A stretch of 64,000 nt of DNA from Antedon mediterranea (Eukaryota; Echinodermata; Crinoidea; Comatulida; Antedonidae): contig NC_092672.1 in NCBI RefSeq assembly GCF_964355755.1, positions 23,678,501 to 23,742,500 on the forward strand, given 5' to 3'. Position 1 is the stretch's first letter. Every line of letters begins with the position of its first letter. Below, one piece after another: positions 1 to 64,000 of the stretch. A program made the translations under genes and the position numbers. The notes below the pieces were generated by a model. The model saw only the letters and a program-made list of their open reading frames with translations, did not search any database and had not been told where the DNA came from.

Positions 1-151
1 CCATTGATAATGGTAACATTTAGACAAATGATAATAGTTGTAGAGCTGATAATGATGATATATTCAATGTCTATTATCTTTTTACATATATTTAGTCTTT
101 TTGATTTGTAAACATTATTTTTTAAACATTTTTTCCTGTTGATTTATAAAG

Positions 152-303
152 GAACTAAAGATGCATCATTGAATGTCCAACAATCGTTGGATAAAGCTAT
201 TATTCAGGAAATTTTTTCAAAACAAGAAGTAAAACAGTCTCCTTTGGAAACTTTTAACATTTGGGATCACGGGGGACAGCTAATCTATCAAGGAATACAT
301 CAG
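152..303 (+). CDS. Roc domain exon with G3 motif
   Basis: Acceptor AG at 150-151 and donor GTAAGT at 304. It encodes the middle of a Roc (Ras-of-complex) GTPase domain. The motif WDHGGQ matches the G3/switch II position (DxxGQ) of Roco proteins, followed by the typical YQGIHQ. The P-loop and switch I must lie in an upstream exon outside the window. Entry phase is 2, exit phase 0. Confidence 0.85.
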
Positions 304-3300
304 GTAAGTTTAGGACATTTTGTATGTTTGTATGGTCTATTGTTTGTGTATTAACAGTTTTAATGCCTAATTATGGCAGTATCTTATCTGTATCACATGG
401 ATAGGATTCTGCTGTGTGTAGATAGGTGGGAACATGACCACTGTAAAGATTGTTGTTTAGGCCTTCCACCTATCCTAATGTTAACAGATTACCCAACAAA
501 CCTCCGTGTATCTCTTCACACACCCAATCTAAAAGTTTTGCAAGCTATATCCCTAGACTTCTCTCACTACAGCTATGTGAAGTGAATTTGAAGAGCTTTT
601 TCTCTATTTAGCACTCTGAACTATTTCTAAAGTTTACTTTTCTTTATTCTAATATATTTGTATTCTATTCACATTATTTGTATATTGCTGTTTTAAGAGA
701 TAAGTATTTCTTTGATGATGCGCTCTATATGTTCTGGATATATTTATTGATTTTTAGAAAACACTGCATTCTATTACATCAGTAGGCTTTACTATCCTTG
801 TCAAATATTTTATGAATAATTGTTTTTATTTTGTATCCAGATCTTTGTGACATCAGAGGCAGTTTATGTTGCTGTCTTTGATTTGAGTAAAGACCTCGAT
901 GATCCTGCAATAGTAATAGATCCCAATGGGGTAAGTATTTCAGGGGTATTAGATTAGATTAGATGTTGTTGGCAATCTCATTCATTGGTTAAAAGTAAAA
1001 TGCTTTCATTGCATTGCAATGTAGCTGTGTCAAAGAATGTCATATTTCTTTTATATATATAGGCTAGTGCTGTTCCGCCGTACCACGCCGAGAATGTTAA
1101 AGAGTCGCTATCCAATCAAGTTTGAACAATACCATGAAAGCCCCAGTGGTCTAATGGTTAAAGCAGAAGGTTCCGGGTTCGAGTCTCGGTTGGGAAGATT
1201 TTTTCTCATTCTCGCAGATTTCCTCATCTTATCATTTCAAATTAATTAATTCAATTTCAGTATATCACCGGGTGGTTTAGAATTTATTCTGTGCCTGTAA
1301 TGTTTATATGTATATATGTATATAATAACATAAAGTTGAAATTATACTATTTTTATTTGGTACTAAAATAATATACAATTTCTTATAGATTTTTATTATT
1401 TGAAATTAAATTATTTTTTACAGCAAGAACGTGAACATCATTGGACAAATCGTCAGTTTTTACTGTCTTCGATCCTGTCAGTTTATTCCCATAGTCGTAT
1501 ATTGGGACAGAATAATGAGAAGGAAGTAAATTTACCTGCTATCCTTGTTGTTGGCACACACAAGGCAAGTCTGGGAGAAACAGAAGAAGAACAAAATAAA
1601 GAGGTTAGTAATAATCTAGAATAGGTTTGTGTTTACAGTTAATACAAAGCTTAAAATATTTGTCTTGTGCACATGTACCACCGTGGGTATAGTAAATTTA
1701 AACTGTAGGACTAATAATCAATCAATTTTCACAGTTTTAAATCTACCAAATGTAATTTAGCTTTTTGTGCAAATTAAGTTGACATGACATAAAACAAGTG
1801 ATTGTCAAATTTGAAATATATAAAAAATATACTTGATGAAAATGAAACATAGAAGAGGTAATTTGGACTTTATTAATATTACTACATGTTAGCATTTTAA
1901 GGTTTTAAAATAAAGTTTTGGGGAGAAAAATTAACAATTCTTTTTGTATGTTTAAATACGGTGCTGTTTTTATTGTCTTTTGTTTGTATATATTATGTAG
2001 TAGTGTTTACTTTTTGTTTAATCTAGGCAGAGGTGGTGTTACAGAAAGTTAAAGACTCCATGAAAGGAAAACCATATGAAAAACATGTACTTGGATACTA
2101 TGCTGTTGAAAACAGTAGGGAGACTACAGACAAGAGCTTTAGTGATCTGAAAAAAGTAATTCAGGATCTTATGAACCATTTAAAAAAGTCTATTCCATTA
2201 AAGTGGATGCGGTTTAGATGTGAAATGTATAATCTGAGGAAGGACAAATTGATATGTTCTGCAGAAGAGGTAAATTTTTATTTTATTATAATTTTTTTTT
2301 TTAGGGAAAGCAAAACTTGTTCAATAAATATTGTGAGGCAAAGCACCTTTCTTTAACAACACATTCAAGACTATCTGCTCTTGAAAACAAATCACCAGAT
2401 TCTATTATACTTGTAATTGGTGATGTTAATAAATGCCACCTTAACTATCCGGGCTATGTTCAATACATTAATAAACCAACTAACTCCCGTACCACTTTAA
2501 GTGCCTCGAATCATAACACAATATGTATGTTGCCGAATACAGGCAATACTTTAATAATAAATTTAAGCCTGCTACAATTAAATACCGCTCCTGGACAAGA
2601 GATGCAATGGTCAGACGTGTACTATGACAACACTGGCATAAATGCTAGTGTGACTGTCATCAATGAATACATCAAGCAATGCATCAACAATGTGATCCCA
2701 ATTAAACATAAGAAGTCATACTTACACAACAAACCTTTGATGTCTAAAAATATTGCAACATGCGAAAAACAGCGTGCCTTTGCTAATAATGTCTACAGTC
2801 TCGTGAAACAAAAAGAAATTAGAAATTCAAAAACTGTGATAGCCAAGCAGCATGTAAAGCAATGCAAACCATAACTGGTTTTAACTGTAAACAAAAAAAG
2901 GATATAAATGGTAATACAAACTAAACTTGTATTATCCGAAAAAATCGGAATAAGAGGGTCATAAGGTCATGCAGTGCACATCCATTTCTTATTGTCTTGG
3001 TCTGTAATTTTCTGTTAATTTACAAATTATTTGTACTATTTTGTACTATTTTGTTAGGTAGATTATTCTGATTATACTTGCTTGCAAGTTTGTAGTTTTT
3101 ATGGTATTGACACTTTGTATTTATTGTGAATATTTCTAGGCCTCTGTATTTCTTTTGGTAGTGTGGAATCCCTATTGTTCACAGCACTGTGTGAGCTGTC
3201 TGGCCAGGACATTATCCTATTAGTAGGCCCCCAATCCATATGCTAGATACAGTTCTTCAATAGGGCTTATTTAAACTCTCCCTTATACAGGTTAATTTTA

Positions 3301-6300
3301 ATACATTGTAAATATAATAAACTTGATTAAATTTAATTAAATTGTGTACATAGATAGTTTTCTTAATCCTTGTAAATAAATAAATAATATTAATAATAAT
3401 AATAATTAAATGTATATATTTTATCTGAATTTTAGGTAATCATTTACTGTATCGAATTGTTAAACAGGACATAGGCCTTTCTAATTTATTGACTGAATTT
3501 ATTAATTTCTTAACATAAATTATGGTCTATTATTCACAGATATTTATTGTTTTGATTAGTTTAGCTTTTTGCCGTTATTGTCTTGTAGTTCCTGATTCAA
3601 ATTGTTTAAAGAATGGTACAGAGTTTATTAATAAAGTTTATTCTAGAGTTTATATTGGGATACCTAAGTACAAGTCAGTATATCGTAGGTCTATGCTACA
3701 ACATAGGAATTTTTCAAAGAGCAGGGTGGCCCATGATACCAGTTCAGTGTCCACATTTAATATAGATCTTCTATCATTATGCGTCGATATCCACCCTAAC
3801 CCGGGGCCTGATTCCACTTCTAGGTCGACTGATGCTCTAAAACGTTCTGAATCTAGTATTGTAGGTAGGTCTGGTGTGACAGGCTCTATTATATGTGGTA
3901 CTTGCGCTAGTAACATTTTTCGGAACCGTCAGCAGGTTACTTGCTGCAACTGTCAAATGGTTTTCCATGCTAGTTGTGTCTCGATTTCTCAGGTTAATTA
4001 TAGACGGTTTTATAAAGGTAGGAATTACACCTGGACATGTTTTGTATGTGCATTGCCGCGGTTGAATGACTCTTTTTTTAGTGATGACTTCTCACTCAAC
4101 TCCACTTTGGACTCTATCCAAGATAATCAATCGGATGCTAGAGTTCACAGAAACAATCCATGTCTGACTGGAGTATGTATGAATGCCCGCAGTTTGAAGA
4201 ACAGACGTTCCTGCTTTGACAATCTGGTTCATCAAATGGACTTAAGTCTGATTGGAGTCACAGAGAGTTGGCTTGATGACACAATCCTGGATGGCACTAT
4301 CTCATCTCAACATGTCATCTTTAGAAAGGATCGTGCTACCCGTGGTGGTGGAGTCTTACTGGCAATAAAACCAGAGTTGGACCCTAAACGCATTTTACAT
4401 CCCTCTATGGCCGATATCGAATGTGTTTGGGCTGAATTCAGTTTAAAAGACGGAAAGTGGCTATGTGGTATATATTAAAGGCCACCTGGTGATGCCAATT
4501 CTGCCATTCATCTGGAAGAAGTACTGCTGAACTTAAACATCCAACAGTTCAAAGGAGTTGTCCTAATGGGGGACTTTAATATCAACTGGTTGGAAGCTGG
4601 TTGTAATCTGGCTAACCAGCTACTTACTAAAGTCTCCGAGTGGACTTCATCCTTAGGCCTTCGTCAGATGATTGAGGAGCCAACGAGAATTGCAACCAGT
4701 TTAGATCGAAATAGCACTCTCATTGACCTACTATTTACCAACTGTGATCAACAAGTGTGTGACATACGTGTTATGGAACCATTCTCAACCTCTGATCACT
4801 GCATGATTTCCTTTCGGATTCGCGGTGAGCCTAGGGTCATGGCCCTTCCGATAAGGACAAAATACCTGTATAATAAGACTGACATTGAATTACTTAACAA
4901 TAGTGTCAGAAGAATCACATGGGACTCAATTTATGATGACAAATCTGTTAACAAAACATGGGAAAAGTTCCAATCATTATTTATGGACTGTATCAATGCT
5001 GCAATCCCTAACAGAAGACAGAAAAAGAAAACCAAACCGTGGATTTCTCCGGATATTAAGCGTCTTGTAACATTAAAACGTCGACTATTTTAACGTGCAA
5101 AGTCTTCAGGCACTGTTGAACACTGGAATAGTTACAAGAAAATTCGTAATAAAGTAAAATATGATATAGGTCGATGTAAAAGCCAATTTTTAAATGACCT
5201 AATGTCTAAGCCGCACAACACGAAGCAGTTCTGGTCTTATGTAAAATCTAAAAGACAGTCAGTTCAGTGTTCCATCTTTGAAGTCAATGGTATAGCATGT
5301 TCCGATCCTATCATTATTGCAGATTCATTTAATTCCTTATTTTCGTCATATTTTACTGAGCCTCCAAGTGACGAAAATTATACTATAAGTTCTCCTAATC
5401 TGGATATTCCAACTCTGGAAAACATATATATTCACCCTGTCACTGTATATAAAAAATTGAGAAACTTAAAAAATGGAAAAGCACCTGGTCCTGACTGTGT
5501 GACATCGTCTATGCTGAAGCTATGTGCTGCTAGTCTGTCACCGTTGCTGACAGACATATACAATTATAGCTTGTCTAGTGGCGAAGTACCTTCGGCCTGG
5601 AAAGATGCAAATATTGCTCCCATTCACAAAAAGGGCAAGAAAGGCGAATTGAAAAACTACAGACCGGTAGCCTTAACTTCGCTATTTTGCAAAGTATTGG
5701 AGAGCATAGTTGCTGATGAACTTCGTAACCACCTAAACGAGTTCGGCCTTCTGTATGATGCGCAGCATGGATTTACTCCTGGTAAATCTTGTTCAAGCTT
5801 GCTAGCCGAGGCGACAACATCATGGACAACCTTACTTGACAAAGGTGTCCCACGCATTGATATTGTTGCACTAGACTATAGTCGTGCATTTGATTCAATT
5901 TCGCACTCTACAATGATTTCCAAACTAAAAAGAACCTATGGAATTGGTGGTTCCATGTTGCCTTGGTTGGAATCATTTTTAACTGGACGTAAGCAACAAG
6001 TTGTTTTTAATGGAAAGATGCCCGGCAAGAGTTGCGTAAGATCAGGGGTTCCTCAGGGGTCTGTGCTTGGACCCCTGTTATTTAATATATATGTTAATGA
6101 TCTACATATGCACCTACATGCAAAACCATATCAATATGCAGACGACACTTGCATTGCTAAATGTATAATGACGGAGGAAGATAGTTTATCTCTGCAACAG
6201 GACATTGACACGATCTCCTGGTGGTCAGCACTTAATTCACTTTCCCTTAACCCTAATAAATGTCAAGTGCTGTCATTGTCCAGAAAACGAGATCCCGTTG

Positions 6301-9300
6301 TTCCATCTTACAATCTAAATGGACATGAACTCATGAACGTTAATGACATTACGTTACTTGGTGTGGTAATATCCCATAATTTGTCATGGGCACATCAGGT
6401 AGATAATGTAACTTTGAAATGCAATAGGATGTTAGGTTTTATACGGTCAATTGCCACAGGTTGTTCTACATCTGTTTTACTTAAACTTTATAAATGTCTT
6501 GTTCTTCCCCATATTCAATATTGCTCCCCTGTTTGGTATCCTTATCGTCAATGTCATATTAATAAGATAGAGAAAATTCAAAGAAGGGCAAGTCGATTTA
6601 TCCTTCATCAACGAATCTTAGATCAGCCATATTCTGACCAATTAACTAGATTGAATTTTATGACAGCCGAATCAAATCGAGATTATTTTACCGTTATTTT
6701 TGTTACAAATATATTATATAAATTACAGAATAGTTTTATTTTAAATATGTTGATTATCAATTGTAGGCATTTGGATGTTCTGACTTTTAAACATCTTGCA
6801 TCCAAAACTGATAGTGGAAAGTATTGTATCCCAACCAGATTTATTCGTCTGTGGAATGCACTACCGGTCAATATTACAGACGCCTTTGTTTGCGGAAGTT
6901 GGGTACAATTTAAAAACATGTTAATGGACCACTTTAAAAACACTATGCCTCTTTAATGTATATAATCATAGTATTTATATTACTTATTTACATTGTTTTA
7001 TGTTTTATTGTATGCTTTGAGTGCTGGTGTGGCACGCCTTATGGCGACAGTGGTCCTTCGACCTCTTTTGCCACTCCTTGGCACACTCAAAGTCTACGTA
7101 TTGTTTTAATTGCTAAAATTAATAAAATAAAATAAAAATAAACTTGTAAATGACCTCAATGAATTCTATTGTAGATTTGACAAATACGACTTTAGTGATT
7201 GTATTAATGCAAAAGTTAAGTTACTAGAAAGCAAAGTTAAACTAATAGATCATGAATCTTACATGTTGCATGTCAATGAACACTTAGTTAAGCAGGTTTT
7301 AGGTGTTAAGGTAACTAAATCTATGGGCCCTGACGGTATTAGTAATAAAGTCCTGAAATGCTTTAGCCACCAATTGTCGGCAGTTTTCACTAAACTATAT
7401 CAATGCTCTATAGACTCTGGATTGATCCAAAATATTTAGAAAACTTCTCTAATTTCTTCTTTACCAAAAGCTAAAAATAAACCTCCTACTTACCTCAATG
7501 ATTACCGTCCCATCGCGTTAACATCAAATCCCATGAAATGTCTCGAATCATACTAAGAGCACTGGGAAAGTCAAAAGATGTTACCGCAAATGATATTAAT
7601 CAGTTTGCATATAAACCAAACCAAGGTGTGGATGATGCTGTGATCATATACAATGTATATAAACACCTAGACAAACAAAGATCCTACTGTATATCAGGTT
7701 AACCTTTATTGACTTTTTCAGTGCCTTTAACCATACTTTAACTGTATTCAATCCCACCTACTCATTGATAAGATGTATAAATTAAATTTCAATAATAAAA
7801 TTTTCTTTGGCTTAAGTTACCTGAGAGAGAGACCACAGTATGTTAAAATTAGTGATACACAATCTGAATTACGCAAAGTTAGCACGAGCGCACCACAAGG
7901 CTGTATCCTATCACCCATTTTATTCAAACTCTATACCAGTGACTACTTATGTAAAGAGCCAAAATGCTCAATTATCAATTAAGCTGAAGACACTGTCATA
8001 ACAGATTTTATGTCAGATAAACCAAATGGCTATTTTGATGATGAAGCTAACCAGTTTGCATAATGGTGATAATTTTTTAGAGCTAAACATTACGAAAACT
8101 AAAGAACTTATTATCAATTTTAGAATTAAGAAACCTCAAATTGAACTTCTCCTTATTGATGGTGAAGATGTTGAACGAGTCAACAAATACATATATTTAG
8201 GAACCATAATTGACGAGAAACTCACTTGGATCGACCAAGCCGTGGTAAAGAAAGCTAACTAACAACTGTACTTTTTAAGGAAACTTAGAACTTTTAATGT
8301 AGATAGTAAAATACTGTTACTTTTTTATAAATCTGTTGAATATAATCTGTTACTATGGGAACACTTCACAATTGATTACTATAAAAAGCAATACAAGCGT
8401 GTAGTCTAAAACATCGATTTGAATACCGTCTCCTAATTGTATGAAGATTGTTTGATTAAAAAAGTGAAAGCAATAATGGATAACGATACCCACCCGCTCA
8501 GGCTTTCTTTTATGCTTAATCAAACCGGACGTAGAGTACCGCTTAGAATACGAACCTCAAGATACCGATTACCATTCGTCCCACAATGCATTTTCGAGTA
8601 TAATAACACAAGTTGATAAATTATAATCAATCTTACACAGAATTTATAATATTAATTACACTCTCTGTAAATTATATTTCTTGTTTCCTTTTTATAACTG
8701 TATTTTATAGTATTTTTATATATCTGTAGTTTTATATGAATTTGTTTACATTACATACTGTGTATTTTATATGAATTTGTTTACATTACATACTGTGTAT
8801 TTTATATGAATTTGTTTACATTACATACTGTGTAGTTTTATATGAATTTGTGTATTTTTAACTTTTTTAAGTTATTCTAAATGTTTTATGCTGTTTATTG
8901 CCTTGAGGAAGAGAAATTTCAAATTATATATTTTTTGGCAATAAAGTTATCTTGGATCTTGAATATGCATTGGCTTATAACTTTTAATTCAGGTTTAGAT
9001 TTATTATTCATTCATTCAATTCCTGTAAGACTTTGATAAAGGTTTTTCCTTTAAATGTTATGTTTATTTCTGTTATATTTATATTTACTTTTAATTTATG
9101 TTTGAACAAGGAAAGTCTTACATGAATGAATAATAAATCTTGAGTATTGTATTTTGACGTTGAACTTGAGTGCAGAAAGTTATTTTGAAGAAACACCTAC
9201 TTATTGTGTGGAGTACAACACTTGTATATTTATTAAAATTTTAAAAACATGCATTTTTGTTGATTTTAGGTTAAAGAAATGGCCAGACAAAACGGAGTTG

Positions 9301-12300
9301 GTGATGAAAGCCAACAGTTAATTATGCTTAACTTTCTGTACGACCTTGGTGACATAATCTACTTGCCTGATAATGAATTATTACAGAATCAAGTGGTGTT
9401 GGACCCAATGAGTCTTGTTCAGTTTGTTACAGCATTTGTGACAGTGGTTACACCCGATGAGTTTAAAGTAAGTGGGCTTATGTTGATGAACAAAACACTC
9501 ATTCGTTCAGAAGTTGACAGATAAAAAAAATGCTAGATTGGTGAAACTTTTAATTAGTTTTAAACTTTCTCTAATTTATCTGTAAACCCCAACACAATCA
9601 AGCTTGTTTCATTTGACACAAATGTTCCAATTGTGGTAAAACATGTGATGAATCTATATATAAATCCTGAATAGGAGTACTTTTAGAATGTGGTACGCAA
9701 TGTCGATACTGAAACATACCCACACACAATAATATTATGCTGCTTTGCAGCAGGCTATCTCCATCTACAATAATTGTTTTGTGTATGATATAATTGTGAA
9801 GGTCCACCCAAATTCATCAAAGGTGTCAAAACAAAATTGGCTTTGTTTAAATTTGTTTCAATATTTGGACAATTGTTTACTACATACATGACCACCATCA
9901 TAATTTGCAGGTATAGCCCTCCAGTACACATATACAATAGCTTTGTCTACATTTTTTTTTATGCCAAAGCTTCATTACAGTATTTAAGAGCCATTGTCTG
10001 TAATGTAAAAATCAAAGATTTGGTGGCAGATGTAAAAAAATGGATTTCTCTCAAATTTTTACCATGAATAGACATTTCAATAAAAAGCATATCTACAACA
10101 ATCATTTTAATGTTTAGCCTCCGTTGCCATGACAACGGTCAATTATCCAAATTTTGATGTTTTGCCATTTTTCACAGATTTTCTATAGTGAAAAAGTACA
10201 AACTTGTATACTTATTTTAACCAAAAATACTTACAGTATACAGTTTTAGTTTATAGCAGTGTAATCAACATGTATTGAATTCCATTTAATGTAGAAAAAA
10301 AATAAATTACAAAATGGAGTTTGGTTGATACCATTATTTTAAAAAGGGGTGTTTTTAAAAAATATTTTTTTTTATAAAAGTATACCTCATAAACGTACAT
10401 ATAACTTCCAAAGTTGTGTTTTTAAAACAATGAGGTTTTTTAATGTGATAGTCAATAGGTTTGTCAACAATAATCACGAAAAAAAAACACTGGGGTAAAT
10501 TTCGTACATAGGTTTTGTGTTGCCAGGAAAATACGAAAAATACAAAAAATATAACAAAAATCAACAAACAAAACACATGAAACACAATTTAAATATGGCT
10601 AATCCAATAATAAAATGTATATGTGGCTTGTCATAATGCTACTAGAGTCATACAAATAGTTTAGATAAAATAGTAGAATGTGTTGCCAGGTTTATTTCAA
10701 TTAATTGCAAGAAAAACAGTATTTTGCAATGAAATATTTAGTTGATGGAAAATAATGTTAAACTTGGAAATAATTGCGTCAATGGTTTTTATAAATTTTT
10801 TAATCTATTTTGTGTAAAGAGATACAGAAAGACCTCCCAAAAAATCTGACCTTGTAAATAGGTCATTTGAGGTCAAAAGGGGTCAGAATGCAAAACAGGA
10901 CAGGTCCCCACTTTACTACAACTATTAATGTTTGATCAAAATTTACAAGATAGTTCAAAACAATTCTCAAAAATTTTCATATTTTACCTATAGTGTTACC
11001 TTAGCAACCATTTCTATGTGTAACTAAGGAAAGTAATTTTTTTTTAAACGTAAAAATGGCGTTTTTATAAATACAAAGAATTGATTGCATTTGTAATTTT
11101 TCTCAATTTTACTTCTAGGCCTACTGCATTCCATTAATGACAAACTTGACCTTGTAAATTCATTCATTTTGAGGTCAACATTTTACCATAGTAACTGTTT
11201 CTATGCGAAAATTTCAAAAAAATAAGGGGTTTTTCATAAATACAAAACATTTTTTCTACATAGTTTTACATTTCTACTTTTTGCCAAATTTACTTTAAAT
11301 ACTGAATCCTAATAATCTCAGAAAGAAAGTCTTGACGAATCTGAATAAAGGTAAAAAAATGACCTTTAGTGTTATCTTAAACTTGTTTACGTAACTAATG
11401 ATATTAAAAAAAAAAAAAAAATTAAATATGAAGTTTTCATGAAAAAAAAAAAAATTACATATTGAGGTCAAATGACATTAACATTTTACCTATAATGTAT
11501 TGTAGCAACTGTTTCTATACGTAACTAAGTACAATATTTTTAATATGGGGTTTCATGACTACAAATTGATTACATAGCTTTACTACTTTTTCCCAAATTT
11601 ACTTATCTACTGAATCCCAGAAATGTCTGACCTTGTGAAAGGGTCATTTGTTGGGTCAGTTATGTCAAAATGTATTATTTATGTTATCTTAGAACCTGTT
11701 TCTATGCATAACTAAGGATAATTGTTTTTTTAAATACAGTTGAACCTCCCGTAAGTGGCCACCCTCGGGACCTGGAAAAGTAGCCGCTTATAATTGTAGG
11801 CCTATTATTATTTATAATCAGGTGGTTTAGTATTTTTTAGCATTTTCAGACAAATTTTAAAAACTTTTATCATATGAAAAATGGTCGGTCAAAATCTGTG
11901 TAGTTTTCTCATCTCTTCACAGTAATGTTTTTAAAACCTCTTCAAAATAAAGCTAATATATAAAGAAATACAATAAACATGCACCTCTAATTCATAGGTC
12001 CATGCAATAAGTATCACATTTTTTGATTGGCCGCTTACAAAAAATCTCATTTTTTGTATAAAAAGGTGCCCGCAGCTGCTTACGGTAAGCACCAAATGCA
12101 CTAATTAGATAGGAAGAACAAACAGACTTTTCAAAGTGCGTCCGTTAAGGGAGGTGGCCGCTGTAAATAAAATATGGGGTTTTCATGAATAAAAATAATC
12201 ACAGAAGAAAGTGCTTACGAATATGACCTTGTGAAACGGTAATTTGAAAATGCAAATAAGGCATGCCTGCTAATAATCTACAAATTTAAATTTGTATAAG

Positions 12301-15300
12301 ATAAATATGCAAAATCTAAAGAATATCTCAATTTTAGTTACCATAGTAACTGTTGCTATGCATAACTAAGGAAATTAAATAATTATTAATTAATAATTAA
12401 TACTGAATCCAACCATCACAGTAAAAAAATATAGAATTTAAAAACAATATTTAATAATAAAGTGTGATATTTTACATGCTGACCTTAACTGAAATGAAAT
12501 TTCAAATCAGGGCTTCAATATTTGTTATGTAGCATTAACATACCTATTTATTTTTTTTTTTCCTGCGGATCTCTGCAACCAACTTTTAATTAATATAAAC
12601 TGTTTTAAGCATAGCCTTAAGAAATATTTTAATAATCTGTTTTAATCTGAACATATGTATATTTTAAAGATATTTTCTTAATTCCATCTTTTTAAATTAA
12701 CAATTTTTTATAAAAACCCATTGCTGAATTTTATAGTTTTATCTCAATTTTAATAGAATCCACCATGTATTATTCATTTTATGTAAGTATTTCGATGTGG
12801 AGAGAGCCTCTCGACGGTTATTTTTATTTATAACTTTTAGGTTATCCGGCCTCATTGACTTTTTTTTTACTATTGTTTTTTTTTTGTACTGTTCTGTATA
12901 TTGGCGAAATAAATGATATGATATGAGTATATCATTGACTTTTGATTGGTTCTATTTTGGGGAGGGGAAAGTGGTGGATCCAGGACTTTTAAATAGTTAG
13001 GGGTTGAAGGCGAGGGTCTAAAAACTTAACTTTATGTCCTATCTTTTGCATTGCAATTTTTAACTTGGGGTGGGTGGGGGCTTGGAGAAAGGGGGAGGGG
13101 ATGGGATGGGATGGAGGAGTTTGAATCTGTCTATTCATTGGGGCAATAGTAGCGGCAGTGTGGGTGGTGCTTGAATGCACTTGACACTCTATAGTGGATG
13201 ATCGACCAAAGTGTTGCAGTTTATCTTTTTGTGGTTATAGTCGGGGTGGGGGGGAGGGGTGGTAGTCGAAAGTGGTGGTGGATGGGCATGTGGGATCTGC
13301 TTAGGTTAGCAAATAAAAAAAGTAAACAAATAAAAGAGGAGCTTCAAAATAAGAGAGGAGTAATCTGACGATTTATGATCTGATAATTTATTCAAATTTC
13401 CAGAGGATATAACCTATAAAATGACATTAAAACTGGAGAATTACAGAATCTATATTTAAAAAATTTTTTTTTTCTCACAACACAACTAGAACTATATAAA
13501 ACATTAAGAATTTTTCTGACCAATAAGTTTCAAATCAAATAATCAAAGAAAATAAAATGTTTTTACTAATATACCATGTTTTTTTTTTATAAAAATGCCT
13601 ATGTTTCTCGCAACACTGCTTGTAGATTTTAAATTTACCTCAGTATTTTATTTTAGAAATCAATTATTAAACATTACCTATTTGTAATAAATCAGCTAAA
13701 ACAATACACAATTTGGGCGTTATGGTAGTAAGTAAAGTTTAGTTGCATTGAACAATTTAAACAAAGTGAAAAACACACCTTTTTAAATAAATGGTATCTC
13801 CCAAAGTATGAAAAAAAAATAAAAAAATTTGAAACAGGTACACAATACATTGTTATTATGCATACACTAATTATTTTTTATAATTAAATGAAAAAAACAA
13901 AAATATCGTTCATCAAAGTAGTACCAATATCCATTTCTAAAAACCTTAAAAAAGGACAAAATTTGTCAAAAACACAAATTTGGCCGTTGCCATGGAAATA
14001 TACGTGTGAAATAAAAAATACTTCATAGTTGATTTCTCTCAATACATATAATAGCCATGTGCAAAATTTGAAAGAAATCCATTTTTTTGAGTCTGCCACC
14101 CTTTTTGATATTTCTTTGATTCTTACAGACAATGGCTCTTAAGAACCATTTGAGGGCACTTCCTAGATACAGGATACAAAAAGCAAGCATACCCTCTAAT
14201 GAAATAAATTTTATTTGTTCTCATAAAAATTCTCTTCTTTCTCTTAACATTCATTCACTACTGGTTCATGGTCACAAAAGTACATTTTGATTGTTTTGTT
14301 ATTTTAGACACCCCAGTACCTTGAAGCCTTTAGAAACCTTGACAAAGGCATACTGGATGAGAAGTTGTTAAAGAAATTGTGGGAGAAGAAGGGTATTGAT
14401 AGTAAGAAATTCCAATACCTTGTAGACCTGATGATTCGATTTGGTTTCATTTGTGAGAGAACAACCTCCACCAGCCAAGCCAACACAGCAAGTACATCTA
14501 CAGTAAGATTTTTTCTCAACTTTTTTGCACACATTTATTTTCCGGCCAATATTTTATATGTTTTTTTAAGAACAACCATGTTGTTGACATACCCTGACTT
14601 CTGAGAGGTAGTTTAAATGGGATATAAAGGAATTTTTGTAATTGATGAAAGCTGCTTACGTTTTGCCCAATAACGCAGTTAGGCCGTCTCAGTCTTGAAC
14701 CTTCCTTGCTACTGGCCTGATTTTAACAAGACTTAGTATTAAAGATGTTAGATACATTGCTTTAAGCACTGTTATTTTACTGTACTTGATTAAAGTTTGA
14801 TCAAGGCAGATTAGATTTTATTGCATTTTTACACATTTTAACATTAATTATTTCAGAAATCAGTTGTCACGAGATCATTTTTTGTACCACTACGACTTGC
14901 TTTTGAGACATCACCATCCAGTGAAGTGAAGTCTGTGCATGATGGGCACTATTCTATCAGCATCTATTACGACCTTTGTGGACATCTGCCTGACATACTG
15001 TTTCCATATTTAGTGATTGATTTCATTAATGAATATCAGAAGGAGACAGAAGATGAACCACAACTATCTCATAATCATGCTGAGCTCTACATAGACCAAT
15101 GTCATAATGTGATTCTGTCTCTTGTTCAATTGATAACTAAAGAAGATGAACGAAAGTTCATGTTAAAGGTGACATTAAATCTTAAATTTAAACTACCAAT
15201 AGTTTAATGTTATGATTTGGTGCTATTAATATGTTATATACAAGTGTGCGACAATAATGCATGCAATAGCTTTCAAATCCTAAAAATAATATGCTACAAC

Positions 15301-18300
15301 AGATCAAGTGAAGCATATTAAAACTAGAATGGCACTCCGAGAGTGCATACCTCCGCCTACTGTAAAATTCTTAATGCTGCGTGTGATTGGGCTAATTTCA
15401 CTACAACAATTTGTATGCAAGTTTGGTGTAAATGTTATTTAACCAGCCTTTCAACTGACAATAGTTTCAGTTGACTATCAATAGAACAGCAACGACAAAA
15501 ACAAGAAATTGAAATTCCAGTTTATTTGTTACTTTGAGACTGCTCGCCAGCTTTTGAAAATGCTCTCCAATCTTTTAAAACTAGCAGGTTTGAAAATAAT
15601 AATAAAAAGTCCAGAATTGACATCCTGAGATCCATAAGATTTATTACACACATAATACACAAATATACTTATGTACTTTAAAATGTTTGTCTTTAGGCAA
15701 CAATTAAAGGCAGAATGGCAATTGCAGAAACAGCTACCACAGAATGTGAACCTTCTCCTGAAGCATGTAAACAGGTATGTTATGATTTCTTTTAAAACAT
15801 GCACCATTGGTGGCGACATTCAATATTTTTATTCATCGATAAGTCCAGAAAATACGAATACACCGCACAATGAATACGTAGTACCGGGACGATTCGGCCA
15901 GGAGACGATTCGTGTACATACATCATTTCTGCCAGGGGACATAATTGGCATATATTTCGCATCTTACAAGACTTATTTTCAGTACAGGTTAAAATCTCAC
16001 ACACATAGTTTCCAGAGGGGTTGGCCATGTTTCAGAAATTCCCACTAGAGGGTGCGAGCAAACAAACTCTCTAGTTAAAAGTAATTATCAACTTTTTTTT
16101 CTTACAGGTTATGTCAACGCTTGAGATGTCTTTCAAACATTCTAAAGATGGTGGTAGAAGGGGCATTAAATTCCATCGATGCATTCCCTGTGATTGTAGT
16201 AAGACATCTGAGAAGAAACACATGCAAGTTCTTGGAGATTTCCAGGAAGAGATGTTGCCATGCAAAGGAGATCGGATGAATGTTAAACGCTACAAGAGGC
16301 TATTTGGCAGTAAGTTCAGCAATACTAGAGTACAAATTATACAAATCACTGGTGCATTGTATTTCAGATTAAATTTCATGGGAAGGGGCTTTATTTTAGA
16401 TTTTGGATCATTTGCCATAAGTAGCATTTAGTGTATACTTTTACTGCTTCCTTATCTATTATTGTAATAGAAGTGTAGATACATACAGGTAATGATTCAA
16501 CAAATTACATGTAATAGAATTTAAACAATAACCATGAAGTGGTTAAAATATGTGCAACAAGATCATCATCATTATCACCCTTCATAAATGAATAGAATAA
16601 ACTTTAAAACGTCATTAAAGACAAGCAAGTACCCATAATGTTTAATGTCTGGTAAACACGCATCGTGACACTAGCAGTGGTACTGTGGCTTGGTGTATTA
16701 GTTACTGTACACAAGTCCTTGGTTCAAATCATAATACTAAGATGTTTCTCATGACCCAACAACAACACCGCAATTTACATAAATGAGTGATAATGGTAAG
16801 CGGTAAACTGCATGCTTGTCCCACGTAAGATCTATATCTTCCTGAGTGGGTTTCCACTAAACCGCCATCCACGTTTAAAAAACATAGATTCTGTATTTTT
16901 GTTTTTCATTACCCCTTACAGTTCACGCTCATCTGTGTAAATTGGCCTTAAGCCTAATATTAATCCCGATTTATAAAATATGGATTTGCATTTCATCTGT
17001 AATTGGTGAGTTATGTTCTTGCTTTTGGATCTGCTGCGTTAAAATTATATATACATACCATAATGGTATGTTACTAAACTTTACAGGTTTAAACTACTGT
17101 AGTATTGTATGACAAGCAATTGGTCATATGATGTAAACACAAATACCCTTTTTAATTCAACAGTGAGTTCAAACTGCCTAGTTAAATACATGCATTCTTT
17201 TTTATTTGTATCAGTATTGTTATCATCATTATAAATGCACTTTTCATATTAGTGTATCAATAAATAGGCCAGAAAATATAGTGTTCATTCAAGTAAGCAT
17301 TCGTAGCTGATGGGGCCATTTATTCAAAAGCCACTGCTGTCATCACACATAATGTTTACACAGAATACCACAATGATCACCTTTTCAAAGCAACATCATG
17401 ATCTTTTATTTCGTCATTAGTAGTCGCATTACATGTATGCACAGTATTTGTTGTGGTTTGTTTCTAAATGTTAATAATAATTATAATTCTGAATCAAAGA
17501 AAAGTATATTCTTATTTTGTAGATGAAAGAACAAGAGAATTGATGAAGCTAGCAAAAAAGCTAGGCAATGAATGGGAACAACTGGCTGTGTTTCTTGGGT
17601 TCACTAAGGCAGAGCTTGATGGCTTTAAATATGGCAATCGTAACATGCTAGGAGCAATATTCAGCATGCTAGACACTTGCTGCAAGAAGGCAGGTACTAG
17701 CAAGGAATGGAATATACAACTCACTAAAGCACTCAGAGAAATTGATAGACACGATTTAGCAGATGAAGTCAAAAGTAAGCTATAAACAGTGTTTTAAAAA
17801 CTGCTAATAATGTTTGCCCTATCATCAGCATCCTTTTCAATTTTTTATAAATACATTTTTTTAAATATGTTTTACGTTTCATTATAGAGTTGATGTCTAT
17901 AACATAGTATATTTTCACAACTTCCCATACAATACATTTCTTTTTTTTTTGTAACACCATTGTTGGTATTTTAATATTTTTTACGTTTCATTATAAGTCT
18001 ATAACTTAGTTTTCTTCCACGCCATTCCATTTTGTATTATATTAAAGTTTCTTAGCAGCTTTTGGTCTGATTTTAATAAATAAATAAAACATTGTTCCAA
18101 CAACAGCAACTAAAACATTGATTGTTTTATACTTTTATACTTTTGTACTCATTTTCATGTGCTTACAATTTAGATAAAGAATCTCAATTATTTTCCATGT
18201 ATTGATAATGAACAACTATTTTGATTTTCAATGAATATATACAATTGCCCAGCAGGTAATTCAGTGATATTTTGTTTAAGTAATACTGTAGTAAGACAAT

Positions 18301-21300
18301 GTATTCTCCACATTCAACTTGTTATGAAAAAATGTTATTCCTATTACATTAAATTTAATATCAGTGTGTGAAATCTCAAATGTGAAAGAAATAAGAGAAA
18401 AATCTTTTTGTTTTCTTAGATGAAGCATCTAAAGAATTAATGGAATTAGCCAAAAAACTTGGCAGTGAGTGGGAACAAGTTGCAATATTCCTAGAGTTTG
18501 AAAAGGCTGACCTTGATCGCTTTAAGCAAGACAATCATGGTTACTTGCTAGGAGCAATCTTCAGTATGCTGGATGCATGGTACAGGAAGTCGTCAGGTAC
18601 TATGTCACAACTCATTGAAGCCCTTAAACAAGCTAACAGAAATGACTTAGCAGATGAAGTCAAAAGTAAGCTATAAACAGTGTTCTAGAAACTGCTAATC
18701 ATTCTTGCCCTATCATCAGCATCCTTTCCAATTTTTTATAAATACATTTTTTTTTAAATATGTTTTACGTTTCATTATAGAGTTGATGTCTATAACATAG
18801 TTTATTTTCACAACTTTCCATACAATACATTTCTTTTTTTTTTGTAACACCTTTATTGATATTTTAATATTTTTTACGTTTCATTATAAGTCTATAACAT
18901 AGTTTTCTTCCATTTTGTATTATATTAAAGTTTCTTAGCAGCTTTTGGTATGATTTTAATAAATAAATAAAACATTGTTCCAACAACAGCAACTAAAACA
19001 TTGATTGTTTTATACTTTTGTACTCACTTTCATGTGCCTACAATTTAGATAAAGAATCTCAATTATTTTCCATGTATTTGGTTTGATAATGAACAACTAT
19101 TTTGATTTTCAATGAATATATACAATTGCCCAGCAGGTAATTCAGTGATATTTTGTTTAAATTCCAGTTCAAAAAGGATGATTCTATTAAATAAATGTAA
19201 CAGAGATTTTCCCATAATATGACCACCATTTTTTTAAAGTTCATTAGTAATGTTATCTTTCCCTGGAGATTTAAAATTTTTTTGCAAATACTTAATACAT
19301 ATTTTATACTTTCAATATCAATATAAATATCACATAGAGGATCTGTAGCCTCATCCTCATCTCTGAACAAGACTTGTTTCTAATGTTTTGTATACAGTTC
19401 TCAGTCATGTATACATTATTATTGAATGTATTATTTTTAGAATTACTTAGTGATTCCCAATAGTTTCTTAATGTTTCGGCTTTTTCTTCAACGCTAGTAA
19501 CAACTTGTTCCGACCCTGGAACCTTAAAACAATCAGTATTTTGTTGGTTAAACTTTGACCCTCTAATTGTTTGCCAGAATTCCTTACAATTTTTACCTTC
19601 TTTGTTTGCAATTAACAATTGATTTATCTACCCTCATTTCTAATATCTTTTGTTTTATCAAATTCTTAGCAAACAACCGCTTTTGTTGGTAATTCTGCCA
19701 AAGAAAGTCACATGTTGCAGCATCTTTGTCTTTTCTTGTAACATAATTTCTTTGAATTTGCATCCCATTCTTTAAAATCCCTTTCTAAATAGGTAGTATA
19801 TTCACTAAAATCTTCACCAAACTTAATGTTCCATATATATTTCTTACTACACCTATTATCTTTGTTTTTCGAGTTACTTATATTTAATTTAAGTAGTAAC
19901 ATATAATATTTTGTTGTTTTGTTATACAATACATTTTCATTGTAGATTCTGTCAGATTTACAATTGTTTTTTGTATTAATATAAGGATGAGATATAACAC
20001 AGGATGACAGTTTTAACACTTACCCCAAATTAAACGAGCATTATAAATAATGTATTTCTAAAAATCATCATGTCTCAAGTTCAGCAAATTCTAAATGGAA
20101 TTTAAACAAAAATCATGAAAGATGTGTTGGCTAGGTGTGGTAGTTCGAGATCAGTCGGACACAATCATATGAAGGCAGCATTGATTTCCATCAGTATTTC
20201 ATTTATTCATATTCACATTCATATTCACTGGCATTTATCACATATAAACTACAATCGGATTCACATTCATATTTACTGGCATTTATCACATAAACTACAA
20301 TCAGCCATCTCTTGGAAAAAACCCCTATAAATACAACAGACAAACATACTTTTTTTTTTTTTTTTTTTTTTTATTTCATCATCACCCTACAGTGACCAAA
20401 CGTCACCATTAACAGGGCTGAAAGTCGTAAAATATAACATATAATATACAAGCAAAAATCAACAGATAACAAGACAACATTTAAATATTACTGACATTAG
20501 ACAAAACCTTGTGACGGAAACAAGCAAGGGAATCAAAAAAAATATCAACAGATCCATCAATTTTACATAGTGAATGGTATAACTTAGGCAAACGATTAAC
20601 AAAACCATTTTTAGTAATATTTACCCTCCCTCTTGATATAGAAAATAAAGCAGGATAACGCAATTGATATTGTGGAACAGAAATAGGAAAGTACACTTCA
20701 AAATTACCATGAAAAATTGAGTTCACAGCCTTAAAAAGAAAAATTAAATCAAATAACTTACGCCTACCCGCTAAATTAAAAAGAACGTCTATAATAGAAC
20801 CAAATTTACGCACATAAAATCGACAAAACTTGTTCTGTACACTTTGTAATCTAGAAGACTGGGCAAGAGAAATAGAGTTAAAAATAACACTGCAGAATTC
20901 AAGATTCGACCTAACTAAAGATTTGTATAAAATAACTAATGCCTTTTTATCGTTGATATGTCTGCAATGTCTCCAAAGAAAACCCAAAAGTCTATTGCAT
21001 TTAGAGACTATAAAATCAATATGTTTACAGAAGGTTAATGAACTATCTAAAAAAACACCAAGGTCTTTGTGAACAGAGACTCTTTCAAGTATAATATTCT
21101 TAATATAAAAGTCAAAATAGATGGGTTTTTTCTTAAGAGTAAAAGACATTGATTTGCATTTAGAGGCATTGACTGACATATTCCAAGTGTCGCACCAGTG
21201 AATGAGTCTGTCAACGTCTTCTTGTAACAACAACATATCATTTAAAGTTTGTATAGACTTAAATAATTTGATATCGTCAGCAAACATAAGAACATTAGAA

Positions 21301-24300
21301 TGACGAGGAACAAAGGAAAAATCGTTAATAAACATAATGAAAAAAAGAGGCCCCAAAATAGACCCCTGAGGCACTCCAGATAAAACTGGAAGCCATTCAG
21401 ACGCGTTACCATCAAAAGTGACTCTCTGAAACCTGTCCGATAAATAACTTGTAAAAAATAAAATTAAATCGTGATTTAGACCAAATTGTTGAAGTTTAAA
21501 CAAGAGCAACTTATGGGAGACCCTGTCAAAGGCTTTAGCCATGTCTGTATATACAACTTCGCATTGCCCTTTTGCATTTATTGCGTCATACGCATGTGAC
21601 AACAGAACAGACAAATTTGTTTCACAAGACCTTCCTGGGTAAAATCCGTGTTGATGGTCACTAATAACTGGTGATATATGTTTAAAAATTTGGTCGTGAA
21701 CAATTTTTTCAAAAACTTTAGAAATAGTTGGCAACAATGAAACCGGTCTATAATTGCGTACATCAGATTTAGAACTAGCTTTAAAGATAGGGCACACGTT
21801 AGCTTGCTTCCATTTTATCGGAAAACGTTTCTCAGAAATGCATCTTTCAAATAAAATTTTACAAGGGAAAGAAAGAGGTTTGGCAGCTAAAGACAAAACA
21901 ATATTACTTAGACCATCATTACCTGAAGCCTTATGAGAATCAATTTCATTAATGTGCTTTTCTATAACCTCCTGATTAAACTCAAGTTTAGATAAGCAAT
22001 CGATGGGATATTCAGGAAGATTAGGAACATCCAAATCTTTGTTAACAGGACTAAAAACAGAATAAAAAAATTGGTTAAGTAAGTTTGCTTTGTCTTTTAC
22101 AGTGTAAGCTGACTGATTATTAAAATGTAGTTCCGAAGGAATGTTATTATTATTTTTTCTTGAGGATTTTATCCAAGACCAAAAACGTTTCGGATTACAA
22201 CTTAAATTACAACATAATGAATTAACATAGGTACGATACTTAAATCTACAAAGTCGTTTAAAATTTGACCTAGCAAATCGAAAATTTTCAATATTTAACC
22301 TATTTGGATTACGTTTTTTTTCTCTAAAATATGATTCTTTAGATTTCAAAGCAGTGTAGAGCTCATTATCAAACCATGGTGGGAGTTTTCTCTTAGGTCT
22401 GAAAACAGGGACGAGATCTTTGATAGTAGCAAAAATAAAATCATAAAATAAATTAACTGCCTCATCAATGTCAACGGCAAGATCAAGTAAATTCCAAGGA
22501 ATATGAGAAAGTGTTTGTATAAAATCTAATTTGTTAAGTTTTTTAAAATTATATAACAATCGATCGTCATTATTGATAAGGTGTTTGTTAAACTCTATAG
22601 GATATTTAAAATTTATTGCACAGTGATCAGAAGTGAAAATATCTTCACCGAATGAAACTTCATGGCATATAGTATTGCACAAGACAAGATCAAGAGTGTG
22701 ATCGGCACATGTCGGAAAATATACAAATTGATTAAAATTATTACCCTGTAAAATATTATCTATAAAAAATTTGCCATTGGAGTTGTCGGGAGCTTCACAT
22801 TCTACAATATTGCACTTATTATAACTATTCAAACGCCATTTTATCTCAGGTAGATTAAAATCTCCTAATAACATAACGTCATGATTGAAACCCTGAAATT
22901 CATATTGCACATTGTTTATAGATTCACAGAGACGATCGATTTGAGATTTAGGTGCCGATGGTGGGCGATAATATATACCAATAATTAAACATTTTTTTCT
23001 AGACAGTTGAATTTTGACCCACATTAGTTCTTGACTTTCATCTTCAAACTTAATGAGACGACACGACCTGTATTTGTTGTTAATTAAGAGTAAAACTCCA
23101 CCGCCTCTCTTGTCCTCTTGCCGGTCCCTGCGATATAGATTAAAGCCATCTAAAGACAGTTCACAATCAATTACAGTGTTATTTAACCAGGTTTCAGTTA
23201 ATGCTACAACGTCTATGTATCTTGTGCACATGTGACTAAACAATTCCGATTTATATGATTCCATTTTATTTTTTACACTACGAAAGTTTTGGTAGTACAC
23301 CTTTAAAGAGCTACTTTTGTTGTTCGAATTAGTAGCATTCGGGCCAGGATTGACTTCTATGTCCCCTCCAAGTACAACAGACCAAATACGTAGAGTACTA
23401 ACCGAATTTGAATAGTATGACACAGCCCTGCCAAGGAATTTAAACTTCGATTTCTTTCGTACTTGTAATGATGTAAGGCCAGTTATTGTTATTGCACATT
23501 TTGAATAATAAATAGGTATCGGATGAAAATCGTCGTCAATGTAAACAGCATCATTAAAATAGTAGAAAAAGTATTGCACAAAGTTGTTCATAGAACGTTG
23601 TGTAAGTTCCAATTCGACTTGGTTCCACTTAACATACTGACCTGGACAGCTGGTTATTGCACATTTTGAATAATAAAATGGTATCGGATGAAAATCGTCG
23701 TCAAGAATAAATCGAATGTAGACTGCATCGGTAAAATAGTAGAAAAAATATTGCACAAAGTTGTTCATAGAACGCTTTGTATATTCCATTTCAACTAGGC
23801 TCCATTTAACATTTGCATACTGACCTGGACAGCTGACTACACAGACCCCTTCACACACCGGTAATGCTATTCTTTGAAATTCGCTCTGCCGGCCTAAGCT
23901 TATTGTGCTAAAATTCACGTATTTATACAAAGATTGGTGAAAATTGTTGTCACAATTGCATCCATATCCACTCCAAAACACTTCGTGATCATCATTAAAG
24001 GGATATTGTGTTGGGGTAAACGAGTAAGTAAATGAAATAAACGAGACACAACAGAGCAAAAATACGGCGGTGTTCATTGTTCAATACATAATAATAATCC
24101 ACATATGAACAATTGCTAACCATTGTTATACTCATTATGTTATCTTTAGTACAATACATACACATCACATCAGTATTACATTATTATCAATTATATATAA
24201 CAAGTGATAACCACATCTATACCTGGATTAAACTATGTTAATTTTGGAGGTGCATACCCATCTTTACTCAGCCTCCATTCCATTCAGCCCAATATATTAA

Positions 24301-27300
24301 TAAACATGTAAAACCAGGTTCTTAACATCATACTATTCACAACTACATATGACCACAACATTGGTCGCCATATTGGAATCCGAACTTGCACACTTATCGG
24401 CGAGTCATTCTACCATCAATTATAACTACATATATGAGCATAAATAACACATTTAATACAATACTACTATTCATTATCATGAGTAAATACAACAATTGAT
24501 TATCTTAATTTATGATATAGTATTACAACGTACCTGGAAACTAATAACTGATAATTTAATTAGTATAGCAACTGCCTCTACTCAGCCACAATGGATATGC
24601 CCAATCTGTACCCACGTGCGGGGAAATGGAAATATCTGTTTTTAAACAAAACTGTGTGAGCTATTATTTTAGGCCTAAATTTTTATGTTATCTGAGATTA
24701 ACAAAAACATACAAGTATTAACTAACACTGACACACAAGCTAATTTTCCCACAAAAAATATAAACGTCGTAGTGGTGTATCGTTACATGTACTTTACTAT
24801 TTCAGTTGACTATGACAGTGACAGTTTTAACAAAGTATTAAATCGCAAATGTTCTACTCTATTTAGTGACACTATTCTATTCTATTCATGACACAAAATA
24901 CATGAATAAGGTCCAATGTGAATGGCATAATAAAACAGTGTATCCTAGTGTTAAAAGAATAGTTTATTTAATAAAAACTAACTTTAAAATCTGTATTGCA
25001 TAAATTGTACGTGATACTGTTTTTGTTATTATAACTAATATGTTTATTTTGCATAGATACAGAGACTGCTACTCCTCTGTTTACAAGCTCATTAGAGACA
25101 GGTTAGTGGTTATCATTAGATCATTATGTATCATATGGACAGTTTGTCTGAAAATACATGAATATAATAGCATAACATCTTGGTGTCATTAGTAGAATAG
25201 TTGATTTAATACTGGTATTCTTGATTATGACTAATGTATATGTTTATTTTGCATAGATGCACATATTGCTGCTCATTTGGCTGCAAGCTCATTAGGGACA
25301 GGTATAGGTGAGTAACATTAGATCATTAGGGACAGGTATAGGTGAGTAACATTAGATCATTAGGGACAGGTATAGGTGAGTAACATTAGATCATTAGGGA
25401 CAGGTATAGGTGAGTAACATTAGATCATTAGGGACAGGTATAGGTGAGTAACATTAGATCGTTAGGGACAGGTATAGGTGAGTAACATTAGATCATTAGG
25501 GACAGGTATAGGTGAGTAACATTAGATCATTAGTGACAGGTATAGGTGAGTAACATTAGATCATTAGGGACAGGTATAGGTGAGTAACATTAGAACATTA
25601 GGGACAGGTATAGGTAAGTAACATTAGATCATTAGGGACAGGTATAGGTGAGTAACATTAGATCATTAGGGACAGGTATAGGTGAGTAACATTAGATCAT
25701 TAGGGACAGGTATAGGTGAGTAACATTAGATCATTAGGGACAGGTATAGGTGAGTAACATTAGATCATTAGGGACAGGTATAGGTGAGTAACATTAGATC
25801 ATTAGGGACAGGTATAGGTGAGTAACATTAGATCATTAGGGCATTGTTACAACCACTTATGTAGTACCAGCTATAATAAAAACTACTGCTAAGAGAGAAA
25901 CAATAAAGATATCATATAATTTATTTCATTTGAACAAATACAAACATGAAAACATAACAAATGTAAATCAATGAGGCAGGATTACCTAAAATAACAGTCA
26001 AGAAGCAAACATAAGACATTCAAACATAATTAAAAACACATTTTTTGGAAGAAAGTTAAAATTGCTTTATATGAATGACAAGATAGTTTAAATTGTATGA
26101 AGTTAAATGTATTACAGCAAAATCCACCACAGGTTAGCTAATTCCTCAAAATAATCAAAGCCGAACAAATCAGAATGCTCATATTTCTTCTCACTTTCAG
26201 AAACATAGAATTATCAACATTATTTTCTTTGATATTATTAATTTGAATACTATAATAACAATTTTCAAATAGTAGGCAAAACTTTTCTACGTAGGAAAAG
26301 TGGTCAAAATAATAACCAAAAAATCCTTGAAAACAAAACAGCAATCTGTTAAGAGATTGATTCACACATATATATATAAACTTTTATGGGGATAAAAATG
26401 CAATAATTATCCATCATTTGTTTTGCAGAAAATACATTACAAGAAAAGTATTTTATATTACTAAAATATAAATATGCATATTTTGCAGTGAAACATTTTA
26501 AGATTTTTTTAAGAGTGACTAGTATCAATCATAGTATAATAATTCTCAAACACTTGTTATTGTAGTGAATACATCACAAAAACAATTCAACAAGTTGAAG
26601 TATGATCTTGGTTCACTCTATATTGGTGAGCGACTGCTGTTGTTGAAATGCTGTCTATTTGAACACGTAGACTTACAGCACCTTGGCAAGTCAAGTAGCA
26701 CAGCAAATTACCTATTAAACCAACTACATGAACGTCGTTATATCACACCTACTAATATCCGTCTGTTGCTAGAGGTGGCTGAGATTTCCCAGTTGAAAGA
26801 TGCTAAAGATCTCATAAATCAATATGTTGTAACCAACAAGGTTCCAAACACTGATGAAGATATAAAGTCAGTTTCACCATATAGGAAACGATTGTGCAAG
26901 GCATTGCAGCAATTTGACCCACATAATTTAAATGATGTAATTGCTTACTATGGATTGAACTTATTAAGTTTACCAACAATTTGGGAATTAGTGTTTCACC
27001 TTGAAAGCAATAGAAAATTACTAGAAGAATCAGAAATAAAGAGGTTGGCTGAGCTTCTTGGACCAATCGCTGAGAGCATACTATTCAATGGTATGTATGT
27101 TGTATCATGTATAAACATCATTTATAACAATTGAAGTTAATTTATGTGATTTCTTACATACACAGTGTGATTATAAATAATGTAAGCCATGTAAAGTATA
27201 TTCAACTATAAATCTCATCATATTTAAATATTGATAGCATAACCTGCATCATTACACCAGAATTGTTAAAAGAGTAAAAATCAATCTCATAATTATACTG

Positions 27301-30300
27301 TAAGACATACATGTTAAGACCATTTGCACTGTACACAATATCTTGTTTGACACAACTTTATCTATGTTTGTTAAAGAGTAATTATTAATTTTTAAGAACA
27401 GAAAGTTTACACAGGTGAGTAACATTAGATCATTAGGGACAGGTATAGGTGAGTAACATTAGATCATTAGGGACAGGTATAGGTGAGTAACATTAGATCA
27501 TTAGGGACAGGTATAGGTGAGTAACATTAGATCATTAGGGACAGGTATAGGTGAGTAACAATAGATCATTAGGGACAGGTATAGGTGAGTAACATTAGAT
27601 CATTAGGGACAGGTATAGGTGAGTAACATTAGATCATTAGGGACAGGTATAGGTGAGTAACATTAGATCATTAGGGACAGGTATAGGTGAGTAACATTAG
27701 ATCATTAGGGACAGGTATAGGTGAGTAACATTAGATCATTAGGGACAGGTATAGGTGAGTAACACTTTTATATTCGTAGGTCAACATATTTGCAAGAATT
27801 AAGGCAGTTACTGTTTAGATGGTCTTTATTCAGATTTACTGTTATTATCCATTTTTTTTTAATAGGTTCTTCACAACAAATCAACTGGTTAATAAAGGTT
27901 AATAAACCCATATAATAGTTAAACCAACACTATCACATGATTTTTTAACAAGAGAAAATAAATATTAAGATCCAAATGTATTGTTCTATGTCTTCTATGT
28001 AGCACACATGCAAAGTGAAAAGCAAAAATAATTAAGTGTGTCAAGTTTGTGAATAATCTGTTTGCTTCAATCTGCAATGCTGTTGTAGACTTTGATAATA
28101 TGTGATAAGTAATAATGCAGTAAGTTTAGACTTTTAAAGCTGAATTTTCTAATAATTTTGCATACAAACAAAATTATAGATTTTAAAAAAAATGTAAAAT
28201 AACTATTGCCATAATTACAGAAACATTAAAGTACCTATTTAACAACTTTTTTAATACTGCTATGTTTTACCATGAAGTCTCCCTATAAATCTCCTTTTTT
28301 CCCTATTTATTAAATATTTGAATATACGATATTTTATGTAAATCTAATTGCTATTACTCTAGTAGCCAGATCAACTTTTGTATGCACTTTGAGGTTCAGA
28401 AAATTGGTTTAGGGTGATCAAACAATTATTTTTGGCTTGGTTACATATTTAGAAAACGTGGCAAAAGGTCATGGTGACCAAACACAAATAGGTCCTTAAA
28501 TCTTGTCAACCACTTGCCACAGCAAGGTAATTTTGGTCTCTGAGAATTTTGAAAATAATTATTAAATTGAAATTATTATCAATTTTATAATAATTCTAAT
28601 AATTGTTGCTATGTAAACAAACAAAATAGAGGGCGGTATCTAGAATTCTATTTTCAGTTTCAGTTTTTATTTTCCAATATGATACATAGTGTAAATAAAT
28701 ATATGCATAAAAAATGGAAGGATGACCAAAAAAAAGCTTGTATGGCCACCTAAACAAAAAATTAATACATGGTACAAACATAATTAAAGCACAGGACGAG
28801 ACAAATACCAGCTAAACATGTTGGCATCCATGAACTCAAAGATAATGCGATAAGACCAAAAAAAGCAAAAGAACAATGTAAATGTAAACATATTTGTAAC
28901 ACTCATTGATAGATTAAGAACAAATTATTTTTATACAACTTTTAAAATATTTTGGCAGATGAAGAATTACGAATAGAAGCATCAATACTGTTCCATAAAA
29001 TCGGACAATGTCCTTTGATAGTGTTTCTACCCATATCGGTAACAAAATTATAAGAACGATACGTATCAGAGGACCTGATGCCATAATTATGAACTGAGTT
29101 TACTCTAACAAAATAATTTGAAAAGTTAACTGGTACTAAATTATTCTTATATTTGTACATGAAAACACCTTTTGATAACTTATGAATGTCACACACAGTT
29201 AAGTTGTTAAGACTAGCAAATAATCAATGGTAGTGAATGCTCAAGGAATTGTGAATTTGTTCATAAACTCATTATGTGCTTTTGTTTGCGATATACAGTT
29301 TCAAGGCCACAGTTATTGTGGTCAGCCCAAATCAAGCTACAGTATTGGATATGAGGAAGGACTAGAGTCTTGTATAAGGATGATAGAACATTGGCATGTA
29401 AAATTGGTTTTAGCCTAAAAAGGATACCAGAATATTTTGAAACTACGTTTTCAATATGGATTGTATGTTGATTCCAGGTTAAGCATTCGTCCATTATTAC
29501 ACCAAGAAATTTACAACTAGTTACACGAGAGATGTTATTATTATCATTGTAAACACGGTTACTACTGTATATCTGTTCTTAAAAATCATATAATTAGTTT
29601 TATTAGCATTAAGCGATAACTTAATTTTTTAAACCCTGGTGTTGCTAGGTTGGTGTGAATGGGGTATATCCAGGGTTTTCCAACGTTTTGAATGGTCACA
29701 CACCCTGGGGTGTCTCCGGAGATCACCACAGAGTTTTGGTGTAAAAGTGTATTAGATACTAGACTAGTTGCCTCCGCCACTAAGTCTATGACCTGTGACG
29801 TAGCAGTGACAAATCTTGTGTCAAGTAAACTGCCCATTTAAATTTGTGTCAAAATGCAAAAATCAGTAAAAAAAATCTTCAAGTAAGTTTACAATTCTAC
29901 CATTATATGCTTAAGTACAAATAAGGTATTGCTTGGTTACTATGGGATTACAATAGAAAGCATCAACATTACATTTTCAAACTCAATTACGTTTTACCTA
30001 ATATTGTATAAACTTTGTGTCTATTGTGGAGGTTGTTCTGTAATGGTGTTTCTAGTATTATCTTTGTAACCAAAGTTTTTATTAGATTAAATAAATATGT
30101 ATATTTCAAACAATTCGAGAATAATTTCAAGTTCCTTACGACAGGTGCTTAGGTCAGAAATAACATTTTTGATTATTTTCACTTAACAATACAATTTATA
30201 TTTGAACAATTTAAGACCAATTTCAAGTGTCAATGACCTCTCTGTGACCAGTAGTTGTCGAGATTTAAGGACCTATTGGTGATTTTGTGACCACCCTACA

Positions 30301-33300
30301 CCAATTTCTGAAGTAAAATTCTCTGGACCTCAAAGTGCATAAGAAAGTTGATCTAGCACTAGAGTAATAGCAATTTTCTCTTCAAATCAAATAAATTGTA
30401 TTTCTTGATCATAATTATAGACACATTCAGAAGACTTGAAATTTAGGTTAATGATAAAGTATTGATATAAAAAAAATCACTTTGAATTTCAAATGTAGTA
30501 TACACAGGTAAGTTTTGTTAGAATGGTTCATGCTTAGAATTAATTTGACTCACAGAGAATTTATATCCCAGCAAGAGTCCCCAGTAATTTATAATAGTAT
30601 AACCTTAAAACATTTTCATCTTACAGGTCAAATTATGGAGTTAATTGTGGATTCTAAAGGCGGAACTCTGACAAATAAAGAAACAAAGTTGATGATATAT
30701 CCTGGAGCAATTGAAGAAGGAAATAATGTTAAAGTATCACTAGAAAACACTTCATTCCCTAAGGATTTGTTTTCTGATCCTCTTGAAACAATACTTTCAC
30801 CTGTTGTTAGATGTGGACCACCAGGCACAGTCTTTAAAAAGCATTGTTTGCTGTCATTTCCGCATAATGCAATAAATGAAAAGTGTTGGGAATTCACTTT
30901 ACTTGTTAGAAATACTCATCAAGAAGAATGGCGAAAAATAAAACTAAGCAGTAAAGAAGATGACATTAACTTTTCTTTACAAAATGGTCAATGTTGTATA
31001 CATTTAAATCATTTTACTGAACTTGGTATTTTTGGTCGCATAACAAATTTTTTACTAGGAAGAAAAAGAGCAAGGTTAGGTGTGTTTGGAAAGGCACTGA
31101 GTAACAAGTATCAACTTCGAGTAAGCACCTGGGACACTGACAGAGAAGAGGTAATTTTGGTGTAACATTCCATTAAACAATTCATCTGTACATTTTTTTT
31201 AGGATTTAGATTAAATTCAACAACTGAAATTGTGCAGGTAATTCATTAATTCATTCAATCTTTTATAATTTAGGAATCTCTGGTTCATAGAAATTAAGAT
31301 TACATATAAATGAATTAGAAATAAACAAGACTGTAATAATTGTTACTAAATTAATCTAGGTTTTTGTTACAAGTATTCACAAATGTATTTAACATTCATT
31401 CACTGAATCATTTTGAAAATTTTGTCTTTTTCTGTATTTGAAAAGTTTACTATTTATGGTCAGATATTTATAATTTTATTTCCCAATCAGTTAAGCCTTC
31501 CAGGTCCTACAAATGCTAATTTGACTGTCTTTTTCAGAAAGTATTCGAAGAGAATAATACTTATGATGAGAAATCTATACAGACTCCCATGTATATAGAT
31601 GTGTCATACAAGGATATGGAAATTACAGTAGAAAGTAAAGAAGAATGGAAAGTAACAACAGTCAAGGTATGATAATGTTAATATCATTAAAAAAGTAATA
31701 GTTAAAAAAAAGAAGAAACATTTAGAAAGACTGGAACACAGCAATATATAGTGGTTTTTGTAAGCAAATTAGGTGGTCATAGTATGTAATTTGTAGGAAC
31801 TAGACATTTTTTAAATGGCAGTTATTTCTGCATACACGACCTTAGACCCACATCTGAACATCATCATGCGCAAGTGGTTCTTATGACCAAAGTAGACGAT
31901 CATCAGGGCCGTAGCCAGGATCTGTCAAGGGGGGGTTCGGACACTAAATATTTGGGTCAACCCCCCCCCCCCCTCCCCCAGCCTGATGCGAAGCGAATTT
32001 TGTTAAATGACACCCCTAGATGGCCGGAAAAGACACTCTCGTGCGAGCATGCTATTATAACCAATGAGCAAAAAGATCGTACTTTTTTCCTCCTCCTCAA
32101 ACACGTCGATAATTTAAATGACGATAACTATTTGTTGCCGTATGTTAGATGCGCGTGCTCTGTGCGGAACCGCCGATTGTTTGATCATTTACTCCGTATT
32201 TTGTTTTGCGTTCAAGTTCAATGCGAACGTATATCTAGGAGCAGCCCCGAAAAAAGCAAACTGGGCGAATACAAATGCTATTTGCTAGCTCTATCTATAA
32301 TATTTATTTACAGAAATTTGTTGAGGAATATAAATATGTAAATAGGTGATATTGATACATTTTAGTACGTATCGGCTGGTGGTCTAGAAAAAAATAATCG
32401 GATGCCATAATGTGAACTACAGTACTGTACTTGATACCATAGAATAGATATTATAGTGTAAAATATTAATATTCACTATAATCCTCTATGATACATTATA
32501 CTTCATAGTCACACATAAATACTGATGTACGTCGGAAGGCTATATACTTTATGCATGCTGCCTGACTGCCAGTGATCTAAACAATTATAGGAGGTACGCA
32601 GTTTGTCTGGCGGTGTCCTTTGTACGAATCGTTCGTGCGCCAGCTCGCTATGAGACGCGTCAATATCATGTTACATGCAGGGACCAAACATTTATTTTTT
32701 AGGTTAAAATCGGCAATTCATTTGCAGCTTTTAGAAATTTACAGACACGTATCACTAGTTGACGCTCATACAGAGAAGAAGGTTCACGAACAAGTTTACG
32801 AATTTTTCAATTTACAAACAACTTTTTGTACTGTGGGGCACGTATTTGGAGGATTTTTGGAGATGAGGGTGAGGTATTGGGCATGTCGGGGATGGGGGTT
32901 CGCAGTTGGTTATGGGGGGTTCGCTGTAAAGGGGGGGGGTTCGCCCGAACCATAAAAACCCCCCCTGGCTACGGGCCTGATCATACGTAGCATCTAATTT
33001 TTAAGACTAGTGGCAATTTTTTTACCGAACAAATTGGCAGATATTAATCCAAATATGAACACACTTTATATGGAACATGTAAGTGTTGTTTTTTTGACCA
33101 AATTTATAGATCATAACATGTCAACTGTAGGACTACATTTTCAGAAAAATAGTTGAATTAGGTACATGGTTAGAAACAGCATCACAGTATATAGAATCTG
33201 ATTACATCGCATGATATAATTGTTAAGTTATTCCATTAGACATATCATTTAAATGAATGTGAAGTAAGTATTTGATTTATTTGGCTAAGAAAAAGAAGGG

Positions 33301-36300
33301 ATGATGAGACAAGAGTGATGTCTTACTTGTCACTAAATGTACTATCTTTACTTTTAATTTTGTAAAAGAAATAAATTGTTTTTACAGCCAAAATCTGCTA
33401 ATGAAATATGGATGCCTACAACATGGAGTCTGTTTTATGTATCAAAAAATCCACTGAAAGATGAATTTAGTGCAGAGGTAGTAACACTACAAAAGCCAAA
33501 CCAAAGTTACACATTACCATTTGTCTGTAAGTATTATTCAACTACAGCAACAATGACTATTAAAAGTATTGTATACATGAACATATAATATAAATGAATG
33601 AATCATCTTGGATCCATATAATAATTAAATGAGAAACTGAAAAAAAAATAGTTTACAGTCGACTAAAATTGAAAGGTCAGCATTAAAAATTATGGGGTTT
33701 TTAACAAATTGTACACGTATTTGCATTTTATTGTGTTATTGTGGGAAAAATGTATTAATTTATAACATCAAGATGCTAGTAATTTCATTGTGTCTTGTAT
33801 CAAGTGGTCTGGCGAACATTTCAACTTTTAGAAGTTTTGATAACACTACAGTGAATCTAAAAACTCTTTTGTAACTTGATTATGAAATTCTTTTTTAGGG
33901 GCACTTGGAACAGGTATGTTGCATTTAATTTGTTTAGCATTTTAAAAAGTAGCAAATAGCATTTATGTTTATGATTTTTAAAAAGCAAAAAGTGTTGAAA
34001 TTAAAAATGCCAATAGATAATGTAAAAAGAACAGCTAAATGTAGGCGATTTAAATGTCTTGTATGTAATTAATAGTCCCTGTCAAAGGTATAAAATGTTG
34101 GAATACTGTGAATTTTATTGTAATTAAAACATTTACATTTTTTTATATACAGACAAATCCAAAGCGTTTTGATACAATTTTTACTGTATTTTATCACTTC
34201 TTGATATAGATTGTATTAGTTTTTTTTTTAAATCTAGGAGTTAATTTATTTGATTATCCATGTTACCATGTTACACTAAAAAAAATAAACGCCTCCCACA
34301 AATAAACGATAAATGATATTGTATTTTTGGTTATGACTAATGTATGTATATTTTGCATAGATACACTAACGACAGTGTTATAACCGCCAATTACAAATTT
34401 CAAATAAATTTAGTAATTTAGTACCAGCTAAAGTGAGAAAATGCTTCAAAATTATAATGAAACTACTGTTGGGAACTAAAGAAAGAAACCTTAAGGATAG
34501 ATAAATTGCATGAAGTTAACTGAAAGAGTCTTGGAAAAAAGGTGAAGTAGGTATTAATACATGAGGATCAAACTGCTAATTCTTGGAAATAAGCAATATA
34601 TGTTTATCTTGAATAGATACATCCACTGCTGATGCTCCTCTGGCCACAAGCTCATCAATGTCAGGTTAGTTAATTGCTAAATTATCATTAAGTTTAAATT
34701 GCATTGGATATCAATGAGGGTCAACTGAATTAATATTTGAAGCATTCTATTTTTGTAAGTGGCCTAGTTTGTTTTTGAAATTTGTTTTGTTTATAACTTG
34801 AACCAAAATTGAAGGAAAGGCTGTGAAATGTGTTTAGATTATTTAGTGCCACCTATTTAATGTTGTCAGATAATTGTCTACTATTATGATGTCTTCTCTA
34901 CAGGTTTCATTTATAATGTTATTTCATTTTGAACTTTTGACAAGCTAACCCAATTTTTTTTTCAACCAATTTGACAACTAAGCTTCAGAGAATATTTAGA
35001 TGTAAGGAGATTCTGTATTTTTGGAATAATAATTATTCCCTATGCAGCACTATGCATTTTGATCTGATTGCTGGAAAGTTATGGTGTTTTAGAAATTTAT
35101 ATTCATAGACATATTCAAACAATGATTATCAACAACTATGATAATTATGCTAATTATGCTAAATGTATATCATAATTTTGGAAACTTGTCTTGTCATTTA
35201 GATTTGTTGGAAGATTTCAATGTACAATAGATAGCATGTGATGGATCATGTAGATATGGAAGGCAACAAACAACTGACACAGACCATTTTAAATGTCTAT
35301 GTTTTTGTAACCTCTTTATCTATCCACTAGACTAGACTCATTAATGTACAATAGTTAGCATATGATGGATCATGTATATATGGAAGGCAATAAACAACTG
35401 ACATAGACCATTTTAAATCTCTTTGTTTTTGTAGCCTCTTTATCTACCCACTAGACTAGACTCATTAATGTACAATAGATAGCATCTGATGCATCATGTA
35501 GATATGGAAGGCAACAAACAACTGACATAGACCATTTTAAATGTCTATGTTTTTGTAACCTCTTTATCTACCCACTAGACTAGACTCATTAATGTACAAT
35601 AGATAGCATCTGATGGATCATGTAGATATAGAAAGCAACACACAACTGACATAGACCATAGCAGAACAGTGCATCGAATCAATTGTGATACTGTACTCCT
35701 GATTATGACTAATATATATATATCTGTTTTTTGTATAGATACACAGACTGCTGCTCTTCTGGCTACAAGCTCATTAGAGACAGGTTAGTGGTATCATTAG
35801 ATCATTATGTATCATATGGACAGTTTGTCTGAAATTACATGAATATACATAATAAAATAACGTCTTGGTGTCATTAGCAGAATAGTTGATTTAATACTGG
35901 TATTCTAGATTATGACTAATGTATATGTTTATTTTACATAGATGCACCTATTGCTGCTCCTTTGGCTACATGCTCATTAGGGACAGGTATAGGTGAGTAA
36001 CATTAGATCATTAGGGACAGGTATAGGTGAGTAACATTAGATCATTAGGGACAGGTATAGGTGAGTAACATTAGATCATTAGGGACAGGTATAGGTGATT
36101 AACATTAGATCATTAGGGACAGGTATAGGTGAGTAACATTAGATCATTAGGGACAGGTATAGGTGAGTAACATTAGATCATTAGGGACAGGTATAGGTGA
36201 GTAACATTAGATCATTAGGGCAGTGTTACAACCACTTATGTAGTACCAGCTATAATAAAAACTACTGCTAAGAGAGAAACAATAAAGATATCATATCATT

Positions 36301-38317
36301 TATTTCATTTGAAGAAATACAAAATGAAAACATAACAATTGTAAATAAATGAGGCAGGATTACCTAAAATACCAGTCGAGAAGCCAAAATAAGACATTCA
36401 AACATATTTAAAACCATAGAGATATTATAGTGAACTATAATATCTCTATGTTAAAACATAATTAAAAACACATTTTTTGGAAGAAAGTTAAAATTGCTGT
36501 ATATGAATGACAAGATAGTTTAAATTGTATGAAGTTAAATGTATTACAGCAAAATCCACCACAGGTTAGCTAATTCTTTAAAATAATCAAAGCCGAACAA
36601 ATCAGAATGGAATTGTGCTCATGTTTCTTCTAACTTTCAGAAACATCAAATTATCAACATTATTTTATTTGATATTATTAATTTGAATACTATAATAACA
36701 ATTTTCAAATAGTAGGCAAAACTTTTCTACGTAGGAAAGGTGGTCAAAATAATAACTAAATAAAAAATCCTTGAAAACAGATTGTGTGTTACTTCTAAAG
36801 ACTGATCATTTGAAATTTATTAAGTCAAACTAAATAATTTATGAATATGATGAAAACACTTTTATTTATTATTAATTTTAATTCAAAAGTTGAGGCCTTA
36901 AAATTATACAAAAAAATATGGAAACCGTCATCATTAATTACTGGTTTTGCTTTAAATTATTTTTCCTATCAAACCCAACTGTGTTGACATACAGCCTGAT
37001 TTATTCCTTTTCTCAATGCAACTAAACAAAAGGAAACAGGCCTATGATTAATATGGTGAATTTTAGTCATTAACAATAATTCTTTATTCCTGAAACAAGT
37101 CCAAATTCACTGGAAGACAAGTTAAACAAGTTAAATTATGATCTCAGTGAAGTCTTTATGAAGAATAAGAGAAAATTCTTATTTTTGAGATGTTGTCTCT
37201 TTGATGAAGTAGATTTACAAGTCCTTGGCAATAAAGATTACAAAGCAAATGATTATTTTAATGAACTCGCTGATAAAGGAAAGATCAAACCAACCGACGT
37301 CAACCTTCTGCTTGAAGTGGCAACACTATCAGAAATTAAACATGCTAAAGATCTTGTAAAACAGTATATAAATGACAACAATGTACAAATTAGTAATCAA
37401 CAGAAGTTGTCCCCATATAGAAAAAGATTGTGTAAGGCATTGGAACAGTTTAACCCAAGTGAGTTGAATAGAGTTACAGCTTGTTATCAATTGGAACAAC
37501 CAACCATTTGGGATGTAACATTTTATTTAGAGAGCAAATCCAAATTGGTAGATGAATCAGAAAGAGAGAAGTTTGCTGAGCTGCTTGGACCAATCCCAAA
37601 TAAAATAATATGTAAGTCAATTTGAGAGATTTCTTACCTTAAATCCACAGATTGTAGGTCACCTAAATATTCTCCCAAAATAACTGGCATCAAACCAGAA
37701 TTTTTAGAAAAAGGTAAAAATATATTGAGAATAGAGTTGCACCCTCATAACATAGAATGAATGCTGGACCATTTGATGATGACCGTATGATACAAAATGA
37801 TTTGTTGACACAGGTTAAGAACATGAAATAACAGGAATGTATTCACATCCTGACTTGTCTTTGTCACTAAGGTTCTTATACCGTGTACAACATTATAACG
37901 CTGTCTATACTATCAAACCTTATGTGACAAAACAATGCGATGTGCAATTGTATGGACATGATGATGTCATATCACTTGCATATTTGGGAACATCACTACC
38001 ATAGTTGGGCACATCACTACCATATTTGGACACATCTCACATTTTTGTTAAACTAATTTGATAGTGTAGACAGAGCTTACAACTGCCATTTGAGCAGGCA
38101 AATACTGTTTTATTACTATTTGTGTTATTTATTCTTAATTATTTTATAGTAATGTTATTTATCATCATGTGTCGGGAAACTGTAAAAGGGGATTTTGTGC
38201 TAAAACAATTTATGTCATTGTGAGAAAGCTTGTTTAATAATAACCTAAAAAAAGTGTATACCTTGTTTTAAACTTTCATTGTGATAATTTTTAGGCAACA
38301 AAGAAGATGATCATTGA
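152..38317 (+). CDS. Roc-COR-Death-DED-ZU5-UPA multidomain gene (5'-partial), overall span
   Basis: Large split gene running on the plus strand; its start, including the GTP-binding P-loop, lies upstream of the window. I joined exons by hand from AG/GT sites and reading phase: 152-303, 841-930, 1424-1603, 2027-2269, 9270-9467, 14308-14502, 14857-15168, 15697-15774, 16108-16309, 17523-17774, 18420-18665, 25057-25101, 25257-25301, 26566-27090, 30627-31150, 31538-31666, 33388-33526, 33899-33913, 34617-34664, 35739-35783, 35942-35986, about 37096-37611, and possibly 38295-38317. Domain order is Roc, COR, two Death, DED-like, ZU5, UPA, DED-like. Known Roco proteins act as GTPase-regulated scaffolds, and Death/DED domains build cell-death or immune signalling complexes, so a cytoplasmic signalling role is inferred. 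All phases agree from 152 to 35986; the entry into the second DED exon is the weak join. It could be two fused gene models; a transcript would decide. Confidence 0.8.
304..840. other. Intron, no recognised content
   Basis: AT-rich intron between two Roc exons. Short ORFs here show no recognisable domain, and I see no repeat structure. Confidence 0.6.
841..930 (+). CDS. Roc domain exon (central strand)
   Basis: 90-bp, phase 0-0 exon after a TCCAG acceptor, with a GTAAGT donor. It encodes 30 residues including VAVFDLSKD, the hydrophobic beta-strand that follows G3 in Roc domains (family pattern: YLLVFDLS-like). Confidence 0.85.
1063..1330 (+). repeat. tRNA-derived SINE, copy 1
   Basis: Contains an RNA polymerase III box A-like TGGTCTAATGG near 1147 and a box B GGTTCGAGTCT near 1176, followed by a non-tRNA body and a TATATG-rich tail. 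The same sequence recurs inverted at about 59630-59905, including the 5' leader CTAGTGCTGTTCCGCCGTA and the 3' body. Compared with that copy, this one lacks about 24 bp of the anticodon region, so it is not a working tRNA. It lies in a Roc intron of the host gene. Confidence 0.85.
1424..1603 (+). CDS. Roc domain exon with G4 motif
   Basis: 180-bp exon, phase 0-0, after a TTTTTTACAG acceptor with a GTTAGT donor. It encodes 60 residues. ILVVGTHKASL sits at the G4 nucleotide-specificity site (T/N-K-x-D in many GTPases; here the Asp is Ser, as seen in divergent Roco domains). Upstream, the helix HHWTNRQFLLSSILSVY is typical of Roc domains. Confidence 0.85.
1604..2026. other. Intron, no recognised content
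   Basis: AT-rich intron between Roc exons. No ORF of interest and no repeat seen. Confidence 0.6.
2027..2269 (+). CDS. Roc C-terminal and Roc-COR linker exon
   Basis: 243-bp, phase 0-0 exon (acceptor TCTAG, donor GTAAAT), 81 residues. HVLGYYAVENSRET occupies the place of the last Roc strand. The helix ending in IPLKWMRFRCEM is the start of the COR domain (family pattern IP-x-W). The intron that follows is 7 kb long because two LINEs inserted in it. Confidence 0.85.
2300..2931 (+). pseudogene. Old LINE relic, 5' part (endonuclease and linker)
   Basis: An open stretch at about 2317-2874 reads like the late part of an apurinic endonuclease-like domain of a non-LTR retrotransposon: IILVIGDVN corresponds to the usual LLGDFN motif, followed by a linker leading toward the RT. 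The reading is broken off at 2931 by insertion of LINE A and continues at 7141 in the same sense (VNDLNEFYCRFDKYDF). Degenerate and non-functional. Confidence 0.75.
2932..7140 (+). mobile_element. LINE A, near-complete non-LTR retrotransposon
   Basis: Element of about 4.2 kb flanked by the direct repeat TAAACTTGTA (2922-2931 and 7139-7148), a convincing target-site duplication. It has a 5' UTR of about 590 bp, one long coding region (3522-6956) with two stops, and a 3' UTR ending in A-rich AATAA repeats. It is inserted into an older LINE relic inside an intron of the Roco gene, in the gene's sense orientation. The CR1/L2-like clade is a guess from architecture. Confidence 0.88.
3522..6956 (+). 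pseudogene. LINE A polyprotein: signal-like N-terminus, 2A, PHD-type zinc finger, endonuclease, RT; two nonsense codons
   Basis: One frame runs from ATG 3522 to TAA 6954-6956, interrupted only by TAA at 4476-4478 (in the usual GIYYRPP motif, read here as GIY-stop-RPP) and TAA at 5091-5093. Residues 1-22 are hydrophobic and signal-like. Residues 89-96 (DIHPNPGP, 3786-3809) are a 2A-like ribosome-skipping motif. Next come a Cys/His-rich PHD-like finger (about residues 124-175; CGTC, CCNC, HASC, CFVC) and an AP-type endonuclease (GVTESWLDD, MGDFNINW, SDHC). The reverse transcriptase follows (NYRPVALTS, LDYSRAFD, GVPQGSVLGPLLF, YADD at 6135-6146). Mutation is light, so the copy is young but no longer able to make a full-length product, unless the stops are read through or are sequence errors. 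Confidence 0.9.
7141..8965 (+). pseudogene. Old LINE relic, 3' part (RT and 3' end)
   Basis: Continuation of the relic split by LINE A. Recognisable RT pieces are SMGPDGISNKVLK, NDYRPIALTS, a degenerate APQGCILSPILF at about 7890-7925, and YLGTIIDEKLTW near 8190. Frames are broken by many stops and shifts. The 3' end holds about three to four copies of a 38-bp repeat (8725-8850) and finishes with a typical LINE tail (GAGGAAGAGAAATTTC, then AATAAAGTTATCTTGGATCTTG) near 8900-8960. Confidence 0.75.
8966..9269. other. Intron remainder
   Basis: AT-rich sequence between the LINE relic and the COR exon. Nothing recognised. Confidence 0.55.
9270..9467 (+). CDS. COR domain exon 1
   Basis: 198-bp, phase 0-0 exon (TTTTAG acceptor, GTAAGT donor), 66 residues. 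LNFLYDLGDIIYLPD followed by VVLDPMSLVQFV matches the first half of COR domains (pattern FLxDxGxIxY, then a V-LDP-x-W/S-L helix). COR mediates dimerisation of Roco proteins (established for the family). Confidence 0.88.
9468..9987. other. Intron segment, no recognised content
   Basis: Non-coding, AT-rich, ending at the TTAA (9984-9987) that borders the next mobile element. Confidence 0.5.
10840..12400. repeat. Degenerate tandem repeats of about 300-400 bp
   Basis: At least five diverged copies of one pattern: a GACCTTGTAAA/GAGGTCA block, then a (T/C)A(G)CAACTGTTTCTATG(C)-like block followed by TAACTAAGGA, an A/T-rich stretch and GGGTTTTCATAAATACAAA. Copies are centred near 11000, 11200, 11510, 11700 and 12360. 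They lie inside the TTAA-flanked element. Confidence 0.6.
11741..12168. mobile_element. Small palindromic MITE-like insertion
   Basis: Left end GTTGAACCTCCCGTAAGTGG with GCCACC; right end in reverse complement gives GCGGCCACCTCCCTTAACGG. The ends are imperfect inverted repeats around about 370 bp of unremarkable sequence, inserted inside one degenerate tandem copy. No ORF. Confidence 0.5.
12780..12930 (+). repeat. LINE 3'-tail fragment
   Basis: Sequence resembling a non-LTR 3' UTR (GAGAGCCTCTCGACGG, GTACTGTTCTGTATATTGG) ending in AATAAATGATATGATATGA, a short terminal microsatellite as CR1/L2-like elements have. Only the tail is present. Confidence 0.5.
13060..13265 (+). repeat. G-rich tracts with G-quadruplex patterns
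   Basis: GGGGGAGGGGATGGGATGGG at 13091-13110 has four G-runs with loops of 1-2 nt. A second tract near 13242-13260 is GGGGTGGGGGGGAGGGG. Both stand out sharply from the AT-rich surroundings. Confidence 0.6.
14308..14502 (+). CDS. COR domain exon 2
   Basis: 195-bp, phase 0-0 exon (ATTTTAG acceptor, GTAAGA donor), 65 residues. LDKGILDEKLLKKLW and FQYLVDLMIRFGFICE match the winged-helix-like central part of COR, which in family members reads LxxGxLxxxLLxxLW followed by LLxxMxxFxL. It ends in a Ser/Thr-rich stretch. Confidence 0.88.
14857..15168 (+). CDS. COR domain exon 3 (COR-B)
   Basis: 312-bp, phase 0-0 exon, 104 residues. It opens with SFFVPLRL, the usual start of COR-B (yfVPs-L), and continues with HLPDILFPYLVIDFI and a beta-rich segment. 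This completes a normal-length COR region. Confidence 0.85.
15169..15696. other. Intron with short hairpin
   Basis: Non-coding. A small hairpin GCACTC-CGA-GAGTGC lies near 15331-15345 in the phrase GAGTGCATACCTCCGCC, possibly a fragment of a short interspersed repeat. Nothing else recognised. Confidence 0.4.
15697..15774 (+). CDS. Post-COR linker exon
   Basis: 78-bp, phase 0-0 exon (CTTTAG acceptor, GTATGT donor), 26 residues rich in Ala, Thr and Glu. No domain recognised. It is included because phases match the exons on both sides. Confidence 0.65.
16108..16309 (+). CDS. Post-COR exon with Cys-rich stretch
   Basis: 202-bp exon (TTACAG acceptor, GTAAGT donor), phase 0 in and 1 out. It encodes 67 residues including HRCIPCDCSKTSEKKH, a short Cys/His cluster that could bind metal. 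It probably completes the COR C-terminal fold before the Death domains. Domain identity is unclear. Confidence 0.7.
16310..17522. other. Intron with degenerate tRNA-like SINE remnant
   Basis: Near 16680-16740 a box A-like GTGGCTTGGTGTATTAG and a box B-like TTGGTTCAAATCA are spaced as in a tRNA-derived SINE, followed by a body that includes TCCTGAGTGGGTTTCC. Degenerate. The rest of the intron shows nothing recognisable. Confidence 0.45.
17523..17774 (+). CDS. Death domain exon 1
   Basis: 252-bp exon, phase 1-1 (acceptor TTTTGTAG, donor AAAA|GTAAGC), 84 residues. The Death pattern is clear: ELMKLAKKLGNEWEQLAVFLGF (helices 1-2), AELDGFK, LGAIFSMLDTC (helix 4), LTKALREIDRHDLADEV (helices 5-6). 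Death domains mediate homotypic assembly. If the donor is not used the frame ends 5 codons later at TAA, giving an alternative C-terminus. The exon is 897 bp from its duplicate. Confidence 0.92.
17775..19165. repeat. Tandem duplication of Death exon plus intron (897-bp period)
   Basis: Intron sequence after 17774 matches that after 18665 almost base for base for about 480 bp (same CATCAGCATCCTTTCC, AATAAATAAAACATTGTTCC and CAGCAGGTAATTCAGTGATA phrases). The unit is therefore Death exon plus following intron. Similarity ends at about 18280 and 19160, where a LINE relic begins in the second copy. Confidence 0.85.
18420..18665 (+). CDS. Death domain exon 2
   Basis: 246-bp, phase 1-1 exon, 82 residues, clearly a duplicate of the previous exon: ELMELAKKLGSEWEQVAIFL, LLGAIFSMLDAWYRK, LIEALKQANRNDLADEV. 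It is shorter by two residues in the helix 4-5 loop. It has the same donor context and the same downstream TAA on read-through. The equal phases mean the exon could be skipped or added without a frameshift. Confidence 0.92.
19166..20030 (-). pseudogene. LINE relic (linker and start of RT)
   Basis: Minus-strand fragments read KEFWQTIRGSKFN, EEKAETLRNYWESL and, after shifts, SPGKDNITNELLK, which is the segment between endonuclease and RT of a non-LTR element. Many stops. It lies in the intron after the second Death exon. Confidence 0.65.
20031..20341. repeat. Short tandem AT-rich repeats
   Basis: Contains two copies of a 55- to 60-bp segment with TTCATATT(C/T)ACTGGCATTTATCACATA around 20215-20290. 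No gene. Confidence 0.5.
20350..24704 (-). mobile_element. LINE B, full-length non-LTR retrotransposon with intact ORF
   Basis: About 4.35 kb on the minus strand: a 23-nt poly-A tail (T-run 20350-20372), a 3' UTR of about 110 bp, an uninterrupted ORF and a putative 5' UTR of about 630 bp. A candidate 8-bp target duplication AAACATAC flanks it (20342-20349 and 24705-24712); this is short and AT-rich, so the 5' boundary is tentative. It lies antisense in an intron of the Roco gene. The intact ORF suggests recent insertion. Confidence 0.8.
20481..24077 (-). CDS. LINE B ORF: signal peptide, duplicated Cys module, 2A, endonuclease, reverse transcriptase (1198 aa)
   Basis: The N-terminus begins MNTAVFLLCCVSFISFTYSF, a good signal peptide. 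Residues 83-142 and 143-196 are two copies of one module (SCPGQY ... RSMNNFVQYFFYYF ... DDDFHPIP ... YYSKCAIT). Residues 238-246, GDIEVNPGP (23340-23366), match the 2A consensus D-x-E-x-NPGP. An AP endonuclease follows (about 258-480: YYQNFRSVKNK, ALTETWLNN, GIYYRPP, LLGDFN, SDHC), then the RT (about 660-930: NYRPVSLLP, YTDMAKAFDRVSH, GVPQGSILGPLFF, FADD at 21273-21284). Known 2A peptides make the ribosome skip the final Gly-Pro bond, so a secreted or ER N-terminal part and a cytoplasmic EN-RT would be made separately (inference). No stop or shift seen. Confidence 0.93.
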   Translation of the reverse strand: MNTAVFLLCCVSFISFTYSFTPTQYPFNDDHEVFWSGYGCNCDNNFHQSLYKYVNFSTISLGRQSEFQRIALPVCEGVCVVSCPGQYANVKWSLVEMEYTKRSMNNFVQYFFYYFTDAVYIRFILDDDFHPIPFYYSKCAITSCPGQYVKWNQVELELTQRSMNNFVQYFFYYFNDAVYIDDDFHPIPIYYSKCAITITGLTSLQVRKKSKFKFLGRAVSYYSNSVSTLRIWSVVLGGDIEVNPGPNATNSNNKSSSLKVYYQNFRSVKNKMESYKSELFSHMCTRYIDVVALTETWLNNTVIDCELSLDGFNLYRRDRQEDKRGGGVLLLINNKYRSCRLIKFEDESQELMWVKIQLSRKKCLIIGIYYRPPSAPKSQIDRLCESINNVQYEFQGFNHDVMLLGDFNLPEIKWRLNSYNKCNIVECEAPDNSNGKFFIDNILQGNNFNQFVYFPTCADHTLDLVLCNTICHEVSFGEDIFTSDHCAINFKYPIEFNKHLINNDDRLLYNFKKLNKLDFIQTLSHIPWNLLDLAVDIDEAVNLFYDFIFATIKDLVPVFRPKRKLPPWFDNELYTALKSKESYFREKKRNPNRLNIENFRFARSNFKRLCRFKYRTYVNSLCCNLSCNPKRFWSWIKSSRKNNNNIPSELHFNNQSAYTVKDKANLLNQFFYSVFSPVNKDLDVPNLPEYPIDCLSKLEFNQEVIEKHINEIDSHKASGNDGLSNIVLSLAAKPLSFPCKILFERCISEKRFPIKWKQANVCPIFKASSKSDVRNYRPVSLLPTISKVFEKIVHDQIFKHISPVISDHQHGFYPGRSCETNLSVLLSHAYDAINAKGQCEVVYTDMAKAFDRVSHKLLLFKLQQFGLNHDLILFFTSYLSDRFQRVTFDGNASEWLPVLSGVPQGSILGPLFFIMFINDFSFVPRHSNVLMFADDIKLFKSIQTLNDMLLLQEDVDRLIHWCDTWNMSVNASKCKSMSFTLKKKPIYFDFYIKNIILERVSVHKDLGVFLDSSLTFCKHIDFIVSKCNRLLGFLWRHCRHINDKKALVILYKSLVRSNLEFCSVIFNSISLAQSSRLQSVQNKFCRFYVRKFGSIIDVLFNLAGRRKLFDLIFLFKAVNSIFHGNFEVYFPISVPQYQLRYPALFSISRGRVNITKNGFVNRLPKLYHSLCKIDGSVDIFFDSLACFRHKVLSNVSNI
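24705..25056. other. Intron, no recognised content
   Basis: AT-rich intron between LINE B and the first linker microexon. Its 3' end resembles the sequence before the microexon at 35739, part of the later block duplication. Confidence 0.5.
25057..25101 (+). CDS. Linker microexon 1 (15 codons)
   Basis: 45-bp, phase 1-1 exon after TTTTGCATAG with donor GTTAGT. It encodes a Thr/Ser/Ala-rich linker (DTETATPLFTSSLETG with the split codons). Near-identical in design to exons at 25257, 34617, 35739 and 35942. Confidence 0.7.
25257..25301 (+). CDS. Linker microexon 2
   Basis: 45-bp, phase 1-1 exon after TTTTGCATAG, encoding DAHIAAHLAASSLGTG. Its last bases (CATTAGGGACAG) and the donor are the seed of the 34-bp minisatellite that follows directly. 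Confidence 0.7.
25302..25841 (+). repeat. 34-bp minisatellite carrying splice-donor sites, array 1 (about 16 copies)
   Basis: The unit GTATAGGTGAGTAACATTAG plus ATCATTAGGGACAG repeats with few changes. Each unit ends like the preceding exon (ATTAGGGACAG) and starts with its donor (GTATAG), and also contains TAG|GTGAGT, a near-consensus 5' splice site. It thus appears to be a repeated copy of an exon-intron boundary. Confidence 0.9.
25842..26565. other. Intron with minus-strand LINE 3' tail
   Basis: About 25900-26350 reads, on the minus strand, like a LINE end (RT C-terminal scraps and a terminal AAATAAATT). The same segment recurs at about 36226-36775 in the second block. Confidence 0.55.
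26566..27090 (+). CDS. DED-like domain exon 1
   Basis: 525-bp, phase 1-1 exon (TTATTGTAG acceptor, GTATGT donor), 175 residues. The first 85 residues fit a death-effector domain: FNKLKYDLGSLYIGERLLLL, CCLFEHVDL, LLNQLHERRYITPTNIRLLL, DAKDLINQYV. After a short spacer, residues of about 105-170 form another helical unit (SPYRKRLCKALQQFDP, TIWELVFHLESNRKLLEESE, RLAELLG) that is repeated with the same layout in the second DED exon. The second unit may be another death-fold domain or an extension specific to this family. The likely role is homotypic recruitment, known for DEDs. Confidence 0.8.
27091..27410. other. Intron, no recognised content
   Basis: AT-rich intron sequence after the DED exon, running into the second minisatellite. 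Confidence 0.5.
27411..27762 (+). repeat. 34-bp donor-site minisatellite, array 2 (about 10 copies)
   Basis: Same unit as the array at 25302, but placed after the DED exon and starting from TTTACACAG|GTGAGT, with no recognisable linker exon before it. The copies are almost identical to those of array 1. Confidence 0.9.
27763..28345. other. Intron, no recognised content
   Basis: AT-rich intron sequence. No domain-bearing ORF and no clear repeat. Confidence 0.5.
28346..30376. mobile_element. Inverted-repeat DNA element (2.0 kb) with LINE fragment inside
   Basis: The ends are diverged long inverted repeats: AATTGCTATTACTCTAG at 28346 and its complement ending at about 30376, with later matches ATGCACTTTGAGGT, AATAGGTCCTTAAATCT and others over about 190 bp. 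No transposase recognised. A LINE relic lies in the middle. It sits in the intron before the ZU5 exon. Confidence 0.65.
28640..29620 (-). pseudogene. LINE relic, RT C-terminus and 3' end
   Basis: Minus-strand pieces: CKFLGVIMDECLTWNQH, SLYKTLVLPHIQYCSLIW and GHCPILWNSIDASIR are the conserved C-terminal part of non-LTR polyproteins. A 3' UTR-like stretch follows at lower coordinates (28640-28940). 5'-truncated and broken by frameshifts. Confidence 0.75.
30627..31150 (+). CDS. ZU5 domain exon with HF-T site
   Basis: 524-bp exon (CTTACAG acceptor, GTAATT donor), phase 1 in, 0 out. It encodes a ZU5 domain: GGTLTNKETKLMIYPGAIEEG matches the ZU5 opening (GG-L---G--L-IPPGA), then ILSPVVRCGPPGTVFKKHCLLSFPH and the closing strand CCIHLNHFTELGIFG. 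The codons for H-F-T are at 31010-31018. In PIDD and UNC5CL this position is HF|S, the self-cleavage site. The rest of the exon, RKRARLGVFGKALSNKYQLRVSTWD, begins the UPA region. ZU5-UPA is the same architecture as the FIIND of NLRP1/CARD8. Confidence 0.88.
31151..31537. other. Intron, no recognised content
   Basis: AT-rich intron between the ZU5 and UPA exons; no repeat or domain seen. Confidence 0.5.
31538..31666 (+). CDS. UPA domain exon 1
   Basis: 129-bp, phase 0-0 exon (TTTTTCAG acceptor, GTATGA donor), 43 residues. TPMYIDVSYKDMEITVES is a beta-strand-rich segment as expected in the UPA half of a ZU5-UPA unit. Confidence 0.78.
31904..32979. mobile_element. 1.08-kb MITE-like DNA element
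   Basis: 16-bp terminal inverted repeats, CAGGGCCGTAGCCAGG against CAGGCCCGTAGCCAGG (one mismatch), flanked by the 5-bp direct repeat ATCAT (31899-31903, 32980-32984). C-runs and G-runs sit just inside both ends. The ends resemble hAT-type termini, but the duplication seen is 5 bp rather than 8, so the superfamily is open. Two internal ORFs (to 32341 and 32620-32955) have no recognisable domain. It lies in the intron between the UPA exons. Confidence 0.82.
32985..33387. other. Intron, no recognised content
   Basis: AT-rich intron between the MITE-like element and the second UPA exon. Confidence 0.5.
33388..33526 (+). CDS. UPA domain exon 2
   Basis: 139-bp exon (TTTTTACAG acceptor, GTAAGT donor), phase 0 in, 1 out. 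It encodes EIWMPTTWSLFYVSKNP and FSAEVVTLQKPNQSYTLPFV, completing the UPA strands. Confidence 0.75.
33899..33913 (+). CDS. 15-bp microexon
   Basis: Between TTTTTTAG and GTATGT lies GGGCACTTGGAACAG, exactly 5 codons, phase 1-1, reading W-A-L-G-T with the split codons. It fits the frame on both sides and ends like the linker exons (GGAACAG). Predicted only from splice signals. Confidence 0.5.
33914..34616. other. Intron with decayed linker exon
   Basis: Near 34352-34378, TTTTGCATAG followed by ATACACTAACGACAGTG looks like a broken copy of a linker microexon. The rest is plain AT-rich intron. Confidence 0.4.
34617..34664 (+). CDS. Linker microexon 3 (16 codons)
   Basis: 48-bp, phase 1-1 exon after GAATAG with donor GTTAGT, encoding DTSTADAPLATSSSMSG. 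Member of the repeated Thr/Ala/Ser linker exon family. Confidence 0.65.
35215..35660 (+). repeat. 124-bp tandem repeat (3.6 copies)
   Basis: TGTACAATAGNTAGCAT recurs at 35221, 35345, 35469 and 35593. Units include GGCAACAAACAACTGACA and CACTAGACTAGACTC. Intronic; no coding content. Confidence 0.85.
35739..35783 (+). CDS. Linker microexon 4
   Basis: 45-bp, phase 1-1 exon encoding DTQTAALLATSSLETG; counterpart of 25057-25101 in the duplicated block. Confidence 0.7.
35942..35986 (+). CDS. Linker microexon 5
   Basis: 45-bp, phase 1-1 exon encoding DAPIAAPLATCSLGTG; counterpart of 25257-25301. As there, it leads directly into the 34-bp minisatellite. Confidence 0.7.
35987..36221 (+). repeat. 34-bp donor-site minisatellite, array 3 (about 7 copies)
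   Basis: Same unit and same position relative to its microexon as array 1, but fewer copies. One unit has GTGATT instead of GTGAGT. Confidence 0.9.
36222..37095. other. Duplicated intron with hairpin insertion
   Basis: To about 36775 this matches 25842-26345, including the minus-strand LINE tail. It differs by a perfect hairpin at 36415-36450 absent from the other copy. After 36775 it is unrelated AT-rich sequence. Confidence 0.75.
37096..37611 (+). CDS. DED-like domain exon 2
   Basis: Second copy of the DED-plus-helical unit: LNKLNYDLSEV, LFLRCCLFDEVDLQVLG, YFNELADKGKIKPTDVNLLLEV, HAKDLVKQYI, then SPYRKRLCKALEQFNP and KFAELLGPIP. It ends at donor GTAAGT with phase 1. The start is uncertain: the most obvious AG (37098-37099) leaves one base before the codon frame, which does not fit the preceding phase-1 exon, so another small exon or another acceptor is needed. 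Divergence from copy 1 shows an old duplication. Confidence 0.78.
37612..38294. other. Intron, no recognised content
   Basis: Two near-identical phrases, CATATTTGGG/CATAGTTGGG + CACATCACTACCATA, lie near 37979-38035. Otherwise plain intron. Confidence 0.45.
38295..38317 (+). CDS. Possible terminal exon
   Basis: After TAATTTTTAG the phase-1 frame from the second DED exon reads C-N-K-E-D-D-H and stops at TGA 38315-38317. It would give a short acidic C-terminus. Weak support: no conserved domain, only splice signal and frame. Confidence 0.35.
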
Positions 38318-38600
38318 GGCAACACTGAATACACCATTGAGGAACCATTGAGGAACCACTGAGACACCATTGCGGCAACACTGAAGACACTATTGAAGAT
38401 GCCTTTGAAGAACCACTGAGACACCATTGCGGCAACACTGACGACACTATTGAAGATGCCATTGAGTAACCATTGAGGCACCAGAGACACCATTGCAGCA
38501 ACACTGAAGAAACTATTGAAGATGCCATTGAGGAACCATTGAAACACCACTGATACACCATTGAGGCACCACTGAAGAACCATTGAGATAGCATTAAGTA
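38305..38600 (+). repeat. Degenerate CATTGAGG-type minisatellite
   Basis: Short units built from (C)CATTGAGGAACCA, GAGACACCATTGCGGCAAC and ACTGAAGACACTATTGAAGATG, with a larger unit of about 66 bp seen three times. The minus strand is open in two frames because of the repeat, with no domain. Confidence 0.8.
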
Positions 38601-38603
38601 TTG

Positions 38604-39528
38604 TGAAGCCAACCGAGTGAAGGCAAGTTACGAGTGGATAGAGATATAATAGAGTAATATTAAAATTATTGTCATAATGGTAAACAAAATATGATAATGG
38701 CGAGGAAGTTGGTGATAAAGATGACATTGAATGTTTACTTTAGGACAGTATATGAATGATGAATTTTTTTTTTTCATTAAATGGGAAGAATATTTTCTGC
38801 CTCGTTAAAATGGACCTGAAATGGACTTTATTTGAATGTTATTTAAATGTATCAAATTAAATCAAACCCATACAAATAAAAACAAAATGTATAGTATTTT
38901 GAGTAAAAACGAAATTTTAAGATACCATGGTAAATTAGCGAAAATTACTCACGCCATTGCAATATTCTATTTCAACGGCCGTCGGAAGCCTCTATATTCA
39001 CGACGTCACATATACACACGGTGATATCGAGAGCGTGTATGCCGCCCGCGATTTTTATGAGCGATATCAACAACTTGCTGAGCTCATTGTCAAGCCAAAG
39101 TAAAATATGAATAAAATTCGTTTTCGAACTGCCTGATTCGTGACAAATAAATTATCATCTCATATTACTAATTTAATTCTGCTAAACTAAAAACTAAAGA
39201 AACTAACACATTTTAGCAGTATAAATTACGAACGATATATATATACAAAATACACGAACGGAAAATATTCGCAAAGTGACGTCACCCGCGAATTTTTTTT
39301 ATTTTCAAATAGGGCTTTCCCCAAAACGGCCAATTTATATTTTGTAACAATATACATTGTAGCAACACCTAATAGCCCCCAAAACATCATTCTAAAATGA
39401 AAAAAAAATCGAAAATCCATTTTAAATAAATAGAACATAGACCCGTTCCAGTCCATAAATATTCATTATTTTGTATAATGTTTACTGAATGTAAACTGTA
39501 AATTTTAATTCATTCCTTAATTTTACAG
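38604..39528. other. Non-coding interval with CpG-richer patch
   Basis: From about 38940 to 39300 the sequence is richer in CG (GACGTCACATATACACACGG, GTGACGTCACCCGCG) and includes two palindromic GACGTC-type sites. No gene recognised. It might be part of an old mobile element or a regulatory stretch. Confidence 0.35.
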
Positions 39529-39898
39529 CTTGTTCAAGATCTCTTATTCATCTGTGGATAGGTGGAGAAGACTGGCAGTGCGACTTGGTATTCAATGGGA
39601 TGTTATCAGTAATACCACAGGTAAAAACAGACATGATGAATATGACATGTTGGAAGAGGTAGACAATGATCCAAGTATTAACACAATCGAATATCAACTA
39701 CCTACAAAGGCATTAACACAACAGGGACGTGTTGATTTAGCTGATAGCTGGCAAGATGCAGCAGATCAACTACCTACAATGGTCAAGGCATTAACACAAC
39801 AGGGATGTGTTGATATAGCTGATAGCTGGCAGCATGCAGCAGCACATCAACTACCTACAATTATCAAGGCATTAAATAACAGGGACATGTTGATTTAG
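39529..39898 (+). pseudogene. Death-like exon with triplicated end
   Basis: After ATTTTACAG an open frame reads SSVDRWRRLAVRLGIQWDVI, the helix 1-2 pattern of a Death domain, then a divergent middle and QLPTKALTQQGRVDLADSW, the helix 5-6 pattern. The last segment (about 72-75 bp) is repeated two more times before TGA. The frame needs two bases from the previous exon, while the second DED exon supplies one. It is therefore either reached through an unseen exon or already decayed. Confidence 0.5.
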
Positions 39899-41813
39899 CT
39901 GATAAATCATTGTTTATTTTGATTTCTTGACATATGAAACTGAGTGCCAATGCTATATAGTGTGCATCATTAGTATAACCATCAATATTATGATTATCAA
40001 TATTATTATTATGATTAAAAGGGGTCCTTGATATATAATATAATATAATACAGTAACAATGGGGATTATAAAACCACACTTCTAAAATAATTTTAACTAT
40101 TAACTGGTGCGTGTGATTAAAGTTGTGTACTCTCTCTACACCAAAAACAAGATCAGCAATGCATCTTGGGGTTTATAGTGGGCCGCTAAAATTTAAAAAA
40201 AATTATTAGAATCGCATTTTAAACCGTTTAAAGATGACAAAAGGTATCTCAATAGGACCGTATAGAATTTATTTTTACATTATATGTAGTTTGTGACCTT
40301 AGATTAGATCTAAAAAAACGTAGGGAATGGGACTTTATAATGTAATTGACTGTTGTAGGACTTGCAGTAACTGTTTTTATTTTGTATATAAGATGAGTCT
40401 TAGTAATTTGTGCTTTGGTGGCTAAAGCTAGTTTTAGTAGCTATGGCTAGTTTTAGTGGCTATGGCTAGTTTTAGTGGCTATAGCTAGTTTTAGTGGCTA
40501 TGGCTAGTTTTAGTGGTGTACATGGTAAACCCACTGTGTATTGATTAGCAAAAACATTAACATTCAGAATTAAATAGTCAAAGATTTAAATGTTTCATTG
40601 GTATAGCTTTATTCAATATTTTTTATTATTGACCTGACTAAACTTTTAAACTTATCTTGTAAAGATAAAGTAAAATTTTGGTGTTTATGTATTAATCACT
40701 GCCGATGATTTAGAAAGGTTTAATAAGCTCTCTAAACAAACTTGCTAACAGTACATTTACTTAAGCCAAATTAATAGAGTTAGAGTTACTGCATAAATAC
40801 ATATTTCATATTCTATTTTAATAAATGATATACAATCTTTTTTGTATTGTATTTTTGTTTGTCTATTTTCTTTTAAATCTCAACGCGAGTCACAAGTAAA
40901 CTCATTATATAATGTTAAGGTAAATTGGTTGGTTTCAACATAGGCAATTGACTATGGTTCCAAAATAATAAATGATGTTTGTTATTATTATGGTATCTCT
41001 GAATTTAGTAAATGACTTGGCTATTGACTTGCCTAATGCAAATGAGATCATTTGTAGAAATTAGACTTACAGAATTTGATTAATGGCCAATATCACCTTT
41101 TTATGATTGACAGACTTACTAAACAGGACGAAAGGTATGGAGATGGGATCATTCACTGTATAACAGCAATTATATAAATCTCTACCATATTTTCGACCCC
41201 TGGTGTGTAATTTTTCAATATAAAATTGACTAATGGTTGCCAAGGTATGGGACATATTTTTAGTATAGTATCATTATATCTATAATTATATTTTGTATTA
41301 GAAAACTTTTGGCTAATTTTTATTTTGTTTACTTGCATGTTTGTGGAAATACAATTTTTTTTAAAGAATAAAAAAACCCGACATAGTTCATATTTTGACA
41401 CACCACCTGATTATGCAAATTATGTATTACATTCTCATTTGGTTGGCATAGCTTAATAGTGTTTATCCTTAAAATTCAGGAAAGTGGCATAGCCTATCGT
41501 GTGCGGCCCATCAATAAACATCAGTGTGCCAAATGTGAGCATGTACCGTTCAGTGGTTTTGGAGGAGATATGTAAAATACGCGAACAATTTAGTAGCATT
41601 AATATATAGATTGCTTTATACATTGATACCAAAAATTATGAGCATGGAAAACTGCACTTACAGATATTTGTGTCCCTACCCGAAAATTGTCCAAAACTGT
41701 GGAGCTGATTGGTATAATTAAAAATGCATTAAAATCCCACCTTAGGCATGAGAATATGTAATGTTAACATTGATTTTTGTGTTCACTGGATATAGATGAC
41801 AAAATATGTACGT
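39899..41813. other. Intergenic, short tandem repeat only
   Basis: Holds five copies of an 18- to 19-bp unit GGCTATGGCTAGTTTTAGT at about 40420-40516. No coding region recognised; the rest is AT-rich. Confidence 0.55.
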
Positions 41814-41939
41814 TAGTAGGCATGTTAAGGAGCATATTTTAGGCAAATCCTTCAAATTGTGATAACATTTTGAAACTTTGCACAGTTATTCATTAGGGTG
41901 TCAAAAATATGAAATGGAAGGGTTGCACAAAATTTGGTC

Positions 41940-42556
41940 AGGGGAAAGCCGCCATTTTGGATTTCAAAATGGCGGACCTCAAATTTTCACTTGTCAGGTA
42001 TATCTCTGCTAAAGAGGCACCTAGAGTTCTGATTTTACCTGCAAAATATATGGTAGTGGGGTCACCAAACATATTGGTATAATTAACATTTGATTGCATG
42101 GCGGCCATGTTGGATTTCAAAATGGTGGACTTCAAATTTTCACTTTTCAGGTATATCTCTGCTAAAAAGGCACCTAGAATTCTGATTTTAGGTGCAAATT
42201 ATAATTATGGTAATGGGGTCATCAAACATATTGGTATAACTAACATTTTGATTGCATGGCGGCCATGTTGGATTTCAAAATGGCGGACCCCAATAACTTT
42301 TCAGGTATATCTCTGCTAAAAAGGTACACAGTGCTCTGATTTTAGGTGCAAATTATATGGTAATGGGTCACCAAATATATTGCTATTTAACTAACATTTT
42401 GATTGCATGGCGGCCATTTTGAATTTCAAAATGGCAAGCTCAAAATGTTTCAGTACGGTACCTACAGTTATAATTTTAGGTACAAAGTATAATATGGTAT
42501 TGAGGTCAACAAACATATTGGTATAACGTCTTTGATTGCATGGCGGCCATTTTGAA
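41940..42556. repeat. Subterminal repeats, left arm
   Basis: Four to five units of about 150 bp, each with a self-complementary CCATTTTGNANTTCAAAATGG core (hairpin) and GATTTTAGGTGCAAATTAT. Such dense subterminal repeats often bind the transposase. Confidence 0.8.
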
Positions 42557-43559
42557 TGTAGCTCAAACCTGGTAACCACACAGCTCTGTACATCATAAAT
42601 CACTCTTTCTGCATTTACAGCGTCCAAGATCACAGTCGGTGTGTCACAGCGATTTGTGACATCTGAAAGTTCCGGCAATGAACTCCAAACTGGACTAAAT
42701 TTGTTGCCGTCCTTCCTCCATCCCCAGTTTGCTGGGTCCTGTTCAACCCTGAATGCATCTAGACAGTTGTACCACTTTCTGGCTTGTAGAAAAGACCGTT
42801 TCACATGTTCTCTTAATGCCGCAGATGTTGGGGGGATATTTTCAATAGTCTGTAGTAAAAAGATATCGTCTTGCATCATTTACCTTCTTTCTACATAGTT
42901 ACAACAAACTGTTCTAGATAATCTGTGTCACTAACATCCCCTACAGACAATGACATCGTCTCAAATTCCTTTCCTTGAACAGATGAAGTTGTATTACAAC
43001 TGCTAAAGGAATGAAAGAACAAGTAAGCGGATGATGCTTGTGATCCAAGAGAAGTAATCTTGTGTGTTGAGATATACTTCAAGTGCTTCCCCACTCCAAA
43101 CTCGATCCAAAGCTCGTGGATGCCAGGTATTCTGTGGAAAGTTGACAATGAAATAGCAACAACATCACTGTCTACAGTCTTGACAAGAATGCGCGGACAA
43201 ATTTTAGCGGCATGTTTAACATGAACAAACATACGTTCATCTGCCTCTTCTATGTTACATGGCATCAGCGGTTTTATATTTACAGACTGGTTTGTTACAG
43301 CTCTGTCTCTCAGAGACCCTACAAACATTCCGTGATTTGTGTCAATGTTCTCTACTACTTCAGTTACAATTAATGAAACAACTCTGATTTGTCGTCATCA
43401 TATCTCGAATATGTGGTCCAATTGTTGGGCATGCTCCCACTGGCTTTGACGCCCCTCCTTACACCAGAGCCGCGGTTTGAACGCGTACTAGACTTTAAAC
43501 CGTCGTTAAAGTATCTATCGAAAACCAAATCTGGTCACGTCACTGATCGAAGTTGATGG
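42556..43559 (-). pseudogene. Palindromic element ORF, left copy (decayed)
   Basis: The minus strand carries pieces of one protein in shifting frames. The best open part (42891-43328) reads MPCNIEEADERMFVHVKHA, LVKTVDSDVV, FGVGKHLKYIS and LFFHSFSSCNTTSS, followed at lower coordinates by ARKWYNCLDAFRVEQDPANW (42391-42879 frame). The EEAD ... D-x-D ... C-x-TTS layout belongs to a widespread but poorly characterised invertebrate mobile-element protein. Acidic residues are spaced as in FEN/Asteroid-like PIN nucleases, which is only an inference. Several stops. Confidence 0.65.
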
Positions 43560-44640
43560 TCTATATGGTTGTACGACAAAATGAAGCACCATTAGTTGCT
43601 GCCAAGGTGTTAGATGGACCAGCAATAATCAATATGCTCAGGCCCAATGATTCGAAGACATTCATTGAGTATATATCAAGTGTCATACAACCATCAACTT
43701 CGATCAGTGACACGACTAGATTTGTTTTTCGATAGATACTTTAACGACAGTTTAAAGTCTGGTACGCGTTCAAACCGCGTCTCTGGTGTAAGGAGGGTCG
43801 TTAAAGCCAACGGGAGCTTGCCCAACAATTGGACAACATTTTTTAGATTTGATGACAACAAATCAGAGTTGTTTTCATTTATTGTAACTGAAGTAGTAGA
43901 GAACATTGGCACAAATCACGGAATGTTTGTAGGGTCTTTGGGAGACAGAGCTGTAACAAAACAGTAAATATACAATCGCTGATGCCATGTAACATAGAAG
44001 AGGCAGATGAACGTATGTTTGTTCACGTTAAACTTGCCGCTGAAATTGTCCACGCATTGTCAAGACTGTACACAGTGATGTTGTTGTCAGCTTTCCACAG
44101 AATACCTGGCATCCACAAGCTTCGGATCGAGTTTGGAGTGGGGAAGCACTTGAAGTATATCCCAATACACGAGATTGCTTCTTCTCTTGGATCACAAGCA
44201 TCAGCCGCTTACTTGTTCTTTCATACCATTAGCGGTTGTGATAGAATTTCATCTGTTTAAGGAAAAGGTAAAGCTACATTTAGGCTACCGAGACTTTGAA
44301 AAAGATGCCATGTATGACTCCAGTTTTTGAGAGGATGTCATTGTCTGTAGGGCATGTTAGTGAAACAGACACAGTTTGTTGTAACTATGTCTACTGCAGA
44401 ACATTTAATGATGCAAGACGATATCTTTTTACAACAAGAGAAAGACTATTGAAAATACCCCCCAACATCTGCGGCATTAAGAGAACATGTGAAACGGAAG
44501 CCAGGAAGTGGTACGACTGTCTAGATGCATTCAGGGTTGAACAGGACCCAGCGAACTGGGGATAGAGGAAGGACGGCAACAAATTTTGTCCAGCTTGCAG
44601 TTGATTGCCGGAACTTTCAGATGTCACAAAGGTTTTAATT
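43553..44640 (+). pseudogene. Palindromic element ORF, loop and right copy (decayed)
   Basis: The loop codes the N-terminal part (VLDGPAIINMLRPNDSKTF) once. The right arm continues RYFNDSLKSGTRS, LPNNWTTFFRFDDNKSELF, CNIEEADERMFVHV, GVGKHLKYIPIHEIASSLG and GCDRISSV, with frameshifts near 43690 and 43970 and stops near 44260. The conserved C-x-TT motif is altered here (CDRIS). Non-functional. Confidence 0.65.
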
Positions 44641-44779
44641 CGCTGTGGACACACCGACTGATTTACGATGCACAGAGCTGTGTGGTTGCCAGGGAAAATG
44701 TGACCTACAATAAGTGTCCGTGTTAAATGCATGTAATTATGAACAACACAAATAGTGTAAAGCCAGTACGCGTTGAGCT

Positions 44780-45560
44780 ACATTCAAAATGGCCGCCATG
44801 CAATCAAAGACGTTATACCAATATGTTTGTTGACCTCAATACTATATTATACTTTGTACCTAAAATTATAACTGTAGGTACCGTACTGAAACATTTTTAG
44901 TTCGCCATTTTGAAATTCAAAATGGCCGCCATGCAATAAAAATGTAAGTTAAATACCAATATGTTTGGTTACCCATTAGGCCTACCATATAATTGGCACC
45001 TAAAATCAGAACTCTATGTACCTTTTTAGCAGAGATACCTGAAAAGTGAAAATTTGAAGTCCGCCATTTTGAAATCCAAAATGGCCGCCATGCAATCAAA
45101 ATGTTAGTTATACCAATATGTTTGGTGACCCCATTAATATATAATTTGCACCTAAAATCAGAACTCTGGTGCCTTTTTAGCAGAGATATGCCTGAAAAAT
45201 GAAAATTTGAAATCCGCCATTTTGAAATCCAACATGGCCGCCATGGATTCAAAATGTTAGTTATACCAGTATGTTTGGTGACCCCACTACCATATAATTT
45301 GCACCTAAAATCAGAACTCTAGGTGCCTCTTTAACAGAGATATACCTAAAAAGTGAAAATTTTAAGTCCGCCATTTTGAAATCTAAAATGGCCGCCATGC
45401 AATTAAAATGTTAGTTATACCAATATCTTTGGTGACCCCATTACCATATAATTTGCACCTAAATTCAGAACTCTAGGTGCCTATTTAGCAGAGATATACC
45501 TGAAAAGTGAACAATTTGGGTCTGCCATTTTGAAATCCAAAATGGCGGCTTTCCCCTGAC
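44780..45560. repeat. Subterminal repeats, right arm
   Basis: Inverted counterpart of the left-arm repeats, about five to six units with the same AAAATGGCCGCCATGCAAT phrase. One or two more units than at left. Confidence 0.8.
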
Positions 45561-45674
45561 CAAATTTTGTGCAACCCTTCCATTTCATATTTTTGACACC
45601 CTAATGAATAACTGTGCAAAGTTTCAGAATGTTATCACAATTTGAAGGATTGGGTCACTTAACAGGCCTACTAC

Positions 45675-46596
45675 GTAGTGTAGACCTCTCATATCCCATG
45701 TACTGTATTTTGTTGCTTGTAACCCGTTTTTCCCTTCACTTCTTAAATGCTCAAACTTGTGGCCATGTCAAGAACTTATAATCACAAGATGATTCCTGAT
45801 TCCTGATTCTTGTTAATCTTCCTATGGCCAACAGAATAGACCACTTTCATTAGTCTAGTGTGCAAGGCTATCAAACAACTTGATAGCATTGGTCTGTGTC
45901 CCTTCTTTGTCTTTTCTATAAATATATTGGGTTGGATGGAACAACTCAGTCACAATGTACTTCATCGAAGTGAAAATCTAAATTCTTGAACTATGATCTA
46001 ATCGGATGCTATAAAGGCTATTACTTTTATAATTTACAGTCCCTTTCTTTTTTATGCAAAAAAATAGAATAAAAGAATACTAAAATCAAACATTGAAAAG
46101 TCATTTTGTAGTTTTAATCAGGTTATTTCAAAAATAATGATTTAGCTTATAAAAAATAAAACCCATTGAATTTCAAACAATGGGCTTCCAGTTTACTACT
46201 TTAAAAAAAAATTGTATTTGGTTAAATAATTTTTCGTTTCCACCAATTTTTTTGTCAAACTAGTGTAACATTCAAAAATAAAAAAAAATATGTGGGGATC
46301 ATTTAAGCATTTGACCTTTAACATTGTATCTACAGAAGAAAGCACAGATAAAATGTTATTTTAAAGCTTTAAGGCCACATTTATATTTGTACCTAATACA
46401 TTCTTATTCAAAATACTCAAGTTTAAGATATAAAATAATTGTATATAGTGTATTAATTGACCTAGACTCCAAAGGCAAAATTAAATTTTAAGAATAATGT
46501 TTGTATGTGTTTCTTTCATTCTTTACAAAAACCTAGTGGTTAAAGAGAAAATTAGGGAAAAGTTTTCAAATGGCAGCCATTTTGAATTTATGGAAA
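45675..46596. other. Intergenic, no recognised content
   Basis: AT-rich. A small inverted pair CCCATTGAATTTCAAACAATGGG lies near 46163-46185. No gene seen. Confidence 0.5.
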
Positions 46597-49500
46597 ACAA
46601 GTAATTACTAATACACAACCCAGGGTATAGATACTAATATCTATATAGGCCTATATTAAAACAAGTAATTACTAATACACAACCCAGGGTATAGATACTA
46701 ATATCTATATAGGCCTATATTAAAACAAGTAATTACTAATACACAACCCAGGGTATAGATACTAATATCTATATAGGCCTATATTAAAACAAGTAATTAC
46801 TAATACACACCCAGGGTATAGATACTAATATCTATATAGGCCTATATTAACACAAGTAATTACTAATACACAACCCAGGGTATAGATACTAATATCTATA
46901 TAGGCCTATATTAACACAAGTAATTACTAATACACAACCCAGGGTATAGATACTAATATCTATATAGGCCTATATTAAAACAAGTAATTACTAATACACA
47001 ACCCAGGGTATAGATACTAATATCTATATAGGCCTATATTAACACAAGTAATTACTAATACACAACCCAGGGTATAGATACTAATATCTATATAGGCCTA
47101 TATTAACACAAGTAATTACTAATACACAACCCAAGGTATAGATACTAATATCTATATAGGCCTATATTAAAACAAGTATTTACTAATACACAACCCAGGG
47201 TATAGATACTAATATCTATATAGGCCTATATTAAAACAAGTAATTACTAATACACAACCCAGGGTATAGATACTAATATCTATATAGGCCTATATTAAAA
47301 CAAGTAATTACTAATACACAATCCAGGGTATAGATACTAATATCTATATAGGCCTATATTAAAACAAGTAATTACTAATACACAACCCAGGGTATAGATA
47401 CTAATATCTATATAGGCCTATATTAAAACAAGTAATTACTAATACACAACCCAGGGTATAGATACTAATATCTATATAGGCCTATATTAACACAAGTAAT
47501 TACTAATACACAACCCAGGGTATAGATACTAATATCTATATAGGCCTATATTAACACAAGTAATTACTAATACACAACCCAGGGTATAGATACTAATATC
47601 TATATAGGCCTATATTAACACAAGTAATTACTAATACACAACCCAGGGTATAGATACTAATATCTATATAGGCCTATATTAAAACAAGTAATTACTAATA
47701 CACAACCCAGGGTATAAATACTAATATCTATATAGGCCTATATTAACACAAGTAATTACTAATACACAACCCAGGGTATAGATACTAATATCTATATAGG
47801 CCTATATTAACACAAGTAATTACTAATACACAACCCAGGGTATAGATACTAATATCTATATAGGCCTATATTAACACAAGTAATTACTAATACACAACCC
47901 AGGGTATAGATACTAATATCTATATAGGCCTATATTAACACAAGTAATTACTAATACACAACCCAGGGTATAGATACTAATATCTATATAGGCCTATATT
48001 AACACAAGTAATTACTAATACACAACCCAGGGTATAGATACTAATATCTATATAGGCCTATATTAACACAAGTAATTACTAATACACAACCCAGGGTATA
48101 GATACTAATATCTATATAGGCCTATATTAAAACAAGTAATTACTAATACACAACCCAGGGTATAAATACTAATATCTATATAGGCCTATATTAACACAAG
48201 TAATTACTAATACACAACCCAGGGTATAGATACTAATATCTATATAGGCCTATATTAACACAAGTAATTACTAATACACAACCCAGGGTATAGATACTAA
48301 TATCTTTATAGGCCTATATTAACACAAGTAATTACTAATACACAACCCAGGGTATAGATACTAATATCTATATAGGCCTATATTAAAACAAGTAATTACT
48401 AATACACAACCCAGGGTATAGATACTAATATCTATATAGGCCTATATTAAAACAAGTAATTACTAATACACAACCCAGGGTATAGATACTAATATCTATA
48501 TAGGCCTATATTAAAACAAGTAATTACTAATACACAACCCAGGGTATAGATACTAATATCTATATAGGCCTATATTAACACAAGTAATTACTAATACACA
48601 ACCCAGGGTATAGATACTAATATCTATATAGGCCTATATTAAAACAAGTAATTACTAATACACAACCCAGGGTATAGATACTAATATCTATATAGGCCTA
48701 TATTAAAACAAGTAATTACTAATACACAACCCAGGGTATAGATACTAATATCTATATAGGCCTATATTAACACAAGTAATTACTAATACACAACCCAGGG
48801 TATAGATACTAATATCTATATAGGCCTATATTAAAACAAGTAATTACTAATACACAACCCAGGGTATAGATACTAATATCTATATAGGCCTATATTAACA
48901 CAAGTAATTACTAATACACAACCCAGGGTATAGATACTAATATCTATATAGGCCTATATTAACACAAGTAATTACTAATACACAACCCAGGGTATAGATA
49001 CTAATATCTATATAGGCCTATATTAAAACAAGTAATTACTAATACACAACCCAGGGTATAGATACTAATATCTATATAGGCCTATATTAACACAAGTAAT
49101 TACTAATACACAACCCAGGGTATAGATACTAATATCTATATAGGCCTATATTAAAACAAGTAATTACTAATACACAACCCAGGGTATAGATACTAATATC
49201 TATATAGGCCTATATTAAAACAAGTAATTACTAATACACAACCCAGGGTATAGATACTAATATCTATATAGGCCTATATTAAAACAAGTAATTACTAATA
49301 CACAACCCAGGGTATAGATACTAATATCTATATAGGCCTATATTAACACAAGTAATTACTAATACACAACCCAGGGTATAGATACTAATATCTATATAGG
49401 CCTATATTAACACAAGTAATTACTAATACACAACCCAGGGTATAGATACTAATATCTATATAGGCCTATATTAACACAAGTAATTACTAATACACAACCC

Positions 49501-52500
49501 AGGGTATAGATACTAATATCTATATAGGCCTATATTAAAACAAGTAATTACTAATACACAACCCAGGGTATAGATACTAATATCTATATAGGCCTATATT
49601 AAAACAAGTAATTACTAATACACAACCCAGGGTATAGATACTAATATCTATATAGGCCTATATTAAAACAAGTAATTACTAATACACAACCCAGGGTATA
49701 GATACTAATATCTATATAGGCCTATATTAACACAAGTAATTACTAATACACAACCCAGGGTATAGATACTAATATCTATATAGGCCTATATTAACACAAG
49801 TAATTACTAATACACAACCCAGGGTATAGATACTAATATCTATATAGGCCTATATTAACACAAGTAATTACTAATACACAACCCAGGGTATAGATACTAA
49901 TATCTATATAGGCCTATATTAAAACAAGTAATTACTAATACACAACCCAGGGTATAGATACTAATATCTATATAGGCCTATATTAAAACAAGTAATTACT
50001 AATACACAACCCAGGGTATAGATACTAATATCTATATAGGCCTATATTAACACAACTAATTACTAATACACAACCCAGGGTATAGATACTAATATCTATA
50101 TAGGCCAAAAATAAAACAAGTAATTACTAATACACAACCCAGGGTATAGATACTAATATCTATATAGGCCTATATTAAAACAAGTAATTACTAATACACA
50201 ACCCAGGGTATAGATACTAATATCTATATAGGCCTATATTAACACAAGTAATTACTAATACACAACCCAGGGTATAGATACTAATATCTATATAGGCCTA
50301 TATTAAAACAAGTAATTACTAATACACAACCCAGGGTATAGATACTAATATCTATATAGGCCTATATTAACACAAGTAATTACTAATACACAACCCAGGG
50401 TATAGATACTAATATCTATATAGGCCTATATTAAAACAAGTAATTACTAATACACAACCCAGGGTATAGATACTAATATCTATATAGGCCTATATTAAAA
50501 CAAGTAATTACTAATACACAACCCAGGGTATAGATACTAATATCTATATAGGCCTATATTAAAACAAGTAATTACTAATACACAACCCAGGGTATAGATA
50601 CTAATATCTATATAGGCCTATATTAACACAAGTAATTACTAATACACAACCCAGGGTATAGATACTAATATCTATATAGGCCTATATTAAAACAAGTAAT
50701 TACTAATACACAACCCAGGGTATAGATACTAATATCTATATAGGCCTATATTAAAACAAGTAATTACTAATACACAACCCAGGGTATAGATACTAATATC
50801 TATATAGGCCTATATTAACACAAGTAATTACTAATACACAACCCTGGGTATAGATACTAATATCTATATAGGCCTATATTAACACAAGTAATTACTAATA
50901 CACAACCCAGGGTATAGATACTAATATCTATATAGGCCTATATTAAAACAAGTAATTACTAATACACAACCCAGGGTATAGATACTAATATCTATATAGG
51001 CCTATATTAACACAAGTAATTACTAATACACAACCCAGGGTATAGATACTAATATCTATATAGGCCTATATTAAAACAAGTAATTACTAATACACAACCC
51101 AGGGTATAGATACTAATATCTATATAGGCCTATATTAACACAAGTAATTACTAATACACAACCCTGGGTATAGATACTAATATCTATATAGGCCTATATT
51201 AACACAAGTAATTACTAATACACAACCCAGGGTATAGATACTAATATCTATATAGGCCTATATTAAAACAAGTAATTACTAATACACAACCCAGGGTATA
51301 GATACTAATATCTATATAGGCCTATATTAACACAAGTAATTACTAATACACAACCCAGGGTATAGATACTAATATCTATATAGGCCTATATTAACACAAG
51401 TAATTACTAATACACAACCCAGGCTAGATACTAATATCTATATAGGCCTATATTAAAACAAGTAATTACTAATACACAACCCAGGGTATAGATACTAATA
51501 TCTATATAGGCCTATATTAAAACAAGTTATTACTAATACACAACCCAGGGTATAGATACTAATATCTATATAGGCCTATATTAACACAAGTAATTACTAA
51601 TACACAACCCAAGGTATAGATACTAATATCTATATAGGCCTATATTAAAACAAGTAATTACTAATACACAACCCAGGGTATAGATACTAATATCTATATA
51701 GGCCTATATTAAAACAAGTAATTACTAATACACAACCCAAGGTATAGATACTAATATCTATATAGGCCTATATTAACACAAGTAATTACTAATACACAAC
51801 CCAGGGTATAGATACTAATATCTATATAGGCCTATATTAACACAAGTAATTACTAATACACAACCCAGGGTATAGATACTAATATCTATATAGGCCTATA
51901 TTAAAACAAGTAATTACTAATACACAACCCAGGGTATAGATACTAATATCTATATAGGCCTATATTAAAACAAGTAATTACTAATACACAACCCAGGGTA
52001 TAGATACTAATATCTATATAGGCCTATATTAAAACAAGTAATTACTAATACACAACCCAGGGTATAGATACTAATATCTATATAGGCCTATATTAACACA
52101 AGTAATTACTAATACACAACCCAGGGTATAGATACTAATATCTATATAGGCCTATATTAAAACAAGTAATTACTAATACACAACCCAGGGTATAGATACT
52201 AATATCTATATAGGCCTATATTAACACAAGTAATTACTAATACACAACCCAGGGTATAGATACTAATATCTATATAGGCCTATATTAAAACAAGTAATTA
52301 CTAATACACAACCCAGGGTATAGATACTAATATCTATATAGGCCTATATTAAAACAAGTAATTACTAATACACAACCCAGGGTATAGATACTAATATCTA
52401 TATAGGCCTATATTAAAACAAGTAATTACTAATACACAACCCAGGGTATAGATACTAATATCTATATAGGCCTATATTAAAACAAGTAATTACTAATACA

Positions 52501-55103
52501 CAACCCAGGGTATAGATACTAATATCTATATAGGCCTATATTAACACAAGTAATTACTAATACACAACCCAGGGTATAGATACTAATATCTATATAGGCC
52601 TATATTAAAACAAGTAATTACTAATACACAACCCAGGGTATAGATACTAATATCTATATAGGCCTATATTAAAACAAGTAATTACTAATACACAACCCAG
52701 GGTATAGATACTAATATCTATATAGGCCTATATTAAAACAAGTAATTACTAATACACAACCCAGGGTATAGCTACTAATATCTATATAGGTCTATATTAA
52801 CACAAGTAATTACTAATACACAACCCAGGGTATAGATACTAATATCTATATAGGCCTATATTAAAACAAGTAATTACTAATACACAACCCAGGGTATAGA
52901 TACTAATATCTATATAGGCCTATATTAACACAAGTAATTACTAATACACAACCCAGGGTATAGATACTAATATCTATATAGGCCTATATTAAAACAAGTA
53001 ATTACTAATACACAACCCAGGGTATAGCTACTAATATCTATATAGGCCTATATTAAAACAAGTAATTACTAATACACAACCCAGGGTATAGATACTAATA
53101 TCTATATAGGCCTATATTAACACAAGTAATTACTAATACACAACCCAGGGTATAGATACTAATATCTATATAGGCCTATATTAACACAAGTAATTACTAA
53201 TACACAACCCAGGGTATAGATACTAATATCTATATAGGTCTATATTAACACAAGTAATTACTAATACACAACCCAGGGTATAGATACTAATATCTATATA
53301 GGCCTATATTAAAACAAGTAATTACTAATACACAACCCAGGGTATAGATACTAATATCTATATAGGCCTATATTAAAACAAGTAATTACTAATACACAAC
53401 CCAGGGTATAGATACTAATATCTATATAGGCCTATATTAAAACAAGTAATTACTAATACACAACCCAGGGTATAGATACTAATATCTATATAGGCCTATA
53501 TTAAAACAAGTAATTACTAATACACAACCCAGGGTATAGATACTAATATCTATATAGGCCTATATTAACACAAGTAATTACTAATACACAACCCAGGGTA
53601 TAGATACTAATATATATATAGGCCTATATTAAAACAAGTAATTACTAATACACAACCCAGGGTATAGATACTAATATCTATATAGGCCTATATTAAAACA
53701 AGTAATTACTAATACACAACCCTGGGTATAGATACTAATATCTATATAGGCCTATATTAACACAAGTAATTACTAATACACAACCCAGGGTATAGATACT
53801 AATATCTATATAGGCCTATATTAAAACAAGTAATTACTAATACACAACCCAGGGTATAGATACTAATATCTATATAGGCCTATATTAAAACAAGTAATTA
53901 CTAATACACAACCCAGGGTATAGATACTAATATCTATATAGGCCTATATTAAAACAAGTAATTACTAATACACAACCCAGGGTATAGATACTAATATCTA
54001 TATAGGCCTATATTAAAACAAGTAATTACTAATACACAACCCAGGGTATAGATACTAATATCTATATAGGCCTATATTAACACAAGTAATTACTAATACA
54101 CAACCCAGGGTATAGATACTAATATATATATAGGCCTATATTAAAACAAGTAATTACTAATACACAACCCAGGGTATAGATACTAATATCTATATAGGCC
54201 TATATTAAAACAAGTAATTACTAATACACAACCCTGGGTATAGATACTAATATCTATATAGGCCTATATTAACACAAGTAATTACTAATACACAACCCAG
54301 GGTATAGATACTAATATCTATATAGGCCTATATTAACACAAGTAATTACTAATACACAACCCAGGGTATAGATACTAATATCTATATAGGCCTATATTAA
54401 AACAAGTAATTACTAATACACAACCCAGGGTATAGATACTAATATCTATATAGGCCTATATTAAAACAAGTAATTACTAATACACAACCCAGGGTATAGA
54501 TACTAATATCTATATAGGCCTATATTAAAACAAGTAATTACTAATACACAACCCAGGGTATAGATACTAATATCTATATAGGCCTATATTAAAACAAGTA
54601 ATTACTAATACACAACCCAGGCTAGATACTAATATCTATATAGGCCTATATTAAAACAAGTAATTACTAATACACAACCCTGGGTATAGATACTAATATC
54701 TATATAGGCCTATATTAACACAAGTAATTACTAATACACAACCCAGGGTATAGATACTAATATCTATATAGGCCTATATTAACACAAGTAATTACTAATA
54801 CACAACCCAGGGTATAGATACTAATATCTATATAGGCCTATATTAACACAAGTAATTACTAATACACTACCCAGGGTATAGATACTAATATCTATATAGG
54901 CCTATATTAAAACAAGTAATTACTAATACACAACCCAGGGTATAGATACTAATATCTATATAGGCCTATATTAACACAAGTAATTACTAATACACAACCC
55001 TGGGTATAGATACTAATATCTATATAGGCCTATATTAACACAAGTAATTACTAATACACAACCCAGGGTCTAGATACTAATATCTATATAGGCCTATATT
55101 AAC
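46597..55103. repeat. 64-bp satellite array (about 133 copies, 8.5 kb)
   Basis: The unit begins ACAAGTAATTACTAATACAC, continues AACCCAGGGTATAGATACTA and ends ATATCTATATAGGCCTATAT plus TAAA or TAAC. Copies are nearly identical in one orientation. Two positions vary repeatedly (TTAAAACAAG against TTAACACAAG; CCCAGG against CCCTGG). Two units have a 2-bp deletion (near 51424 and 54622) and one lacks an A (near 46808). Each unit contains the hairpin TATAGATA-CTAA-TATCTATA and the palindrome ATATAGGCCTATAT. No unit-length ORF persists. Confidence 0.97.
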
Positions 55104-56217
55104 AGCAACAAAAAAAATTTTGGACTGAAAAAGCTATACAACATATTTCTATATATTACAAATAACATGAGAAAATGCAAATTTCAACTATTATTTTGAA
55201 ACACTACACAGAAATTACATGATGCCCCCACGATAATTTTAATGGAAATAGCAAGAGCAACATTTCAACCAACCATGCCTACACCCTGGTTGCCTTTAAA
55301 GCGTTACCATCGGAGTTACAGCTCTTTGAAAAACATACACAAATTCCCATGTATGGAATTCCTGAAGAAAAACACCCATAAGAAAAATAATGGTATTTTC
55401 TAAATTCAATAATTGATTTACGTAAATTTTGTTTTACATTAGAGCAAGATTAGTACAAAAAGATTTCACAAAAACAATTCACAAATTCTGTGCCATATCT
55501 AAATAAGGACAAAATTCACATGCCAAAATCACACCTTTTACCATGGCAACCATTACTTTTTTTTCAAAAATATTTCAGTTTTGTTATATTTAAGTGTGAA
55601 TAATTACCAAAGTATGAAGAAAATTCATTTTTTGGCATTTGGCCACATTATGTTGATATTTGTAGTCAACCGCTCTTAAGACTTAGAAGATGTGCTTACA
55701 TCCTCAAAAATGCACTCTCGTAGACGTCATTTTAGATGACCAACAATTCTCCAATCAAATGACAAGAATTCGAGTAACTGACCTCAACTGACCGGCACAC
55801 AAACAATTTCTATTGTTTCGGGACTGAAAGAAACCGAATGCAACTTTAAATCATGTCACACGTGCAGTAAGGGTGACCACGACCATATAAGCTTACCTTA
55901 CAGACGGTCAGAATGCACATACAGTCTTATGACTTATTTCCAATGGAATGGTGCCGGGAACACACCCAAAGTTTGAATCTGTAAATGATCCTAAATGCAT
56001 GGGACATAAAAATAACAAACTTAAATCATATTTCTGAGAATTATTTTTATTTACTGAAATTATATTGTTAGTTTTACATGATTTCTTTATAATAAAATTT
56101 AAAATTTGGATAATTTCATATTCATTGACATGAAACTTACTCATGCGTGAAAACCTAATCAAAGCTGAAAGAGCTCCACAAAGACTCTGAATTCTTACAG
56201 TGTAATGGATGTTAAGT
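55104..56217. other. Intergenic, possible transposon end
   Basis: CCGCTCTTAAG near 55670 resembles the GAGC...TTAA end of the element at 9988-14138 and is preceded by a similar TTTACCATGGCAACC phrase. A partner end was not found. The rest is unremarkable. Confidence 0.35.
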
Positions 56218-56223
56218 TTTATT
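56218..56223 (-). terminator. Possible polyadenylation signal of the myosin gene
   Basis: AATAAA on the minus strand, about 360 bp after the myosin stop codon. Only the hexamer supports it. Confidence 0.3.
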
Positions 56224-56420
56224 GTACAACAATTGTATTATTGTTTGTATTGTGAATACAAATTGGTACGACAGCACACGCATGTAAAAAATTGAATTGT
56301 ATCAATATTCATTATTCTTTCAACATATACAGTAGACAATATGCGGCATTTGACACAACCTTGATACTGGTGGTAGTTCCTGGATTAACATACTTAATCC
56401 TGACATGAACTGTATTATAA

Positions 56421-56630
56421 CCCAACTGGACCATGACACAGCAAACCAAGTAACACAATACGTGGCTGAGAACTACGTGACTGAGAACTACGTGATGAGA
56501 ACATCTTTCTTTCTGTGTCATCCATCTTCATTTTTCTTTGTACCATACAGTAGACCATTTGCAGTGATTGAGACTAAAGGTTATAGCCTAACTGGACCAT
56601 GATACAGCAAACCAAGTAACGCAATACCAA
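56421..56630 (-). repeat. Duplicated end of the myosin coding region
   Basis: 56421-56462 and 56589-56630 share about 40 bp (AACTGGACCATGANACAGCA, ACCAAGTAA). The second stretch is the coding end of the myosin tail; the first lies in the 3' UTR. Confidence 0.75.
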
Positions 56631-57489
56631 AAGCTATATCAACTGCAGGAGTTGTTGCAACTTGCACAAACTTGTTAATGATGGTAGTAGTTTCTTGATT
56701 TACAGGCTCCTCTTCAACACATCTACCATTCTGGTGCTCACTAACTATTGGTTTATGTGTACCACATTGTTCATTTGAGCTCTTCTGAGATATTTCATCT
56801 TTCTTTTGTTCAATGTATACTATTGTATTTCCCTCACTTCTACCACTATTACAGTTCAGGTTACCATTTTCATGAAATTGTATTCTATAATTGTTATTTA
56901 AATTTTCTGGTTCTACAATTTCATTGATGCTTTTATCGGTAAACTTATTTCTCTTGTCCTGATCTTCAACTTCTTTACTGGTAAACTTATCTCTCTTGTC
57001 TTGATCTTCAACTTCTTTACTGGTAAACTTATCTCTCTTGTCTTGATCTTCAACTTCTTTGGTGGTAAACTTATCTCTCTTGTCTTGATCTTCAACTTCT
57101 TTACTGGTAAACTTATCTCTCTTGTCTTGATCTTCAACTTCTTTACTGGTAAACTTATCTCTCTTGTCTTGATCTTCAACTTCTTTACTGGTAAACTTAT
57201 CTCTCTTGTCTTGATCTTCAACTTCTTTACTGGTAAACTTATCTCTCTTGTCTTGATCTTCAACTTCTTTACTGGTAAACTTATCTCTCTTGTCTTGATC
57301 TTCAACTTCTTTACTGGTAAACTTATCTCTATTGTCTTGATCTTCAACTTCTTTGGTGCCATTGCTTGAACTAATCACTGACAGGTTACTGTTATCCAAT
57401 GCTACTGCTGACAGTATACCTTCTGTTAATATGCTATTGTTTTGTTGCGATTGTTCATCATTGCATTCTTGCACATCAGAATCAGCAAA
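56581..57489 (-). CDS. Myosin tail exon with 14-residue repeats and hydrophobic C-terminus
   Basis: Phase-0 exon after TTTTACCAG, starting FADSDVQE. It continues with ten copies of KEVEDQDKRDKFTS (42-bp units, 56939-57355; first copy DN for DK, one T for S, last RN for RD), a highly charged, probably helical rod. A polar region follows, and the end is AVDIAFGIALLGLLYHGPVRL, a hydrophobic segment with a basic tip that could be a tail anchor. Stop TAA at 56581-56583. Myosin tails set cargo or membrane attachment, so membrane targeting is inferred. The near-perfect DNA repeats show recent expansion. Confidence 0.75.
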   Translation of the reverse strand, partial: FADSDVQECNDEQSQQNNSILTEGILSAVALDNSNLSVISSSNGTKEVEDQDNRDKFTSKEVEDQDKRDKFTSKEVEDQDKRDKFTSKEVEDQDKRDKFTSKEVEDQDKRDKFTSKEVEDQDKRDKFTSKEVEDQDKRDKFTTKEVEDQDKRDKFTSKEVEDQDKRDKFTSKEVEDQDKRNKFTDKSINEIVEPENLNNNYRIQFHENGNLNCNSGRSEGNTIVYIEQKKDEISQKSSNEQCGTHKPIVSEHQNGRCVEEEPVNQETTTIINKFVQVATTPAVDIAFGIALLGLLYHGPVRL

Positions 57490-60400
57490 CTGGTAAAATA
57501 AATGTTAAATTGTATTAAGAAAAAAAAATATTAGATTAAAAATCATAAACTGAATGTTTATGATTTGAATACGGAGAATATTTCATGAAATTAACTGATT
57601 GACCATTTAATGAGGCGGAACCAAGCACAGGCAATCTCTCAGTAAATGAAATATACTCTATTCAACATTATTAGTTTTATAGCACAGTACATATGATGAT
57701 GTGTTAATTTAACATTAAAGTAAGTACATGTAAATGAGGATGTGTTAGTGATGGAAAGGAACATAAATACTTCACATTGTAAAGTTTGTTGGTGCAGCGA
57801 AGATTGAAAATTGCTAGTTTTAAGTAAAGGCCTACCTCGTCTGAATTCAATTCATTTAATTGTTCATCTAACTTGCGTTGGTGTAAACGAATTGAATATC
57901 CAATCATAGCATACTGTATGACAAGTGCTGCCCTCATGTCGTCTCTTTACATCTTCTCTCACCTTCCAGCCTCTAAAACCTACAACATATCAATTCTAAT
58001 TAGTGACAATTAGTGGCTTGGTTTGGTAACAGCATGATGCCTGCAAGATATTTGGCAAAACACTATTACAATCAATACCTGCTTGAATGATGACCACAGC
58101 TGCCTCTTGTTTACTTTTGGTTGCCAGGATCTTCCTCCACCATATCTGTATTACACCAGCACTTAAATTGAATTCCTTCAATCTTGCAACTTCAAGTTTA
58201 TCCAACTAAATAAAAAATAACGGAATATAATAAATATACAATGATGCAGATTCTTACTTATTTTTTTACACTGACAAGCTAAAAACAAAAAACAACTTTT
58301 TCATAATGTTATAAGATAGCAATTTTACTGATTTTTCAATGACTTACACACTTACACTTTAACTGGGTAATAATTTTTAATAAAATGGTATTTTTTAAAT
58401 TGTGTCAAATTGATTGTTCTTCTGATTTATATTTGTATACTTTTTTGAAAAAGAAAAAAGCCTCAATTTTACATAATTATTTAGTCAATTTTGGTGAATT
58501 TCCTATCTTATTATTAAGTTATACTACAAAAATATTCCTGTAGCATGACTTTTAAAAATAAAGGTTTATTTCACGACACTCATTCTGCTCTACTGCAAAG
58601 GTTTATATTATACAGATATTGCCTGCTTAGAGGTGAAATATAAAAATTGACATCCCCAAGGGAATGATATTTTTCTCGAGGAACTATATATTACATCTGT
58701 TATATTAAAATATGTAGAAAAGTTTAAGTTGACTTAACTGGGTTGGCTAGCCTAAGTAATAAGACTGCCTAGTTCACCTTACCTTGCCTAAGTAATAAGA
58801 CTGCCTAGTTCACCTTACCTTGGCGAAAAATGACTATAAAGTCAAATAATTGCTAATGATTCCTTTGCCATAAAATATTCACCTAAACTAATTAAAATTT
58901 AATTTATTCTACTGCAAATAAAAAATAATTAAATTATTATTAAACTACTTTTAAGTACCTGTCCCTCTCTTAGGAATATCTTTGTTTTTCCAAACAAAAA
59001 GCTTTTCATTTCTTTGTCTGCTTCAGCTAAAACCAGATTCGTAATAACAGCACATTTACTTTTTGTATCCAAATCTTTTACATCTTCTGAGTTTGACCTT
59101 ATTCATAATTCATACCTCTTAAGAAAATCACGGTACAACATTCTATAAGAAAATTGTCATTATCGTTGAGAATCAAGTATAACAAACAACACACTGGCAA
59201 GTATGTTAGTAGGTGTTTAACATGTACAGTATACACAGGGATATATATAGTATATATTATAAACAACACACTGGCAAGTATGTTAGTAGGTGTTTAAACA
59301 TGTACAGTATGCACAGGAATATATATAGTATATATTATAAACATCACACTGGCAAGTATGTTAGTAGGTGTTCAACATGTACAGTATGTACAGGGATATA
59401 TATAGTATATATTATAAACAACACACTGGCAAGTATGTTAGTAGGTGTTCAATATGTACAGTATGCACAGGGATATATATAGTATATATTATAAACAACA
59501 CACTGGCAAGTATGTTAGTAGGTGTTTAACATGTACAGTATGTACAGGGATATATAGAGTATATATTATAAACAACACACTGGCAAGTATGTTAGTAGGT
59601 GTTCAACATGTACAGTATGTACAGGGATATATATAGTATATAATATAAACATCACAGGCACAGAATAAATTCTATACCGCCCGGAGATATACTGAAATTT
59701 AATTAATTAATTTGAAACGATAAAGATGAGGAAATCTGTGAGAATGAGAAAAAGTTTCCCCCACTGAGATTCAAACCCGGAACCTTCTGCTTAATATGCA
59801 GACATCCTAACCATTAGACCACTAGGGCTTTCATGGTATTGTTCAAACTAGATTGGATAGCAATAACACTCTCGGTGTGGTACGGCGGAACAGCACTAGT
59901 TCCTCAGTTGTACGCACGCGCACTAGAGATCAAATTGATACGCCCTCATCTTTTAGTATTAAGTCCTAGAGCAAGCTATTTGATTGGTAATAGTAAAAAA
60001 TACAATAAAGATACAAATTACGACGCACAACGATTTTGGTTTTTGCTTAATTATTCAATATCGAAAATTTTTAGCCAGCGTATCAAACAAAAACAAATAG
60101 CTGTTAGCTGACCTGGTAGGGAAGAAGCCTAATGTACTGATCTGAATTGTTTCAAGTGAACTTAACTAACAAGGGTATCAACCAGTCATAGATGGGTGCA
60201 TTGTTAGTATAAAAAGAACACAAAACAATAGCTGTAAGCTGACCTGGTAGGGAAGCCTGTTGCACTGATCTGAATTGTTTCAAGTGAACTTAACTAACAA
60301 GGGTATCAACCAGTCATAGATGGGTGCATTGTTAGTATAAAAAGAACACAAAACAATAGCTGTAAGCTGACCTGGTAGAGAAGCCTGTTGCACTAATCTG

Positions 60401-61140
60401 AATTGTTTCAAGAACACAGCAAGCACGTAGTTGATTTATAACATGAACATTATCAAAGCTGTCTGGTTGACATTCAAGACTTGGTTTGATACAGCGGATG
60501 TAGTGAGGTGTTGTTTCATGTAAAGTAGCCATAAGACTGTCCAATGAATTCTAAGATACAATTGTTAGATTGTTACCACAAAGATTACATGTAAAAACTA
60601 AATGGTATCAACCAAAGTATGTAAGTAAGTACATACAAAATGGATTGAGGAAATATGTCTGATAATCCAAAAATAAAATATCTTGCATATATTATTATGT
60701 TACATTTTCAATAGAAGGAAAAAAAAATTATTGTGAAATAATAATAATTTGAGTGATCTTGCAAATGTTTATTTGATTTATTTCAGCATCATAACAAACA
60801 ATTTACAGATAAAATACAATTAATATAATATACAGGAAACAAAATATGAAACATCAACAATATACAAAAACAGGGATGCCGAGGATAACCCATAAAAGTC
60901 CTTGTTTCCCTGTTTCTCCTCCTTTCAAGAAAAAAAAAGATAAAGAAAGCAAAAACAACAACAAAGCAAACACCTATCTAAATTCTAAAGCAAGAGCTCA
61001 GTCTTGAAGCTATTTTTCCATACTAAATTCATCAAGATTCTAAATTAAGTTTTGTATGAATTTCAATTTTCATGATTCTGTACCTTAAATTTTGATACCA
61101 CTGTAGAAGTAGTCTTTTTGCCTTTTGTTTTACTTGGATT
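56581..61140 (-). CDS. Unconventional myosin gene, 3' part (overall span)
   Basis: Minus-strand exons, in order: 61140-61084, about 60552-60341, 59097-58959, 58205-58079, 57970-57836, 57489-56581. They encode the loop 2 region, the actin-binding and SH1-like part of the motor, the converter end, two or three IQ motifs and the tail. The N-terminal motor lies beyond this window or has been displaced. Class is unclear; short IQ neck and short tail would fit a small class such as myosin XIX, but I cannot fix it. One frameshift and one missing converter segment raise the possibility of a pseudogene or assembly error. Confidence 0.8.
57490..57835. other. Intron of the myosin gene
   Basis: No recognised content. 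A small inverted pair, AATCATAAACTGAATGTTTATGATTT, lies near 57540. Confidence 0.5.
57836..57970 (-). pseudogene. Myosin IQ exon with +1 frameshift
   Basis: With acceptor TTTTAGAG the exon enters in phase as G-W-K-V-R-E-D-V-K-R-R-H-E, finishing the IQ motif of the previous exon. At the GGG of 57931-57933 the open frame changes; the other frame continues as AALVIQYAMIGYSIRLHQRK, a typical IQ motif. The exon length (135) is one base too long for the phases on both sides. Either one G is surplus (error or polymorphism) or the gene is broken. Confidence 0.7.
58079..58205 (-). CDS. Myosin lever-arm exon (IQ motif)
   Basis: 127-bp exon (TTTATTTAG acceptor, GTATTG donor), phase 0 in, 1 out. It encodes LDKLEVARLKEF followed by VIQIWWRKILATKSKQE and AAVVIIQA. 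These are the helix after the converter (FLREGQ-LD-LE-xR is the usual transition) and IQ motifs that bind calmodulin-like light chains. Confidence 0.85.
58206..58958. other. Intron of the myosin gene
   Basis: A 41-bp direct repeat CCTAAGTAATAAGACTGCCT with AGTTCACCTTACCTT occurs twice at 58752-58824. Otherwise AT-rich. Confidence 0.6.
58959..59097 (-). CDS. Myosin converter exon
   Basis: Encodes SNSEDVKDL, then CAVITNLVLAEADKEMKS and FLFGKTKIFLREGQ, the conserved FGxTKIFL end of the myosin converter. The donor is CAG|GTACTT; the acceptor ATAAG is weak, so the 5' boundary is approximate. Confidence 0.85.
59185..59652. repeat. 76- to 77-bp tandem repeat (6 copies)
   Basis: Units start AACAACACACTGGCAAGTAT and include GTTAGTAGGTGTT and ACATGTACAGTATGCACAGG. 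Positions about 59185, 59262, 59339, 59415, 59491 and 59567. Frames are open over two or three units without coding meaning. Confidence 0.92.
59630..59905 (-). repeat. tRNA-derived SINE, copy 2
   Basis: Inverted relative to copy 1 (1063-1330). The tRNA-like part, about 59758-59830, has box A TGGTCTAATGGTTAGG, an anticodon stem TCTGC/GCAGA and box B GGTTTGAATCT. It is more complete than copy 1. Nearest to tRNA-Glu/Asp-type sequences by eye. It lies in the myosin intron. Confidence 0.85.
60087..60425 (-). repeat. Tandem triplication of a myosin exon end and its donor site
   Basis: A unit of about 126-131 bp occurs at about 60087-60217, 60218-60343 and, as the real exon end, from 60344. Each contains CTTGAAACAATTCAGATNAG, the end of the motor exon, and the donor CTACCAG|GTCAGC, followed by the same intron start. 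The two extra copies lack the rest of the exon. Confidence 0.88.
60341..60552 (-). CDS. Myosin motor exon (relay, SH1/SH2-like region)
   Basis: Enters in phase 0 after TATCTTAG as NSLDSLMATLHETTPHYIRC, continues IKPSLECQPDSFDNVHVINQ and LRACCVLETIQISATGFSTR. These are among the most conserved myosin motor sequences (PHYIRCIKPN, QLRACGVLETIRIS-GF). Here the usual CGV is CCV. Exit phase is 2. Confidence 0.92.
60553..61083. other. Intron with LINE 3' tail fragment
   Basis: Minus-strand stretch of about 60760-60935 looks like a LINE 3' UTR (GGGTTATCCTCGGCATCCCTG near its start, ending GCTGAAATAAATCAAATAAA). No coding part. Confidence 0.5.
61084..61140 (-). CDS. Myosin loop 2 exon
   Basis: 57-bp, phase 0-0 exon (TTTTTTGCAG acceptor, AAG|GTACAG donor), 19 residues: NPSKTKGKKTTSTVVSKFK. 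The lysine-rich stretch fits myosin loop 2, and SKFK-NSLDSLMATL joins exactly to the next exon as in other myosins. Confidence 0.85.
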
Positions 61141-62110
61141 CTGCAAAAAAAATCATAAAATTAACCTATTTTAGGTTAAACAGAACTATTGACATAACTG
61201 ACAAGATGCAAAGGCATTATAAATATCACAAATTTATTCTTTGTTTAAAAGTTTCATGATGTAACATTGATGAAAGTAGTAAATAAGGTACTTCAGCCCA
61301 AAGTTAACCTTGAGGTATTTCCTGATTACGTAATATCCGCCAGGTGTTTCTAATGTGAGGATACTGTTGTTGTTCCAGGCAGTGATATAGATGATCGTTA
61401 CACGGATAGTCAGTCGTGGTTATAACAATGGTTAACAATGGGGATAGTATAAGACAATAGAGTATATCATTTCACTAGAATTGTTATATAGATTTGTTAT
61501 ATATTAATATACATTATAATATAAAATTAATAAATATTAAATAAAAATGATATGGTAATTTAGTTGCTTGTGATGAGAACAAAATGGTTTACAATGGTTG
61601 AAGTCAATAGGTGTTATGTTTCGGATTATAATACAATGGTTAACATAGGGTAAGGAAGTGAGACAATATAGTTTTTGTAAGATTTGAATTAGTCATAGAG
61701 TCAATAAAAATGCACCTGGTTAATTAAAACTAGTTAATTGAGGTTTTTGCTTGATGTATGCCGACATAATCCAAAGACATAAGTTATTTGATCCGGATAT
61801 TATAACAATGACTAAAACAAAAAGATAAGAATGAATGAAGTTAAATAATAAGTATGTCTTGATTGAACTATACCGACAGGTAATTAACCATCTTCCGGAT
61901 TTGTTAACAAAGGGGATAAATCGAAAGCAGTGACACGGGGTGTTTGACATACTAAAGTTTAATGTGTAACGTCATGATGTTAGTTTCACTATTTTCCATG
62001 ATTTTTGTTTTCCAATGTTTAGTTTTATTTTCATTTAAATTGGTTACGTTTACGAAAAGATTTCTTTGTTTCCTTTTAAAATAAAACAAAAAGTGGGTAA
62101 AGAGGGACGC
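61141..62110. other. Non-coding interval
   Basis: No further myosin exon found on the minus strand. AACAATGGTTAACAATGGGG-like phrases recur near 61430 and 61630. It may belong to the flank of the element that follows. Confidence 0.4.
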
Positions 62111-62112
62111 TA

Positions 62113-62466
62113 CTGACTACAGCCTGACAGACTTAGCATATTCAACCAAAAACCAACAACTAGTTACTATGGGTTCCGTGATTGAACTTACTATGGACTG
62201 TGTGGGGAAGCTACTTAATGAAACAAAAGATACACGGCGCTTCGACCCAATGTTCCGACAGGAAATACAACAATGACAATTGGCTGAAACAAATTCAGTA
62301 AATGCCAAATTTAATCCTTTGAATGTATATAACTCTCGAATATTTTGTCATCTTTACCTCATTCTACAACGCTACAGCCTGACAGACTTAGCATATTCAA
62401 CCAAAAACCAACAACTAGTTACTATGGGTTCCGTGATTGAAATAATTGATCTTACTATGGACTCTG
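62113..62466 (+). repeat. Direct duplication upstream of and into the acidic ORF
   Basis: About 90 bp at 62116-62198 recur at 62374-62463 (CTACAGCCTGACAGACTTAG through ATGGGTTCCGTGATTGAA and CTTACTATGGAC). The first copy lacks 11 bp (AAATAATTGAT or equivalent), leaving the ATG but soon leading to a different frame. Confidence 0.88.
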
Positions 62467-63152
62467 ATGTCGAAGAAGATGTTATATATATAAGCAGTGA
62501 TTCAGAATTTGAAGACGAAGACATACTAGCTATGACTGGTGCCTATTTTACAGCAAAGGAGGAGGAAGAGATGAGGGAAGAGATGGGGGATATGACGTGT
62601 TTAATGGCGATTCAACCCCCACCTCCAATGAACGTTGATTTCAATAATGTATCTAATACTGAAGAAGACGAACATTATAGATCGAGAATAATTTCTGAAG
62701 AGGAGAGGATTGTATACGACGACACGTCATCGGTAGTTGACTACCACCTATTTCTGGCAAGAAAAGCCGATGTAGAAGATGAGGTAGAAGATGGGGTGTT
62801 TGCGGAAGAGTACCTGAACCCTGTGCTGGAGGCGGAGATTAAGAAAGAAACTACCGAACTTGAGTACAAAGAGATAATGAGAACAATTGAGAAGGTTTTC
62901 ATAGAAGAATTTATATTCATTCTGAAGGACATGGTTGAACGTTATAACTTTCACGGCTCAAGATATGAACAACTCCTAACATTTTTTCGACCAATTCTGG
63001 CATTGAAACTTGTGGACAATAGCGCTACCCATTTTGAATGGGCGCTAAACTACTTTCATTTACGTTGTATAAATGTTGATGCGTTTGCTAAAGCCATAAA
63101 GTTGATTACAAATGATTCAGAACTTTTTAATAAGATTCTTTACCAATTGTAA
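62424..63152 (+). CDS. Acidic protein with SUMO-interaction-like motifs
   Basis: Intronless ORF of 242 residues from ATG 62424 (the same frame is open back to 62280, but the duplicated region begins again at this ATG). VIEIIDLTMDSD and DVIYISSDSEFEDED are textbook SUMO-interacting motifs: hydrophobic core followed by acidic/Ser residues. The middle is strongly acidic. The C-terminal 100 residues are predicted helical (TTELEYKEIMRTIEKVFIEE, FFRPILALKLVD, AKAIKLITNDSELFNKIL). Family not recognised. AATAAA follows at 63278. The neighbour is a transposon integrase relic, so it may be a mobile-element gene. Myosin lies divergently upstream. Confidence 0.7.
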   Translation: MGSVIEIIDLTMDSDVEEDVIYISSDSEFEDEDILAMTGAYFTAKEEEEMREEMGDMTCLMAIQPPPPMNVDFNNVSNTEEDEHYRSRIISEEERIVYDDTSSVVDYHLFLARKADVEDEVEDGVFAEEYLNPVLEAEIKKETTELEYKEIMRTIEKVFIEEFIFILKDMVERYNFHGSRYEQLLTFFRPILALKLVDNSATHFEWALNYFHLRCINVDAFAKAIKLITNDSELFNKILYQL

Positions 63153-63277
63153 TTTGTACAAATTTAAAATAATATCTTAACACTTTTTTTAATTAATATT
63201 TTTATATTTCTTATTTCTTTTCGGTAAATTTATTATTATTATGGTTGTAAATTATATTGAAATAGAATATGTGTTAA

Positions 63278-63283
63278 AATAAA
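63278..63283 (+). terminator. Possible polyadenylation signal of the acidic ORF
   Basis: AATAAA about 125 bp after the stop codon, followed by a GT/T-rich stretch (GGTTGTGTTTTTTC), as at animal poly-A sites. Confidence 0.5.
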
Positions 63284-63384
63284 GGTTGTGTTTTTTCTTT
63301 TAAAAGCAACAACAACGAAAATGAATTTGATCTTTGCGTGTTATTTAAGTATTTTATTTATTTTTTTAATTTTCATTTGGGTGA

Positions 63385-63642
63385 ATGAGGGTAATGAGTA
63401 TGGATGAGTACTTAAGAAAAGTATATTATTACGATCCTAAGCATCCTGATAGTTTTGGTGGTGTGGACCGACTTTATCAAAATGTAAAAATACGATTTAA
63501 ATATTACCAAGAGACAAGTTCAAGACTGACTGAGCAAGCAAGATACATATACATTACACAAATCCATTCAACGTAAATTCAAACGAAACTGGGTACTTGT
63601 AAGTGTTATTGATGAACAATGGGGAATGGATTTGGAAAAATA
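63385..63642 (+). pseudogene. Integrase fragment (Polinton/F54H12.3-like)
   Basis: MDEYLRKVYYYDPKHPDSFG with GVDRLYQNVK matches the N-terminal segment of transposon integrases of the F54H12.3/Polinton type (yLe-vYydp-hP-SfgG---Ly). After a frameshift near 63550 the expected YTLHKSIQRKFKRN and VIDEQWGMDL follow, then a stop. Only the N-terminal part remains; the DDE core is absent. Confidence 0.65.
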
Positions 63643-63655
63643 ACGTGTATAAAAT

Positions 63656-63856
63656 TTGATTCAGACAAACTGTTTGACTTTAAATTTCCAAAAATCAAAG
63701 GAAGTCAATTTTGAAATAGTTGGTAGCATGGTACAAGGAATCGGACTGGAAAAAATAACAACAACTAATCCTAACAAAATAACCCGTAAACCAAAATCTC
63801 ACTCTCTACCATTCAAAATGGGTAGCGCTATTGTCCACAAGTTAAAATTGAAGTAG
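63656..63856 (+). other. Short ORF next to the integrase relic
   Basis: 66 residues, Lys/Asn-rich (VGSMVQGIGLEKITTTNPNK). No family recognised. It could be a remnant of the same mobile element. After 63856 no gene is seen to the window end. Confidence 0.25.
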
Positions 63857-64000
63857 AACCCTGTAACTTCTTTCAAATAATCTCGAAGATCTTTCAGGAC
63901 CGGTGGCCATGGCAAGGCTGGTACTATATTGCCTGAATATTATGTTAAACCCGTATCACCATAAGAAACCTGTCAAGTTGAAACATACTATTAAAAATAT

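Follow-up and report, generated by a model that had tools for sequence, protein, structure and literature searches.

A candidate Roco gene with proposed alternative Death, tandem DED and ZU5-UPA tails in the feather star Antedon mediterranea

Organization of the locus

The window, by which we mean the whole analysed stretch of 64,000 nucleotides, contains the exons of a Roc-COR head followed by two Death exons, a set of linkers with a tandem DED exon, a ZU5-UPA unit and a second set of linkers with a tandem DED exon and a short terminal exon (Table 1). Twenty exons between 152 and 37611 were rebuilt from splice sites and reading frames and were found to be open and phase-compatible, with GT donors in 20/20 and AG acceptors in 19/20. 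Phase 1 was observed at every module edge, which covers the end of COR, the ZU5 start, the UPA end and both sides of the Death exons, of four linker exons and of the two DED exons. A sequence-only reading of this DNA had described phase-compatible exons for Roc, COR, two Death, DED, ZU5, UPA and a second DED domain, and this inventory is upheld by Pfam, by matches to the relative P0021 and to the UNC5B structure 3g5b and by the tandem DED evidence.

Table 1. Exons and poly(A)-type signals of the candidate Roco gene in the window
Feature	Position	Strand	Value or remark
Roc exon, WDHGGQ (G3)	152..303	+	
Roc exon	841..930	+	97% identity to P0001; added to the sequence-only exon set
Roc exon, GTHKA at the G4 place	1424..1603	+	
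Roc end and COR start	2027..2269	+	
COR-A exon	9270..9467	+	7.6e-08
COR-A exon	14308..14502	+	0.0007
COR-B exon	14857..15168	+	82% identity to P0001
COR-B exon	15697..15774	+	
COR-B exon, final, phase 1 at its end	16108..16309	+	
Death exon 1, terminal TAA, possible donor after 17774	17523..17785	+	
AATAAATAAATAAA 3' of Death exon 1	18075..18088	+	
Death exon 2, terminal TAA, possible donor after 18665	18420..18676	+	
AATAAATAAATAAA 3' of Death exon 2	18958..18971	+	
Linker microexon L1a	25057..25101	+	resembles P0018 linker
Linker microexon L1b	25257..25307	+	
Tandem DED exon 1	26566..27090	+	
ZU5 exon, HFT at ZU5 end	30627..31150	+	
UPA exon a	31538..31666	+	
UPA exon b, phase 1 at its end	33388..33526	+	added to the sequence-only exon set
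Linker microexon	34617..34664	+	resembles P0001 linker
Linker microexon L2a	35739..35783	+	
Linker microexon L2b	35942..35992	+	
Tandem DED exon 2, acceptor TG not AG	37093..37611	+	
Terminal exon, NKEDDH-stop (23 bp)	38295..38317	+	as in P0001

The five linker microexons (25057, 25257, 34617, 35739 and 35942) and the terminal exon were likewise added to the sequence-only exon set. The gene had earlier been drawn as far as 39898, but the terminal exon allows it to end sooner. The open frame at 39521-39895/39898 was rejected as part of the gene on account of its weak Death match (E 0.036 for 39521-39895; E 0.0012 among 1326 open frames), its start in phase 2 and the position of the terminal exon. 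A 78-bp repeat was observed at 39693-39904 within this Death-like open frame. Elsewhere in the window, a satellite with a 64-bp unit occupies 46594-55102 (133 copies, 98% matches), and LINE-type retroelements with reverse transcriptase lie at 3519-6956 (+) and 20481-24080 (-), the latter element having a single open frame of 1199 residues with endonuclease and reverse transcriptase. A myosin motor-domain exon at 60332-60550 (-) (Pfam, 2e-18) comes from a neighbouring minus-strand gene.

Thirty relatives were found in protein databases, of which 25 are from A. mediterranea, three from the feather star Anneissia japonica, one from Tubulanus polymorphus and one from another source. All are database gene models, and those that join Roc-COR with tandem DED or with ZU5-UPA are annotated as 'uncharacterized protein'. 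For every module the nearest relatives come from the feather star A. mediterranea (Crinoidea), with a top identity to the window of 92%. One relative search scored the 7996 candidates with the most shared words, with lengths bounded, and the counts given here are of proteins found. With profiles to which several of the counted proteins themselves belong, a Roc-COR head was found in 27 of the 30, tandem DED in 22, both in 20, ZU5-UPA in five and Death in three. The exons of the window match the local profiles by construction and those E-values are left out.

Domains encoded by the exons

On the joined chain, Pfam placed Roc at 28.1 bits (cut-off 27) and COR-A at 61.5 bits, both above cut-off. 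Roc followed by COR is the arrangement of a Roco protein, and the assignment is also supported by P0001, which aligns with the joined segments 152-16309, 34617-34664, 37093-37611 and 38295-38317 over 739 residues at 91% identity, through the tail to the stop codon. The exon for the P-loop (G1) lies upstream of the window; P0002 has a P-loop that reads GQEGAGKT and P0001 has none. The G4 motif of Roco GTPases normally carries Asp, whereas G4 in the window reads THKA. Among the relatives, THKA was observed in P0001 and P0010 and THKG in 13/30, and THVD, THRD or THMD in others. A G4 without Asp would weaken GTP switching but not the Roc-COR assignment. The GTP regulation put forward in the sequence-only reading is a prediction and the least secure part of the mechanism proposed below, as the P-loop exon falls outside the window and G4 has THKA. 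When compared with P0001, the head (152-16309) was found to be a mosaic, with 96-98% identity in exons 1-5, 80-85% in exons 6-9 and the break inside the intron 9467-14308. This difference in identity suggests that P0001 could be a paralog whose exons are arranged differently, and its model may be partly mis-joined since it contains an OGFOD2-like stretch near its start and lacks the P-loop.

The two Death exons gave 74 bits for Death (two stretches) and 43.8 bits for bDLD3 in Pfam, above cut-off. They are in phase with the Roc-COR head, and if spliced to it they would give the placement of Death that is found in the DAPK1 group. Both exons end in TAA and are followed by the poly(A)-type signal AATAAATAAATAAA, a triple AATAAA that is present nowhere else in the 64 kb (0.02 expected), and the two sites count as one event because the flank is duplicated. 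In P0002, which has two Death domains in succession, the chain stops at the point that matches the end of Death exon 2. The Death exons therefore look terminal, each having its own stop and a poly(A)-type signal downstream, with P0002 ending at this point. GTAAGC donors are located immediately 5' of both stop codons. The exons form a diverged tandem pair (17492-18279 and 18390-19160) with 72% identity over 252 coding positions, and their 3' flanks are 97% identical over 479 positions. Positive selection was considered for this contrast between coding and downstream positions and was rejected on the dN/dS of 0.19 (bootstrap 0.10-0.44), a rough value with dS > 1 which suggests that the copies are under purifying selection. 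A recent conversion that homogenised the 3' tract appears to be the better reading.

Each DED exon encodes two DEDs with the caspase-8-type tandem fold. The Pfam DED score on the joined chain was 17.0 bits, below the gathering cut-off of 35.9. A single-sequence search of the PDB with DED1 alone returned chance matches and no DED, and a search with the DED family profile A3 returned no DED and one chance match at 0.28. The dN/dS between the DED copies is 0.35 (0.19-0.57), which is again rough with dS > 1. The DED2 exon was observed to be 96-97% identical to A. mediterranea proteins. In P0001 and P0029 this exon starts with ETS, and because the Glu codon of ETS needs AA at 37093, an AG acceptor would be expected there. 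An in-frame AG inside the exon (GGAAG/AC), read from the sequence, could serve as acceptor. A pattern derived from NKEDDH, the end of P0001, was found to match once in the window (one mismatch) and in 0/100 shuffles. P0018, P0026 and P0027 all have DED1 as their final domain. In P0018 and P0026 it is followed by an NDE-stop exon that was absent from the plus strand of the window, and DED1 therefore probably splices onward, ZU5 being the first matching exon downstream. In 27091-30700, however, four candidate ND-stop exons like that of P0027 were found, at 28911, 29210, 29761 and 30084.

Pfam detected ZU5 on the joined chain at 51.3 bits, above cut-off, and found no UPA there. The order ZU5 then UPA was established with P0021, whose identity is 71% to the ZU5 exon (2e-73) and 47% (2e-06) and 39% (2e-07) to the UPA exons, and with a profile of six crinoid ZU5-UPA sequences that matches UNC5B (3g5b) over 249/268 profile positions, through both ZU5 and UPA, at 4e-18. 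No relative of the ZU5 exon closer than P0021 was seen among the proteins found. The ZU5-UPA search of the PDB gave no sequence match to the NLRP1 and CARD8 structures at E up to 1, and the predicted structure of P0024 was not used (pLDDT 36). At the end of ZU5, HF is followed by Ser, Thr or Cys in 6/6 aligned sequences: the window has HFT, P0021 and P0024 have HFS, and P0025, P0028 and P0030 have HFC. This Phe followed by Ser, Thr or Cys is the FIIND/PIDD-type site. Self-cleavage is described at HF/S in PIDD and at SF/S in CARD8, and Ser, Thr or Cys is able to start such reactions (PMC3210808). The ZU5-UPA unit in the window may thus be self-cleaving as well.

One gene, several genes or a decaying array

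The combination of modules can be followed in the relatives. P0030, a single modelled protein of A. mediterranea, has the order Roc-COR-tandem DED-ZU5-UPA-tandem DED (COR-A and ZU5 above the Pfam cut-off, Roc and DED below), and P0021 is modelled as the end of COR-B followed by ZU5-UPA and tandem DED. These two are the only ones of the 30 in which the head occurs together with ZU5-UPA and tandem DED, with the whole Roc-COR in P0030 and the COR end only in P0021. Our first impression of a Death domain between COR and ZU5 in P0021 was dropped as neither Pfam nor the local Death profile finds one. The earlier suggestion that a Roco protein with both DED and ZU5-UPA is unusual holds: P0030 and P0021 are modelled in this way, and no report of it was found among the titles and abstract starts covered. 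The domain order proposed in the sequence-only reading is recovered in part, with DED-ZU5-UPA-DED after Roc-COR in P0030; Death was combined with DED in none of the 30 relatives found.

We favour a single Roco transcription unit that carries alternative tails and would run from before the window to 38317, and give this reading a probability of roughly 0.57. Two simple genes fit less well because the P0001 model links the head with the final tail exons in one annotated protein, and between these P0001-matching parts lie Death 1, Death 2, DED1 and ZU5-UPA of the window. Against a single gene stand the TG acceptor of DED2, the position of DED1 as last domain in P0018, P0026 and P0027, the ND-stop candidates, the G4 without Asp, the chance that P0001 is a paralog or partly mis-joined, and the lack of a ZU5 relative closer than P0021 among the proteins found. 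A rival reading is that the locus has tandem genes, one with Roc-COR-Death(-Death) ending by 18676 and one or more downstream with DED1 and/or ZU5-UPA-tandem DED, the second of which might start at a Met inside the ZU5 exon. The stops and poly(A)-type signals 3' of both Death exons and the end of P0002 after Death-Death agree with such an arrangement, as do P0024 and P0025, in which ZU5-UPA-tandem DED is modelled with no Roc-COR, and P0028, which begins at the MELIV Met that corresponds to the Met inside the ZU5 exon of the window. However, the head is joined to the last tail exons in P0001 and COR to ZU5-UPA-tandem DED in P0030 and P0021, and no counterpart of the stretch that precedes ZU5 in P0024 or P0021 was found in the window. 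Tandem genes are therefore a serious but unlikely alternative. It had been stated earlier that transcripts ending at the Death exons and a separate promoter before 25057 would together indicate two genes; transcripts that stop at the Death exons are likely, whereas a separate second gene is disfavoured by P0001.

The two other readings concern the use of the cassettes. The single chain Roc-COR-Death-Death-DED-ZU5-UPA-DED, which was the proposal of the sequence-only reading, is consistent with the open and in-phase state of all 20 exons and with the GTAAGC donors just 5' of the Death stops, but the stops and signals after the Death exons, the separation of Death from DED throughout the relatives found and the TG acceptor before DED2 make one protein with all these domains very improbable. 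The same TG acceptor, together with the repeats and retroelements that occur throughout, could instead reflect a decaying cassette array in which some of the tail, chiefly DED2, has fallen out of use. This is improbable given the open frames in 20/20 exons, the dN/dS between copies well below 1, the close identity of DED2 to A. mediterranea proteins and the in-frame AG that could replace its acceptor.

Proposed mechanism and relation to known systems

For one transcription unit with alternative tails, we propose a Roc-COR head and phase-1 tail cassettes, where the Death exons with their own stops would be alternative last exons and the other cassettes would be linkers with tandem DED, ZU5-UPA, and linkers with the second tandem DED and the terminal exon. 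Splicing at this locus, and probably also recombination between paralogs, would set which tail the head carries. A signal might cause the head to dimerise or change state and thereby bring the tails together. Tandem DED tails could then seed caspase-8-type assemblies, Death tails could attract Death adaptors, and a form with ZU5-UPA might cut itself at HF/T and release a UPA-tandem DED fragment, in the manner of FIIND-CARD in CARD8 and NLRP1. The gene may thus have a death or immune role.

The two DED cassettes share 89-93% identity in the linker pair, a 34-bp minisatellite and the next intron, whereas their DED exons are 66% identical to each other in DNA. The minisatellite is located at three places (25289-25841, 27413-27764 and 35974-36220), with arrays on both sides of DED1, and its unit consists of a linker exon end and its splice donor. 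The microexon at 25057 was examined as a mere product of this minisatellite and the idea was ruled out, as it matches the P0018 linker and the 34-bp unit holds the end of the neighbouring linker with its donor. Near-identical DED1 or DED2 exons were observed on different A. mediterranea Roco heads (P0018, P0026 and P0027; P0001 and P0029). The high identity of the linkers and repeats relative to the DEDs, and the presence of nearly the same DEDs on different heads, fit an exchange of cassettes by recombination at the repeats. As a tentative overall proposal, one Roco gene may equip its head with a Death tail, a tandem DED tail or a tandem DED-ZU5-UPA-tandem DED tail. A single sensor would then feed signalling of the Death, the caspase-8 or the self-cutting NLRP1 type, and paralogs would trade cassettes by recombination at repeated linker exons and their 34-bp minisatellites.

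Roco proteins, tandem DED and FIIND-like ZU5-UPA are each of known kinds. A search of titles and abstract starts in the open-licence PMC literature found no report of a Roco protein with DED or with ZU5-UPA. In NLRP1-type proteins, NACHT stands where the window gene has Roc-COR. CARD8, NLRP1 and PIDD share with this gene a ZU5-UPA followed by a death-fold domain and the HF/S-like site (PMC3210808); they differ in that theirs is CARD or Death, whereas the window has tandem DED, and the residue after Phe is Thr here and Ser or Cys in the relatives. Among solved ZU5-UPA units, that of UNC5B (ZU5-UPA-Death) gave the best match in sequence, but the window has no receptor part and has the Phe of the cleaved proteins, which is Leu in UNC5b (PMC3210808). 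Caspase-8, cFLIP and vFLIP share the tandem DED fold; the window, however, has no caspase domain, and in the relatives the DEDs are on a Roco head. The DAPK1 group has Roc-COR with a Death domain, as this gene would if its Death exons are spliced to the head, and the relative P0002 also has a kinase before Roc-COR as in DAPK1 (PMC6337361). The window gene differs from this group in its tandem DED and ZU5-UPA tails, and its pre-Roc part is outside the window. In-phase exon shuffling, together with alternative splicing, has also diversified the brown-algal ROCO genes (PMC11378527), but there the LRR (recognition) exons vary whereas in the feather star it would be the signalling tail. Human LRRK2 is a Roco protein tied to the DED pathway through FADD binding by its armadillo repeats (PMC5823876), while the feather-star DEDs are encoded together with the Roco head.

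If the proposal is true, a gene that swaps its tails would mirror the brown-algal ROCO genes, whose recognition side is shuffled (PMC11378527). The GTPase family of LRRK2 and DAPK1 would reach both caspase-8-type (tandem DED) and NLRP1/PIDD-type (ZU5-UPA) signalling within single proteins in one animal lineage. Such proteins would provide a natural test of whether death-fold assembly is driven by changes in the state of Roc-COR, which also bears on human Roco proteins such as LRRK2 with FADD (PMC5823876).
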